From assembly GCA_951230915.1 (NCBI GenBank), contig OX579639.1:24428001-24492000 (forward strand): 64,000 bases of DNA, in the 5' to 3' direction. The notes beneath the pieces were generated by a model, which was not told the DNA's origin, searched no databases, and was given only the letters and a program-made list of their open reading frames with translations. This document shows positions 1-64,000 of this stretch, in pieces. The number at the start of each line of letters is the position of its first letter. Within the stretch, counting starts at the first letter, position 1. The stretch is from Antitrichia curtipendula. Taxonomy: Eukaryota; Streptophyta; Bryopsida; Hypnales; Leucodontaceae. The translations under genes and the position numbers were made by a program.

Positions 1-343
1 TACGGCATAGTGCTGTTGAAGATTGTCAGCAGGCGACGCAACCTGCGCACAGCCACGAACGATTTCGACGTGCTGGACGTGTACTTCCCCACATGGGCAT
101 TTCCCAAACTCGACACGGATGGACCCATGTAGTAGACCAGTTGCTGTTGGGATTCGTTGTGCACCGCCAAGAGGTGCAGCAGGCGCTGCAGGTGGCGTTC
201 TAGTGCATCAACGAGAAGCCGCACCAGCGCCCGTCCATGAACGAGGTGGTGCAGATGCTGCAAGGCCTGCTCCCCATCCTGCTCCCCGTGCAACAGCCCG
301 CTTTCTTGGATAACTTGGTCGACTGCAACGTCGAGGGCCTCAG
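1..343 (+). pseudogene. receptor-like kinase C-terminal fragment (broken)
   Basis: This is the last part of a plant receptor-like Ser/Thr kinase domain. It opens with YGIVLLKIVS (kinase subdomain IX, the usual YGxVLLEIxSG). A different frame then gives EVQQALQVAF, a stop, and CINEKPHQRPSMNEVVQMLQG, the subdomain XI end typical of S-domain and other RLKs. Two faults are visible: a frame change near 127-133, where frame 1 runs into two TAG codons, and a TAG at 201-203 where the family has Trp (TGG to TAG). The 5' part lies outside the window. A foldback MITE is inserted directly after this stretch at a TTG site, so the pseudogene probably continues for a few codons after position 565. It is not expected to encode a working kinase. 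Confidence 0.8.
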
Positions 344-346
344 TTG

Positions 347-562
347 CACAGGGAGTTCATATCGCGTTCCCGGTGTCCATTCCCGGTGAATTCCCGGTGA
401 GTCTCAAATTTCCCTGTGTATGTGTAGTTGCAACATGTGTCCAAAATACCTGTAAATAGAAAAGTTTTACAGGTGTCAAATTTTAAAGTTCAGTGGGAAA
501 TTTGAGACTCACCGGGAATTCTCCGGGAATGAACACCGGGAACGCGATATGAACTCCCTGTG
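347..562. mobile_element. foldback MITE, TIR CACAGGGAG, TSD TTG
   Basis: This 216-bp snapback element has arms of about 70 bp that begin CACAGGGAGTTCATATCGCG and end with the near-perfect reverse complement. It is flanked by the 3-bp duplication TTG (344-346 and 563-565). A CAC terminus with a 3-bp target duplication fits a CACTA-type non-autonomous element, though PIF/Harbinger also makes 3-bp duplications. It has no coding capacity. It lies in the tail of a broken receptor-kinase gene. Confidence 0.85.
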
Positions 563-803
563 TTGTACTCAGTCCAGTCGCTTAAATCTCTACTCTCCAA
601 CTCTACATTGTCTTCCCTGGAGATAGATCAGGAGAATAATCTTACTCGTAAGCCATTTCTCAGCTCTGGCTCCCGAACATAGACTTCTGAATCAATAGCA
701 AAGACCAATCAAACAAGATCACAATGATTCTTTTTCAAGTCGCATGATTTGTATAGCACACGGGCGCACATGTTTACAAATGGGTTGCCTTCTCAACATT
801 TAC

Positions 804-1133
804 TAAGGTAACAGGTTCAGAAATCGCCCACCTAAGAGCTGAAACCGAATTTTGGGAAGGCAAAACTTCTTGAAATATTTTTCAGTAAATTTTCTTTGAA
901 AGAGAAGTGGATTTGGCATCTAATCTAAGGCGTTTCATATTTTTTGGAGCTTTTTGAAATTAGTTATGAAATTTTGAAACTGAACTGGCATAAGGCTCCA
1001 AAATCGTCCACCCCTGAAATGTACACTGTTTGTACATCAGTGAAGGCTATGAAAAAACAGCATGTACAAATTGTGTACATTTTACAGGTGGGCAGTTCTT
1101 AATGCCCGAACTATTCTCAAGCCTGTTACCTTA
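804..1133. mobile_element. MITE with TIR TAAGGTAACAGG
   Basis: This 330-bp non-coding element has 12-bp perfect ends TAAGGTAACAGG and CCTGTTACCTTA. Subterminal inverted similarity (CGCCCACCT against AGGTGGGC) lies just inside. Internal sequence around 920-1110 is recognisably related to 61540-61740, so it belongs to a dispersed family. A clear target duplication could not be assigned, so the superfamily is open. Confidence 0.75.
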
Positions 1134-1354
1134 CCACTTGCAATGTACATACTTTAGTGTCACTTTCGCTCCTTAATTTGTTCCACTTGGTTGATGTTGT
1201 TCACTCGTTTTATTGCTGGACTCTCATCCATTTAAATTGCTCTCACATCCCTACCCGGCATCCCTAAAACATTCGCTATCTTCAAGGTCTACTTCTTAAA
1301 AGATGGATGATGGAAGTAAGTAATTTTAGTGACACTCACACAAACTTTTAGGGT

Positions 1355-1960
1355 GGAAAATTTGACCAATTTTTGGAGTGACCTTTGGGATATTTGTATG
1401 GACTTATAGAAGGTCCACGTTGCAACCTTGGGGGGTCTTTGAAGCCACAATTAAAATTGAAGTCATGACTGGAATGATGGAAATATGAAGCTTAGACAAA
1501 AATGGTGAAATGAAGCCAAGACAAAATGAAGCTGTGATGAAAATGGTGGAATGAACTAGGATAAAAATAATGAAATTTTAAAGCATGTACACAATTGAAA
1601 TTAAAGCTAATAGTGTCTTTCAATTGCAAGAGTTTAATAGTTTTGTAGAAAACCAATGAGAATTTTTGAGATTCAATTAATTTCCAAAACAAAAGCCAAG
1701 AAAAAATTTAAATTAGAAAAAAAAAAACTAAAAAAACTAAAAAAGGTTTTGAAGCAACCAATGAAAAATTCTTTAGAGATCTTGTATTAACAAATATAGG
1801 GTCTACAATTGGCTATTATTTAGCATAAACAACTTAAGTCAAGCAAAACGAGTTTACAAACAAATGAAGTCGACAGACTACTATAGACCTTTAACTTGAA
1901 AAGACAAATCTATAACCATTTTCTAAACTTCATATTGCAATTATCTATGAATGAGATTTG
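1355..1960. repeat. AT-rich dispersed repeat, copy 1
   Basis: This is a diverged direct copy of 2905-3330. Both begin CCAATTTTTGxAGTGAC and then share the patterns TTGCAACC and TTTGAAGCCA, followed by runs of GAAGCCATGA-like words. The copies are clearly related by eye but heavily mutated. No reading frame is conserved between them. Confidence 0.55.
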
Positions 1961-2904
1961 TTATATTTATTTTTGAAAAAAAGTGAAACATTTTATATTA
2001 AATGTTTCAAGACATGTTGAAGAAATTTGAATTTTATTCCATAGATTTATATTAAAGTGTGGAATATCACAAAAAAATTGTTTTAGTGTATCATTCAAAA
2101 ATTAGAAATCAGCACTTCATGTTTATAGGCACAAAGTCCAAATTGCTATTAAATATTCAATTTTAGAATATTTCCAAAATTATAAATCATAAAAAAACCT
2201 AAACTTAATAAGCATAATTTCTTTAGATAAACTCAAATTCAATTAGATCATTTTTATGGCTAAAATTAAATTGAGAAATAAAAGCATGAGTTCCAAAATA
2301 TACTACATGGCTTTGCAACAACGGTAGTATATGAGCCTAGAAATGCAAACATGTGAACCTTTAGCCTAGTTATAAATAGGTACTTTACAACCATTGAAGG
2401 ATCCTATAACATATGTACCTATAACACATGTATCCTATAATTATGGAATGTGCTTATAATATATAGGAACCTACAGCATAAATATCCTACAAGTATAGAA
2501 GGTGTCTAGGTTCATGGAATCAAGATCCTAGGCTCTAATGCTATCAACCCTCTACATATTTATCATATTCTTATGTAAGAAAGTTGAAAATACTATTAGT
2601 GGGAAATAATATTCAGCACCATTCATTGAAATTGAGTTCAAACAAATCCTCTACCCCCAAGAAATTGAGTGGGAAAATAATTTTTTCTATCCTCGACATT
2701 CCTTCAAATCATCTAAAGGACACTTTTTCTCTCAAGGGTTCTCAAGGATTAACACAAGAAACCTAAAGAATTCTACATATTTTTAAAATATGTCTCTACA
2801 ATTAAAAATCGACCTTCTATACCAAAACATATCTTGCATCTTGCCAAAATTCCAATATTAATACATTTGAATCCTAATAAAAATTCTAGTGATGACCATT
2901 AAAT

Positions 2905-3330
2905 CGAAATTGATTTAGCCAATTTTTGTAGTGACTTTTGAGGTTTCTAAATTGACAAATAATGGATCAAATTGCAACCATGGGATGTATTTGAAGCCAT
3001 GACAAAAATTTGAAGCTATGATTAGAATGTGATGGAATAAAGCCATGACTAAAGTAAATAAATAAAAATAACAAAATTCTCAAGTAACAACAAAAATAAT
3101 TGAATTCCAAAGTCACACAACTAAAATTGAAGTCCACATAGAATTAAGTTTTTTTTCAATTAAAGGAATTGAAAAGATGTTTTAGAGAACTAATGAAAAC
3201 TTTGAGAGATTCAATTTTTTTATTTTAAAAGAACAAATAATTTGAAATTTAAAAAAATGGAATAGAGTTGAAAGTGTTTTTGAACATGTTTCTATTTTCA
3301 AAACTTCGTTTTGCAACTATCTATAAAATT
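2905..3330. repeat. AT-rich dispersed repeat, copy 2
   Basis: This is a second, direct-orientation copy of the repeat at 1355-1960. Neither copy shows terminal repeats or coding sequence, so the element type is unknown. The stretch between them (1961-2904) is AT-rich and shows no gene. Confidence 0.55.
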
Positions 3331-4959
3331 CAGTGTGATTTCACAACCCAATAGGATGGTAGATTGGTAGGTGCATAGGTACATACAAGGTGGGTAATTT
3401 ATATGGTATAAATTGAAGTATCAACCAAACCTCCAAATATATATAAATGCTTCTTTGGTCAACTTTAAATGCATGGTCTTTAGCAAAAAATAGGACTTGA
3501 AAACCTTCAATCAAGCGTCAATGGTGTCACAAAGAGCAATTGAACCCTAGTTTATGTAATTTGTCTTTATATGATTATAAAATGAATGAGAGCTTCTAGA
3601 TACACAATAATGTTTGTTAAGGAAATATACTCAAATTAAGGTGATTCTTTGTACTGGTGGTATAATTCTAGAAGTTTGATACATTACTTTCAATAATGTA
3701 AGCATTATTGTCTTTGCCAAAAACATTAATCAAATTCAAAATGCAGACAATGAATAGAGGGGTTCTAGAGGCTTATTTGACGTCCAAAATCTAGACAATG
3801 AACAAAAAAATTCTATAGGCTTATTTGACCATAATAATTCTCATTTATCCAAATCAATAGTTGACTTTTCAAAATAAACACTTCATATATGATGAATTTG
3901 ATGAAATTGAGATAAATAATATATATTTATAAAGATCTAAGCAAAAATAAACAAAAATTCAAGAAAGGATTCAGGCACTAACTAAAAGATGACATTAGAA
4001 AAAATTTCGACCCTCAAAGGGACTTTCAGAATCTGACTTAGGCACCCTCGGGGTGTTATTACGGAATACTAAGGGAAAAAAATAATAATAATAATTTTTT
4101 TTTGAAAAAAAAGAATTAAAAAATTTTCAAGTCTGATGTGGCGCTGATGTGGCACCATTGATGCCATGCTGGATTTCACTTTTTGAAAAAAAAATTAATT
4201 TTTTTTCCCTTATTGCACCGGCTCTCGCGGCCCCTTCCAGGGCTGAAATTTTTTGTAATGATCCAAAACAATCAATGATTAGGCATGAAGGAAGCCGCAA
4301 TTAGAAGTCTGCAAAATCCACCAATAGTGTCAAGTGCTCACAAAATTAATTCACATTGCAAAATGTCAATGTAGGCATGCCATGTGCATATTCTCACAAA
4401 ACAAAAATGTGCTAGAACACAATACCATGGTAAGTCTACAACAATCTCCAAAAAACACCAATAAGAAGGGATTCCTGACCCTAAGCAAACAATACTCAAT
4501 GTATTTCATGACTTTATTAAAATGTTATAAAAAATATTTTTCTTCACAGCCTCCTTGATCTTCTTCTATCTTGTCTACGTGAACATCCACAATCCTATTG
4601 AATGCCATCATTTGGTCATGGCGAGTAGATCATTCAAAAGAATGACTCATCGGAACCCTAAATCCTGTAAATAAAATGTTGTTGCATCTTTTAATTTAAG
4701 CAATGTAGTGTGTCTACAATGCATCTTGAGTGCTACATGCAATTTTTGAGAAGGGTGTTCATAGGGCAGATGCTTTGTATTTTGCAAAGTTAAACATTCT
4801 ACAAATGTGAATCATCAATTTTAAATTTGTTGAATTTGTTTAGTGACAAGTACCTAAAATAAACACCTATTTTTTTTTGTCTCATACCAAATCAAATTTG
4901 CATGTAAAATTGCAAAGTTTCCTACTTATTAGAGTTTGAATAGATGATCAAAGAGGCTA
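3331..4959. other. gene-free AT-rich intergenic stretch
   Basis: I see no coding sequence, RNA gene or clear repeat boundary here. Short open frames have no recognisable protein features. Poly-A and poly-T tracts are frequent. Confidence 0.5.
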
Positions 4960-5484
4960 TTAACCCCTGAGCAATGTAGCAGACGTTTTTTGGACGTGTA
5001 GGATCAGAATTTTTTTGCGGAAGTTTTGCTTTGTGATTGAATCAGACTAGTGCAGGCTTGCATTCTACAATAGTTTTTTTTTGTCGTGAGCGGCAACAAT
5101 TCGCGGCATGGATTGACCTAATCTGAACATTATTGCACTTTGCGGCGTTTGTCGTATGCAGTGGTGACACGTATCATTCCTAAATCATAGGTTGTGACTG
5201 CCTGTGGCCGGTGACAGTTCGTTGGCTTGGGCTTCAACCTTGGATCCGTTGTGGAGGTCTTCTGAGCTTGGTCTTCCACATCGCGCAGGGAGAAGTGGTT
5301 GTCTGGCTCTGGTCTATTGGTTGTAGGAGACGGCTGCATGCTTTGAAACTGGTAGTGGGGGTTTGTTGCAAATGATGTTAGGAACACTGATGGCGGATTG
5401 AAGCGAGCGCATTAGTTTCTCGCTCGCGCCCCGCTTCCTTCACTCAAGTAGCTCGATGCGTAAGGACAGTGAGTTGTGGCAGTG

Positions 5485-6620
5485 ATGGCGACAACAACGG
5501 TTTCACCTTGTGATGCAAGGGCATCCTCAGAAGAATTAGCTCAAATGCAAGAGCGGCTATTTAGGTGGCGTATGATGAGCGGAAGAGTAGTATACAAACA
5601 ACAAGGATTGTGAGAAAGTGCTTCAGTGAGGATTTCCTTCTTAGACTTCCAGTACCTTTGGGTAATCATAGTTGGCCGACTGGTGTGCCTAAAGCCATAA
5701 ATTGGCGATATTTGTTTCATAGGCAAGTGGGGAGGCTCTTAAGGTGGACTAAGAAATATCCTAGAAGAGATCCGCAAGATTTTCCATTTGACATTGATAC
5801 CTTTATACGTGAGTGGTGGTGGCCCAATTCAATCTATGATGAAGGACAAAACAAGGAAGAGGGCCAATGCACGATTGAGGGCGCGGCCAACCCAGGAGAG
5901 GGGCCAAATTGGACGTGCGCTCATCATTACGCGAGAAGTGGCCAATTCGCAGCCAATTCAACCCCCCGATGGCTCCGAGCATCCCCAATTGGGGGAATTC
6001 AGCATCGCCTAAGGAAGCAAAGTGCTGCGGAGCGAAGCGACAGTGGGAGCGATTCAGACCGCCGGGATTCTTCCAACTCTAATTGATTCTAGCTATGGCC
6101 ACGAAGCGCGCATCGAAAGACGAAGAGGAGGTGGATTTTGCGGAGGAAGGCAAGGAAGAAGGGGACAGGAGGTACCTGAAGCGGCTTAGGGAGACAATGC
6201 AACCGGAGATTGCGTCACCAACGAACGGGGCCAGCCGAGGGGCGTCAGGGCGAGAGGTGTGGAGGACGCCGTGGCAATGCGGTGCCAAATGGGTGGGTTC
6301 CACCGACTGTCATGGTGGATCACCGTAGTCCTCCAATTCTCAGGAAGCACGTGCCGGCAAATTCGACTCAGCAGCGGAGTCCAGCAACGCCAATCTCAAA
6401 TCCCGCCCAAGCATGGCGGGGGCGCCGTGGACCTAGTCCGCAATCGGCAGGCCACTAGGATGCACAAGGGAGTCCGCTTGTTGCGCTCAGTCCTGTCATC
6501 GCTGATTTCAACAAAGCGCGGAGACATCCTCGGCAGAACGCTGCCGAAAGATTGGCAATCAATCTTGTTGATCAATTTGAAAACGCAGCCTTTGTTGAGG
6601 AGTGGCTACATGGCGTGACA
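5485..6620 (+). pseudogene. degenerate reading frames in the piggyBac element
   Basis: This GC-richer stretch lies inside the piggyBac-type element, upstream of the transposase. Open frames can be followed in pieces: one starts near 5485 (MATTTVSPCDA), a longer one runs 5565-6086, and another runs 6259-6618. No single frame spans it and I recognise no domain. Base composition and continuous orientation with the transposase suggest a decayed N-terminal or accessory gene of the same element. It could equally be a captured host fragment. Confidence 0.35.
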
Positions 6621-6779
6621 AATTTAGGAAGCTCCGAGCATGCACAACCTTCGAGACTCCATGTGCAAGCGCCAGTGGCTATTGAAGTGTAGCACATTGG
6701 AACGTCCTCAGCGGCACCTCAATGTCACAATTACAACGCTCGAAGAGGGCTGCGTCCTGCAGCTACAAAATTATGCGTG

Positions 6780-8997
6780 CTAGGATTCGTATATGGGCAG
6801 TTTGGGGCGTACTTCCCAGACAGCACGTGGGTGGACCTTAAAATTTTAGGTTACAATGCAGGGTAGTGGGCGAATGTCAAGTCTTTCTTGGGCAAAGTGG
6901 AGCAGTTGTGGTGGGAGGATGGTATGCAATGGTTTGGAGTTCAGTTCCAAGCACCTATAGGCTGGCAGAAGGTGGCCATAAGTGATTGCCATTTGATGGA
7001 CTTCATGGCACCCAGATGTGAAGGGTACACTCGTCGAGGTCCACATACGCCACTGCAATCACCGAGACATGATGGAAGCGTAGATGGTGCGTAGAAAGGG
7101 CCAAGGAACGCACCTATTCCTGCAAGTTCTAAAGAGGTCACTACCCTCGTATGTCCGTTGCTACCTCGAAGTGCCGCTGACCTGCCTCCATCTTCAGCTA
7201 GCCAGCCAAAGGACTACAGCCCGTTAAGCTTTAGGGACGATTTTACAAGCGATTTGGTGGACTCCAGTTGAATGGCAGAGTTTGTCAATTTCACAGGTAA
7301 TGACTTCAACAACTCAAACCCTGACTTTGAATTAGACAATGAGGAAAACGTGCAATTGTCAGCTAGAGAATCTCTAGACTTAAATATGTACCGCCACTTC
7401 CGGATGGCTGAGGCTTGTGTCTGGAAAGAGTACATTTGTACTACGTAAGGCAATGAGAATTGGAATAAAAGTAGAACCTTGTTAGTGGGTGATTGTAGCA
7501 CCTTCAAAGGGCCTGAACCCGGTGCTAAGCGTAGAATCACTAGGGCTACACAACCTCCTGTCTATTTCTTTCATCTGGTCTATGATGACTCAGTCATAAG
7601 TTGGCTGGTTGCTGAAACCAACTGATATGCAACTCAATGCTCTTTCAAGTACCCTAGGAAGACAAATGATAGAGATGGGTGGTATGGCACTTGTCCTACA
7701 GAAATGAAGTTGTGGTTTGGGTGCGTGATACTCATGGGTATCAAACAATTCCCGACCATTCACAATTTCTAGGTGAGGGATCTTTTCTATAGATGTCTTG
7801 TAATTCCCAAAGTGATGAAGTATGAACACTTCAAAGCTTTGCTGCGATGTCTCCATGTAGTGGACAACAGTTCCTTAGAGAGTGATAGGAAACATCCTAG
7901 TTACAAATAAGATTAGGAAAATCAGATTTATGGTTGAACACTTTGTGAGGACCTCAAAAGACTTGTACAACCCTGGGAGGTACATCACAGTCGATGAAAT
8001 GATGATAGCTTATCATGGTTGGTTCTCTAGCTTCAAGCAATACATGAAGGCGAAGCCTACCAAATTTCTGGGTAGCAGTTTCAAATTCTGGGTAGCAGTG
8101 TCAACCGAGTCTCGATATATTGACAATGTCATTCCCTACTTAGGAAAACAAGGCGAGGTAGATGTTGGTTTGAGTGAGCATGTTGTTCTTGACCTAATCC
8201 AGGGCCTTGAGTACAAGAAGCATGTCATGGTAGTTGACAACTTCTTCACTTCCCCGTCCTTGTTCGAGAAGAAGCTTTATGATCTTGGTACTTTTGCAAC
8301 TAGGACGTTGAAGGGACCACAAATCGGTGTTCCTTCACTATTGTGCGGATTCAAGTGAGGTGAACATCCCCGTTCAACTCTTTCTTGGCTCATTCACAAG
8401 GATCAGAAGATGGCAGCTACAGCCTGATTTGACTCGAAGCTAGTAATTTTCCTTAGTACGAGTTCAGATCATGTAGCTGCAGTTCTACCTACCTGCAAGC
8501 GTTGGGTGAGCGGACGCCATGAAGACATTGACACAAACCCACAGCAGCTTGAATACTCCCAAAACATGCAGGGGGTTGACATCGTAGATCAAATGCGAAG
8601 AGATTATAGTTGCGAGTACCATAGTCACAAGTGGTGGTATAAAGTCTCTTTTTATATTTTAGATTCCAGTCTTCAGAATATGTGGGTGTTGTATAGTGAA
8701 CATATGGCAGGGAGGCCTGAGAAATTAGGCTTGAGAAAGCATTTTTACTACAGGGTTGCCCAAGCGCTTATCGAACCTAATTTTCCTGTACCTCGAACCA
8801 TTCATGCAACTTGTAGGAACCCCAACGTTGTCCATGTTCTTGAGTCTCATCGAACCCTGGCCACGCAGTGCATCAAGTGTAGCCGGAAGCAAAACACGTA
8901 TTGTAATGCCTGTGGATTTCTCTTTATGTGTCAAAAAAACTGTTATGTGATTGTTTTCAACTCACGGAAATGGGCCATGAAGGTAGCAAGCATGTAA
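6780..8997 (+). pseudogene. piggyBac-family transposase (DDE_Tnp_1_7), decayed
   Basis: The protein can be followed in pieces through several stops and frame changes. About 6800-7060 gives a small aromatic-rich domain (FLGKVEQLWWEDGMQWFG). About 7270-7880 gives the piggyBac N-terminal region (SWLVAETN, then a stop, then YATQCSF; WYGTCPTEMKLWFGCVILMG). The block at 7882-8358 is the catalytic core, with YITVDEMMIAYHGW around the first or second acidic residue and HVMVVDNFFTS around the last Asp. The block at 8506-8997 has GVDIVDQMRRDYS and a cysteine-rich C-terminus (CIKCSRKQNTYCNACG), matching the piggyBac C-terminal zinc-binding domain. There are at least five stops, so it cannot be active. 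Confidence 0.88.
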
Positions 8998-9553
8998 CTA
9001 ATCTTTCTTTGTCCCTTCCAGATTGGTTGATGAAGGTGGATGGCATTCGATCATTTAGTGTGGAAAGTTGCTATCCAATAGAAGGTGCCGTTCGGATAGC
9101 TCGGAACTTGGCGGAGCAGAGACAATTTAGCATTTTCAGTGCTCACAGTGGCGACGTGGAGGATTGCAGCCCAACTCCAAGTGAAGGTAGTGTCCTCCTT
9201 GATGATGGCTCTCCGCCGAGGGTGTAGGGTGCGACATTTTGCAGGCTGCAGGGCTTCAAAAGTAGTAGCTGCATTGGTAGAGAGTAGTGTAGATCGGCAG
9301 ATTTTTTGATTGCCAATTTTGTGCATTGGTGTAGAGTAGTGAGTGCCATTTTTTTAGGGTGGTGCTGCAACTCTTTCAGAGCGGTTGAAGTATATGCACT
9401 AAATTGCAGTATATGAGCCCCACTTAGTTGGACAAACTTATTGCAAATAGTGAAGCTTGTTTTTGTAATACAACTGCCGCATTTTCCTTTTTCATGATCC
9501 TTGGAAGTGTTGCGGTCTCATTTCTCTTGCTCATGTCCTGTTGGAGGCAATTA

Positions 9554-9745
9554 CACTAGTAGAAAACGTAGGAATTTTGACAAAATTCTGTTGATTTGGA
9601 CGTGTTGATCCGGTCACTGTTTTGTTGATTTAAACAGAAATCTATTAATTGTAACAAATTTCTGTTGAAATCAACAAAACAGTGACCGGATCAACACGTC
9701 CAAATCAACAGAATTCTGTCAAAATTCCTGCGTTTTCTACTAGTG
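9554..9745. mobile_element. CACTA-type foldback MITE, TSD TTA
   Basis: This 192-bp element is almost entirely one long inverted repeat. Its termini are CACTAGTAGAAAACG and CGTTTTCTACTAGTG, the end sequence typical of plant CACTA (En/Spm) elements. It is flanked by the 3-bp duplication TTA (9551-9553 and 9746-9748), as expected for CACTA. Arms of about 85 bp differ at only a few positions, so the insertion or its duplication is young compared with the piggyBac relic that hosts it. Confidence 0.92.
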
Positions 9746-10304
9746 TTACTACAGTTAGTGTCCGAGCAGCATGATGTTCTCTTCAAGTCGGAGGGGTCTT
9801 GAAGACGCAGTCTTCAGAAATGCTTGTAGCACGTGGGTGTTCCAGGGAAGCGCATATCGGCAGTAGCTTGGACCTTTGTTACCCGTACTGCACAACAGCA
9901 GGAATTCTGGCAAGAATCATGAAAGCTTTGGAGATCCCAAAAATTGAGGTTTTATCGCATTGTTTACAATTTTTTTATTTGGACTGTTCACTTGGGAATC
10001 TAAGTCATAATTGAATGCCGGAAATAGAGGAGTTCTGGTCACCCTTGAAGAAATCTGAGAAGATTGGATATGTTCAAAAGCATCATGGATTTCTGAGAAG
10101 AGCTGTTCATCAAACATTATAAGTTGCCAATCCGCGCGGTTGAATCCAAATCTACTTGTACATTCACATTCCTCAGATTGTTGGCTCCGCAATTCAACGG
10201 TGAAGTCTTCAATAAACTACCCAATTTTACGCATTCAGGTTTTTCTATGAAGTACCGAAAAGCTCTTGTCTTCCGCAGTTCGGCTTGTGATGTTCAAGGG
10301 TTAA

Positions 10305-11270
10305 TGGATGCCTCTATTCATATATCACTTAGTGTTGCTTTAAGGTTTAAAATAAGTTGTTTGATATTGGCTCTATGATCTATTACAAGGATCTATAAAG
10401 TATTTCTTTTGAAAATTTATAGCATATTTTTCAAATAGAAAAAAATTCAAATTCTACTTAAAATATCTTTCACTACAATCTCTTAATTTGTTTGAACAAA
10501 AAATTCACTATGTTGGCACAAAAAAGACCACGCCTTATTATTAATAATCCTACTAATGTAGGCCCTACACCTTTTTGACAAACACATAGGCATGTCTTAG
10601 TCAAGAATCAATCGTTTTCTATACATTTTTGCATTGATAGGGATTCTTCAAGAATATATAAAGGTAACAATGCATTTCATGGAAGTGATGAGATGAAATG
10701 TGACAAGCTGTAGATGAGAGCTCTATTTCTACGTCTGTGCTCTTGATGTGAATTTGATCTTGGGTGATTAACTGCAACTCATGAATTGAATCCTAAAACT
10801 ACCTTGGGTGATGGCCAAGTGATAGGGACTTCCAATAGAATCCACCAAGTTTTCTGGTTCAACTCCCCATGTTGACATTGCTCACAGGGGGACTCCCAGT
10901 GTTGTGCTAGCTCTATTCACATATGAAGGAAAAGGCCAATGGTTTGCCATGGTTTGTGTCTAGTTTGTCTTTACTATGTCCCTTGAAGGTTGTATGTTTA
11001 ATTTTTTATTTAAATATTGTATACCCAAATTCCATCCTACCATTATGATAGGATGTTCGTTTCTTTTGTTTGTCACGTTGATATCTCCCAAAATGTATGA
11101 ACCCCAGTCACGTGTTTGGTACCATTAGAAAGCCCTTGGCAAGGAGGGGTGCATGGGCTTTGTTTCGTGACGTTTGGACCTACTGTGTGAAAGTTATTGA
11201 ATTTCAAAAAATTTATGAGTAAGAAAATTTATAAAAAAAAATAAAATTGGCTGTGGCAATGGCACACTAA
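10305..11270. other. gene-free stretch
   Basis: This is AT-rich DNA with only short open frames and no recognisable domain, RNA gene or repeat boundary. Confidence 0.5.
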
Positions 11271-11647
11271 TAGTGGTAGTCACAGCTTGTTCACCGTGAT
11301 GGTGAACAATGAACATTGAAGTGGTGGCGGCGTAGGGTTGGCTTGCTTTTGACAGAATAATCTTAGCGGAACATTGATTGTTCACTCCCAACATCCACCT
11401 CCGGAGGTGGATGTTGGGAGTGAACAATCAATGTTCCGCTAAGATTATTCCTTTGTTCTCTTAACTTTCAATTACATCCATCCATCTCGCCATTATCCAT
11501 CCTCCATTGTTCATTCTCAACATTTGAACAAAAAAGGTGGTCACGGCTTGTTCAATATTCATCACTTCTCATTGGCCCCTCAAAGCACTTTCCATTGTTC
11601 ATTGTTCATTGTTCACCATCACGGTGAACAAGCTGTGACTACCACTA
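11271..11647. mobile_element. snapback element with about 40-bp terminal inverted repeats
   Basis: The left end reads AGTGGTAGTCACAGCTTGTT and continues through CACCGTGATGGTGAACAATGAAC. The right end (11605-11646) is the matching inverted copy, finishing GCTGTGACTACCACT. The interior includes a separate, perfect 96-bp palindrome that is off-centre. No coding sequence is present. The target duplication is unclear, so the superfamily is not assigned. Confidence 0.8.
11355..11450. repeat. perfect 96-bp palindrome
   Basis: The 48-bp arm ending in CATCCACCTCC is followed at once by its exact reverse complement, with the centre at CCGG (11401-11404). There is no spacer and I find no mismatch. A spacerless palindrome of this length would extrude as a hairpin. 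Confidence 0.9.
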
Positions 11648-11689
11648 ATCATACCTAACACATACCCTTCCTGTCCCCTGTCCCCACAT

Positions 11690-12459
11690 TTTTGAACTTG
11701 AAACCCCTGGTCCTTGACCTGTTCTTCAGGGGTTTTCTTCCTTTTCTTTCTTCGTTCTTCAAATTCCAGCTTGTCTGGTCAGTCCGCCACCCGAAGAGAA
11801 CTGAAGGGCATCGCATCGATTCGCATCGTCGTCGGTCGGTCCGTCCTCTCTCACCCTTGCTTTCCTCCCGGCCGTTCTCTTCTCTTGGCCTGCCTTTCCT
11901 CCACATCCCCTTCGTTCTCTTCGCTTCCTTTCGTGGCCCGTTCTGCTAGTTCCTCTGTGGAGCCCCTTATCAGCTACGAATGTGAAGTTCGCTCTTCCTT
12001 CCTTCTTTCGTCCGGTCCGTTCCGTTCCCTCTCCCTCGCTGGAGTCTCGCCTCCGTCTTCCCTTCACTCCGCTTCGTTTCTCCTGTCTGTGCTTAGGGTA
12101 GGTGCTCCTCGTCACAGGGGTGGCCTCCTCTCCTTGGTGGCCCACCCCCAGCGCATCCCAATTCCATCCTTCCGCGGTGTTTGGGCACCCGGAACTCCGA
12201 ACTTTCACAGACGCTGCTGCTGCTGCTCATCTGGAAGGGGGAGGAGCTTCGAGGAGTGGCGCGGATAGGATCACTCCTTGGGAAACGCGTCTGCTGATGG
12301 TATCTGTCCGAAGTCGTTGCTCGGATACCACTTCGATCTGCCGCTGTCTACAGACTGGGACGGGGTCGGTCTTTCGGGAGCACAGTAGGGATAGATAGTG
12401 CTGCTGCTGCAGCATCAGGAGAATATATTCATTTCTTCCAGACGTCATAGGGGGCGGTC
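11690..12459 (+). promoter_or_regulatory. pyrimidine-rich leader/promoter region of the HAD-like gene
   Basis: This is a markedly GC- and CT-rich stretch directly before the first exon of the HAD-like gene, with repeated TTCC, CTTC and TCCG words. It contrasts with the AT-rich surroundings and looks like the promoter plus 5' untranslated leader. Several upstream ATGs open short frames here. No TATA box could be placed with confidence. Confidence 0.4.
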
Positions 12460-15400
12460 ATGGAGATGATGATGATGATGCCGCTGGCAGTCACGGACGC
12501 TCGCCTCGTTTCACCAGCTCCTTCGATTACAAGGCCCAAGTCTCTGGGCAAAGATGTGGCCAGGGCGACATGCCGCTCCTTCAAAATGGGACCGTGGCAT
12601 CGGCCGACAAAGGAAGAATTCAGCTCGTCCCTCAATCCTCTTAAGAGTCGGCTGCCATCGATGAATAGGAGATCATCGTTGCAATCATCAGCGACTTCCA
12701 ATTCCAATTCCGAAGGCACCTCCAAAATGGCAGTCCTGCTGGAAGTGGAAGGGTAGTGCTTCATGGACCTCGAAACTCAGGGCTCTCCTTCTTTAATCTC
12801 GTCTCTACTTATTGGCATGTCATCCTTTCATGCGTAGCAGCAGGAGAGGCATTTAGATGGCTCTCATTCACCGGTTGTGGTGCCAGGCGATCGAGTCGAA
12901 CTGCTTAAGCTGTGAGGTTGAACACATTTCTATTCTTGATTGCGATCATGGGCCTGCATATTGCAGAGTGGTGGCTGACGTGCACAAATTTGGTCATCGA
13001 AGCGGTTTCAATTTAGGTGAGTCTTGAAACAACAAAACGTTTAGTTGTCTTCGTCTATATTGCAAGCTTGGTGTGGAAGATTCGGGAGAGAAATCACTTT
13101 TTCTCTGTACTGAAGACCGAACAGGATCAGATTCCGCAAACTACAGGGTAGAGAAATTCTATATTCGAGTCTCAAGCATGAAGAACACCATTTTGTTTTG
13201 AAAGTTCATTATTTCTGAAGCACAGCACTTCTCATTATAATGGATTATTTGCAGCTTTTCAGGAGTTTAATCTTGAATGTGCAAATTGGTCCGAGCCAGT
13301 TTATGCTGATCTCTTAAGGTGCTTATGACTCCTTCACATATTATCACATATTTGGATGCCTTGGATTTGTAGACATTGAACTTCTTGGACACCTTTGTGC
13401 CGGCAAGCTGGTAAGTAATGGTTTCTTTGGTATTGTGCAGACATGCAGGTGGTGCAGAGGACGCCATGCTTCGCGCTTTTTTTGATCGGGTCTGTATTAC
13501 CTTTAGTGTTTAACTTTTCTCGAGAGGATGAGGAAATACTGCTCTGTTCTAAATTCCTTGTTTAGTAGCCACTGAGGTCGCTCATTTGGGTTCAGTACGA
13601 TAAAGTTGGTAGGGTTGAACACGAATGCATTTTTGGAGCTTGAGAACTTCTTAGGGTCAGGGTCTATGAAAGAGTAGAATCGCAAGATATTGACAACAAA
13701 GCGTATGCTAACATTTCCCGAGGAATCAACTTTTCGTTCAGATTGGGTGGCCATCATCTCTTCCTACCAGTGAGAATAATGGTTTTGTCCGGAACATTAT
13801 GAAAGCCAAGGTATGGAACATTTCCGGAGGATAGGCCTAAGACAATTAAAATAATGATCCTTAGCTCATATATCCATGTTCATATCTTATATCGTAATTT
13901 GATTGGTTCGAGCAATAGACTTGGGACTTTGAATAGCAATTGGCCTTTAATTTGTTGGCTCTCCTACTCTATGGTGCGTTGCTACTTTTAAAAGCATTAC
14001 ATATTGTTAAATAGACACTTCAGAGTTACATTGACGTATAAACTGGAAATTCGTGCTTTCATGCTTATTTTGTCGTGGCTGACGTGCACAGCAACGAGCA
14101 CTGGAAAAATTAGCAGCTTCGGGAGACCTTCCTCTGCGCCCTGGCTTTATTGAGTAGGTGCATTACCACATGTGCTTGTAAGTTTTACATAGTTTTTAAA
14201 AGTTATTATTATAAATACAGAACATAAGCATTACTTGTACATAGATGCCAAAGCCCGGTCCTCTCTCCCTTATGCACAGTGGTGAACTGCATGAATCCTG
14301 TGCTCTTTTGCCAACTATAGTGGGCTCTGAACTTATAAATTCTGCTTTGCCACTGTTTGCCACCTTCTATTATTTGACAAGTCAGGATGCGCAGTTATTT
14401 CTAATTGCTATGTTGGTAGAGTTGTGCAGGTTTGTAGACGAGGTGTTGGAAGCTAAAGTACCCCTTGTTATTCTGGCGGCTTATAGCAAGAGCGGGGAGG
14501 TGGTCGCCAGGTAGCTTTCATACAAACTCATTTTTAGATTCGGAGTCGGAGCATGTTTGTGAACTACTGCTGAGTTTGCTGGAACTTCTCGTACAGTTTG
14601 TTGTGTGGCTAACTGATCTTAAGATGCATAGTGTGATCACTAGTAAACAGATTGAATGAAAGGCAACTTCAGGTACTTGTGGCTCCACCACTGAATAGTG
14701 TGCAATTAGGTCAGGTCATTGATTGCCCAGTTGGGCCCGGAGCGTGCAAAGGATATCAGTGTGGTGGGGGAGGTTCAAGTAAAGAGCAGCTCGTACGGGC
14801 AAGTTGTTCTAGGAGCTGGAGTTGTGGCCGGCCTTGATGAGCAGCTAGCTATGGAAGCTGCCAAAGCAGGTTGGTAGTATTTTCCCTTAAGTTTTATCCT
14901 TGCGAACGGCAAGGTAAGGGTCGAATTCGCTTAGTTGCTGCCAGGAGCCTGGAGCCAGGTATGTGACTAGATTTTTTTGAACCGCTCGTGCCATTTGAGC
15001 ATGAGACCTGATAAGGTGCTCGTTGATTCCTCTTATGACAGTTGCAGCTGAGAAGCAGCGGGTGGCCGCAGAAGTTGCAAACAAGCTGGGAGTCAGCGTC
15101 GACATCAATACCAGTGCTTCAAAAACGTACGTTGATGTGGCTGAAACACAATATAAAAGCTTCTAAATTTCAAAAGCGTTATCTCACTACGTATCACAAT
15201 ATTTGAAGTACTTGAAACATTGCTCATGTATATTTGGGTTGCCTTCTACCCTCTTAGACGGACACATACTCGTTATTGACATTAGCCTTACTCTGAACTG
15301 TGGTTTCAGATCTAGAGAAAATATAGCAGCTTTACGAGCAGGAGCCGAAGCAGCCGCAGTGGCCGTGGATCAATGTATATTGTTGGCGGGTGCGCAAACA

Positions 15401-15833
15401 GGTCTTCTAGTTGCTTCTCGGATAGGCATGCCGTGTGTGGTTGTGCGCAGCAGGTTTGTTGCACCTGTCTTGGTTTTCTATTTGGAGTGCATTCCATCTT
15501 GAGATTTTGCTAATGGTTGTAGGGTATAGTGAAAAATCTATGTCTTGTGTCCCTCTCAGTAGATATGGGAATTATTTGAAATTGAAGAGGTCTTATACGT
15601 GTTTCTCTGAAGCTGAGCATGCAGTTAAATGATTAGCATCCTAACTGGTTTGGATATCGATATTAGCTTGCTTAAGTGGGTAGAACGTGAGGATCATCTG
15701 CTCCATGACTTTGATGTGTGTTCATTGCAACAGTGCAACATCTCGGGCAGAGTTTCCAACGGCTAAAGCAGTACTCGAGGGATTTGGACCCGGTGACATT
15801 ACTCTTGCCAGGCTCCGACAGTACCTCAAATGA
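12460..15833 (+). CDS. HAD-superfamily (CbbY-like) protein, 12 exons, 385 aa, catalytic motifs lost
   Basis: I built this gene by joining GT-AG exons at 12460-12752, 12967-13016, 13255-13318, 13441-13489, 13742-13810, 14092-14153, 14430-14510, 14651-14672, 14731-14869, 15042-15126, 15310-15453 and 15734-15833. All phases agree and the total is 1158 nt. The product resembles the plant CbbY-like HAD protein represented by Arabidopsis At5g45170. Blocks seen include HKFGHRSGFN, CANWSEPVYADLLR, IGWPSSLPTSE, LAAYSKSGEVVAR, YGQVVLGAGV, AAEKQRVAAEVANKLG, RIGMPCVVVRS and EFPTAKAVLEGFGPGDIT. The first about 85 residues are Ser/Arg-rich and poor in acidic residues, fitting a plastid transit peptide. HAD motif I reads LLEVEG (both Asp replaced by Glu), motif II lacks its Thr/Ser, and motif IV reads LLAGAQTG without acids, so a non-catalytic role is likely. 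The 22-bp exon at 14651 is the least certain join. Confidence 0.9.
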
Positions 15834-16581
15834 CCTCACGAGCTTATGGCCATGCATGACGAGAAAGAGGCAGCCTGAGTGCTCCTCATCACTGTAGGAA
15901 GCCGCAACGTTATATTCAATTAGGAATTCCTCTGGCACTCGGCCTGCTGAAGAGCACACGGAGACAGATGTGTCAAGGTTGGTAACCTTGTGCTTTTTAA
16001 AGGTATGAACGCATTGGAATTATAAGCAGTTTTTTTTTCCTCGCACCATGGTGCCAAACTCCATTATCGTGGCAGAGTCACAGTGGTTTAAATTTGGAGG
16101 GACCATCCTCCATTCTCTGCATGGAGCAAAAAAAAGCCTTGGTTATAAGGGATCTTCGTCTTGAATCAGTGAGTGTCTGGATCTATGCAAAGTTTCATTA
16201 GGAGGAAATTGAACCCAAGAAGGGGCTGCTTTGGAATGCAAAAGTTTGGGTGGGAAAGAGCCTTCTCAACTAACTAATTGGGCCAAGAATTGCAAGATGG
16301 GCTCAAAAATTTGTCATGATTACCCAATCCATTTCCATATCTCATAAGTTACACATCTTTCCACAACTATTTACATGTCAAGTGACAACTATCAACCTTT
16401 AGTGCTCCTATGTGGTGGTACTTATGATGATGTGGCCACTTTCATCTTCACTTCAATTAGTACTAAAATTAGTAAAAAAATTCAAAGTTTCTTAATTGAT
16501 TTAATATTCTCCTAATGATTTGTTCTATCTTGACCACCCTCTTTTTTAAGCTTTTTGAGAAAGTATCATAATGGTGATCAC
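15834..16581. other. gene-free stretch downstream of the HAD-like gene
   Basis: This holds the presumed 3' untranslated region of the HAD-like gene and then AT-rich DNA. No other gene is recognisable. Confidence 0.5.
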
Positions 16582-16585
16582 TTAA

Positions 16586-17698
16586 CCCCTAAAGGTTTTT
16601 GGCTATGTTTTCACCAAAAACATTCTAAAACTGTCATTTCTAATACAAGTATCAAATTTTAGAAAAAAAACATTTTTGGACACATGTAACCATAGGATCT
16701 TTTAGTAAGCTTGTTTGAGAAGATGTGGAAAAAATTTCAGAATTTTCCACTGTGTGGATTGCATGATATTAGTGTTTGAATTGAGAAAAATCCTTTTTTG
16801 TCCCTGTGAAAATCCAGGCAGCTCATCAGAAAAGTTGAGCCAAATTGGTTTGGTGTTATTTTGACACCAAAGGCCACATTTTGACAATATAGGTGCCATT
16901 TTATCCATACTGAGTTGGTATGGAGGTTGGCACCAAATTCACTTGATTGCATTTCAATGCACCATCATGACACCATATTCACATGCCTTGAAGTTCTTCA
17001 TGCTGCACTTCACAAGGTCACATTTATATGAAAAAATGTCCAAAATGGTGATTATTCTTTGGATTCATTTTTGAAGTCAAGTTGGCTATATGCTTGAAAA
17101 ATTTCAGATCATTTGAATTTGTACAACATATAGGAAAAAAATAGTAAATAGAAAGAAGTAGAAAATGATTCAAAACACTAAATTGTTAAGAATTTAATCA
17201 TAGAATTACATAATGCCAATCCCAATGGTTATAATGTTTTAAAGACCTATCTACACCCAATGTTTTTTGTTTTTTTCAAAAATATTGAAAATTGAGTAAA
17301 ATAAAGGACTTCAAAGTTTATTTTAGAGTAGAGATTCCATAACTATCCTCAAACTAAGAATCCCCATAACTTTTGACTCAGATCAAAATGGAATGATTCA
17401 AAGCTTCCCGCATATATATAAATCCAAAGAACCAATTTCAAATTTTTATTTTTTTAAAAAGTAATTTTTAAAGAAATTTTTTTTGCTGCCCGAGCTGCCC
17501 GCCGAGCATTGAAAATCACTTATCATGCAATAACTTTTTACCCATATAATCAAAAGTTATGAAAATTGTTGGACCTTAAAGCTACTCCTTGGGAAAATGT
17601 TGTGTGAAAATTTCAAAGAAAAATAATAAAATCTCCGCTTGTAGTGAGCTACCCCCAAAAGCTATGTTCTCAAAAAAGCATGTTCAGTGCTTTAGGCA
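16586..17698. mobile_element. TTAA-type MITE, about 1.1 kb
   Basis: The left end reads TTAA then CCCCTAAAGG. The right end reads GCTTTAGGC followed by ATTAC, a worn copy of CTTTAGGGG-TTAA. Most of the interior is the reverse complement of the element at 36290-37231, for example the stretch around TTTTCACCAAAAAC and the paired words CTGCCCG. The TTAA target and CCC-type ends match piggyBac-derived MITEs. It is non-coding. Confidence 0.7.
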
Positions 17699-18080
17699 TT
17701 ACAAAGAAGTTGAACCCACTAGAAGGCCCTAAGTTTCTCTTACTATTTCTCTGATCAGTACTCCTGCCCATCTAAAAAAAAGATTGTACAAAGTGGCATT
17801 GAGACCACCACGTAAGGTTGTACAGCACGGCTTGACCAATGAATGATCGTCTTGAAGGGTGGGAGGAGTGGCAATAATGATGACATGAAATGGCTGGACT
17901 TGTCGTTCTAACTGTTCCGTTCCCAGTTCCCAGGCATTTTCAAGTCAATGGTTTTTTGCTCCTTGGCGATGCTTTACTGCAAGCTTTTAAACGATGCTTT
18001 GCTGCAAGCCGATTGTTTTTCAGTGATACTTCCTTTGTTTTTTGAACTAAGCATTTTTTGAATTGAGCATTTAGAGAGCA

Positions 18081-20215
18081 ATGAGGCCTAGAACTAAAGT
18101 AGAAGCTGTGATCTTGCACACTGAGCAAGACCAAAATGGAGAGTATATACCGTTGAGGTTAGAGGTACATTCTTGGGTAACACTCATGCCTGGCAAGAAG
18201 GGAGGACATGCACAGGATGCTAATAAACATGGAGGGAGTAGTATTGAAGGAGCTTATAAAGCTCAAATTCTCAAATTTCGTATACAACCAGGTTTCAAAG
18301 TGGTTTCTGATGTACTAGTGCAGCACGCATATATGCACAGACAACTGCAATTAGATCCTGCAATTCCAATTGCAATGAGCGGTTGCAACTGTAAGTCACA
18401 CTTTTTTTTTTTTTGGTTATATTTTCAATTGTTGACAACAATAGACGAATCTCCTAAACCCAGACAATCTGCTAGAAAACAATCCAATGTTAGTATACAC
18501 CAATTCTCTACCTTACAATCCTCTAAACCAATAATCCCATTTTAAAAACAAGTTGCAGTAAAAGAGCATGCAAAGAGCGATTCCATTAGAATGATTGATG
18601 ATAGTGATGAAGAGTATCCAGATGATATGCATTAGGGCAACTAGATAAAATCTGAAGATCCCCTGTATACACTGGTGAGGTGGGAGAATGAGACTCATTT
18701 AATACACTGGTCAAAATGGTTAATCTCTCGAGCAGTCCCTACAACAATATCTAGACATCTGCAACTCTTCTTTTCCTGAAAAAATATTACAAACATTAGA
18801 AATCTCCATCTGCAACATTAATAAAAACCCATCTGAACATTTTTCAGGTTGCTCACTTAAGATCTCAAGATTGATCAATTAGTGCTAATGCATGATCACA
18901 TGAAGACTGAAGTTTGAGGGAAAGTTCAGTCCTAGCTAGGCTCATTCTCCCACCTCATTTAATACACTAGTTCAAATGGTCAATCTTTGTATGGGTGATG
19001 CTTTCTTGCTTCATGGTCTGTTCGACCTCAAGAGATTGAGCAGCATCATAAAGCTAATCTGATCAAACCATCTGTTAAATAGACCATCTGATCAGACCAT
19101 CTGTTGGGATAGTTGTTCATTTTCAGTTAAATTTAGATTAACGGGTTATACAATCTTTTCTTTAGTTACACTTCCGATTGTTTTTATGTATTTATTTTTT
19201 AATTTTGTTGTTTGACACTATGACTGCACATGGTAGAACAGATTTGTATCCATCCACTTACACAGATTGGGTTGATATAAAGAGCATTACTGGAGTAGTG
19301 TGTGTTGTGCATGCGGAAATTGGAAAGCCCAGTCGAGGTAGTAGGACACACAAGGAGCTATTGCACGACAGTATATTCTACTACAATGCTCAGTATTTTA
19401 CACGCACAGGACAAGAACAATTTGGACGCTTATATGCCATTCCGCTACCAAGCTTAGGTGATAGTGTTTGGCCAGTACCAGACATGTCAACCACTGAGGC
19501 ATTCCGAGCTCGGTTTAGAATTGATTTTTTGGCATCTATGAAACCAAGTACTGGCAGCAGGGCAACACATTTGCAGTGGTTTGTTCCTTTTCATGTCTTT
19601 GTCGATTTATTCTGGGTAGCATCAAGTATTCGCAAAACTGCAACTTTGTTTGTATTTAAGGACGTGACCTTTGAGTTAATGTCATCACTTATGGCTGACG
19701 GTTGGGATAGTAAAGTTACATGGGCAGATGATGTCATTAAGTGTATCGTGGACAGAAGTTCTGTAGTTTTCAGATTTCACATTGGTAGGTCGACCTTGTA
19801 CACGAACTTCCAATTCAATCGAGAGCGACGTGTATCTGGATCAGAGTGGAAACCTATTGATCAAGCTGGTGAAACAGAAGTGATGAAAATTCAATACGAA
19901 TTTGGACAACAAGAAGGTGAAATCGAGGTTGCTAAGAATTGGTCGCTAACTAGCATTCGTTCTGAGCTTGGGTTTGACCTGGGACCAGATGGACCAAAAG
20001 ACTTTGCAATTTGGATTATAGAAGCAGGCCATGCAGCACAGAAGGTATGCTTTCAATCATTGTTTTTTTAATAAAATAGTTTTTGACTCACAAAATGTAA
20101 GATATTAACATGATTGGTTTACATTCTATCCATGCAGGTAAATAAACGAAATGAAATTAAAGAGTGTAACGGCTGGAGATATACAACCACCACGAAGAAT
20201 CCGGATTGTTGAAAG
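18081..20215 (+). pseudogene. uncharacterised gene, probably part of an unknown transposable element
   Basis: I do not recognise the product. A first exon (18081 to about 18391, MRPRTKVEAVILHTEQDQ) ends at a good donor (T-GTAAGT). A second exon from about 18443 encodes ESPKPRQSARKQSN and an acidic stretch (DDSDEEYPDDMH) but contains TAA and TAG stops. A long open block (19178-20052, starting near MTAHGRTDLYPS) ends at AAG-GTATGC. It splices to an exon at 20139 that adds VNKRNEIKECNGW and stops at 20208-20210. It faces the minus-strand transposase-like gene ending at 21500, so the two are convergent. That arrangement, and similar decay, suggest one mobile element, but I found no ends. Confidence 0.45.
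18677..18986. repeat. 16-bp inverted repeat with duplicated flank
   Basis: GAGGTGGGAGAATGAG (18677-18692) recurs as its exact reverse complement at 18941-18956. Each copy is followed by the same direct sequence, ATTTAATACACT and then G/AxTCAAATGGT. This could be a small insertion or a local inverted duplication. It lies within the intron or spacer of the unknown plus-strand gene. Confidence 0.6.
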
Positions 20216-20499
20216 AATCAATTAGTCAAATTGGCTTACGTACTTCTACTTCAGCTGTTGATTGTGTACCTATTCTAAACAGGCTCAAATGTTTAGCTTA
20301 CAATTAGCAATGCCAAAAATATTTGCCATAGTGTTTTGAAAGCATCAGTTGCAAGTGTTTTGAAAGCTTCAATTGCAATAGTTCTGTACAAAGGAAGTGC
20401 AGAAAACTGAGAGAACAAAATGATCATGAAATACAATTAATTTTATAGAGGCAACTTGGAACTTGGTTTGATGACAAAGTTAAAGCGTCATTTAGTCTC

Positions 20500-21010
20500 A
20501 ATCAAACTGCAAGAATACTTACAAAATTCACGTGTATACACGTTCTTGATGCCCTCAACTGTTGTAGTTCATTTGAACAACATGATTTCATAGGAGCTTT
20601 GTACCATGTGACCATGTTTAACTTCTCGTCTAAGTTAAAGCAGAAAAGTACTGTTGGACAAAATGGAATATGGCCAGTCCAGATCTCACAGGATGTCATG
20701 GCGAAGCTACACACATCAACCTCACGTCCAAAGTCGATTCCTTGAGCTTCCACTCCTCCAACTGCCTCAAGATTTCAGGTACTTTCCAAAAATCAGTTCC
20801 CCAAATCCCAACATAGCTTTCATGCACAATCCGCCTCAGTGACGATCATCGAAAACTCCCTACGATTAAAAATCTCTCCACGCGTGCACAGAATGCATGC
20901 TTGATGCTTTCAGGACTCTATGGAGAATATCCATAGAATGTAAAGACCTCATGGATTTCACCAGCAATATAATTCATAATGGCTTTTGCACATAGATCAC
21001 TAAAAACTGG
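20500..21010 (-). pseudogene. protein kinase fragment
   Basis: Reading the minus strand, frames in sequence give ILHRVLKASS (like HRDLKxxN, with Val for Asp), then IWGTDFWKVPEILRQL (like GTxFWRAPEIL), then DFGREVDVCSFAMTSCEIWTGHIPF (subdomain IX of a plant kinase). The frame changes more than once and the catalytic Asp is lost. The rest of the kinase is missing or unrecognisable. It lies between the two convergent unknown genes and may simply be older host debris. Confidence 0.6.
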
Positions 21011-21499
21011 AGAAGAGCATTATGTGTGCATGTCTAGATGAATAAGTTCTGATCGAGCTCTTCAATTCGAGGGCATCGATCCATTATGGTCACAGAGGAG
21101 GAGATTTTGGTCCAGGGTAACATCGATCATCTTGTTCCTTGTTGCCAACTCGTTAAGATCAAATTTCAGTCTCATTCACAGACAAGTTCCCATGATCTGA
21201 AGTTAGATTTGGTTTTGTACGCAGGGCTCGTTGAGATCAACTACTGGGGGTTTATACAGATTATGTTGCTTCTTCTGTGGAGATGGAAATATCTAATTGT
21301 AACAGGTTTAGAATGGTAATCTTGAATGGTTTAGAATGGTATGCTTGCATAATCAACAAATTAATGCTAATGAGTTGTCTCATTTGATTAGTATTCCAGT
21401 TGACTAGAATCAACAGTTTAAGCAAAAATCAATAGTTCCAGTTGAACAATGCTAAATTTAACCATGATGTTATCATGACATAGGGAGGTACTGAATCGT

Positions 21500-24400
21500 T
21501 CATTCTTCTGCCAAACTAGTCGTCTCAGTAGCTTCGCCTTCAACTTCGGTTTCGCCTTCAGCTTGGCTGTTCAGTACCCATTGGGATCCAACGCGAGTAC
21601 AGGTCGAACGCCATTCGGCCCAATGTTGAGCAACGCTTGACTCTAAGGTGCGAGCTCGCCTAGCTTGGAGTGTTGCTTCAATATCACATGTAGGATTTGT
21701 ATGCGGTAGATTCAAAGTTGCTTCTTTATTACGAAACCTGTGCTGAATGATCCGGTACCAGTGTTCGTATGTCTGCAATAGAGCGCTTTTTCCAGAGGTT
21801 GATCTGTTGTGTTGGGTGTGTCTTTAATACGCCATTTTTGCTTGATGATGAGAATTTTCCATACCTTGGCATGACCAGACTGAGAGGGACCCATATTGAT
21901 CAACAAACCACGTTGCATGCTTCACAATGACATGCTGCATAAGAGATAAAATCAACTTGTAAGCTGTCCAATTTAATTTAATTTAGCTACCTTGAAATAT
22001 CTCCAAAGATTGAAGTAATCTTCACGGCACCTACATACCATGTAATGCGTCACGTGTATTTCACCAAAGCACTTGATGAACAATCGACCCCAATTTTCTA
22101 CCTTAGACTTGAAGTTATGTTGTTGTTCATCTGTCAAGATTAGCTTGCTAAAGTATTGTTGTAAGTCGTCAAGAGCTAACCACATTTCAAGCTGAGTTCT
22201 CTTTGCTTCTCCGCCAGACAAGAAATTTTTGCAAGAGTGTACTATGTCTTTCCAGACTTTATCTGACCCCCCTTCTAACTTGCTCTTCTGGAAAATCTTG
22301 TTGCTATGGGCTCCACTTAGGCTTGGCTTGTTGGGGACAGAGTTAGATTTTCCGCTCAAGTCTGCATCTTTAAAAATCACGACATTACCCCCATGAGCCT
22401 CAGTAGCAGACAAAACCTTTTGGATCTCATCAATAGCTGTAGCTTTCATTGCCTCATCTCTTATAGTCCATACAAACATAAAATGTAAGTGCAGGATCTT
22501 TTCAACAATTCTATTGAAAGCGTGTAGGGTGCAAATATGGACTCTGTCCATTGGTATTGGAAATATGGGTTTCCATCGGCTTAGACTTCGAGCACCAGTG
22601 ATGGGCTTGGCATGGATGCAACTTGCAAATAATCCTCCAGACCATGAATGGGAAGGTTTTTTTTGTGCTGCTAAGAGCCCTGGAGCTGAAGTAATCACAG
22701 GTTTGCTTCTCTCTTGCAAGCAATAAATGCATGAATGCTTGCTATTTGAACCATGCTGCAATCCATAAAGATACTTTATAGTCTTCATATCAGCGGCAAT
22801 GTGCCATTGAACCTTGAATGCTCCGACATCAGGTACATGCAAAAGCTGTCCATTCTCTTGTGCTATGATAAGAGAGGGAATCCCTGTTTGATTGAATACC
22901 CATTTTAATACTTCATGAGACTCTTTTGGAACTTGAAAGCTAGCAACTGGCCAAATTTCTCTTTCGGACTGTACTGAAAAGTATTTGAGACTCCTACTGT
23001 AATCATTGGGTCCAGTACACGATTCATAATTGTAATCAATACTCTTTCCAACTTTTGAGCATGAATAATCTCTGCCTCGTCCATCTTCATGACAAAAATG
23101 AGTAGATCTCCTTGGACTTCTGTTCATGCCAACAACAAATAAACTTGCGTGAACAACAAATTTTAACAAGAAAAGGTTGCCTAGTTAAGTATTCAGCTTT
23201 TTCAACCTTGTGTAAGCTTTGCACAGCTTTTATATAGACAATGTGGTAAAACACTCCAACTACTGACAACTACCATTAGATTTTAGAGTACTCTACATGG
23301 CAACTCACTTGCAATTCAAAGCACAAAGAATCTCAAATTTGAATTCAGAGCACAGAGAATCTCAAACAAACTAGTACCTCAGAGACAAACTAGTACCTCA
23401 GAGACAAACTAGTACCTCAGATATCAATATACTAATATACTTTTCCCTCTTCAATTATCCAAATCACTTGCAGTTCTGAGCATCTAAAATCTTATCGTTG
23501 TAGACAGCCTAGTACCTCAAATATGATACACGGCTGCTTGCACTCAAAGAAAGAATATAAAGAATTAGAACATACCTGCAAGAGTTATACCGTAGAGTCT
23601 GACCATAGTTTTCTGGACCCTCTCAACGTCTACAAAGAAAGAATTCTTTGACGATAGAACCAACTTGATTGGATCTTTTTGCTTTGATTTGGACGATTGA
23701 AGAATCAATAGAGTGTTGTCAATGTGACTATAAGAACCGATCATCTCTTCCAATTTAGAATTCATTTCTCGTCTGAGAAGGGAGAGTTGGTGTGGATTGG
23801 GCAAACATCCAACTCGGACACCACGTCCAGTTGCTTTCACTGCTCCTTTAAAGTCTTTATAAATGGCATCATAACCTTGATGTGTGATTCCATTTCTGTT
23901 GCATGATTCAAGAATCTTTGCAGGGCCTATGTTTGAGCCAATCTTCTCCAAATAATGGTTGAACATTGTCACTCCAATAGTATTTAACTTTGAACAATTC
24001 ATCATGGAGCTCACCTCTTTCTTTGACAATAAATTGGCTAACAGAGGACCGTTCTGCTCTTGTGATGCATCGTCACCGTACAACCTACTTGTGCGTCCTT
24101 CAGCTTCGTTACACTCCTTCACAATTCTTGCAGTTTGCGGACCAATAAGTGTTCTGAGAAGTCTTCTCTGCGCCTTCGCATGTCCACCAGATTGCGACAA
24201 AGTAGAAAGATCCCTTCGTTGCCTTACTTGACTTCGGTAGCCAAATGGTGTCTTCCGCATGTGAGTTAATTTAGCAGTAAGGTGATTCAACGATGCTTTG
24301 GTCTTTATCAACTCGGAACGCACTAATTGCAACGCTACATGGTGAAGATCGGTCAATCTAGAACTCTCTCTCGCACACTCTTCTTTGGCTATACCACATG

Positions 24401-24929
24401 CCACTTGACTTTCTTCTCTGGCTTGTTTTTCTACACTGATTTGATTCTGCAAATGAACCAAGTGCTCCTCAGCTAAACACCTCTCTGCATTAAGAGAAGC
24501 AATCTTTTCCTGTAGATCAGGAACTTGAACTAGTTTTTCTTGCTAGATACTAATCTCATGTTGCAAACTAACTACACGCTCTTTTAAAAGAGATAACTCA
24601 AGAATATATTCTGAACATTCATGGTTTTGTGATTGGAGCAAATGCACATATCCCAGCAAACCGTTTTCACCATCTCCTACAAATTCGACCAAATCCTTCA
24701 AGGAATTCAGTTTTGGTAGCTTTCATGTACTAGGATTATGTGGGTACAAAGAACTATCTAACCACAAGTCCACATTAGCGTCACCTGCCTGCCGCTTTTG
24801 AGGAAATGTTGAGCGTAAAACTTGCTCGTGAATGAATTTTCCACGTTGTACTATTGGAGCATATTTAGCTGCAACTGAGACTTGCGCTTTATATGGCACA
24901 TCTAAATTTGATCTATCTCTCAAAGCCAT
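21500..24929 (-). pseudogene. transposase-like gene of uncharacterised family, with coiled coil
   Basis: Reading leftward, the N-terminal part (24929 to about 23565) has a Gln/Glu/Leu-rich coiled coil and then a block with GITHQGYDAIYKDFKG and GCLPNPHQLSLLRR. It ends at a donor, GCAG-GTATGT. A second part (about 23150-21988) contains ADMKTIKYLYGLQHGS, HSCIYC and HICTLHAFNRIVEKIL. A third (about 21934-21500) contains YGSLSVWSCQGMENSHHQAK and then ALLQTYEHWYRIIQHRF. This C(x)2C ... H ... QGMExSHxQAK layout reminds me of uncharacterised DDE-like transposases found in algae and invertebrates, but that link is from memory. Stops at 24723-24725 (TGA), about 24541-24543 (TAG) and in the third part (TAA), plus a likely frameshift in the second, indicate decay. 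Confidence 0.5.
23362..23420. repeat. 19-bp tandem repeat, 3 copies
   Basis: The unit ACAAACTAGTACCTCAGAG is repeated three times with almost no change. It sits in the intron of the minus-strand transposase-like gene. A related CTAGTACCTCA word recurs near 23508. Confidence 0.8.
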
Positions 24930-26574
24930 GCTTCTAAGACTTTCTATTCAAGTTAAAAATATACAACAAATATTTCCATGCAAAACACTATCTCTGTCAG
25001 ATGCAAATTTGTTCATGACTAGCTTGAGCAGTACTAAGAACACAGTAACACAGAGAATAGTACAAAGAGCATGGAACTGAAATTACGGAACAATGCAAAA
25101 GACCGCGAAAGAATTCCGTTGGTACTGTGTGACATCTTGGCAAGCGCTCTTTGCCACATAGCTTTGGCGGGAGACAGGTGTAACCCTGTGATGAAGATAG
25201 TGACTTCTATTCCAAATCATGATACTGTTGCCCACCATTGATCATCAATCTGAAGTACTGCCCAGGCCCTAACTAGTGAAGCATCATTGTATCCAAACAC
25301 CTTCTAGTGAGTTTTAGTTTCCAAAGAGAAGGAGCCTCTTTTTGGGCTCATTTTTTGTGTAATGGGTTAAAATTTGGTGAAGCATTGTATTTCTACATTT
25401 GTCCATCTTTTGGACCAAAAAATATTTCTCAATTATATTTATACACTTTTTCTTCTAAATTTGGCGACTTCATCTATATTTTTAATAGAAATGGAAAAAA
25501 TTTGACAAAAAAAATTACTTTTATTTGGTGAAAAGTAGAATTTTATTTTGAAATGGTGCTATCTGGCCCCATGGTGCCAAAAAAAAAAGGGCTGATCTTG
25601 ATTTAAATTGGTCATCAATACTTGTTGTAATATGTATCATGTTGATTACAGCATATACAATGTAAAAGGAAGTTCTCTATTGCAATACTAGACATTTACT
25701 TTCATAGGATCCGGCAACTTTTGTGGAATTGACTAAATTCAAGTAGGCCAAAAACAATAGAGGCATTTTAAAATTCAATTGACATTCCTAATATTATTTT
25801 GAGTTATCTATATAACTTATATATTGTATTGTTGTCATAGAATGAAAGCATGAAACACTTTATTTAATCCCTTCAAAGCTTTCAAGTGAAATAGTGGTTC
25901 TTGAAGTTATGGTCAATTGTTTTGTTTTGAGTTTTGACTTATTTATGTGTGTAATCCAAATTTTTGGATGTATAATTTTGTTGCATATCTATTAATTATT
26001 TGTACACTTGTATGAGTATGGATGCATTTTCTATAAATTATTGAGTGTTTTGACTTCAAAAATTTACTCTATTAATTATTGATGGATCCTAAGTATTGAA
26101 GAATTTACTCGGCAAATAGTTTTTGATAATTTTAAAATAATATGGAAAAACTTATAAGCCTTGGGAGAATATAAATTACTCGGCAAATAGTTTTTTCAAT
26201 TTTAAAATAATATGGGAAAACTTATTAGCTTTGGGAGAATATAATTGTTATTTAAGTTGCTTGGGAGCAAAAGTTACAACATAATAAGCCCAATACTTGT
26301 TGGGCAAAAAAGAATTACAAAAATTTGAAATAAAGATTTAAAAATTTATTTTACATAGATTTTTATTTCATGTACATAATTTTGTTTCATTCTATTATTT
26401 TGATTTGTGATGTGATTAAAGTTATAGAGCATCTTGTTTTGTGGGCAATTAAAGCATCTTATTGAAAAAATATTGTATAGGATTTGTTTTTTAATTCAAT
26501 TTTTAAAATTTTCTTAAAACAAAAAGTTCCACAAGATTAACTTAGAATAGCCTCACCATTGGCAATAGTGTGTT
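24930..26574. other. gene-free AT-rich stretch
   Basis: No gene is recognised. It contains one 71-bp tandem duplication (26103-26244) built on CTCGGCAAATAG, a TTTTAAAATAATATGG core and GGGAGAATATAA. Confidence 0.55.
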
Positions 26575-26578
26575 TTAA

Positions 26579-27420
26579 CCCCTACATTCCCAAGGCCATT
26601 TTTTTGGTCAAAATCCACTAAAAACTGCCAATTTTGTTGCATTTGCCCAAGAATACAAGAAAATAAAACTTTTTTAGAATCTCACCATAGGATCTTGTAC
26701 TTGACTTGTCTCAAATCATGTGGTAAAAATTTCATGAAGTTTGACTGTACAAATTGGAAAATATTAGCATTCAAAGTTGAAAAAATAATTATTTTTGAAT
26801 TTTGGATTGTAATTTCAGATGACTTTAACTGCCATTTGTAGAGCTTTCTTGCACTACAAATTTTGAATTAAAAATTTATTAAATTGAATAATGGAACCGA
26901 AAGTCTAGGAAAAAAAATTCAAAAAATAAACACTTGATTTTCATTCTTTAAAAAATTGTTAAGTAGAAGTAGGTCTAAGATTGAAAGAAAAACTAAATTG
27001 TTAATACTTCTAAGATGGAACTGAAACACAATAATCCCGATGGTGAGATTGTTCTAAAAAGCATATTTAACCCTATCAAACAGTTTTTTTTGAAAAAAAT
27101 GTGAAAATTGCATTCAAAAATAAATTCTATAATTTATTTTCTGAAGAAGATGCTTAGATTGCCCGGAAAACAAGATTATCCATAACTTTCTCATTTTTAG
27201 TCCAAATAGAATAAATCAAAGCTTCACATATAGGAAAAAATATAATATTTTAGGAATTTCTTTTTAACTACAGGATCTTTTAATTCTTTTTCAACTGTAA
27301 AATCTTATACCTTGTTCAAATTTTTTAAATCCTAACATAGATGGACATCATAGCCTTGTTTAGGATAACTATGAGTATTTTGAAGAAATTGTAGTTCCTA
27401 ATCTCTACAGAACTTTAGGG
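26579..27420. mobile_element. TTAA-type MITE
   Basis: The left flank is TTAA (26575-26578) and the left end is CCCCTACATTCCCAAGG. The right end is GAACTTTAGGG, followed by ATTA (27421-27424). The interior from about 26590 to 27200 is related in the same orientation to the element at 47383-47959, sharing AGGATCTTGTACTT, ATATTAGCATTCAAAGTTG and GATTGTCCATAA-like words. It is non-coding. Confidence 0.6.
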
Positions 27421-27424
27421 ATTA

Positions 27425-28180
27425 CCTCTAAAGTCCCAAGGCCTTTCTTTTCATCAAAGCTTGCTCAAAATTGCCATCTCTAGTGTAAAGAGCCAAAAAG
27501 TTTAAAATAATATTTTCGCATATTTAACCATAGGATCTTGTAGTAGACTAATATGAATACTTTGATTACATAGATTGAAAAATAAATGTGTTCAAAGTGT
27601 AGAAATTTTGTTTTTTGGCATCATGGCAAACTTATATATGAGACTCTGAATCTTCTCAACCTATAAGTTTTGTTCTATAGATTCTAAATTAAAAAAAAAT
27701 TATCATGAAGAATTGAGTTGAGAATATAGGAAAAAATTCTACAGAATCTTTTTCAATTGTAGGATCTTATAACTTATAACTTATCCTCCCAAAATCTTAG
27801 ATTGAAAATCCCCACTGATTGCAAGATAAATGTGCCTAAACTTGATGAAGTAGATTTTTGTACAAAAAAATATCAAAGTGAGGCAACTCATTGAAAACCT
27901 CCATTGTCAAGAAGTTATTAGGCCTTGAGGGGTTGAGGGATTGATGGGTTGAGGGATTAACCACTAAACGTCTCAATCCTTTTCTAAATTTTTGCACATT
28001 TTTGCTCATATCTTTGTACAAAAATTTCATTTACCAAAAATTCATGAATTTGGTCGTAAAGGAAGGCTATCTTTTTTAATTTCAAATATTACATTGGATA
28101 AATGAAAAGTTAGTTGGACTTTACAGTGCCCTGAAGGCCTCTGTTCATCGTCCAAAATATGGACGTCGGAGCGCTTCAGG
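27425..28180. mobile_element. second TTAA-type MITE abutting the first
   Basis: It starts CCTCTAAAGTCCCAAGG right after a shared ATTA and ends GCGCTTCAGGG before TTAA (28181-28184). The interior shares short motifs with the other family members, such as CATAGGATCTTGTAGTAGAC. Boundaries are less certain than for the neighbour because the two ends are only loosely complementary. Confidence 0.45.
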
Positions 28181-28239
28181 GTTAAGGAGTTAATAGGTAT
28201 TAGATTGGATTATCTTTCATTTTTATTTTTTATTTTTAT

Positions 28240-28425
28240 TTTTTATTATGGGCCCCTTTAGGTGACGCTTCTGCTCCCCTGACGGGGAATTTTGGGGGTT
28301 CGCAGTACGACGCTGGGAACGTCTACATCGGACTTGCACTGAATTTTGGTTCGGGAAACGCAGGTGGAGAGTTTCAGTTAGTGAGAATTCGGGAGCAATC
28401 GCAACGCAATCAGGTGTGACAGCCT
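28240..28425 (+). other. possible isolated exon
   Basis: A pyrimidine tract ending CCTTTAG precedes an open frame that reads GDASAPLTGNFGGSQYD and then NVYIGLALNFGSGNAGGEF, stopping at TGA near 28420. The composition is more GC-rich than its surroundings. I do not recognise the peptide. It could be the 5' remnant of the receptor-kinase pseudogene 1 kb downstream. Confidence 0.25.
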
Positions 28426-28822
28426 CTATCAATTTTTTTGTGAATTAGTGAATGCCAGAATTGTGGTGATGAAGGTGGAGAAGATGAATTTTGGTTTTGT
28501 AAAAAACCCTTATTGGGGTTTCAAATTTGACAGATTGTTTGATCGATTGATCAATCGCGACGTAGTTCGGTTGCGCGATTTTTAGAAACTTTTAGATGAT
28601 GAAATTTACGTTGTGATTGTGAAGGAGATGGCGGGGGTGACGGAATTAGAGTGAAACCGAAGTGGGGGGGTTGAAAATTGATTTGAAGTTTTTGTTCTGT
28701 AGATCTTGGGTTTGGGTGAGAATGGTGTAGATTTAGTGGCAGATTTTTTTTGAGTGTAATTATGACAAGCTTGAGCTTCTCTGTTGCAAAATTTTAGAAA
28801 GAATCTCTCAATTTGATGGGTA

Positions 28823-29214
28823 TTGACATCGGATCTGTCTCTCAATTTGATGCGGAAAATCATTTGATTTGTTTCAATGCTCCAGTTGGTGGAACGAGTA
28901 GTCGTTGGCAGAACTAGTGTTAGGGTCTTTGGTGAAACTTTGTGCTTGGGGATCATGGTTGAGAATTGTCCTTGGAAGACGACCTGTTTCACTAGGCAAG
29001 CTGACATTTAGCGTGTGATTGCTCTTGATCAGTGTCTAATTGGTATGAATGGCTGCAGAGATCGGGGAACTTGACATCGGATCTGTCTCTCAATTTGATG
29101 CGTAAAATAATTTAGTTTCAATGCTCTAATTGTTGGAACGAGTAGTTGTCAACATAATTAGTGTTAGGGTTTTGGTGAAACTTTGTGCTTGGGGATCATG
29201 GCTGAGAATTGTCC
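28823..29214. repeat. tandem duplication, two about 145-bp copies 248 bp apart
   Basis: Copy 1 (28823-28971) and copy 2 (29071-29214) both start TTGACATCGGATCTGTCTCT and end GATCATGGxTGAGAATTGTCC. They differ by small deletions. This lies in the presumed 5' region of the kinase pseudogene. Confidence 0.85.
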
Positions 29215-29399
29215 AGAGAATTGACTTGGAGGAGGATCTGTGCGATTGACATTGGTTGGATGATTGCAGCTCGCGGTCAAGGATCACTAAAGATTCTGAG
29301 GGTCATGCAGGCGCATGCAATCTCTCAGTTTTATTTTGAATTATGCAGACATACCTATACGTTTCTTATCACAAGTGTGGTTACATATATACTGCAATG

Positions 29400-30658
<1,259 letters not shown>

Positions 30659-31236
30659 GTAAGTTTACATACATACCACACTACCTCAATAATTGCCGAG
30701 CTTCAGAACCGATATCACAAGTACTTTAAGCTAGTGCACGGGAGAAATTCACAATGTCCATCTATGGAATTTTGAAGAATTCCGTAGGTAATGTGTAGTG
30801 ATGATAGAATAGGATACACTAGGAACGGAAATTAGATGCAAAAGGACATATGTTGAATTTTTATGTACACAATAAGACATTTGTCCAATTTCCGTCATTG
30901 TTGTTATTGCAAAACACATACAATCATGTATAAAAATTAATTTGTGTTCATCATAGTAATTATTAAAGAAAAGCCTCATATTTTGTGCCGTGCTAAATGT
31001 ATGTTTTTCACCTATCCTAGCTAATTTGGGGCCTCTAATTGCATATATGTATTCAAAATTTTCAAATTTTTGTTATATGTGGCAAATTAAAAAAAATTGT
31101 ATTTTTTTCTAAGGGTAAATTCACCACGCATGGTTTATTTTGTGGGATAGGTTTAACATCTTACAATCACTATGGCTTGTTGCTCCATGTCACCATGATA
31201 TGCATTTATGACAAGGCAACTTGTGTAACTTATTGC
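30659..31236. other. gene-free end of contig 1
   Basis: AT-rich DNA with no recognisable coding sequence runs to the first assembly gap. It contains none of the GGACGG-type repeats that sit on the other side of the gap. Confidence 0.55.
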
Positions 31237-31436
31237 NNNNNNNNNNNNNNNNNNNNNNNNNNNNNNNNNNNNNNNNNNNNNNNNNNNNNNNNNNNNNNNN
31301 NNNNNNNNNNNNNNNNNNNNNNNNNNNNNNNNNNNNNNNNNNNNNNNNNNNNNNNNNNNNNNNNNNNNNNNNNNNNNNNNNNNNNNNNNNNNNNNNNNNN
31401 NNNNNNNNNNNNNNNNNNNNNNNNNNNNNNNNNNNN
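31237..31436. other. assembly gap, 200 N
   Basis: Exactly 200 N, the same length as the second gap, so it is a placeholder rather than a measured distance. Open frames crossing it are meaningless. Confidence 0.99.
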
Positions 31437-31710
31437 GGGACCGCCTGTCCGCCTGGTCTCCCGTCCGCGCCTTGATCACCTCCGTCCGACGGGCGGACGG
31501 TTCGACCGCCTGTCCGCCTGGTGTCCCGTCCGCGCCTTGGTCACCTCCGTCCGACGGGTGGACGGTCCGACCGCTTGTCCGCCTAGTCTCCCGTCCGCGC
31601 CTTGATCACCTCCGTCCGACGGGCGGACGGTCCGACCGCCTGTCCGCCTGGTGTCCCGTCCGCGCCTTGGTCACCTCCGTTCGACGGGCGGACAGTCCGA
31701 CCGCCCATTG
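31437..31710. repeat. 65-bp GC-rich tandem array (about 4 copies), cut by the gap
   Basis: CCCGTCCGCGCCTTG recurs at 31460, 31525, 31590 and 31655, exactly 65 bp apart. Units alternate between TCTCCCG...GATCACC and TGTCCCG...GGTCACC forms, giving a 130-bp higher-order period. The array reaches the contig edge, so its true length is unknown. The same unit, reversed, begins contig 3 at 52058. Confidence 0.95.
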
Positions 31711-33950
31711 GACCATGGCAGTGCATGTTTTTTTCTCATTTAGTGCAGCATAGGATTCCTGAAATGGCCAAGTCATTTCCAAAGAGTGTGCCTTCATGAC
31801 AACAAGCATCCAATGTGAATACTTCAAAGACATTGAACTCCTCATGGCACCGACATCAAACTTCATTCTTCAATGTGCACATCATATTTTTAGGTGCAAT
31901 CTTGAAATTAAACATCTCAATGATATTTTGAAATGACCATCTTGAAAGATCAAAATGAAATGCTACCTATAGTTCTAAATTTTTTTTCTAAATTTTTGAT
32001 GATAGATCGTAGATTTAATTATATTCAAAAATTTATTTGGATTTTAATCATATATTACTATATACTGTAAGACATTTCAATTTTAAAATAATTGTTTTTA
32101 TAAAGAAATTTGTCGAAGTAAGCCAAATCCGACTTAATGTCATGAAACTAAAAACAATTGCTATGTACTTATATAATACTATTGCATCAAAGTCACGATC
32201 TTCTAAGATATTTGTATGCAAAGTTCTAATATCGGATTTAGGATTTAGGATTGCGAGTTCATGTCATTCATATAAATGTTGTCCAAATTAGAAGTGTATT
32301 TTGAAAATGGATGTGTGATAATATTTTGATGTAATATTAAGAAATCATTTTGGTCATGATAGTATAGATTGATACCTAATTAGTAATTACCTACTTATAA
32401 GATATTGCCCCATTCAATGTCAAATAATGTTGTCAAAAATCATTTGGAGTTATATAACTTATATGTTGTGGACTTGCGGTCTTGCGGAGTGCGGATTATG
32501 AAGTTAGAAAAAGCATATAGAGTTGTCTTATGTCTCTAGAATTCAAAGTTCTTTATTCAAAATTGATATCAAAGAATATTAATTGTCTATTAGAATATTT
32601 TTTTCATTGGGATTAACAATTCTTCAATTCTTCCAAAAGTTATTAGCGTATTATTTTTCATTTAATAGTGCATCAATTTCTACTTCACAAATTTAAAAAA
32701 ATGAATGTATAGTTCTTTTGAGTTTAACCTCTAATTCTCTAAAGTCCCATTGTCCCATCGGGGGACAAAATGGATGTAAGATTTTTAGGCAGGCTCCTAT
32801 GGCCTCAATATTTTTTGTAAATTTCTGAGTTTTTTTGGTATCTTTTAGAATAAATAACTTGAAGTATTCATTTTTGAATTGAATTCTAAGAGTTAAAATA
32901 AAATAAAAAAATTCATGAGGTCTACATTCCTTGCTAGAATAATCTCAGAGTAGAAATTAGTATATTTCGATTCTATCTTACTATCTTAGAGCTATTAATG
33001 ATTTAATTTTTCCTTCGATCTTGAATCTACTTCTACCTAACAATTTTTTAATGAGTGAAAACTAAGTGTTTCTTTTTTAAAATCTTTTTTTTAGATTCTC
33101 AACTCAATTGTTTATCATATAAAATTAGACATTCACCATCACTAGAGTAGCCTTTTTTAGTTAAAAAGGTTCATCGCAAAAAAATGTAGTTAAGCAAGGT
33201 GCCAAGGTGCCTAAAAAGTAGCGGTTAAACATTTCACATTTAATCATTTATTCATAACTCAATTGCCTAAATTTTGGCTAAAATGCACAAGGTGAAAGAC
33301 GTACGTGAATATTCCTCAAAGGGTTGAATGACCAAACATCCCAATTTAGAAAAGCTAGAGAAGTAAACATTTAATTTTTAAATTCCATGCACAATTGCAC
33401 ATTGGTGAATTCTTTGAGGTATAAATTCATGCAACTAATGTGGGACAATGGTGTTGATAAAGTTACATAAAATGTCTATTGTTGAATTTGTTTAACAAAA
33501 TATATTCACATAAGAAATTAAAAAATTGACTTCAAAGCTTTATTTGCGAACTTGTGTGTGCTATGAATTCAAGAAACACCTAAACCCAATCAAGAATCCT
33601 CAAGTTAAGTTCTTAATTGAAGATGGTCCATATATTTCTTGAGGAACTTAATTTGCATTTGTTTTCATATTTTTAATTAGTTATGATTTCTTACATTTGT
33701 AACTTTAGAGTACAATTTAGGATTTAGGTTTTAGGGTATAGGGTTTAGGGTATAGGATTTAGGGTATAGGATTTAGGGTATAGGATTTAGGATGTAGGAC
33801 TTAGTGTATAAAATTGAAGATCTTTGCATTAAAAAACGCTAGAGTTCTATTTAATGATTCAAGTTCTTTAAATAAGAAAGTGAATGTCGATGAGATTTTT
33901 GTCTTTCCCATCCTTGTCATTATTTGCTGGTTGAGGTCGTTTTAGGAGTC
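31711..33950. other. gene-free AT-rich interior of the hAT-like element
   Basis: No coding sequence is recognised. Around 32724 a TTAA followed by CCTCTAATTCTCTAAAG and TGTCCC...GGGGACAAA resembles the left end of the MITE at 42706. A right end could not be placed, so a worn MITE copy may occupy about 32728-33210. A telomere-like tract follows at 33716-33800. Confidence 0.45.
33716..33800. repeat. interstitial telomere-like repeats
   Basis: Degenerate copies of the plant telomere unit TTTAGGG occur as a 14-bp pattern, TTTAGGGTATAGGA, about five times. A shorter, similar tract lies at 51178-51215. They are internal and degenerate, so they are not a chromosome end. Confidence 0.7.
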
Positions 33951-33956
33951 AGATGA

Positions 33957-34235
33957 TGCAGCCGTCCGCCTGGTCGGACGACCTCGAAAAATCTGTCAAT
34001 TTGATCTCCACTTGAGAGGGGCTGTCCGATCAGGCGGATTGCCCAGGTCGGACGGCCCTGGGCGGACGGCAGCCGTCCGATACATCAGGGCCGTCCGATG
34101 TGTCGGACGGGCGGCGTCCGCCTGATCGGACGGTCCTTACAAGGCGGACGACTGTCCGTCCGCGTCGTCTCGTCCGCCCGATCAGGCGGACGGGCGAGGC
34201 GTCCGCCTTGCATAAAAGAGTCGGACGGCCCATCC
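33957..34235 (+). promoter_or_regulatory. GTCCG/CGGAC cluster and TATA box of the kinase-like gene
   Basis: There are over a dozen GTCCG or CGGAC words, several arranged as palindromes such as GTCCGCCTGATCGGAC. A TATA-like CATAAAAGAG (34211-34220) sits at the downstream edge, about 245 bp before the probable ATG at 34456. The same layout occurs before three other genes of this element. Confidence 0.6.
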
Positions 34236-34407
34236 ACTTCTCACTTTTATCTTCCCCCTTGTGTCATGCAAGAGAGAGCGGAGAGCTTGGTGGTTTATCC
34301 TCCATTGGCTCCTTTCTAAAGGAAGATAAGAGTGTGATTTCTAGGGGATACTTGTTGCTTTTTTTTCTACATTTCGTGTATGATCATTTGGCAAATCGTA
34401 TATTGCC

Positions 34408-35940
34408 TTGTGGATTACAAATTGCAAGTGCACTTCTAAACGTGATTTCATCACGATGCCGAGATCAAAGAAGGCTGCGAAGGACAAACGAGTGAAGTCG
34501 GACAGTGAGGCGAATATGGACGCTCCTTCTCTCGCTTGCAAAGCATTTCTCATTGAATGCATTGTCAATTTTTATGAGTCGGAAACCACTGCGTCGTTGT
34601 ATACCAAATATGCGAGGTATGAAGACGAGTGTCCAGCTAAATTCAAGGGAGATATGGCACAGAAGTTCACGGATGCTTTAAACGTACCCTATTGGATTCA
34701 TGAAATGGAGAAGAAGGGCTTTCAACAATTTTTGAAGAACAAGGTCCATGATGCATTGTGGAATGCAAAGGTGATCTTAGAGAAGTACGGGAAGCAACAC
34801 CGCATAGGTGATGGCGCTTTTGAACAGGTCATTTTGAGGGCAGACTTGTTTGTTCGCCAGTGTGCCCCTTTTGCAAAGAATCGAAATAGGCGAGGTTCAA
34901 TGGGTTGGTGGAATAGTGATGAGGGAGTTGTGGAGTTGCAACGTGGGCGACGACATCTCTTAGCGCTTCCGAAAACAGCAAGGGTGATTCCACAAGATGA
35001 TCAAATCCTGAGGGGTGGATACGCAACAATTCGAAGGGTCCGAATTGAAGGATGTCGTGAGATACCCACATTTTGTGAGTTCGCAGCGAAGGTATCTCAT
35101 CAACAACGCATACGACCTCCGCTCGCAAGGTTGGAACACCAAAACGAGTCAATGGCAGTGAGAATTCCACATGATGGAGTTATCCGGTTTTTTGTTGTTC
35201 ATGCAACGCAAAACGAAGGGTACTCGTATTGGTGGAATGGCGGAACATTGAAGCAAATGTTAAAATTGGATAAGGAATATCCCGATAACATTGGCATTCG
35301 GTTGGCTTATTCTCAACCGACCCCGGAAGAGGTGACGAAAGCTTTTTTTCTTGGTCGTTGGAGGAAGAAGCGCACGGAGCTTGCATGGGCATTGGTGCAC
35401 CTCATGAATGCAGTGCACAGCGCTGGACATTTGCACAATGATCTTTCACTGGACAACATTATGTTTCACTTTCCCAATGATGAGTCACGTGTTTACATTG
35501 GAGTTTGCGATTGGGGCATGACTACTTTACGTAATGAACCAATGAAGTCCTTGTACACGTTCACCTCTCAGAGTGAGCGGACTGAGACCTTGAAAAAGAG
35601 GTGGTGGGTAGACCCTTCTATTGCATACTTGCACCAAAGAGACGCGGATGTGTCAATGATACCGGATTTATCACGTAAATCGGAGGAATATGCGGTTGGT
35701 CGAATAGCTCAAGCCATCAACAATGGTTGCATGTCGACGGACTACGTGAGCTTACATCGGAAAAATGAAGGACATACAAGATTTAGCCATGAGGATTTGG
35801 CAAGGATTTTTCACCTTTACTTGGAGCGCCTTTGTGATTCGGTGATTGATTCTCGCGGTAGCTTGTCCGAAATCATCCATCGATTTACCAATAATTACAA
35901 CTGGCCTATTCCGGATGAACACTTCCGCCACTCATATTAG
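34408..35940 (+). CDS. protein-kinase-like protein, 510 aa (or 494 aa from the second Met)
   Basis: One uninterrupted frame. I favour the second ATG (34456, MPRSKKAAKDKR) because the neighbouring element gene also has an internal MPRN start, but 34408 is possible. Residues 1-200 have no recognised domain. From about 200 a kinase fold is suggested: GGYATIRRV (glycine loop, about 203), FAAK (beta-3 Lys about 228), HNDLSLDNIMFH (catalytic loop, 343-354, with HND in place of HRD) and CDWG (368-370, with DWG in place of DFG). The metal-binding Asn is kept (N350), so activity is possible. It sits inside the hAT-like element between its GTCCG cluster and a nested MITE. It is the only long gene of the element with no stop or frameshift, which suggests either youth or selection. 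Confidence 0.8.
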   Translation: MWITNCKCTSKRDFITMPRSKKAAKDKRVKSDSEANMDAPSLACKAFLIECIVNFYESETTASLYTKYARYEDECPAKFKGDMAQKFTDALNVPYWIHEMEKKGFQQFLKNKVHDALWNAKVILEKYGKQHRIGDGAFEQVILRADLFVRQCAPFAKNRNRRGSMGWWNSDEGVVELQRGRRHLLALPKTARVIPQDDQILRGGYATIRRVRIEGCREIPTFCEFAAKVSHQQRIRPPLARLEHQNESMAVRIPHDGVIRFFVVHATQNEGYSYWWNGGTLKQMLKLDKEYPDNIGIRLAYSQPTPEEVTKAFFLGRWRKKRTELAWALVHLMNAVHSAGHLHNDLSLDNIMFHFPNDESRVYIGVCDWGMTTLRNEPMKSLYTFTSQSERTETLKKRWWVDPSIAYLHQRDADVSMIPDLSRKSEEYAVGRIAQAINNGCMSTDYVSLHRKNEGHTRFSHEDLARIFHLYLERLCDSVIDSRGSLSEIIHRFTNNYNWPIPDEHFRHSY

Positions 35941-36289
35941 TGTCTATGGTGTTAGTGGACGAAATAGAAGTGATAGAACTATAAAAGTATTAGGTAAATG
36001 TAGAGGCGAGTACATAAATTTGCATGATTGTGTGCAAGGATTTTCTAGTATATATATGCACCATCAATGTATGCCAATATATATGCACCCTTATAATTCA
36101 TATAAAGTTTTGAAATGTTTGTGTGTTTTGAAACTTCCAGTGTCCAATGTCTACCATCTATTTATGCATTCATCATATATTTTGCTTGAAATCCTTGAAT
36201 GAGAAGTGCAATGCAACAATTATTGTTGATGGATGTTAGCTTGGTCTGGTTGGGTCCAAAATTGTATAATCAATGTTGAACACATATAA

Positions 36290-37231
36290 CCCCTAAAAGA
36301 CCAAAGTGATTTTTTTGGCAACATAGCGATTTTGGGCAGCTCACTACAAATGAAATTTATATTTTTTTTCTTTGAAATTTTCATACAACACGTGCCCGAG
36401 GAGTAGCTTTAAGGCCCAACAATTTTCATACATTTAGACTACATGGTTAAAAAGTTATTGCATGATATGTCATTTTCAGTCCTTGGCGGGCAGCACGGGC
36501 AGCAAAAAAAACTTCTTCAAAAATCACTTTTTAAGAAAATAAAAATTTTCAATTGGTTCTTTAGATTTATATGTACATGGGAAGCTTTGAATCATTCCAT
36601 TTAGATCTATGAGTCAAAAGTTATGAGGATTCTTAGTTTAAGGGTAGTTATGGAATTTCAACTCTAAAATAAACTTTGAAGACTTGAAGTCTTTTATTTA
36701 ACTCAATTTTCAATATTTTTGAAAAAAAATAAAAACATTGGGTGTAGATTGTTTATTACAACATTACAACCGTTGGATTGGCATTTTTCAATTCCATAAA
36801 TTAATTCTTCACAATTTAGTGTTTTGAATCATTCTCTACCTCTTCCTACTTACTATTTTTTTCCTATATGTTGTACAATTCCAAATGATCTGAAAATTTT
36901 CAAGCATGTAGCCAACTTGCCTTCAAGAATAAATCCAAAGAGTAACCACCATTTTGGACATTTTTTCATATGAATGTGACCTTGTGAAGGGCAGCTGCCC
37001 GTTTTTTCGCAGGGACAAAAAAAGGATTTTTGTCAATTCAAACACTATTATCTTGCAATCCACATGGTGGAAAATTCTGAAATTTTTTCCACATCTTCTT
37101 AAACAAGTTTACTACAAGATCCTATGGTTACATGTGTCCAAGAATGTTTTTTTTCTAAAATTTGACACTAGTATTAGAAATGGCAGTTTTGGAACGTTTT
37201 TGGTGAAAACATAGTCAAAAACAATTAGGGG
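36290..37231. mobile_element. TTAA-type MITE, 942 bp, TSD ATAA
   Basis: The ends are CCCCTAAAAG and CAATTAGGGG, flanked on both sides by ATAA (36286-36289 and 37232-37235). It is the inverted copy of 16586-17698 over most of its length. It is nested in the hAT-like element between the kinase-like gene and the Cys/His-domain gene, so it arrived after that element. It is non-coding. Confidence 0.8.
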
Positions 37232-37513
37232 ATAATGATAATAGAATTTGGTCATGCGCAAATATTTTTTATATTGAAAAGCAACACAGTTGATACTTGA
37301 ACAATACCGCTATGATGATACCAAGTACCAACCTCCAAATACATTTTAATACAATATATTTACATCAAAATATTTTAGTACGTAAAATCGTAAATGCTAT
37401 TCGCCGAGATGCCGATATGTTTGTACTATGATTGCCACACTCCATAATTCAATAACAAAAGATTCCAAGGCCCGCTCGATTATGAGACAACAACTAAAAT
37501 AGCTCTACCTACT

Positions 37514-38647
37514 TTACTCGGAATTTGAATGGATGTCATCTCTACGTTTTGATGGTGTGGAACCGGATCCATAAGTGCCAAGATATGGTCCTCCGCCCCA
37601 AGTGCATTCATAGTCGCTTGGCGTAGCTCCTTGATTGGGATTTCCATAGTAAGGACCTCCAAAAGTTGGAGGAGGAACTACATCATGGTGCTGAGACCTT
37701 CCTTGCCTTGGTTCGACATGATGAGAGCCTGTGTGACGCTCATATGAACCACCCGTAGTAGATCCGGACAAGTATTGGGAGCCTCCTTGGCTAGATCCAA
37801 AATCATGTGTGGTTCCATGGCTTCTTTCTGGGTTGTAATAAGTACCTCGGGGGTCGTTAGCATAGTGTAAGACCCTTTGACCATCTTATGGACCAGATGC
37901 AGTACGATCATATTGGTAGGACCTGTCATGCCCGTGTTGTTGACCCCGATCCTCCATGCTCCTACGTATAGCTTTTTGCATTTGTTGATTGAACTCGATG
38001 TCTTCCCGAGCTTCTTGACGCTCATGTCCCACTGTAAATGTTACAGGTGCTGGATTGTCTTCTACATCATCATCGTCCGACCATTCATCCTCAGCATCCG
38101 GCAATACAACCGGCAGAAATCCAAACTGCCCTCGATTGGACCACATTTGCATACAATCGCTTGGTTGAGTCCAACTCGTATAAATAACAGCGTCAGTGCG
38201 CTTCATATTGTCAACATTTTTCCCGTAAATTATGCGCCAATCTACATCTTTGTGGAGTACAATCTCTGTCCAAACCATGGCCATGTTAGAATAATTCATA
38301 ACATTTGGTTTGGAGTCAGGCAGCTCAGCGCACTGCGTTACTTCCTCGTATCGGTGCACAAAGTGTTGGCTCTCGCACGTGGAAATTTGTCCTTCCCAGT
38401 GTCGAACTTGTTTGTCTGCTCTTTCTTGTGACCACATTTTGAAGAGGTGCGTCATTTTGACGTACTTTTTGCACATTGTGCAGTCCCAAACCTTCTTGGG
38501 CTCTTCTTCCCATCCAGGTTCAGCTACACACATTGGATTTGCCCAATCTCCCCAGTTCATGTCCTGGGATTTGCCTTTGTTACTGGACCTTGAACTACTA
38601 TTGCGAGGCATGATAACCTTGATTAAAATGAAATGATTTGATGACAA
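37514..38647 (-). pseudogene. element protein with unrecognised Cys/His N-terminal domain, one internal stop
   Basis: The frame runs from 38647 (or ATG at 38611, MPRNSSSRSSNKG) to 37514, about 378 aa, broken only by a TAA at 37886-37888 (GP, stop, DGQRV). That stop can arise from CAA by one C-to-T change. The N-terminal third has W-x-C-x2-C-KKYVKM, a spaced Cys, and HFVHRYEEV. The same pattern (ICKRYVKM...HFVHRSLEV) opens the RING protein at 57412-60057, so the two share a domain I cannot name. An acidic run (EDEWSDDDDVED) and a Gly/Ser/His/Tyr-rich low-complexity C-terminus follow. It is read inward from the element end at 39229. The function is unknown. Confidence 0.7.
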
Positions 38648-38869
38648 AGTTCACATGAAACTTTAGAACAACTTAACAAAATGTTTGACACTTGCCAATG
38701 AAACGAGGTGAAGTTGTTAACAAGGCCTTCAAAACCAAGTAATCACCAAAATAAATTGGTGCAATTCAGTATCCGAGCACAATCGTTCACGCACCAAAAC
38801 AAAAGGGGCGCGCAGAGCCACTGAGAGGCACTGGATCACCCACTCCGCAAGGGAAACGATTGTGAGGAA

Positions 38870-39210
38870 TGAGCTGTCCGCCTGGCTATTTATGGCGTCC
38901 GAAGGCAGACCAGGCAATGGGGACGCGTACGTGCGAATCGGACGGCCCAGAATCGGACGAGCAGATCGTGCGGACGGGATCGCGTCCGCACGATCCCGTC
39001 CGCAAGATCCGTCCGCGCGATCTCGTCCGCTCGATCGCGTCCGTCCGTCGTCCGCCCTGTCCGCCCGAGGGCCCGTCTGCGGGACTGTCCGCGAGCCTCC
39101 CGACCGCGCGGACGATCCGACCGATCGGACGGCCCGTCCAGGGATGTCAAAAGACGTCCAGGGGTCAGCGTCCACGTCCGCCGGACGTGGACACGGACGT
39201 CCGGACGTCC
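38870..39210 (-). promoter_or_regulatory. GTCCG/CGGAC cluster and TATA box of the Cys/His-domain gene
   Basis: This dense cluster of CGGAC/GTCCG words lies between the element terminus and the gene. The end-proximal part is GGACGTCC repeats with GTCCACGTCCGCCGGACGTGGA forming a hairpin. A minus-strand TATA box, ATAAATAG, lies at 38886-38893, about 280 bp before the ATG at 38611. Confidence 0.6.
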
Positions 39211-39237
39211 GGACGTCCTGTCAACCCTGCTCCCACA
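39211..39237 (-). repeat. hAT-type terminal inverted repeat and 8-bp target duplication
   Basis: The terminus, read inward on the minus strand, is CAGGGTTGACAGGACGTCC. The outside 8 bp, on the plus strand, are CTCCCACA. The partner at 60632-60639 is TGTGGGAG, the exact reverse complement. Confidence 0.85.
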
Positions 39238-40689
39238 AAAGGGCAAAAAATGGGACCCTAGCAATTAATGCCCAACAAAATGGGGACTTGCTATGGTAGA
39301 GCTCAAAACAAAATGGAAAGACAAATGAAGGGACAACTTGGGGAGAACTTAGGTAGGAGGCTTGAATTTGGAATAAGCATTTTTAAGTGACCCTACAAAA
39401 ACGGCAAAAATGGAGCATTATGCAGTTGAAATGGATGAAAGTTTTTATAGTAAAATTTTGTCAACCTATATGTGTCTTCATAGGGCATTCAAGAGTCCAA
39501 CAATGCAATTGCAAGAAACATTTACAAAACATAAGCATGACCATTTGGAATAGCACAAAATACATGTGTTGTGCAAGAAGTTGAATAAATTAGTATTTAC
39601 AAAGTTAAGTGAGTTTAATGCAAGCTTATTGTAGAGCATTTTTTTATTGCCTTCAAAAGTGAAAGTGTTTTTTTTCGTCACCAATATTCATTATAGTGAC
39701 GCATAGGGGCTACTATACAATCATATACACTTTAGCAGACGCTAGTAAATACCTTCATAAAGCTTAACTGAATATTTTCAAATACACAAAAAAAATTTAA
39801 CAAGACATGGCGGATGACACTTCTAACCTCCAAAGCGTGCATACAAAAATTCTAGACATCTGAGGTTTTTGTCCACAGTAGAGAAAAGGCGCACAGCCGC
39901 ACACAATGAATCAGAAGTTGTACCACTAAACACATTGTGAGATTTTTGTGTATAATTAGGGTTTTTTGCATGGAGATCTAAGGGAGCAATATGACAGACA
40001 AAAATGTTTCATTGGAGAAACATTATGGAGAAGCAACAATCACAGCAACATAAGGCGGAAGCCACTAGCGAAGATACTAGGGTTGTCTTGTTGGACACAT
40101 ATTTGAATTTCGGTGACGTGTTGGATGAGCGACGTTGCGTGTCTAGTGGACGAGGTGTTAAATAAGCCCGTCCATAAGCTTCTAATAAGGGTCTAAAAAA
40201 TCATTAGCCATCCACTCAAATAATTTAAAATCTCCCTATAATTATGAATTCAAATTTAGAATGTAATATGTGTTTATCATATTGAGACACTTCACTGAAA
40301 TGAGATTTGAATATGCTGAGTTAGCATGAATGAAGGATCATTTACTTGAAAGTCAAACTTAAAGTTGACTTATTGGATGTTGCAAGGGCTCTACTAGACG
40401 TTGTCTAACGTCTGTTTGTCGAGTTGTCCCGATGTTTGCCTGTACAACCATGGAAGATACAAAGCCCTATACAAGACTACTAGCCTTGAAGATCCACTAC
40501 CCGCACACTATATTCTTTCAAAGTCAATGGCAACGATCCCACCAGCTCCAATCAAGGCACAACCATCGACAATAGGCGGAGGAGCTTATATAATGACAAA
40601 ATTGCAGAGGCTCCATTGACCAACTCATGTACAAGTACTGCATGTCCTCTTGACCTACCAACTTGCCCATGATTTTGATTCAATTAGAG
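39238..40689. other. gene-free stretch
   Basis: AT-rich, with only short open frames and no recognised gene or repeat boundary. Confidence 0.5.
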
Positions 40690-41717
40690 AAATCCGCAGA
40701 GAAAATTGAACAACAATTAGTCAAATCAACAACTGAAAAATGGCATCAATATTATGGATGATGGTTTTCCTCTTCGGATACTAGTCAGGGATCATGGCAT
40801 CCCAACGACAACTTTTAGAGGACATCTTTATGGAACAATACTTCACATAAGAAGAGGTAGGAATGGTATATTAACTGATGAAGAGAAAAATGAATTAGTT
40901 GAGTACCTTTTGAACATGCAAAATATGTGATTTCCACTTACCATTGGGCAACTTTGGGAAAAGGTGGGAATACTTACACAAGCAAAAGTCATCCCTTTCA
41001 AGGATGGGATGCCAAGCCTTGGATGGATAAAAGATTTTTTTAAAAGACACAAAAAACTGGCCATGAATAAACCACAAGCCCTAGAGTAGAAACAAGTAGG
41101 AAACCTTTATCTAGAGATTGTGGCCTTGCTTTATGACAATCTGCAAAGCTCTACACACGACTATGAAGTACAATACACATGGAACTGCAACAAAAATAGA
41201 GCCCAAGTAGGAGAAGATGGCGGAGGTTATGTTATCGCAAAGAAAGGGTCAAGTAATGTGCATACAATTATCTTTGATCAATACAAGTAGTTATTTGTTC
41301 TTTCTTGTATTAATGTAAAAGGAAAAGGTTTGCTAAATTTTTACATTTTTAAAAGCAAGAGAAGAAGCAAGAACTCTCTCAAATAAATTGGAAAGAAGGG
41401 AGTTGTAATGGTGATGCAACCCAAAACCTGGATGACCCACAATTTATTTAAGATTTGGATTTTTTATTTTTTGTTTTCAATTTCCAAGTTATATAGGATT
41501 TTTCCAACTAGAAGACATTTATTCATTCTCAAGGACATGGCTCACATATAACCATGGAATTTATTAAGTTAGTTCAAGCCAAGGAGTTGGATTTTCTCAC
41601 ATTTCCTTCCTATACACTCCAACCTTTGGACGTCTTATATTTTAAGCCTTTCAAGCTGTTTTTTTGGGCATACCGAGACAAATGGACATTGGGCCACAAG
41701 GGGAAGTTACCTGTTAA

Positions 41718-42701
41718 TCCCTCACCGCCCAAGGGGACGAAAAGTGGACTCACAAAGTTTTAAGTCAAATTCAAAGTGTTGTAACTTTTGCATCCAACAT
41801 CCGAATTCAATAAAACTTGTTGGAAAAGTTGTGCTCTCCTTTCTAGTTTATGCGGTAAAATTTTCAGATCAATACAAGCTTTATGGATTCCTTGAAAGTC
41901 AGTCGAAGTTCACAATTTCAATTTGAGTCCACCAAGCTGCATTTGATGGCTGAAACTTTGGGGGGGGGGGGGGTATCTCCTTCATCCAATGTTTGTTTTC
42001 AATAAAATTTAATGGGTTATGCTCCCCTTGAAGTCTAGTTATTGTGGTAAAAGTCTCATGTCAATCCAAATTTTTTTGAATGTTTGGGAGCAATTCGAAG
42101 TTCAAAATCCCAACATTTTTGGATTACAATGAACTTCGGTGGCTTATATCTTCTCTTTACAATGTCCGTTTCTTATAAAATTTGTTGGAAAAGTTGTGCA
42201 TACTAGTCTAGTTTGTGTGACTAAAATTTCATATCAATCCAAGAAGTTATGAGTAACTGAGAAGCATTTTAGTAGAAGGAGGTTCAGCCTCATATGTGTT
42301 TTCTGCAACTTTTCTTACCTAAATTCTGACATTTGCAAGCCATTTTATAAACACATTGAGTCAATTTATTGACATTTTTTTTCACTAATGTGTTTGTATG
42401 TTGGTTTTGAATAACTTTATAGTTTTAAGCTTTTTCATTTGAGTAAGTTTAGGACTCGAATTTCACCTCCAAGTCTATTTCTAGGAAAATTTCAGCATCT
42501 TTTTTCAACACTAAAACATTATAATCTTTCAATTTGTACGGTCGAATGACTCAAAATTTGTACCACATCATCTACAACACGTTCACTACAATATTGTACG
42601 GTTAAAATCTTTATAACTTAGTGAAATTTACATTGACATCGTTTCAAAAATTCAAAAGCACTGATGTTTTGGAGCCCAAAACAACCTTGGGCAGTGAGGG
42701 G
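41718..42701. mobile_element. TTAA-type MITE, 984 bp
   Basis: The left end is TCCCTCACCGCCCAAGG after TTAA (41714-41717). The right end is CCTTGGGCAGTGAGGGG before TTAA (42702-42705). The ends are inverted repeats of 17 bp with two differences. It is inserted in the pogo-like transposase and is non-coding. A poly-G tract at 41959-41972 is a likely sequencing weak spot. Confidence 0.85.
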
Positions 42702-42705
42702 TTAA

Positions 42706-43285
42706 TCCCTAAAGCCCCGCTTGTCCCCTTGGGGGACAATGTGGGTCCAGGTAGGTTTCTATTGTCTCAATTTGAAGTGAATTTTTTTGAGATTTTTCAA
42801 GGTTGTGTAGCTTTGCAAGAGCTTTGTGGATATATAATTTTTGTTTCAGTTGGATGCCGGATGAAAAAGTTATGGCACAATGAGCAAGAAATAGAGATTG
42901 GCAGACAGTCCAAAAAAAATTATGAAAAGTCAAAATAAAATTTTCTGAACTTTTTTCCTAAAATATTATGTTTTTACCTCTACGTGAAGCTTTGATTCAT
43001 TCTATTTGGACTAGGGATGATAAAGTTATGGACAATCTTAGTTTTTCGGGTAATTTAAGCATCTTCTTGAAAAAAAACTTTTTTTCAACTTTGAATGCTA
43101 ATATCTTCTAATCTGTACGGTGAAATTTGATGAAATTCTTACTACATGATCTAAGACAAGTTAAGTACAAGATTCTACGGTTAAGTTCCAAAAAAGACAA
43201 AAAAAATTGGTTTCCTTAAGTGAATACAACAAAAGTGGTAGTTTTGAGTGGTTTTTGGTAGAAAACACTCTCGGGGCTTTAGGGA
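42706..43285. mobile_element. TTAA-type MITE, 580 bp, abutting the previous one
   Basis: It starts TCCCTAAAGCCCC immediately after the shared TTAA (42702-42705) and ends GGGGCTTTAGGGA before TTGA (43286-43289), a one-base variant of TTAA. It is a reversed copy of 47383-47959 (577 bp), aligning over the whole length. It is non-coding. Confidence 0.85.
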
Positions 43286-43794
43286 TTGAAGAAGACTTGG
43301 TGTAGTGGATTTTCCATGCATTTGAAGAATGCTCTTTCCATACAAAACATTACAAAGGATTTTTCTATACAACAACCACCTTTTCCATCAATCCAAAGGC
43401 TATGGATACAAAATGAGACCAAAAATTGTTTACAACACAACTCGTAGATCAATAGCTCATGCAAGCCACAAAAGCCAAAACAAAATTCAAATAGACTGGT
43501 GATCGCACACTATGGTTGCCCCTAGGCACGATATACAAACTAGTGCGACAAGTACCAACTGTACAGCAGTTGGTATGCAAGATATCCCAACGACTTTGTG
43601 GCAAGAGACAAACTAAACAGACTGTACCATTGGTATGTGTATATTTCGGCGACTTCCCAGCGATTGTGAATGACAATGTCTGGCGCCTTTATAGAGGATT
43701 CAAGGCTTTGATCCAAGGTTGTAGTTTTTATTTTTGAGTTTGATTATTGTAGTGTATGCGTATTAGTTTTAGTTGTTGGGAATGGCAAATCAAC

Positions 43795-44125
43795 GACTTG
43801 TAGATCAATGTATTGGGTTCAAGAAGAAGGAATCTTGTGGAAGGGCAAAGGAATACATTGCGGTAAAGGAGGGTCTAAAAGATGGAGAGGCAACGCAAAC
43901 ATAGACAATTGGTGAGGGAGAGGGAGCAAGCAACGAGTTTGCTTGTTGTTGTACATGATGAATTGGAGGTAGGAAGAGAGATGTCTTTACAGGAGCTTTC
44001 ACATGTTTTGACCAAAATTGTGGATTTTTTCACAATGAAGATGCAATGTTGTCTGAAGGTATCTTCTCGGCTTTGGGGGGGGATAGTGAGCGATTGGAGT
44101 AGCAACATACGTGCAAACAAATGAT
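43795..44125 (+). pseudogene. possible C-terminal tail of the pogo-like gene
   Basis: Two short frames give LVDQCIGFKKKESCGRAKEYIAV (about 43796-43890) and then, one frame over, MERQRKHRQLVREREQATSLL (43882 onward). A basic, helical, Arg/Glu/Gln-rich tail is usual at the end of plant pogo-like proteins. Position and strand fit, but the match is weak. It may be unrelated. Confidence 0.25.
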
Positions 44126-44149
44126 AGGATATCTTAAAAATATAGGGGC

Positions 44150-47100
44150 AAAAAATTATAAATAGATTTAGAGTAATATAGAATATTGAAAATGACATTA
44201 GACGTCTTTAAAGTACTATAGGGTATAGAATAATAGGCTCCATTAGAAAATGCAATAGTCCTAAATATCTCCCTTTATATTATTATTTTTGGCCAAAAGT
44301 CTAAAAATGCTACTTTATGAGTGGCAAATTGGTCAGGATAAAAGAATACAAATTTATATTACTATGTCCATAGTATTCTACTATACAAAATATAATTCAC
44401 TAGTTCATTTACTGCCTTTTAGATTAGGATACCTCTAGTGGCTTTCACTACTCTTACATTGGCTCTTACAGCACATACCTTACTCGTTTTACTATTGTTT
44501 AGAGTGTTAAGGTTTGAGTTGCAAGGAGATCAATTTGTCTACGACGCACTAAGATTGTTTCTTCCGCCTAAGAAAAACAAGATACGTACACAATGCATCT
44601 GAGATTCACACATTTGCATTGCCATTCCTAAGTCCAAGCTTCACAATCAAAACTGACTTCACCATGTGCTCCTACTGATGTTGACTCCCGTGTAGAATGT
44701 GGTGATGAGCAAATTGCACCCTATCACAGCCCTCGTTACGTATTGGTGCGGATATGCATTTTTGATGTAGGATTTACTGCGTTGTATTGATCTTCTGGAG
44801 TGCGCCTACAACTGCAATGAAACCTTCTGTTTTGAGGTAATTAATTTAGCATTTGACAATATTTTTGACCCATTCTTGAGCTTAGGGTTTAGGGTATCAA
44901 TCTCTGAAATTGAAGCACAATGTTGTTAGTTTGCATAAATAACCTATCTCCCAATTGCACCCTTGAACGGGGGCACCTGGATTTTGCAAGAAGTCTATTT
45001 TAGGGTTGTCTTGCCCGATCTACGGTTTACTATTAAAGGATTTAGGCTGCCTTTCTTATGCGATTTCTTGTGCATCTCTATTTTAGGGTGTAACGACAGA
45101 TTCTCTGATTTGAGGGTAGGATTTTTGGTGTGGAAGATGGTGCTCAATTTGAAGATTAGGTTGTACTCAGTGGAAGATGATGTCGCGCGGCCGGAGCTAC
45201 TGAGTCCTTTTTTTGCCAAACAGGTGATACTTATGCTGATTTGCGCACGCGCTTGGAGAACGGGGGATGCTTGGAGTGGCCCTTCTTTTTTTGAGACTTC
45301 CAAGATGAATGTTGAATCCTCAAGAGGTTTGAGGCCATGAATCCTGTGACAGACCGTGTCTATGTCATTCTTGCATTGGAGGACAATAGTGGACTTCAAA
45401 AACGGTGTCGTCTTCGAAAGCCGGCTGAAGCGGGAAGCAATGACTTTGCAGCAGAGCCCCCTCTGGAAATTAGGGTTGTAGAAGCTTTCTAACCCTGTGT
45501 CACGGACGTCTTGGACTGCAGTGTTGCCCCAACGTTGGAGGAGGCAGAAGTTGACGTACAACGGAATCCGATTGAAGTTTATGAAGAGGAAGAGACTTTG
45601 TTGCAATCAACACTCTTATCTACTGATGTGCTTGAGAACTACAAGCGGTTGCTGAGAAGGGAGATGGAATCTATGGATTTCGCTGATCACATGTACAACC
45701 TCAAGACTTATGATCACCATAGCGTGGCAGTTGTAAAGATACTTTGTGGGGAGTACAAGAGAGAAATTGGGAGTACAGGCCATAATCACTTCTAGAGTGC
45801 CATACAAAATCTATTTCTGAGACAGTCACTTTTAATTCCACTTTGCAAAGAGTTCTACATTTGTAGTATTTGTTGCTAAATAGAGCCTTAGACTTCAAGA
45901 AGTTGACTTGAGGAGAAGACAACATTTTGAAACAAGGTTGGAGTCTGGCTTTAGTCTCTGTAGTATCACTTCTTCAACTATCCTTAATATTGTTGTAAGG
46001 AGCACAAGACTGTGCAACCTGTATATATAATTTGCTGAAAAGGGGCAATATGCCTGTCGATGAACTACAATGGATTATGGCTTCTGCATTGAACATGGGG
46101 ATTCTAATTTATAGTAAGTAGCCTATGTGCACTGACTGATCGTAGAAGAACAGAAATCAACTTGCCATCAACTGAAATTGTCCTGTGACACTTGGTTCAT
46201 TGACAATATTTGTCATTCCAGGTATTCTTCAGGTTTTCTTTTGAAAACTCTGATAATATCCGGAAGGGTTTTTTTTGGGTCCCAATTCACGTTTGGCTCT
46301 GCAAAAGAATGCAATGTTCTTCATAGATGTACATTGTTTGTAATTCAACGTGGCTTCACATCCTCACATATGTTCATGAAACTCTGGTAACAAAACTTGT
46401 CATATGATTGAATCTTGTAAATGCACTAGACTTGGAGCCAAATTTTGTCAAATTTTTAAAAATGCTCTAGGATTTATGTATACCCCAGAGTTCTGTAAAG
46501 TAAATGCTGAATAAGTGCTGATGTAACTAAGATGATGCTAAAAGGGTCCCAAGATATTTTTTTGATATCAAATTCACTTTAACCTATATTGTTTGATTTC
46601 ATACATGTGTTCACAATCTGATGTAGGACAAAAACTGTAGTAGAATTTTTTTTAATCTAAATTACCATATCATTTATTCATATCAATTTGGAATTATAAG
46701 TAATGCAAGCCCTTTTCTATTAACCCAAAGTAGAATTCCACTACATAATAATAGCATGTGAAAAAAAATAAAAAAATATCCCCCCCCTATAAAATAGTAG
46801 TTATTCACACCTATATCCTTATTTTTTAACACACTGACCCCCTGAGTTGTAGGTTGAAGACTACAAAGTGTTTTTTGGAAGATGAGCGTATTTCTCCATT
46901 TCTTCTTGAGTATTATCCTCGTAGATAGGATGCCAAGGCCCAATTCAAATTTCTCAAAAACTATTAGTTGGAGTTGGACACTGTGAAGGGTGTTCAATCG
47001 ACTGATATGTTAGCTAGGAAGGTTGTTCTCCTAGATGCGGCTATATCTACTAATGTGATAAGCACCACAACTTTGTCACGGGTTTTGAAAGTTCACCCAT

Positions 47101-47378
47101 CCAATTTGAGGGTGGCTATTATCCGCCGAAGTAGTGTGAGTTTGTTTGCAAAACCTTTTGCTCTTGCAAAGCGTATAAAGATTATCTACCATGAACCCTC
47201 AAAGGATATGGGATAATTTGAAAATAAAAGCTTGACCACTTGCTGTCAAAATATCAAAATGATGTTTGATGTAGAATTTCAGATCTCATTTAGTCATAGT
47301 AAAATAATTAAAACCTCTAGATTTTAAAAAAAATTTAAAAATATCTAAATTTTATTTTTTTTAAATCCTTTTGGAATT
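44150..47378. other. stretch without recognisable genes
   Basis: It contains open frames at 44963-45340, 45511-45795 and 46968-47216 (plus strand) and 44995-45606 (minus strand). The 45511 frame (EEAEVDVQRNPIEVYEEEE) and the 46968 frame (DTVKGVQSTDMLARKVVLLDAA) look protein-like in composition. Neither matches a family I know, and flanking frames contain stops. The 45000-45800 part is more GC-rich than its surroundings and may be a remnant of an old element. Confidence 0.4.
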
Positions 47379-47382
47379 TTAA

Positions 47383-47959
47383 CCCTTAAAGCCCCAAAGG
47401 TATTTTCTGTCAAAAAACACTCAAAACTACCACTTCTATTGCATTCACCTAAGGAAACCAAAAAAATAAACTTTTGGAATTTAACCGTAGGATCTTGTAC
47501 TTAACTTGTCTGAAATCATGTAATAAAAAATTTATCAAATTTGACCATACGGATTGGAAGATATTAGCATTCAAAGTTGGACAAAAAGTTTTTTCTCAAG
47601 AAGATGCTTAAATTGCCCGAAAAACTAAGATTGTCCATAATTTTCTCATCCCTAGTCCAAATAGAATGAATCAAAGCTTCACGTATAGATAAAAAAATAA
47701 CATTCTAGGAAAAAAGTTCAAATTTTTTTTTTTGACTTTTTGTAATTTTTTTTGGGCTACCCACCAATCTCCATTTCTTGCTTATTGTGCCATAAATTTT
47801 TCATTTGGCATCCAATTGAAACAAAAATTATATATCCACAAAGCTCTTGCCAAACTACACATCGCTAAACAATCTCAAAAAATCTCACTTCAAATTGAGA
47901 CAATAGAAACCTATCCGGATCCAAATTGTTTCCCAAGGGGACAAACGGTTCTTTAGGGG
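47383..47959. mobile_element. TTAA-type MITE, 577 bp
   Basis: It is flanked by TTAA on both sides (47379-47382 and 47960-47963). The left end is CCCTTAAAGCCCC and the right end is GGTTCTTTAGGGG. It is a reversed copy of 42706-43285. Conserved internal words include TAGGATCTTGTACTTAACTTG and the palindrome-like CCAAGGGGAC. It is non-coding. Confidence 0.88.
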
Positions 47960-48613
47960 TTAAGCCTCCAATCAAAAGTTATGGACAAAATTCACTGAGG
48001 ATGTTTGAAAATATAAAAGAAAATGTCCCTTCCAACCACTCTCTCTAAAATTTGTCTATAACTTTTGATTGGAGGCTAGAAATATATATTTTTAAATTGG
48101 ATATAAAATTTAACTTGATTTACCAACTTTTTTAGTCTAATGTTTTTTGAAAAAATATATTGTATTATGCCTAAATGAAGTCTAAAATTCTACTTCTAAT
48201 ACAATTTGTGCTTTAATTTGACTTAACTATGAGCAGTTGAGCTCCTATTAATTCTAATTTATACATCCCACATTGTTTGTTCACTTCCTACCAGGGTTGA
48301 CAGGACGTCCGGACGTCCGGCGGACGTGGGCGCTGACCCCCAGGCGTCCTATGGCATTCCTGGTTTTTAAGGATGACTGTCTAGTTGACAATCGAACGGC
48401 CCGTCCGCGCGGTAGGGCCGTCGGGCTCGCGGACAAGATTGCGTGGACGGGCCGTCCGAAGAGTGGGCCATCAGATGCGCGAATAGGCCGTCGGACACGC
48501 GGACGGGACGTCGGATGCACGAACAGGCCATCGGATGCGCGGACAGGCTGTCGGATGCGCGGACGGGCTGTTGGAACAATCGACCGCCGAGCAATTAGGT
48601 GTCCGACCATCTT

Positions 48614-49330
48614 AACGTCCAACGACTAAATTATGGCTCATAATATACCATTGGAAAGGTATTGCGGAGAGCTTTCCAATGGTATATTTTGCATCCAATT
48701 TGGACAAAAACTTCGACGGGGAGATCTTTCTAAAGATTGAGATCAAAAGAATGGTCGGACGCGAGGTCGGACGGGCGATCAGTCGTCCGACCGTGTGACC
48801 GTCCGACGACTAAAATATAGCTCATATTATATCATTGAAAAGCTCTTATTGAGAGCTTTCCAAAGGTATATTATGTGCCCAATTTGAGATCAGACGAGAG
48901 ATCGAACGACCCGTCCGCGCGGACAGGCGGTCGGACTCCAGATAGTCGAGCGGACAGGCCGTCAGACTCCGGACTGTCGAGCGGACATGCCGTCCGACCG
49001 TCTGAACGTCCGACGACTAAAATATGGCTCATAATATACCATTGGAAAGATATTCTCGAGAGCTTTCCAATGGTATATTATGTGCCCAATTTAGACAGAA
49101 ACTTCGACGGTGAGATCTTTCCAAAGGTTGAGGTTGATCTAGCTGTCCATCCATCTAACCGACCATCCAACTGCCCGTCTGATCATCTGACCGTCCGACG
49201 ACTTAAATATGCCTTATATAATATATCATTGGAAAGGTATTGTCGAGAGCTTTTTAATGGTATATCATGCATCCAATTTGGACAAAAAATTCGACGGTGA
49301 GATCCCTCCAAGGATTAGGTGCTAATTATT
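48614..49330. repeat. tandem units with internal hairpin, 4 copies
   Basis: Each unit starts CGTCCGACGACTAAAATATGG, has arms ATAATATACCATTGGAAAG and CTTTCCAATGGTATATTAT around a short loop, and ends ACTTCGACGGTGAGATC. Units start near 48614, 48797, 49007 and 49191, spaced about 183-210 bp. The spacer between units is GGACGG/GTCGGAC-rich. The last unit is a distinct, shorter-armed variant. Confidence 0.85.
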
Positions 49331-51410
49331 AGTGTAATTCTTCTAATCTTGTAATCTTTTTTTGTACTTAAAAAGTTCAAGTTCATCAAGATTTAGTTAA
49401 ATGGGTGGCTTGCTTGCAATTGGATTATCAGAACCTTTGTATGCTTGATTTAAATTATATATTACCAAGACTCTAACCATATTTTTTTCCCAACTCTCAA
49501 TTAAATCAATATTAAAATCGTTAATGTAATTAATATTGTAATCTCCAAGATTAGAAAAGTATTTTAACTTTTTAATTATAAAATCATTTGTACATGCATT
49601 ATTTTTTATTGCTACCACATTTCTTTGGCTTTAAGATTGTGGCATATATTGATAATTCTATTTATGTTAAGATTTTTGGTCCTATTAGTTGATATTGACA
49701 ATAGTATTTAAATTTTTTTGTGAAGTTAAGAAAAACTATTTTTTAAGATGAAATCTACTTGTAACCATTAAAGTATGACATACTTACTCCAATCATTAAT
49801 TTCAAGGTATCCATTCTACAAAATAACATTGTTTAAGATTTTAGAATATAACATTGCCTTAAATGTCAAATTTAGGTGTGATGACATTAATATATGTTAA
49901 AACGTGTGTTGTAAAATTTTGAAAAAATCCACAATGTATGTAAAATGAGTTGCAATGAGTTACAATACATTGCCCAAGGTAGAATAAATCACTTATTGTG
50001 GTAGGCAATATATGGCCAAGATACCCAACCTTAATTTTCAACATGATCTACAATAAAAAAAATCATAAATTAATTTTAGACCAGGAATCCCTCTGTCTTT
50101 ACAAAAATCCACATTATAAATCCAACGTTTTACGTAGACCTTTGAATAGACTCATAAAATTCTCTCTGACACCATATTCCAAAATACAAATATTAATTAT
50201 TTATATGACCGCTATTCAATACCATCATTACTTAGATTACAAGCATTCAAGCACTTTTCTTTGTTCAATTATAATCGACTAATTTACTCCAATGAAATCC
50301 ATATTCTCCTTTGAAGCACAAGAATGCAATTGTTTTGAAAAATCAATCAATATTACATAATGTACATGTTTGGTCTTGAAAAAATTCACGAGATCATGTG
50401 GAGATGGGTGATTCTCCATTTCACCAATATTGGACCATCTAATAAAAGTATAAAATTGATTGTACAATTGTAGTTTAATAATATTGATCCTTTAAATTTG
50501 ATATGCATCCTAAGCCCAAATTTAAAGTAACCCTTCAAATCAAAATTGCATGTTTCACATTTGCATATTACAACAAGATGAATTGATGATATTATTTTTG
50601 ATGTAGAAGTACATAACAAATATGTACATAAATGAGGTCCATAATTGTCATACATGAGGGATTATCATATTTTAAGGTCAATCACCTTCTTTACTATCAA
50701 AGCCCCCATATTTCAGGTATGAGATATATTGTTGACGGTTTACAATTTAGGGTATAGGAAAATAACTTTAATTATATTTTGGTTGTATGAATGCAATATT
50801 TAATTTTGAGCTACATTAAATTACATTAAATTACATTGAAGTGCTTAAAGCATTTTTAATAGCATCCTCTAATAGAATAATAAAATAGTATAATTAATTG
50901 TATCGTATTTAGATTGTTTATTTTGGTGTTTCAAACTATGAATGCATTTTACAACAAAACTTAAAAAAATACTTTAGGTTATAATTACATGTTCTACTTT
51001 GTACATTGGTACAGAATAATTGATGAAGAAAACAGAGAACACATTGGAAACATAAATGCATAAATTCGTGAGGTTCATATGTGCTATATTTTGATAATGA
51101 TATTTAAAGGGAATTGAAGGCCAAATATATTTCGCTCATTGCATCAATGTTTTTGGTAAATAATGTAAAATTAAAAGCTTAGGGTTTAGGGTATAGGTTT
51201 TAGGGTATAAGATTTAAAGTATAGCATTTAGATTATAGGCTTACATTCGTAGAAGAATAACTTCAATTATCATTCTTTGCATACATTAATGTATAGTATA
51301 TGCTTATAGCATTGAATAGCAGTCTTTGAAAGCAAATTTGTGCTTTTGAGAATCCAATGTTTTTAGTAGAGGAGGACAGCTGGGCGAATGGCAAAATAGT
51401 TGTTATGCAG
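49331..51410. other. gene-free AT-rich stretch
   Basis: No gene is recognised. A short telomere-like tract (GGGTTTAGGGTATAGG) lies at 51181-51215. Confidence 0.5.
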
Positions 51411-51546
51411 AAGCTTGAGCAGATGGGCAAGCCAAGAAGTCGGACGCAAAGCTGGGCGGGTGGACACGAGGTCGGACGGGAGGTCAGATGGATGGTCGGA
51501 CAGGTGGGCTCAGGCGGACGGGCGGTCAGCCGTCCGACCATCTGAC

Positions 51547-51857
51547 CGTCTGACGACTAAAATATGGCTCATAATATACCATTGGAAAGGTATTGTCAAG
51601 AGCTTTCCAATGGTATATTATGAGCCATATTTCGACAAAAACTTCGACGGTGAGGTCCTTACAAAGATTGAGGTCGACCAAGTCGTCTGCCCATCTAGCA
51701 GACCGATCGACTGACCGTCCGAGGACTTAAATATGCCTTATAATATATCATTGAAAAGGTATTGTCAAGAGCTTTTTAATGGAATGTTATGCATCTAATT
51801 TAGACAAAATTTCGGCGGTGGAATTCCTCCAAGGATTAGTTGATAATCATTAGTGTA
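51547..51857. repeat. hairpin tandem units, second block (2 copies), running into the gap
   Basis: Two units starting near 51547 and 51714 duplicate the pair at 49007-49330, including the order of normal then variant unit and the following CTCCAAGGATTAG and ATTAGTGTA. At 49349 that sequence continues ATTCTTCTAATC; here it meets the N run. This predicts what should lie in the gap. Confidence 0.8.
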
Positions 51858-52057
51858 NNNNNNNNNNNNNNNNNNNNNNNNNNNNNNNNNNNNNNNNNNN
51901 NNNNNNNNNNNNNNNNNNNNNNNNNNNNNNNNNNNNNNNNNNNNNNNNNNNNNNNNNNNNNNNNNNNNNNNNNNNNNNNNNNNNNNNNNNNNNNNNNNNN
52001 NNNNNNNNNNNNNNNNNNNNNNNNNNNNNNNNNNNNNNNNNNNNNNNNNNNNNNNNN
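51858..52057. other. assembly gap, 200 N
   Basis: A placeholder gap of exactly 200 N. The left flank is a hairpin unit of one element copy and the right flank is the 65-bp array of another, so the two sides do not look contiguous. Confidence 0.99.
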
Positions 52058-52140
52058 ACAAGCGGTCGGACCGTCCGCCCATCGGACGGAAGTAACCAAG
52101 GCGCGGACGGGCCACGACGCGGACGGGCGAATAGACGGTC
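52058..52140. repeat. 65-bp array unit(s), reversed relative to 31437-31710
   Basis: GGACCGTCCGCCCATCGGACGG followed by CCAAGGCGCGGACGGG is the reverse complement of the unit on contig 2. About one unit plus a partial is present. It marks the other edge of the same array if contig 2 is flipped. Confidence 0.85.
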
Positions 52141-52308
52141 TTCGCTAGTTTTAAGGTATTTGAAAAAAAAAAACTTTGATGGTGTGCACAACATGAATGA
52201 GCAAATTTGTATTACAAACTTAAAGCTCGAACAATGAATTGTCATAACATAATGTGTTTAGGGTAAAAAACTAAACACCCAAATTTACATCTTTTCAATC
52301 TTTATAAA

Positions 52309-55300
52309 CTATGGTTGATAGTCACTATCTCCTTTGACTTCAGCCCCACTACTCTGACCTGTTGTATCCCATCCGGAATCATCGTCACTGGATGAATTTT
52401 GCATACTATCTGATGAAGATTGTACAATCTTTCCTCCTTCTTCTTGTACTTGTTTCGATGTGCTTGATCTCACTGGTCTACCTAACTTATGATCCCTTTT
52501 GACTTTTAGTAGAGACTTTCCAATACCTCCCTTAAGATCGTGGATTGGTTTCACCTTTCGCTTGGTTAGAGGCAGACTTGCATCAAGGGGGGTTCTACCT
52601 ACATTTTGTTTTTTCAATGGAGAGATTGCAAAAGGCTCCATTATTCTTTTCCTCTTAGCTTTTTTAGACTCCTTCACCGCGGGTGGACATGCTTCCGAAC
52701 CTCCTGGACATTGTCTTCTCTGCGGACAAAGCTTCCACTGTAAGGTTTGAAAATTTGATCGGAGAATGCTTTGCATGGCTAGAAAATTGACGAAACATAG
52801 ACTCCAATGTTTGCACATCATCGTTGTCTGATGAAACGGATGGATTGGGATTGGCTCCAATATGCAATTCCTTCAAATTGCTCAAATGTTGTTCTTTGAA
52901 CCGTGAGTCTCCAGGACCATTCAAAGTCGTGCTACCGCTTGTATATAGTGCATGTCGAGGACCGCTACGTGATGGTAATTGAGGATCTCGCACGAGGTGC
53001 TTCATGTCTTTGGCGTTGCGGTGTGGCATTGGGCACACGGACTCCAATACACATGGATCTTGACTTCCCTCTATTCGAGGTGCTTGGGCATTTTGAATGC
53101 CGAAAAGTCCAATAGTTTCACTTGTCAATGCCCTTGGTAATTCAATGTTTTGGTTGATCACATTTGTGTGGGACTTCACCCCACACTCTCTCATGTCTTC
53201 GTGTTGATCATTTTCTTCCGCTCCTACCGTTGTCATGGATGGACACTCGAAAATTCGAATCACTTCATCCATTTGGAGAGTTTCATCACCTATAACCATT
53301 TCCTCATCTTCCTCCGCTACCTTCGCATGAGTATTTTCTCTATTTGCTAGAATGTTTTCACTACGCAACAATCCGGTTCCATCTAAGTATTTAGCTATGG
53401 AAGGTCCACCTTCGTCATATTCACAGTCGTCCTCATCCAACGGAAACTTGTAAGGGTCTTCACAATGATCTCCGATGTCTGCATCATAATGAGGTGGGCT
53501 TCGAAGCGGTTCATCATCGAAATTGCGGATGCCGTGGTCATCTTCATCGTCCATGAGGGGATCAACTTCTTCACCGGATTCACCACCCTTGTCTTCCGAT
53601 GAAGACAAGGCCGAATCCTCCGAATCGAGGTTCTCATCGTACCACTTCTTCTCGTCATTTTGCTTTGATGCACCAAGGACTTTGGAATTGGTATACACAT
53701 ATACCAAATCCTGTGCTCTTTGTGGCTTCAACTTGTTCCGATATTTGTTGTGAACAAAAGAATAGCTACTCCAATTTCATTCACATGAAGACGATGATAC
53801 CGGTTGGGCCAAAATCCTCTTGGCAATTGGAGCAATGAGCTTCCCGCACGCGCCCTCAAAATCCCACCAAGCATGCGCTGACAATTGTTGTTCACCCGGA
53901 TCCAACATGTTGTGGAATGGAGGTTCCCTATGGCGGAAGGCTACAAATTCCTTCACCACCTTTGCATACTCTGAAGGTGTACATATTTGCATCAAAACGC
54001 GCTTGCATGCAGCCATGGCATCGGTGTCGTCGGCTAGTTCTTTGTCTTCAAGAAGGTAGGGATTCAAAAGTGCTCCTGCATAATGTAAATCGGTCTTCAC
54101 CATATCACATCGTTCGTAGAACGCCTTCACCAACGGGATGGCTTTATCCAAAGCCAAACAAAAAGGCTCTTTGTCTAAAGCGAGGACGTGCTTCTCTAGT
54201 TTCCTCATAATATGTAACACCTTGCCCATACATGGTGTCTTCGCATCCAAATCATAAAGAGCACTGACAATTGGAGCTGTCACATCTTCAAAATTTTGAC
54301 AACGATGCCAAAAATGCCCACTTAGAATGGTCTTCTTCACCCGTTCGGATTCTAAACGAGTTTTGGATTTTCGCGAGTGCTTTCTAGCATATTCCTCCCA
54401 TTGCAGGTCCGTCACAGTTTGTTGCAATTGTGCTTTCACCTTGAGCATACGTGCAACCATGTTGTAATTCGAGGCAAATCTTGTTTCCACCGCCAACAAC
54501 AAGTTGTACTGCGTCGAATATTTCCGAAGTATCGCAAGCGGCATGTGCCTCTTCTTGAAGAATTTGACTATCTTTTGGGAATCTTTCACGACGTCATCAA
54601 TCCATTGTTCGTTTGCCCAATCTTTTAGCAACAAATTCAAGGCATGCACCACGCAACCTTGGAAAAAAATGTGGGGATAGGTAGTAGATACCAAACTCCA
54701 TGCTGCTGGATTTACAGCCGCATTATCTGTACTCACCTGCACTACGTTTGCAGGGCCCACTTGTTCTATAAAACTCTCTAATAGAGAAGCCAAATATGGA
54801 GCATCTTTTGTTTTCCCAGTTGTATCCACCGATCCTAGGAATTGCTCACCCGCGGATGACACAAGCATGGCATTTATCAATGGCCGATTCGAAACCGAGG
54901 TCCACCCATCAATAGACAATGTGGCTCCAAACTTCTTGATACTGGTTTCTGTCCGCTTACGGAGATTGACCTCTAAGTCTACCTTAGCTTGGTCAAGCAA
55001 TTTATGACGTAGATCATGGTATGATGGTGGGCTATAAGGTTGGTAAAACTCCGCCGTTTTCTTCACTGCTTCTTTGAAGGCTGGATTTCGGGCTACAGCA
55101 AATGGTATATTTGCCGCATAAAAGAAATTGGCCCACATTGCATTCAAAATGCGTTTATTTGCTTCGTCGAATCCCTCTACTAGCCTACTCTGTCTTTGAG
55201 GCCTACTGCTTGATGTCTGCTGAGTTCCACGTCCACCTGATGCTTGTGTACTTGGATTTCCTTGGAAAGAACCACCAACATATTCCTTTGGTGCCGTGCA

Positions 55301-55666
55301 TGAGACTTCTTCAGTAGAGTTTACAGTGTCTCTCGCATTTGACATAGCACGAACAACCATAGGCATAAGTGTGTCGTTGCCATCCACATTGTGTAGAGTA
55401 CCTCTTTGTGGAATCACTCCATTGCAACGAACAAATAGACCTCAAACTTCAGATGTCATTTGAGTATAAAGGCTGATTCTTTTGTCACGACTCCATGATG
55501 TGCCTGCATATCCCAAATGACTAAACATACGAACCGGCTTCTTGGCAAATACCAATTTGCAAGCCTGGCATTGTACTTTTCCATTTGATAGGGTTTCGTA
55601 CCAAAAAGACCAATCCTTGGTCATGGTGGCTGTTTTAGGCTCTGTGTATTGAAACCCTAAATTCAA
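52309..55666 (-). pseudogene. hAT-family transposase (BED finger, DUF659, hAT C-terminal domain) with two in-frame TGA codons
   Basis: One frame runs from the ATG at 55666 to about 52700. The N-terminus has a BED-like finger (VQCQACKLVFAKK, then FSHLGY). The DUF659/RNase H core has LSIDGWTS (first Asp, near 54907) and VSTDNAAVNPAAW (second Asp, near 54732). The C-terminal dimerisation domain has WWDFEGACGKLIAPIAKRIL, SSSSCE, a stop, NWSSYSFVHNKYRNKL and DLVYVYTN. Stops are TGA at 55442-55444 and 53777-53779. The second sits exactly where hAT proteins have Arg (CERNWS), so CGA to TGA is likely. A long acidic tail follows, with a frame change near 52700-52750 into a basic tail ending at 52309. 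All stops removed, it would exceed 1,100 aa, long for a hAT. Confidence 0.88.
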
Positions 55667-55850
55667 AACGTAATGATAACAATTGGGTAAAATCGTTCAA
55701 ATGTTTATGCACAAAGCCTTGGAAAACAAAGCCCCCCTTTCCATTGAACTATGCATTACCAAGCAAGGGACACAAAAAATTGCAACGCCTAGCCCTTGGA
55801 AATCTTAACGTTCAGTTTCTTAGGAGTGTTTGCAAATGTCAATTTCAGGA

Positions 55851-56150
55851 CTCTTATAGTCTTCATCTGTATGTGACCGTTGAATATGGGGAAAAAAAAA
55901 ATCCTCCCACAACGGTCACGCGGACGGCGGACGGCGGACGGCCAATTGGGTCGTCGGAACAGCGGATGGCGGACGGGAATCTGGTCCGTCCGAACAGCGG
56001 ACGGCGGACTGAAGCCATCGGATCAGCGGACGGGCGGACGGGAATCTAAGCCGTCGGATCAGCTGACGAGCCGACGGAAATCTGGACCGTCGATTCAGCG
56101 GACGGGCGGACGGCGGACAGGCCGACCTAAAACCTGTCGGGCGGACAGGC
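55851..56150 (-). promoter_or_regulatory. CGGAC-rich cluster and TATA box of the hAT transposase
   Basis: GGACGGCGGACGG-type repeats fill 55918-56150. A minus-strand TATA-like ACTATAAGAG lies at 55851-55860, about 190 bp before the ATG at 55666. Here the words are mainly direct repeats, not the GTCCG-N6-CGGAC palindromes seen at the other genes. Confidence 0.55.
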
Positions 56151-56595
56151 GGTTCTTACAATTTTGGTAAGATGTTTGAAATGTGCAGACAGGCGGACAA
56201 GTGGATTACGCGAATAGAAATGTATGTGCAAATGAAAATGGGTGATTTGTAGGCATGGGATTATAGAAGATAACATAACAATAACTTGAAATGATTTTGT
56301 ACAAATGTACAATAGGTATGATCTTCTGCAATAGGTACGCAAAAGAAACATATTTGACAAATAAAGAAGGCAAAATTTACCATTATGAAAAAACAAATCC
56401 AAACATATTTGTATTGCATAAATATTTATACATTAATTAAAAGCAACTCATGACATACCATGAGTGTTGTGCATTACTAATATTGAATCCTCATGAGATT
56501 CAAATAAGTACAAAACAAATTTCATTGGTTAACCCCCTAATACAAACACTATTTTGTATCATCGCTACCGTTTGCGGAAATATGAGAGGCACCCT
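56151..56595. other. spacer between element genes
   Basis: AT-rich DNA between the hAT promoter cluster and the end of the upstream gene. No feature is recognised. Confidence 0.5.
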
Positions 56596-57411
56596 CTAAC
56601 CCTCTTGTTCCTTAAGTCTTCGACTTGCTCTACGAGTTTGAGGACCACCCGACCCGGAGGCTGTGCCCCCTCCTGATCGGACTTCCATGTCCACGGCGAT
56701 GAATTGTCGTTTGGTTTCTGGAGAGTAGTCATCTTCGTCTTCCATCTTTCGTTTATTTTTCCTTGTGGGAGACAAATCTACTTCTTGTGCCTTTAACGCT
56801 CTCAAAGTCGAATAAATCTTTTCTATCATAGCATTTACCGCTTTGTCATCATCTCGAGGGGTCAACGAGATCGCTTGCCCTGTGCCATGTAGAAAAGTCC
56901 TCCACGTCGTTATAATGTCGGTAATCCTTTTATCAAATGCACTTGCCACCTCCACGAGTGCATGTTCTGTGCTTGATAGCCCATCTACATTAAAAACGGC
57001 ATGAACTTGCGCAGCTTCTTCCAATTTTGATAAAAAGAGGGCCCTCCCTATTAAGCTGTGATTGTATGCTCCGTACTGCTCATTGAACTCTTGGGATGGT
57101 TGCACTTCTATCCAGACACCATCTTCTCCTTTCCGCACTTCCTTTTCAGGAAATCGGAAGAACTTTTGATGTGAGATGCTCCAGTGTCCCCCCATACTAC
57201 GACAAAACAATTCTCGAGCCTCCAAGTCTTCAATACCCCTGGCCCGCAACTCCACCTCTCTATTGCGCATCATCCAGTCAAAGTCATCCAATTCGTCATT
57301 GTAGTTTTTACAAACATCATGCATGAGTTTTTCCGCATTCCAAATTAGAGGTCGCCCCCAATGAATGTAATTTTGGAATAGAAATGGCTTTTGGTCAAGT
57401 GGAAGGGTCCA
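56596..57411 (-). CDS. frame continuing the RING-protein gene after a TGA
   Basis: This stretch is in the same reading frame as the RING-H2 protein and separated from it only by TGA at 57412-57414. Directly after the stop it reads WTLPLDQKPFLFQNYIHWG, then an internal Met at 57324 (MHDVCKNYNDELDDFDWMM). The 242-aa portion has FCRSMGGHWSISHQKFFRFP, a helical middle and a basic tail (KNKRKMEDEDD, RRASRRLKEQEG) that looks like a nuclear signal. Either it is the C-terminal part of one about 1,150-aa protein cut by a single mutation, or it is reached by readthrough (TGA followed by T), or it is a separate gene without its own promoter cluster. I favour the first. Confidence 0.55.
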   Translation of the reverse strand, partial: WTLPLDQKPFLFQNYIHWGRPLIWNAEKLMHDVCKNYNDELDDFDWMMRNREVELRARGIEDLEARELFCRSMGGHWSISHQKFFRFPEKEVRKGEDGVWIEVQPSQEFNEQYGAYNHSLIGRALFLSKLEEAAQVHAVFNVDGLSSTEHALVEVASAFDKRITDIITTWRTFLHGTGQAISLTPRDDDKAVNAMIEKIYSTLRALKAQEVDLSPTRKNKRKMEDEDDYSPETKRQFIAVDMEVRSGGGTASGSGGPQTRRASRRLKEQEG

Positions 57412-60057
57412 TCAATTGTGTTCGTGGCTAGGGGGCATGCTCTTCTTGTGCCCAACCATTTCGTAAAACCTAGGGCTCAAAGGAGAACGACACTCGAGAC
57501 AAACCGAACGAACAAGGGATGATTTCACCATGCACGTGACATGGTAAGTGTGGCGACATTGGCCCATGATTAAAGCGCCCTCGGGACCAAAATGATTTAG
57601 ACAAAGGCTGCATTTATCCTCCAATAGTTCCGTATTTGAACTTTCACCATGCACTACTATCTTGTCCGCCTCTTTGATGTGCGCTGAATGCGTGTTGTAA
57701 GGGGCCCAACCTTCTTCTACTTCCAAGGTCCAATTCATGGACTTTGACGCAATCTTCTGCGCGTCATTCAATCGCTCAAACATTGCCGACATGTCCCCCC
57801 AATATGTGACGTCAATTGAACCCCAATGATGTACTTCAAACATCCTTCTAATAGATAAGAGGTCAGAGGAAATGGCATCGCATTGCTCCTTCGACTTCAT
57901 GGCTAATTTGAGAAGCCCCTTCATTGCTCGGGTTACTACAGACGGTTTGTCTTGTAGTTTTTGAACCCACGTCAACCAACGAGTGTCGGAACTGCTCTTT
58001 GGCAAGCATTTATCTAGCTCCATTACTTGCATCATTTTCTGATATTGTGCCTCCAAATAGACGTTTTGTTGAGTTACCAACTCTAGTTCATGCTTCACCT
58101 CTTCAAACTCGTGGCCTTCCGTTTGCATGGACGTGTCTTGGAATGTGGGAGGAGGATTATCCATGGCGGTTTCGGATATTACTTCCTTTTGGTTGTTTTC
58201 CTCAACCGCTTCTATACGCACGGCTCCGCCGATCTTTGGAAGAACATATCCTCCATCCTTCAAATTCTTTTGCTTGAGCGTTACAATTTCGTACTCCAAT
58301 TTCTCGATCAATTCCCTTTGAGAAACTAGAGTGTCATATCGGGAATCCTGTGCATTTGCAAATCTTTCATAATTAGCGCACACTCTTTTGAATGCATCCT
58401 TCAATTGCTTGTGGTCTTCTTTCAATTTCTCGTGCTCTATCTTCAAAGCCTTGTATTTTTCATTCTCTTCAGCGAAGATGAGCAGCTTGCGATTATTTTC
58501 GACCCGCTCCTCCAATAATGGTTTCATAGACGTGACGAAATTCCAAAACGACAAGGCACCTTCCACCAACTCGGGCCCGTATTTGGTGAATATCTGAGCA
58601 ACTTCCATAAGTTTGGGGGCAATGCTAGCTACAAATTGAGCTGTAATCGACAATCTTTTTGAGGTGATTACAAAATTGGGCCATTGATCACTGTATTCGG
58701 CGAAGGGATTACTGGGTCCGGCCTCGTTTGCGGTTTCAGTTAAGCCCGCCTTGTTTACGGGGTTACTAGGACCGGCCTCATTTGTCTCGATTACTTGCTT
58801 TGGTTGAAGAAAGATGTCTTGTTGATGTGCCCTAAACAAATAAGAAGCTTCCAACAAGCTTTCCAATTCCCTCGCCATTGGCAAATGACGAAGATCCTCC
58901 AATTGTGCCGTATTTTGAGTTGACAAATGCGGATAGCTCTTATCCAATGGGTTGTCATCAATGGACACATTTTGCGCCATGCCATCGAGTTGCTTTCCAT
59001 TTTTTGGCAACATCTGCCCTTCAACTCTTGGGCTCGATACGGGGCCCAACATGGGGCTTGATACGGGGCCCAATACGGTGCCCAATACGGGGCTCGATAC
59101 GGGGCCCAATACGGGACTCAATACGGGGCTCGGTGTGGTTGGCAAGTCTTGATTGCAAGGTACTTGTGTCATAAAATTCATAGCATCGCTCGCTATGATA
59201 TTATCAATTGATGCAATGGCCCTTGCCATTTGTTCGGGACGAACCTCTTCCCGATGTTTTTGTGGTGCAGACGGGGTCACCGGTTCCTCCTTCACGGGCC
59301 GCATGCTTGAAGCACCACTTTGTTCACCCACGGATGTAAAATTGCGTGTGCATATCCAATCCGCCCGAGGAGTTGAAAACACCTCTCCGTCAACACCTTC
59401 CACCGTGGCATTTGACATTGTAGTTGGAATCTTCGTAGAATCCAAATGTACTCCAGTATTTCCCCCCTCCATGATCTCTTTTTTAACCTGCATTAAAGCA
59501 TGTTTTTGTCGCTTCTGTGATTTTGGTGCCTCACTTGGACTTGCCTTTGGATCATACAAATCGGGAATATCTTTTTGCCCTTTTGTAAGCAAAAGCGGAG
59601 CTGTAGTTGTCGTTGGATATGTGCTCCAGTCCACCTTCCGAGCCAATATGAGCTCAGCATACGCCATAGAGGCCACGCTGGAGTTTATGAGACCCTTACT
59701 CATTGATTTGTCCCCGAAGAGGGCCCGCCAAACCTCAAGTGATCGATGGACAAAATGTCCATCCTTGCAATTCGATGGCCTGCAACAGAACCCTCGTGTG
59801 TGAATAATGTGGAACTCACGAGGCCACAACTTGTCGATGTGATACATTTTCACATATCTTTTGCAGATTTTGGAGGTCCAATAAGTTTCTTCCTCCTTCT
59901 CCCATTCGCTCTCCGCTTTGATATTTGGATCATCTAAAATGTCCCAGTGAAGCTCGTGGGCAGTCCCCTTTGATTTTGTCTTCGCGCTCTTGCCACCTCT
60001 TGAAGTCATCGCTACAGTACCCTTGCTCGTACCTTCCGTTGTCATGGCTGACGACAA
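57412..60057 (-). CDS. coiled-coil RING-H2 protein with Cys/His N-terminal domain, 881 aa
   Basis: The N-terminal region (about 30-135) has HWDILDDP, ICKRYVKMYHIDKLW, CCRPSNCKDGHFVHRSLEVW and a following AYAELILARKVDWS, shared with the gene at 37514-38647. The middle is disordered, with Pro/Ser/Gly tandem motifs (GPVSSP, about residues 310-345) and a repeated NEAGPSNP. From about 520 two coiled coils follow (KALKIEHEKLKEDHKQLKDAF; KHELELVTQQNVYLEAQYQK). The C-terminus has a C3H2C3 RING (816-856: CSLC, CRHTYHVTC, CLEC), so it is a candidate E3 ubiquitin ligase. It is read inward from the element end at 60631, mirroring the paralogue at the other end. The frame is uninterrupted to TGA at 57412. 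Confidence 0.8.
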   Translation of the reverse strand: MSSAMTTEGTSKGTVAMTSRGGKSAKTKSKGTAHELHWDILDDPNIKAESEWEKEEETYWTSKICKRYVKMYHIDKLWPREFHIIHTRGFCCRPSNCKDGHFVHRSLEVWRALFGDKSMSKGLINSSVASMAYAELILARKVDWSTYPTTTTAPLLLTKGQKDIPDLYDPKASPSEAPKSQKRQKHALMQVKKEIMEGGNTGVHLDSTKIPTTMSNATVEGVDGEVFSTPRADWICTRNFTSVGEQSGASSMRPVKEEPVTPSAPQKHREEVRPEQMARAIASIDNIIASDAMNFMTQVPCNQDLPTTPSPVLSPVLGPVSSPVLGTVLGPVSSPMLGPVSSPRVEGQMLPKNGKQLDGMAQNVSIDDNPLDKSYPHLSTQNTAQLEDLRHLPMARELESLLEASYLFRAHQQDIFLQPKQVIETNEAGPSNPVNKAGLTETANEAGPSNPFAEYSDQWPNFVITSKRLSITAQFVASIAPKLMEVAQIFTKYGPELVEGALSFWNFVTSMKPLLEERVENNRKLLIFAEENEKYKALKIEHEKLKEDHKQLKDAFKRVCANYERFANAQDSRYDTLVSQRELIEKLEYEIVTLKQKNLKDGGYVLPKIGGAVRIEAVEENNQKEVISETAMDNPPPTFQDTSMQTEGHEFEEVKHELELVTQQNVYLEAQYQKMMQVMELDKCLPKSSSDTRWLTWVQKLQDKPSVVTRAMKGLLKLAMKSKEQCDAISSDLLSIRRMFEVHHWGSIDVTYWGDMSAMFERLNDAQKIASKSMNWTLEVEEGWAPYNTHSAHIKEADKIVVHGESSNTELLEDKCSLCLNHFGPEGALIMGQCRHTYHVTCMVKSSLVRSVCLECRSPLSPRFYEMVGHKKSMPPSHEHN

Positions 60058-60139
60058 GTGATATCAAAAAATAATTGACCTCACTCTCCACCCGTATAGG
60101 AGCAACCAGCACAATGAAGCAACGGTTGTAACGTCCGAC

Positions 60140-60610
60140 ACGGGTTCCACCTCTAAATGGAGAGAAGAAATGAGGAAAAATGGAAGGGCCGTCCGCCTTT
60201 ATACCCGTCCGCCACCAAACCTAAAGTAGGTCCGGCTGCGGATGCCCTCCCAAACCTCCCGAAGCGGACTAGGTCGTCCGATTGATCAGACGAACCTACT
60301 GTCCACTCAATCGGACGGTCTGGCCGTTCGCTGGATCGAGCGGCCGGACCGTCCGCTGGTTTGAACGGACGGACGGACTGTCCGCTGGATCGGGCGGCCG
60401 GATCGTCCGATCAATCGGACGATCTGACCGTCCACTTGATCGGACGGTCGGATCGGCCGAGTCGAACCGCCCGTCGGCCGACCGCCATCCGCCCGTCTGC
60501 CCCGACCGCCCGTCCCGTGGTCTGGGTCTAGCGGACGGTGGCCACTACGTCCGCGAACGCTGCGTCCGGACGTCCGGACGTCCGATTTTTGGACGTAATT
60601 TGCCCCCAGA
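60140..60610 (-). promoter_or_regulatory. GTCCG/CGGAC cluster and TATA box of the RING-H2 gene
   Basis: About 400 bp of near-continuous GTCCG, CGGAC and palindromes such as GTCCGATCAATCGGAC lie between the element end and the gene. A minus-strand TATAAA (60198-60203) lies about 145 bp before the ATG at 60057. GGACGTCCGGACGTCC at the outer edge matches the cluster near 39200. Confidence 0.6.
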
Positions 60611-60613
60611 CGT

Positions 60614-60639
60614 TCCAATTCGTCAACCCTATGTGGGAG
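60614..60639. repeat. hAT-type terminal inverted repeat and 8-bp target duplication
   Basis: The end reads CGTCAACCCTA (60621-60631), which inward is TAGGGTTGACG; it shares AGGGTTGAC with the end at 39229. The next 8 bp are TGTGGGAG. Confidence 0.85.
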
Positions 60640-61431
60640 GTCTCTCATTTTAAATATAACTTGGCTTCATGCAAAGGCCAATTGCAATGAAAATTTGGGC
60701 ATTGCAAGCTTCAAACTTACATTCAACTTTGGTGGCTATTGGCATGATCAATGGGGTTTTTTCTGGCAATTTAGTGCAAAATTGCACCAAAAAATTTAAC
60801 CTAGCACCAAACCGATAGGAAATTTTTAGTGAAATTTTGGATGAAATCGCCAAAAAATTTCAAATTCAAGAAAAATCTTGGATGAAATCACTACATTGTG
60901 AATGAAAACAGAATTATAGATATGTAGTATTACATTTTCTATCCAATACGTGGATGAATGTTGAAACTTGGAGCACCACCGTAACATTTAATATTGCCAC
61001 TTCGCCACTTTATGAAAAATGAAAAAAAAACATTAGGCATGATGACATATTTTATTGTAATAAGTTATTGTGAAGTGAAGTATCTGTGAGCTTATTCATG
61101 CATAGATTAGACTTGTGCTTTGAGGACAACTTTATATTAGGACCTATGCTCAATTCCAAATTGACCCAACATACAAATATAGGGCCAACTCAAATTGGAC
61201 CCGAGAGAAAAAATTAGATCAAGGATACATGACCATCCAAATTTTAGCATTTGGATCTTATATTTTGCTACCAAAACACCGCCACAGAAGCAACCATGTG
61301 ACATAAAAAATAAATTGGGTTAGATTTCAATATAAAGTCTTTAGGTCCAAAATGGCCCAATTTAAGAATCTAAATACTCTTATTGGTTGATTTTAGTGAT
61401 TTTGAAATTGGACCAACAATGGGGCCTTAAG

Positions 61432-61771
61432 GTAAAGTAGAAGGTCCACAAAGTACCAATTCAGAAGCTAGAATTTAATTTGGAGAGGTTAAAATTCTTA
61501 AAACATGTTCAATAAAAATAAATTAAAGAGGAAATAGAATTTGGCATCTAATTTAAGCCGTTTCATAATTTTTGGAGCTTCGTAGAATTAGTTATGAATT
61601 TTTGAAGTCAAAATACAATGGTCACTAAAAACGCCCACCTTTTGAAATGTACACTAGGTTTTCCATTGTTGAAGCAATGAAAAAGCAAAATGTACAAATC
61701 ATGTCCATTTCAAGAGGTGAATGCTTTTAGACCTTAAGCGCTTATAAACTTCTTAGTTTCCTTAACCTTAG
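61432..61771. mobile_element. worn copy of the TAAGGTAACAGG MITE family
   Basis: The interior (61520-61740) matches 890-1110: GGCATCTAATxTAAG, CCGTTTCATA, TTTTTGGAGCTT, AGTTATGAA, AAATGTACACT and ATGTACAAAT. The left end is TTAAGGTAAAG and the right end is TTTCCTTAACCTTAG. The ends are less well kept than in the copy at 804-1133. Confidence 0.55.
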
Positions 61772-62348
61772 AAGGATTGACCATGACCATTGATTTCAAG
61801 TGTTACTATTTATCACTTCGACTGTTGCCATTTTGCAACAAGATATAAATGAAAAAATTTCTATTTATTTTTCATGGTATAAAACAAAGTTATCATGTGA
61901 CTTTGAAATTAGAAATTCAACAAATTATTGTTATAGGCCCAAAATTCATATTGCTATAAATATTGAAGTATACAAATTTTTCAAAATACCCAATTGAAGT
62001 AGATACTATACTTTATAACCTTCATTTCATTAGCTAGACTCCAATTCAAAAATATCCTTTTTATGGCTAAAATTCACATCAATAGTAAATAGCAAGAAAT
62101 TGCCAAAATTCACTACAAGGATATTTGTGGATTAAGCATCTTCTTCTTTAGAAAAGTCAATACTACCATAAAGAAATGAGAGAATTTGCTCTACTATTCA
62201 CTGAAAATGTACTCAAACAACTTTAAGAAAAAATATTGGATGAAAAAAAGTTTTTTTTCCATCCTTTATTCTCAAGTATAATCATCCATAGAACACTTAG
62301 TATTCACAATGGCGTTGCATTGGGGTTGTCACACCTACTTCTCCCCAT

Positions 62349-62422
62349 TCTCAATCTTCAAAGAATGTGAACATAGCACTGGCTTCTTGAATTGTACAAG
62401 GTCCATTCTTTGAAGATTGAGA
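62349..62422. repeat. 19-bp perfect inverted repeat
   Basis: TCTCAATCTTCAAAGAATG (62349-62367) and its exact reverse complement (62404-62422) can form a stem with a 36-nt loop. No coding context is seen. Confidence 0.75.
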
Positions 62423-63401
62423 AGTTTTTTTTCATTGTCCTTTGGAGGTGAAGAATGGATGTGAAGAGGTTTGTGTGCGCAAAGATTTTAGTGCAATAGT
62501 AGGGGTAGTCACACATTCACTACGATTCCATTATTTGGAGAATGGAGAGGTGGCGGCTCCCCGTTGGCTTTAATGTTGACATTCTATAAGAGAATAATTT
62601 TAGCTCGCAATATCTTTTGCATGTTGATTATTTTCCTCCGGAGCAAAAGAATAGGTGTGCGGAAGCTTTTGCTAGCAAAGTATATTCTATAGCACTTCTT
62701 AGTTTTATCCTTTGTTGCCGACTTCACTGTCGATACACCAAACGGGGCCCAGTCACACCTCTTTCACTAAGAACTACTATGCATTGGCTCATTTTTTTCC
62801 TCTCATCAACTTCTCATTTAGTTGCAAAGTTTGCTTGTTGAAAAAAGTGTGACTACTTCTTCTGTCTTACTTTCACAAAAGGAATATACCATCTTCTCTA
62901 CAAAGAAGAATTTCTATTTGCTCCTCTTTTCACTCTATACCCTCTCATTCTTCACATAAATTTCATTCTAGGAGAAGGTGTGACAACCCTTGTTGGCCCT
63001 CATCACTGTCTTGGTCTGTTTTAGAGACACAATTCTCTCTCCTTCTCTTCCCTTGCTCTCCCTCAGCATTATGTCCCATGGGGATTAAGAGTTCCGCCTA
63101 GCAACCGGTCAAGTAGAATTTTCATCCAGCTTGCCCACCCTCTCATTGTTTAAGGAAAATATTATAATTTTTTTTTGCATTTGGCATCCTAGTTGTAATG
63201 TCAATTTTTTTATATTTTTTTATAAAACCAAAAGACTTTAGCTAGTAATAGAAGTTACCTCCTTCATATTTATCCTAAACGGCACTATGTGGCTTGTTAC
63301 TAAAGCTATGTGCCTAATGGCGCTCTACTTCAGGCATAGACCCTACTCGCTCTCTTTTGTAGGGTTTAAGTACTAAAATATAATTAGAACATTTCATTTT
63401 T

Positions 63402-63541
63402 GTAAAGCCATGTCCAAGTGACCCGTCATAGATTTTTAAGGCTCCTCACATCCTTGAGGTCACCCCTATGAGATCTCACAAGGCTAACCTCACAAAACTA
63501 GCCTTGTGAGATGGACTACTAGTGCTTGGACTGGGCTTTAC
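63402..63541. mobile_element. small foldback MITE
   Basis: This 140-bp element has imperfect ends GTAAAGCCATGTCCAAG and CTTGGACTGGGCTTTAC, with an inner stem ATCTCACAAGGCTA / TAGCCTTGTGAGAT. It is non-coding. No clear target duplication was seen. Confidence 0.65.
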
Positions 63542-64000
63542 GTAGAAAGAGACCCTTGTGAGCTCCCAATTTGTCACTTGGGACTTGTAAAATTATTTTT
63601 TTGGAAATTTGCAATTTAAAGTTGATAAAAGTATACAAAAAACCATAAAAAGAGTGTAGAACCAAAATAGGATTGTATCATACCTATTATATTATTTGGT
63701 CTAGATTTGTATTTAGACTTAGAATCCCCCCAAACCTGGCCTAAAAATAGGGTAGAAATAACAAAACAGTTAGATTTGGAGGATTTGAGTTACATAGCCC
63801 CCAAAGGGCTAAATTCCACCATAAATGTGGCAATTTATGGCTAAGTCGGTCTGAGGGATCCACAACAAGGCCACTAGGTCGGATCCTAGAGTTAGGTTTA
63901 GAATTCCCCATCAGATCGACAAATTCCCAAAACCCTGATTGTTAACATGTAGGAGCCACTAACACAAGACCGGGCCCGTGGAAGAATCTACAGCCTAAGG

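Follow-up and report, generated by a model that had tools for sequence, protein, structure and literature searches.

A stretch of 64,000 nucleotides of Antitrichia curtipendula DNA (the window) most probably holds one copy of a multi-copy hAT DNA transposon of about 16 kb, which carries four genes in a fixed order and appears broken mainly because one assembly piece, contig 2, was placed backwards. We give this joint reading, with the gene roles proposed below, a probability of roughly 0.88; its ends, 8-bp duplications, gene order, many copies and copy decay, and the kinase fold of one predicted protein model, are established parts of it. From the L end, the order is gene A (reading inward), the kinase (reading towards L), a GC-rich array, the transposase and the RING gene (both reading inward from R), and the R end. 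The products are a zinc-module protein A of ~365 aa, a protein kinase of 494 aa, a hAT transposase of 1,105 aa, and a RING-H2 protein of ~1,150 aa.

Ends and copies of the element

The L end (39201..39229), which reads inward on the minus strand, has the terminal inverted repeat (TIR) CAGGGTTGAC with GGACGTCC subterminal repeats, and the R end (60568..60631, minus strand) has TAGGGTTGACGAATTGGAACGTC with the same subterminal repeats. At 39229, the inward strand is CAGGGTTGACAGGACGTCC and the outside sequence CTCCCACA; at 60631, they are TAGGGTTGACGAATTGG and TGTGGGAG. These bases and outside octamers had been reported in an earlier interpretation made from the letters alone (the sequence-only reading) and were found unchanged on re-reading, as were the shared subterminal repeats, with GGACGTCC lying just inside both ends. 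The 8-bp target site duplication is located at 39230..39237 on the L side (CTCCCACA as scaffolded, TGTGGGAG flipped) and at 60632..60639 on the R side (TGTGGGAG).

Exact ends occur in the genome at 131 L and 140 R places, while the reversed-pattern control gave 0 for both; a chance origin of the pattern is very unlikely. A genome-wide search for copies bounded by YAGGGTTGAC, as the sequence-only reading had proposed, drew on 97 of the 131 L places and 100 of the 140 R places and yielded 27 convergent L/R pairs within 30 kb vs. five with wrong geometry. The 8-bp duplication is exact in 15 of the 27 and has at most two mismatches in 24, compared with 0 and 8 of 702 mismatched pairings of flanks. 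The flanks of the other three pairs, including the copy with the intact transposase, have 5–6 mismatches.

Ten N-free copies were fetched whole. They are 15.9–16.8 kb each, with 92–98% identity over matches >2 kb, and all ten run from the L end through the contig-2 part (flipped), the array, and the contig-3 part to the R end. Sequence of A, kinase, and RING is present in all ten (split or broken in some), so that the possibility of these genes never occurring between the same ends elsewhere, which would have counted against the sequence-only reading, has fallen away. The transposase region lies at the same place in nine and is absent from copy C5:20141999; the four genes, in the same order and near full length, are found in 9/10. 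In these ten copies and the window copy, which were selected by their ends, YAGGGTTGAC is present at both ends (11/11) and at no inner position. In 11/11, one GGACGTCC repeat has its first base at position 12 counted from L and another at position 49 counted from R, and 0–1 repeats per copy lie >200 bases from the ends.

In this one genome, the kinase is present in at least 87 copies. Among the 56 listed on C1–C5, an exact end is found on the expected side of the kinase at L in 27, at R in 26, and at either in 45 (strand-swapped control, 0 for L and 2 for R), with distances mostly of 3.2–3.4 kb to L and 11–13 kb to R; the remaining 11 have no exact end nearby. Of the 52 RING copies listed, 27 have none of the listed kinases in element geometry.

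For four end pairs of 19.3–19.7 kb, a subfamily defined by one additional 3-kb gene was considered and found no support. The extra DNA is not one common insertion: it interrupts the transposase gene at element base ~9,910 in the C5:6057010 copy and, as sampled in the other three, lies nearer the L end (before ~6,034, at ~7,918, and before ~5,664 in reference copy bases). Among the short pairs (286–3,042 bp), the five fetched were dropped as deletion derivatives, each containing a 200-N gap. The 4.0-, 8.9-, and 29.9-kb pairs were read at their ends only.

Gene A, kinase, and RING protein

Gene A (37514..38611, minus strand) begins ~620 bp in from the L end and points into the element. Its N-terminal zinc-binding-like module is common to A and the RING protein. 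The best eight relatives outside the genome show 45–66% identity over 91–100% of the query; for one A relative and one RING relative, the longest contig is given as 17,649 bases in both cases. The zf-C3HC/NuBaID profile matches weakly in 10 of 32 aligned A proteins (best E 0.0054), none above the cut-off, the window protein scoring 15.6 of the 22.2 bits of the cut-off. Foldseek matched the predicted model (mean pLDDT 71.6) to nothing in PDB or among viral models, the best E values being 6.8 and 3.5.

The kinase gene (34456..35940, plus strand) is intact in the window copy; it points at the L end and is arranged tail to tail with A. Its predicted model (mean pLDDT 85) matches the protein kinase fold with E 1e-9, and across 42 aligned sequences Lys212, Asn334, and Asp352 are invariant and Asp329 is present in at least 90%. 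The Pfam Pkinase model scores 21.1 of 31.7 bits, below its threshold; by the modelled fold and the catalytic Lys, Asn, and Asp, the 494-aa protein is a predicted kinase of the protein kinase superfamily, a different type from the alpha-kinases. Relatives outside the genome show 42–67% identity over 96–100% of the query (two of these carry the name Ceratodon purpureus); identity falls to 25–33% in more distant ones. A bacterial or viral source was rejected after one scan each of viral contigs and of prokaryote contigs, neither of which gave a confirmed relative.

The RING gene (56596..60045, minus strand) begins ~590 bp in from the R end and likewise points into the element, with a RING-H2 near residue 820. 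The C3H2C3 zinc ligands were read by eye in the alignment of the window protein and long relatives. A precomputed RING label is carried by 9 of 13 relatives, and Pfam RING models on the window protein reach 25.2 of 27 bits, below threshold. By its zinc ligands, the protein is a predicted RING-H2 E3 ligase; its best four relatives show 37–44% identity over 93–100% of the query.

Decay, selection, and proposed roles

As a correction to the sequence-only reading, only the kinase is intact in the window copy: A (37886–37888) and RING (57412–57414) have one in-frame stop each, and the transposase has two stops and one frameshift. In each of the 11 copies compared, at least one of the four genes is not intact. 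Single-copy variants are near neutral (0.96–1.20 of expectation). Among variants shared by at least two copies, amino-acid changes are depleted in A (0.48, p 0.025), the kinase (0.52, p 0.025), and the transposase (0.52, p 0.002), the tests for A and kinase being weak (one-sided p, four genes tested, uncorrected, sites treated as independent); RING shows no significant constraint (0.86, p 0.19). The pattern in these older, shared variants suggests that A, the kinase, and the transposase were once under purifying selection. An initial dN/dS of 0.52–0.62 for all four genes, calculated without a neutral spectrum, mixes decay with selection and was replaced.

The transposase would bind the YAGGGTTGAC ends and neighbouring GGACGTCC sites, excise the whole unit, and reinsert it with an 8-bp duplication. 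A and RING have the N-terminal module in common and begin ~600 bp in from opposite ends of the element; they may recognise a common partner, which could be the transposase, the DNA of the element, or a silencing factor of the host, and on which RING would put ubiquitin. The kinase may phosphorylate host or element proteins, and the three together could aid transposition or escape from silencing. The wider proposal of a four-gene hAT lineage across mosses, with its own kinase and RING arms tied by a new zinc module and steering transposition or undoing silencing, is offered tentatively, with the odds somewhat against it.

It is unlikely that the kinase, RING, and A are passengers, i.e., captured host genes or fragments of no service to the element, as in Pack-type transposons. 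Plant transposons do capture gene fragments, the copies are decayed, and RING is without significant constraint. Against this stands the recurrence of the four genes, in unchanged order, in nine of the ten whole copies, whereas Pack-type capture is recognised by host gene fragments unconserved between copies. Furthermore, the genes are not fragments but long frames whose relatives are full-length, the shared-variant constraint on A and kinase resembles that on the transposase, and 27 of the 68 kinase copies listed on C1–C6 are free of stops.

The hAT transposase

The transposase gene (52309..55624, minus strand; start read by eye) is intact in copy C2:43297398-43313773, where it encodes 1,105 aa. 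The presence of a hAT transposase, already claimed from the letters, is borne out by this protein: DUF659 (1e-33, 116.5 bits vs. a cut-off of 34.7) and Dimer_Tnp_hAT (7e-10, 39.1 bits vs. 21.4) both exceed their Pfam cut-offs. In the window copy, a stop cuts the dimerisation domain, which scores 16.3. The match to Hermes is weak (E 0.11); at what we take to be the Hermes catalytic D-D-E positions, the first Asp (SIDGW) and the Glu (SYERNW) align, while the TDN Asp is off by five residues in the printed alignment. The N terminus has a C-x2-C stretch, and zf-BED gave no Pfam match at E up to 1 in the intact protein; an N-terminal BED zinc finger is common in hATs and not defining, and this result was not taken as exclusion. 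The hAT TIR consensus is of the YA(A/G)NG type. With its 8-bp duplication, short YAGGG-type TIR, and DUF659 and dimerisation domains, the element is a member of the hAT superfamily (Ac/Ds, Tam3, Hermes, Tol2), which it also resembles in its subterminal repeats.

The transposase gene could instead be a later insertion in a larger element mobilised by A or RING, which are the genes adjoining the ends, and one of the ten two-ended copies has no transposase region. This is highly improbable: 8-bp duplications and YAGGGTTG ends are products typical of hAT transposases, and the gene keeps its place in 9/10 copies and shows constraint. The lack of any inner YAGGGTTGAC in the 11 copies also speaks against it, though a nested hAT could bear other ends. 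Moreover, neither A nor RING matches a transposase family above the Pfam cut-off, one of the 32 aligned A proteins touching a Mutator model at E 0.081.

Assembly of the window copy

Returning to the hAT element carrying its own transposase, contig 2 (31437..51857) lies between two 200-N gaps (31237–31436 and 51858–52057), and the flanks at 39229 and 60631 form an identical 8-bp duplication only when it is flipped. The flip also brings the GC-rich 65-bp tandem array at its left edge (31437..31705) into continuity, in the same direction, with the array with which contig 3 begins on its left side (52058..52130); four matches of 67–72 bp (85–89%) join the two, on opposite strands as scaffolded. 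All ten N-free whole copies of this genome are collinear with the flipped order. Among the copies listed, kinase–RING pairs within 25 kb have the flipped geometry in 25 of 29, and the window as scaffolded is one of the other four. Contig 2 is most probably oriented wrongly; the window gap itself is unsequenced, and the support comes from the other copies, the arrays, and the flanks. The sequence-only reading had predicted a ~16.4-kb element with kinase and RING that is whole only after this flip, which independent copies reproduce, and the order duplication–TIR–genes–array–genes–TIR–duplication, which the ten copies have. Its remark that both ends face left holds for 39229 and 60631 and overlooks a third end, of L type, at 48292; this one faces right and opens another, gene-poor insertion, whose body shares with the element only the terminal ~72 bp and one ~65-bp array unit. 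That the scaffold is correct, with ends of different or inverted elements arising through a real inversion or an element at 48292–60631, is scarcely credible: the end at 48292 does face 60631, 12.3 kb off, but the flanks of such an element differ at 6/8 bases (0/8 for 39229 and 60631 flipped), its 48292–51857 body is without the element's genes, both breakpoints would sit exactly in N gaps, and array and gene order favour the flip.

Relation to known transposons and significance

To our knowledge, most known hAT elements are small and have one gene. The moss element differs from the superfamily in its length of 16 kb rather than a few kb, its three further genes, its inner GC-rich arrays, and a TIR core of ~10 bp beyond which the subterminal sequences of L and R differ; in Ac, too, the two ends differ C/T at the first base. 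The mudrB gene of Mutator and the anti-silencing genes of VANDAL encode accessory proteins of plant DNA transposons that aid movement or undo silencing. These elements belong to another superfamily, and Pfam scans gave no matching protein family above cut-off.

ToxhAT, a fungal 14-kb hAT transposon carrying the ToxA gene, is a precedent for a large hAT with a cargo gene (PMC9594970). The sequence-only reading had called the element very large for a hAT and knew of no group with such cargo; the four fixed genes and 16 kb stand, whereas ToxhAT qualifies the novelty. It differs in its fungal hosts and in its cargo, an effector gene moved between species, and the relevant passages of the source mention no kinase or RING (PMC9594970). 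Similarly, hAT7 of rust fungi is a hAT with an accessory enzyme gene, but it has 7-bp duplications, fungal hosts, and a TET/JBP dioxygenase, with no kinase or RING in the passages describing it (PMC12730594). IS3EU, with alpha-kinase and TET/JBP genes, has, according to the same passages, a kinase whose order and orientation relative to the transposase are fixed, and differs in its superfamily, 6-bp duplications, and alpha-kinase (PMC12730594). Keyword searches of open papers met no description of a hAT with kinase, RING, and A in such an architecture.

The fungal ToxhAT and hAT7 indicate that cargo is possible in hATs. Multi-copy gene clusters in moss annotations, such as the Ceratodon kinase cluster, may belong to transposons, and scaffolding can misplace small contigs in which such elements lie. 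If true, a plant hAT of 16 kb in which a kinase, a RING protein, and a new zinc module are fixed would mean that cut-and-paste elements of plants can keep their own regulatory gene set, and A, the kinase, and RING would be named candidates for the control of transposition or silencing in mosses.

The ends and the target site duplication

The window element bears the marks of cut-and-paste movement together with a set of four genes, and the probability that it is a transposon is put at about 0.88. The sequence-only reading had joined the left (L) end at 39229, on contig 2 (31437–51857), and the right (R) end at 60631, on contig 3 (from 52058), into one large hAT element with contig 2 flipped; its gaps, ends, flanks and subterminal repeats were all as stated on re-reading, and the whole genomic copies run in the flipped order. 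Both flanks are TGTGGGAG once contig 2 is flipped. Exact matches to the L end number 131 in the genome (400 Mb, 303 scaffolds) and those to the R end 140; neither pattern, when reversed as a control, occurs in it at all. Pairing used the listed places (97/131 L, 100/140 R), with three listed L places dropped on C7, the scaffold on which the window spans 24428001–24492000. Among these, 27 convergent and five wrong-geometry L/R pairs lie within 30 kb. The convergent pairs span 15.3–19.7 kb in 19 cases, <9 kb in seven and 29.9 kb in one, and their 8-bp duplication is exact in 15, with one mismatch in 7, two in 2, and five or six in 3; left flanks set against foreign right flanks agreed with at most two mismatches in 8 of 702 comparisons and exactly in 0. 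No inner YAGGGTTGAC was found inside any of 11 copies, while GGACGTCC lies near both ends in all 11, with at most one per copy at >200 bases from the ends.

Orientation and assembly of the element

The flipped gene order is L end, A (zinc-module protein), kinase, GC-rich array, transposase, RING, R end. A genome check for further copies between the same ends had been proposed, and ten of the 19 pairs of 15.3–19.7 kb, fetched whole and all N-free, proved collinear with this order: from the L end, 10/10 show contig-2 sequence (reversed), array, contig-3 sequence and R end. Matches >2 kb are 92–98% identical to the window; short ones close to the ends are less similar. The arrays at the left edges of contigs 2 and 3 match each other, in opposite direction as scaffolded. 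Because the matches of the two contigs meet or overlap within the array in 9/10 copies, the unsequenced gap inside the window element is probably short and the element probably about 16.4 kb. A 200-N gap is present in 5/5 short end pairs fetched (L051–L055); assembly gaps thus recur within the element, perhaps on account of its GC-rich arrays.

Copy C5:20141999 has its kinase split by an insertion and its transposase region replaced; its nested insertion is ~3.4 kb with long open frames inside. Nested insertions with the same beginning, TTTTTGGTTTTCAGTTGTT, interrupt two copies (fetched stretches L082 and L086, and C5:20141999). Listed L and R ends reach 1.69 per Mb on scaffold C5 vs 0.45–0.68 on C1–C4 (chi-square p 2e-11); this scaffold may be a sex chromosome or heterochromatin-rich.

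Membership of the genes and selection on them

At least 87 kinase copies, from 1,385 first-look candidates, were scored in the genome, at 92–100% identity to the window protein. The end test used 68 copies on C1–C6, with counts from the 56 on C1–C5, where both end lists are complete: an exact end stands on the proper side as L in 27, R in 26, either in 45, both in 8 and neither in 11. With the kinase strand swapped, the same 56 gave an exact L end in 0 and an exact R end in 2. The RING gene gave 67 matches, or 52 places once additional pieces of a gene already counted were removed; for at least 25 of these, a kinase from the list of 87 lies within 25 kb in element geometry, a lower bound because both lists hold the best copies only. 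Four kinase–RING pairs show other geometries, the window as scaffolded among them.

Neutral mutation rates rest on 1.9 kb of the element's non-coding DNA in ten copies, the window among them but not C5:20141999; 11 copies were scored for A and RING and 10 for kinase and transposase. Single-copy variants are neutral in all four genes. Among variants in at least two copies, amino-acid changes are depleted in A (21 N, 15 S; 0.48, p 0.025), the kinase (25 N, 19 S; 0.52, p 0.025) and the transposase (51 N, 38 S; 0.52, p 0.002), signs of past constraint on these three; RING gave 125 N, 62 S (0.86, p 0.19). The tests are one-sided, with sites treated as independent and p values uncorrected for four genes. 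Since single-copy variants are neutral and shared ones depleted, element copies, as read from their variants, decay after insertion, and in their ancestral lineage at least three of the four genes probably stayed functional.

A third end and nearby features

The window holds a third end, absent from the sequence-only reading: an L-type end at 48292 facing right (CAGGGTTGACAGGACGTCC, flank CTTCCTAC), which opens a gene-poor, array-rich insertion (48292–51857). It has in common with the element only the terminal ~72 bp and the ~65-bp array unit, 6 of its 8 flanking bases disagree with those at 60631, and no partner end was found within the window; the insertion is probably a non-autonomous relative. 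Window 16577–17677 resembles the A-to-kinase stretch of element copies (85–90%) and is either what is left of an element or a repeat that had nested in the ancestor. Transposase remains at 7879–8994 (DDE_Tnp_1_7, 3e-23 and 9e-7) are piggyBac-type.

Relatives and known cargo-bearing hATs

Among 66 kinase relatives, two are named Ceratodon purpureus; one from this moss is a cluster that groups 126 sequences and sits on a record of 110 Mb (KC19_VG...), a name that suggests the V chromosome. Viral and prokaryote contigs yielded no confirmed kinase relative. One kinase-family member, P0016, is filed under a Bacilli MAG and is probably plant DNA in the sample. There are 47 relatives of A and 13 of RING; one of each (46 A, 13 RING compared) lies on a contig of 17,649 bases, a size found for none of the kinase relatives, and the equal sizes suggest that A and RING may share a single contig from a different source.

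Among the open PMC papers listed in keyword searches, none was recognised as describing a hAT that carries both a kinase and a RING gene; subscription literature or Repbase may describe one. PMC12730594 describes fungal hAT7 with TET/JBP genes and fungal IS3EU with alpha-kinase genes, and PMC9594970 describes ToxhAT, a fungal hAT that is likewise large and carries a cargo gene. As ToxhAT is 14 kb, against ~16.4 kb here, the element size is not called unprecedented.

The gene products and their possible roles

In an intact copy, the DUF659 and dimerisation domains of the transposase exceed the cut-off and zf-BED has no match; the protein aligns weakly to Hermes, and one Asp is not in register. 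The kinase has a canonical fold and retains its catalytic residues, and its gene is intact in the window copy. Gene A starts ~620 bp inside the window L end and its product has ~365 aa, with an AlphaFold model confident only at residues ~20–165, for which no similar solved structure was found. At their N termini, A and the ~1,150-aa RING protein match each other (34% identity in 122 aa, 1e-15), and Cys and His are conserved there; the RING protein also bears a C3H2C3 RING. The hAT transposase would act on both L and R ends, A and RING may have a common binding partner, and kinase and RING could modify host or element proteins; A, kinase and RING appear rather likely to serve the element.
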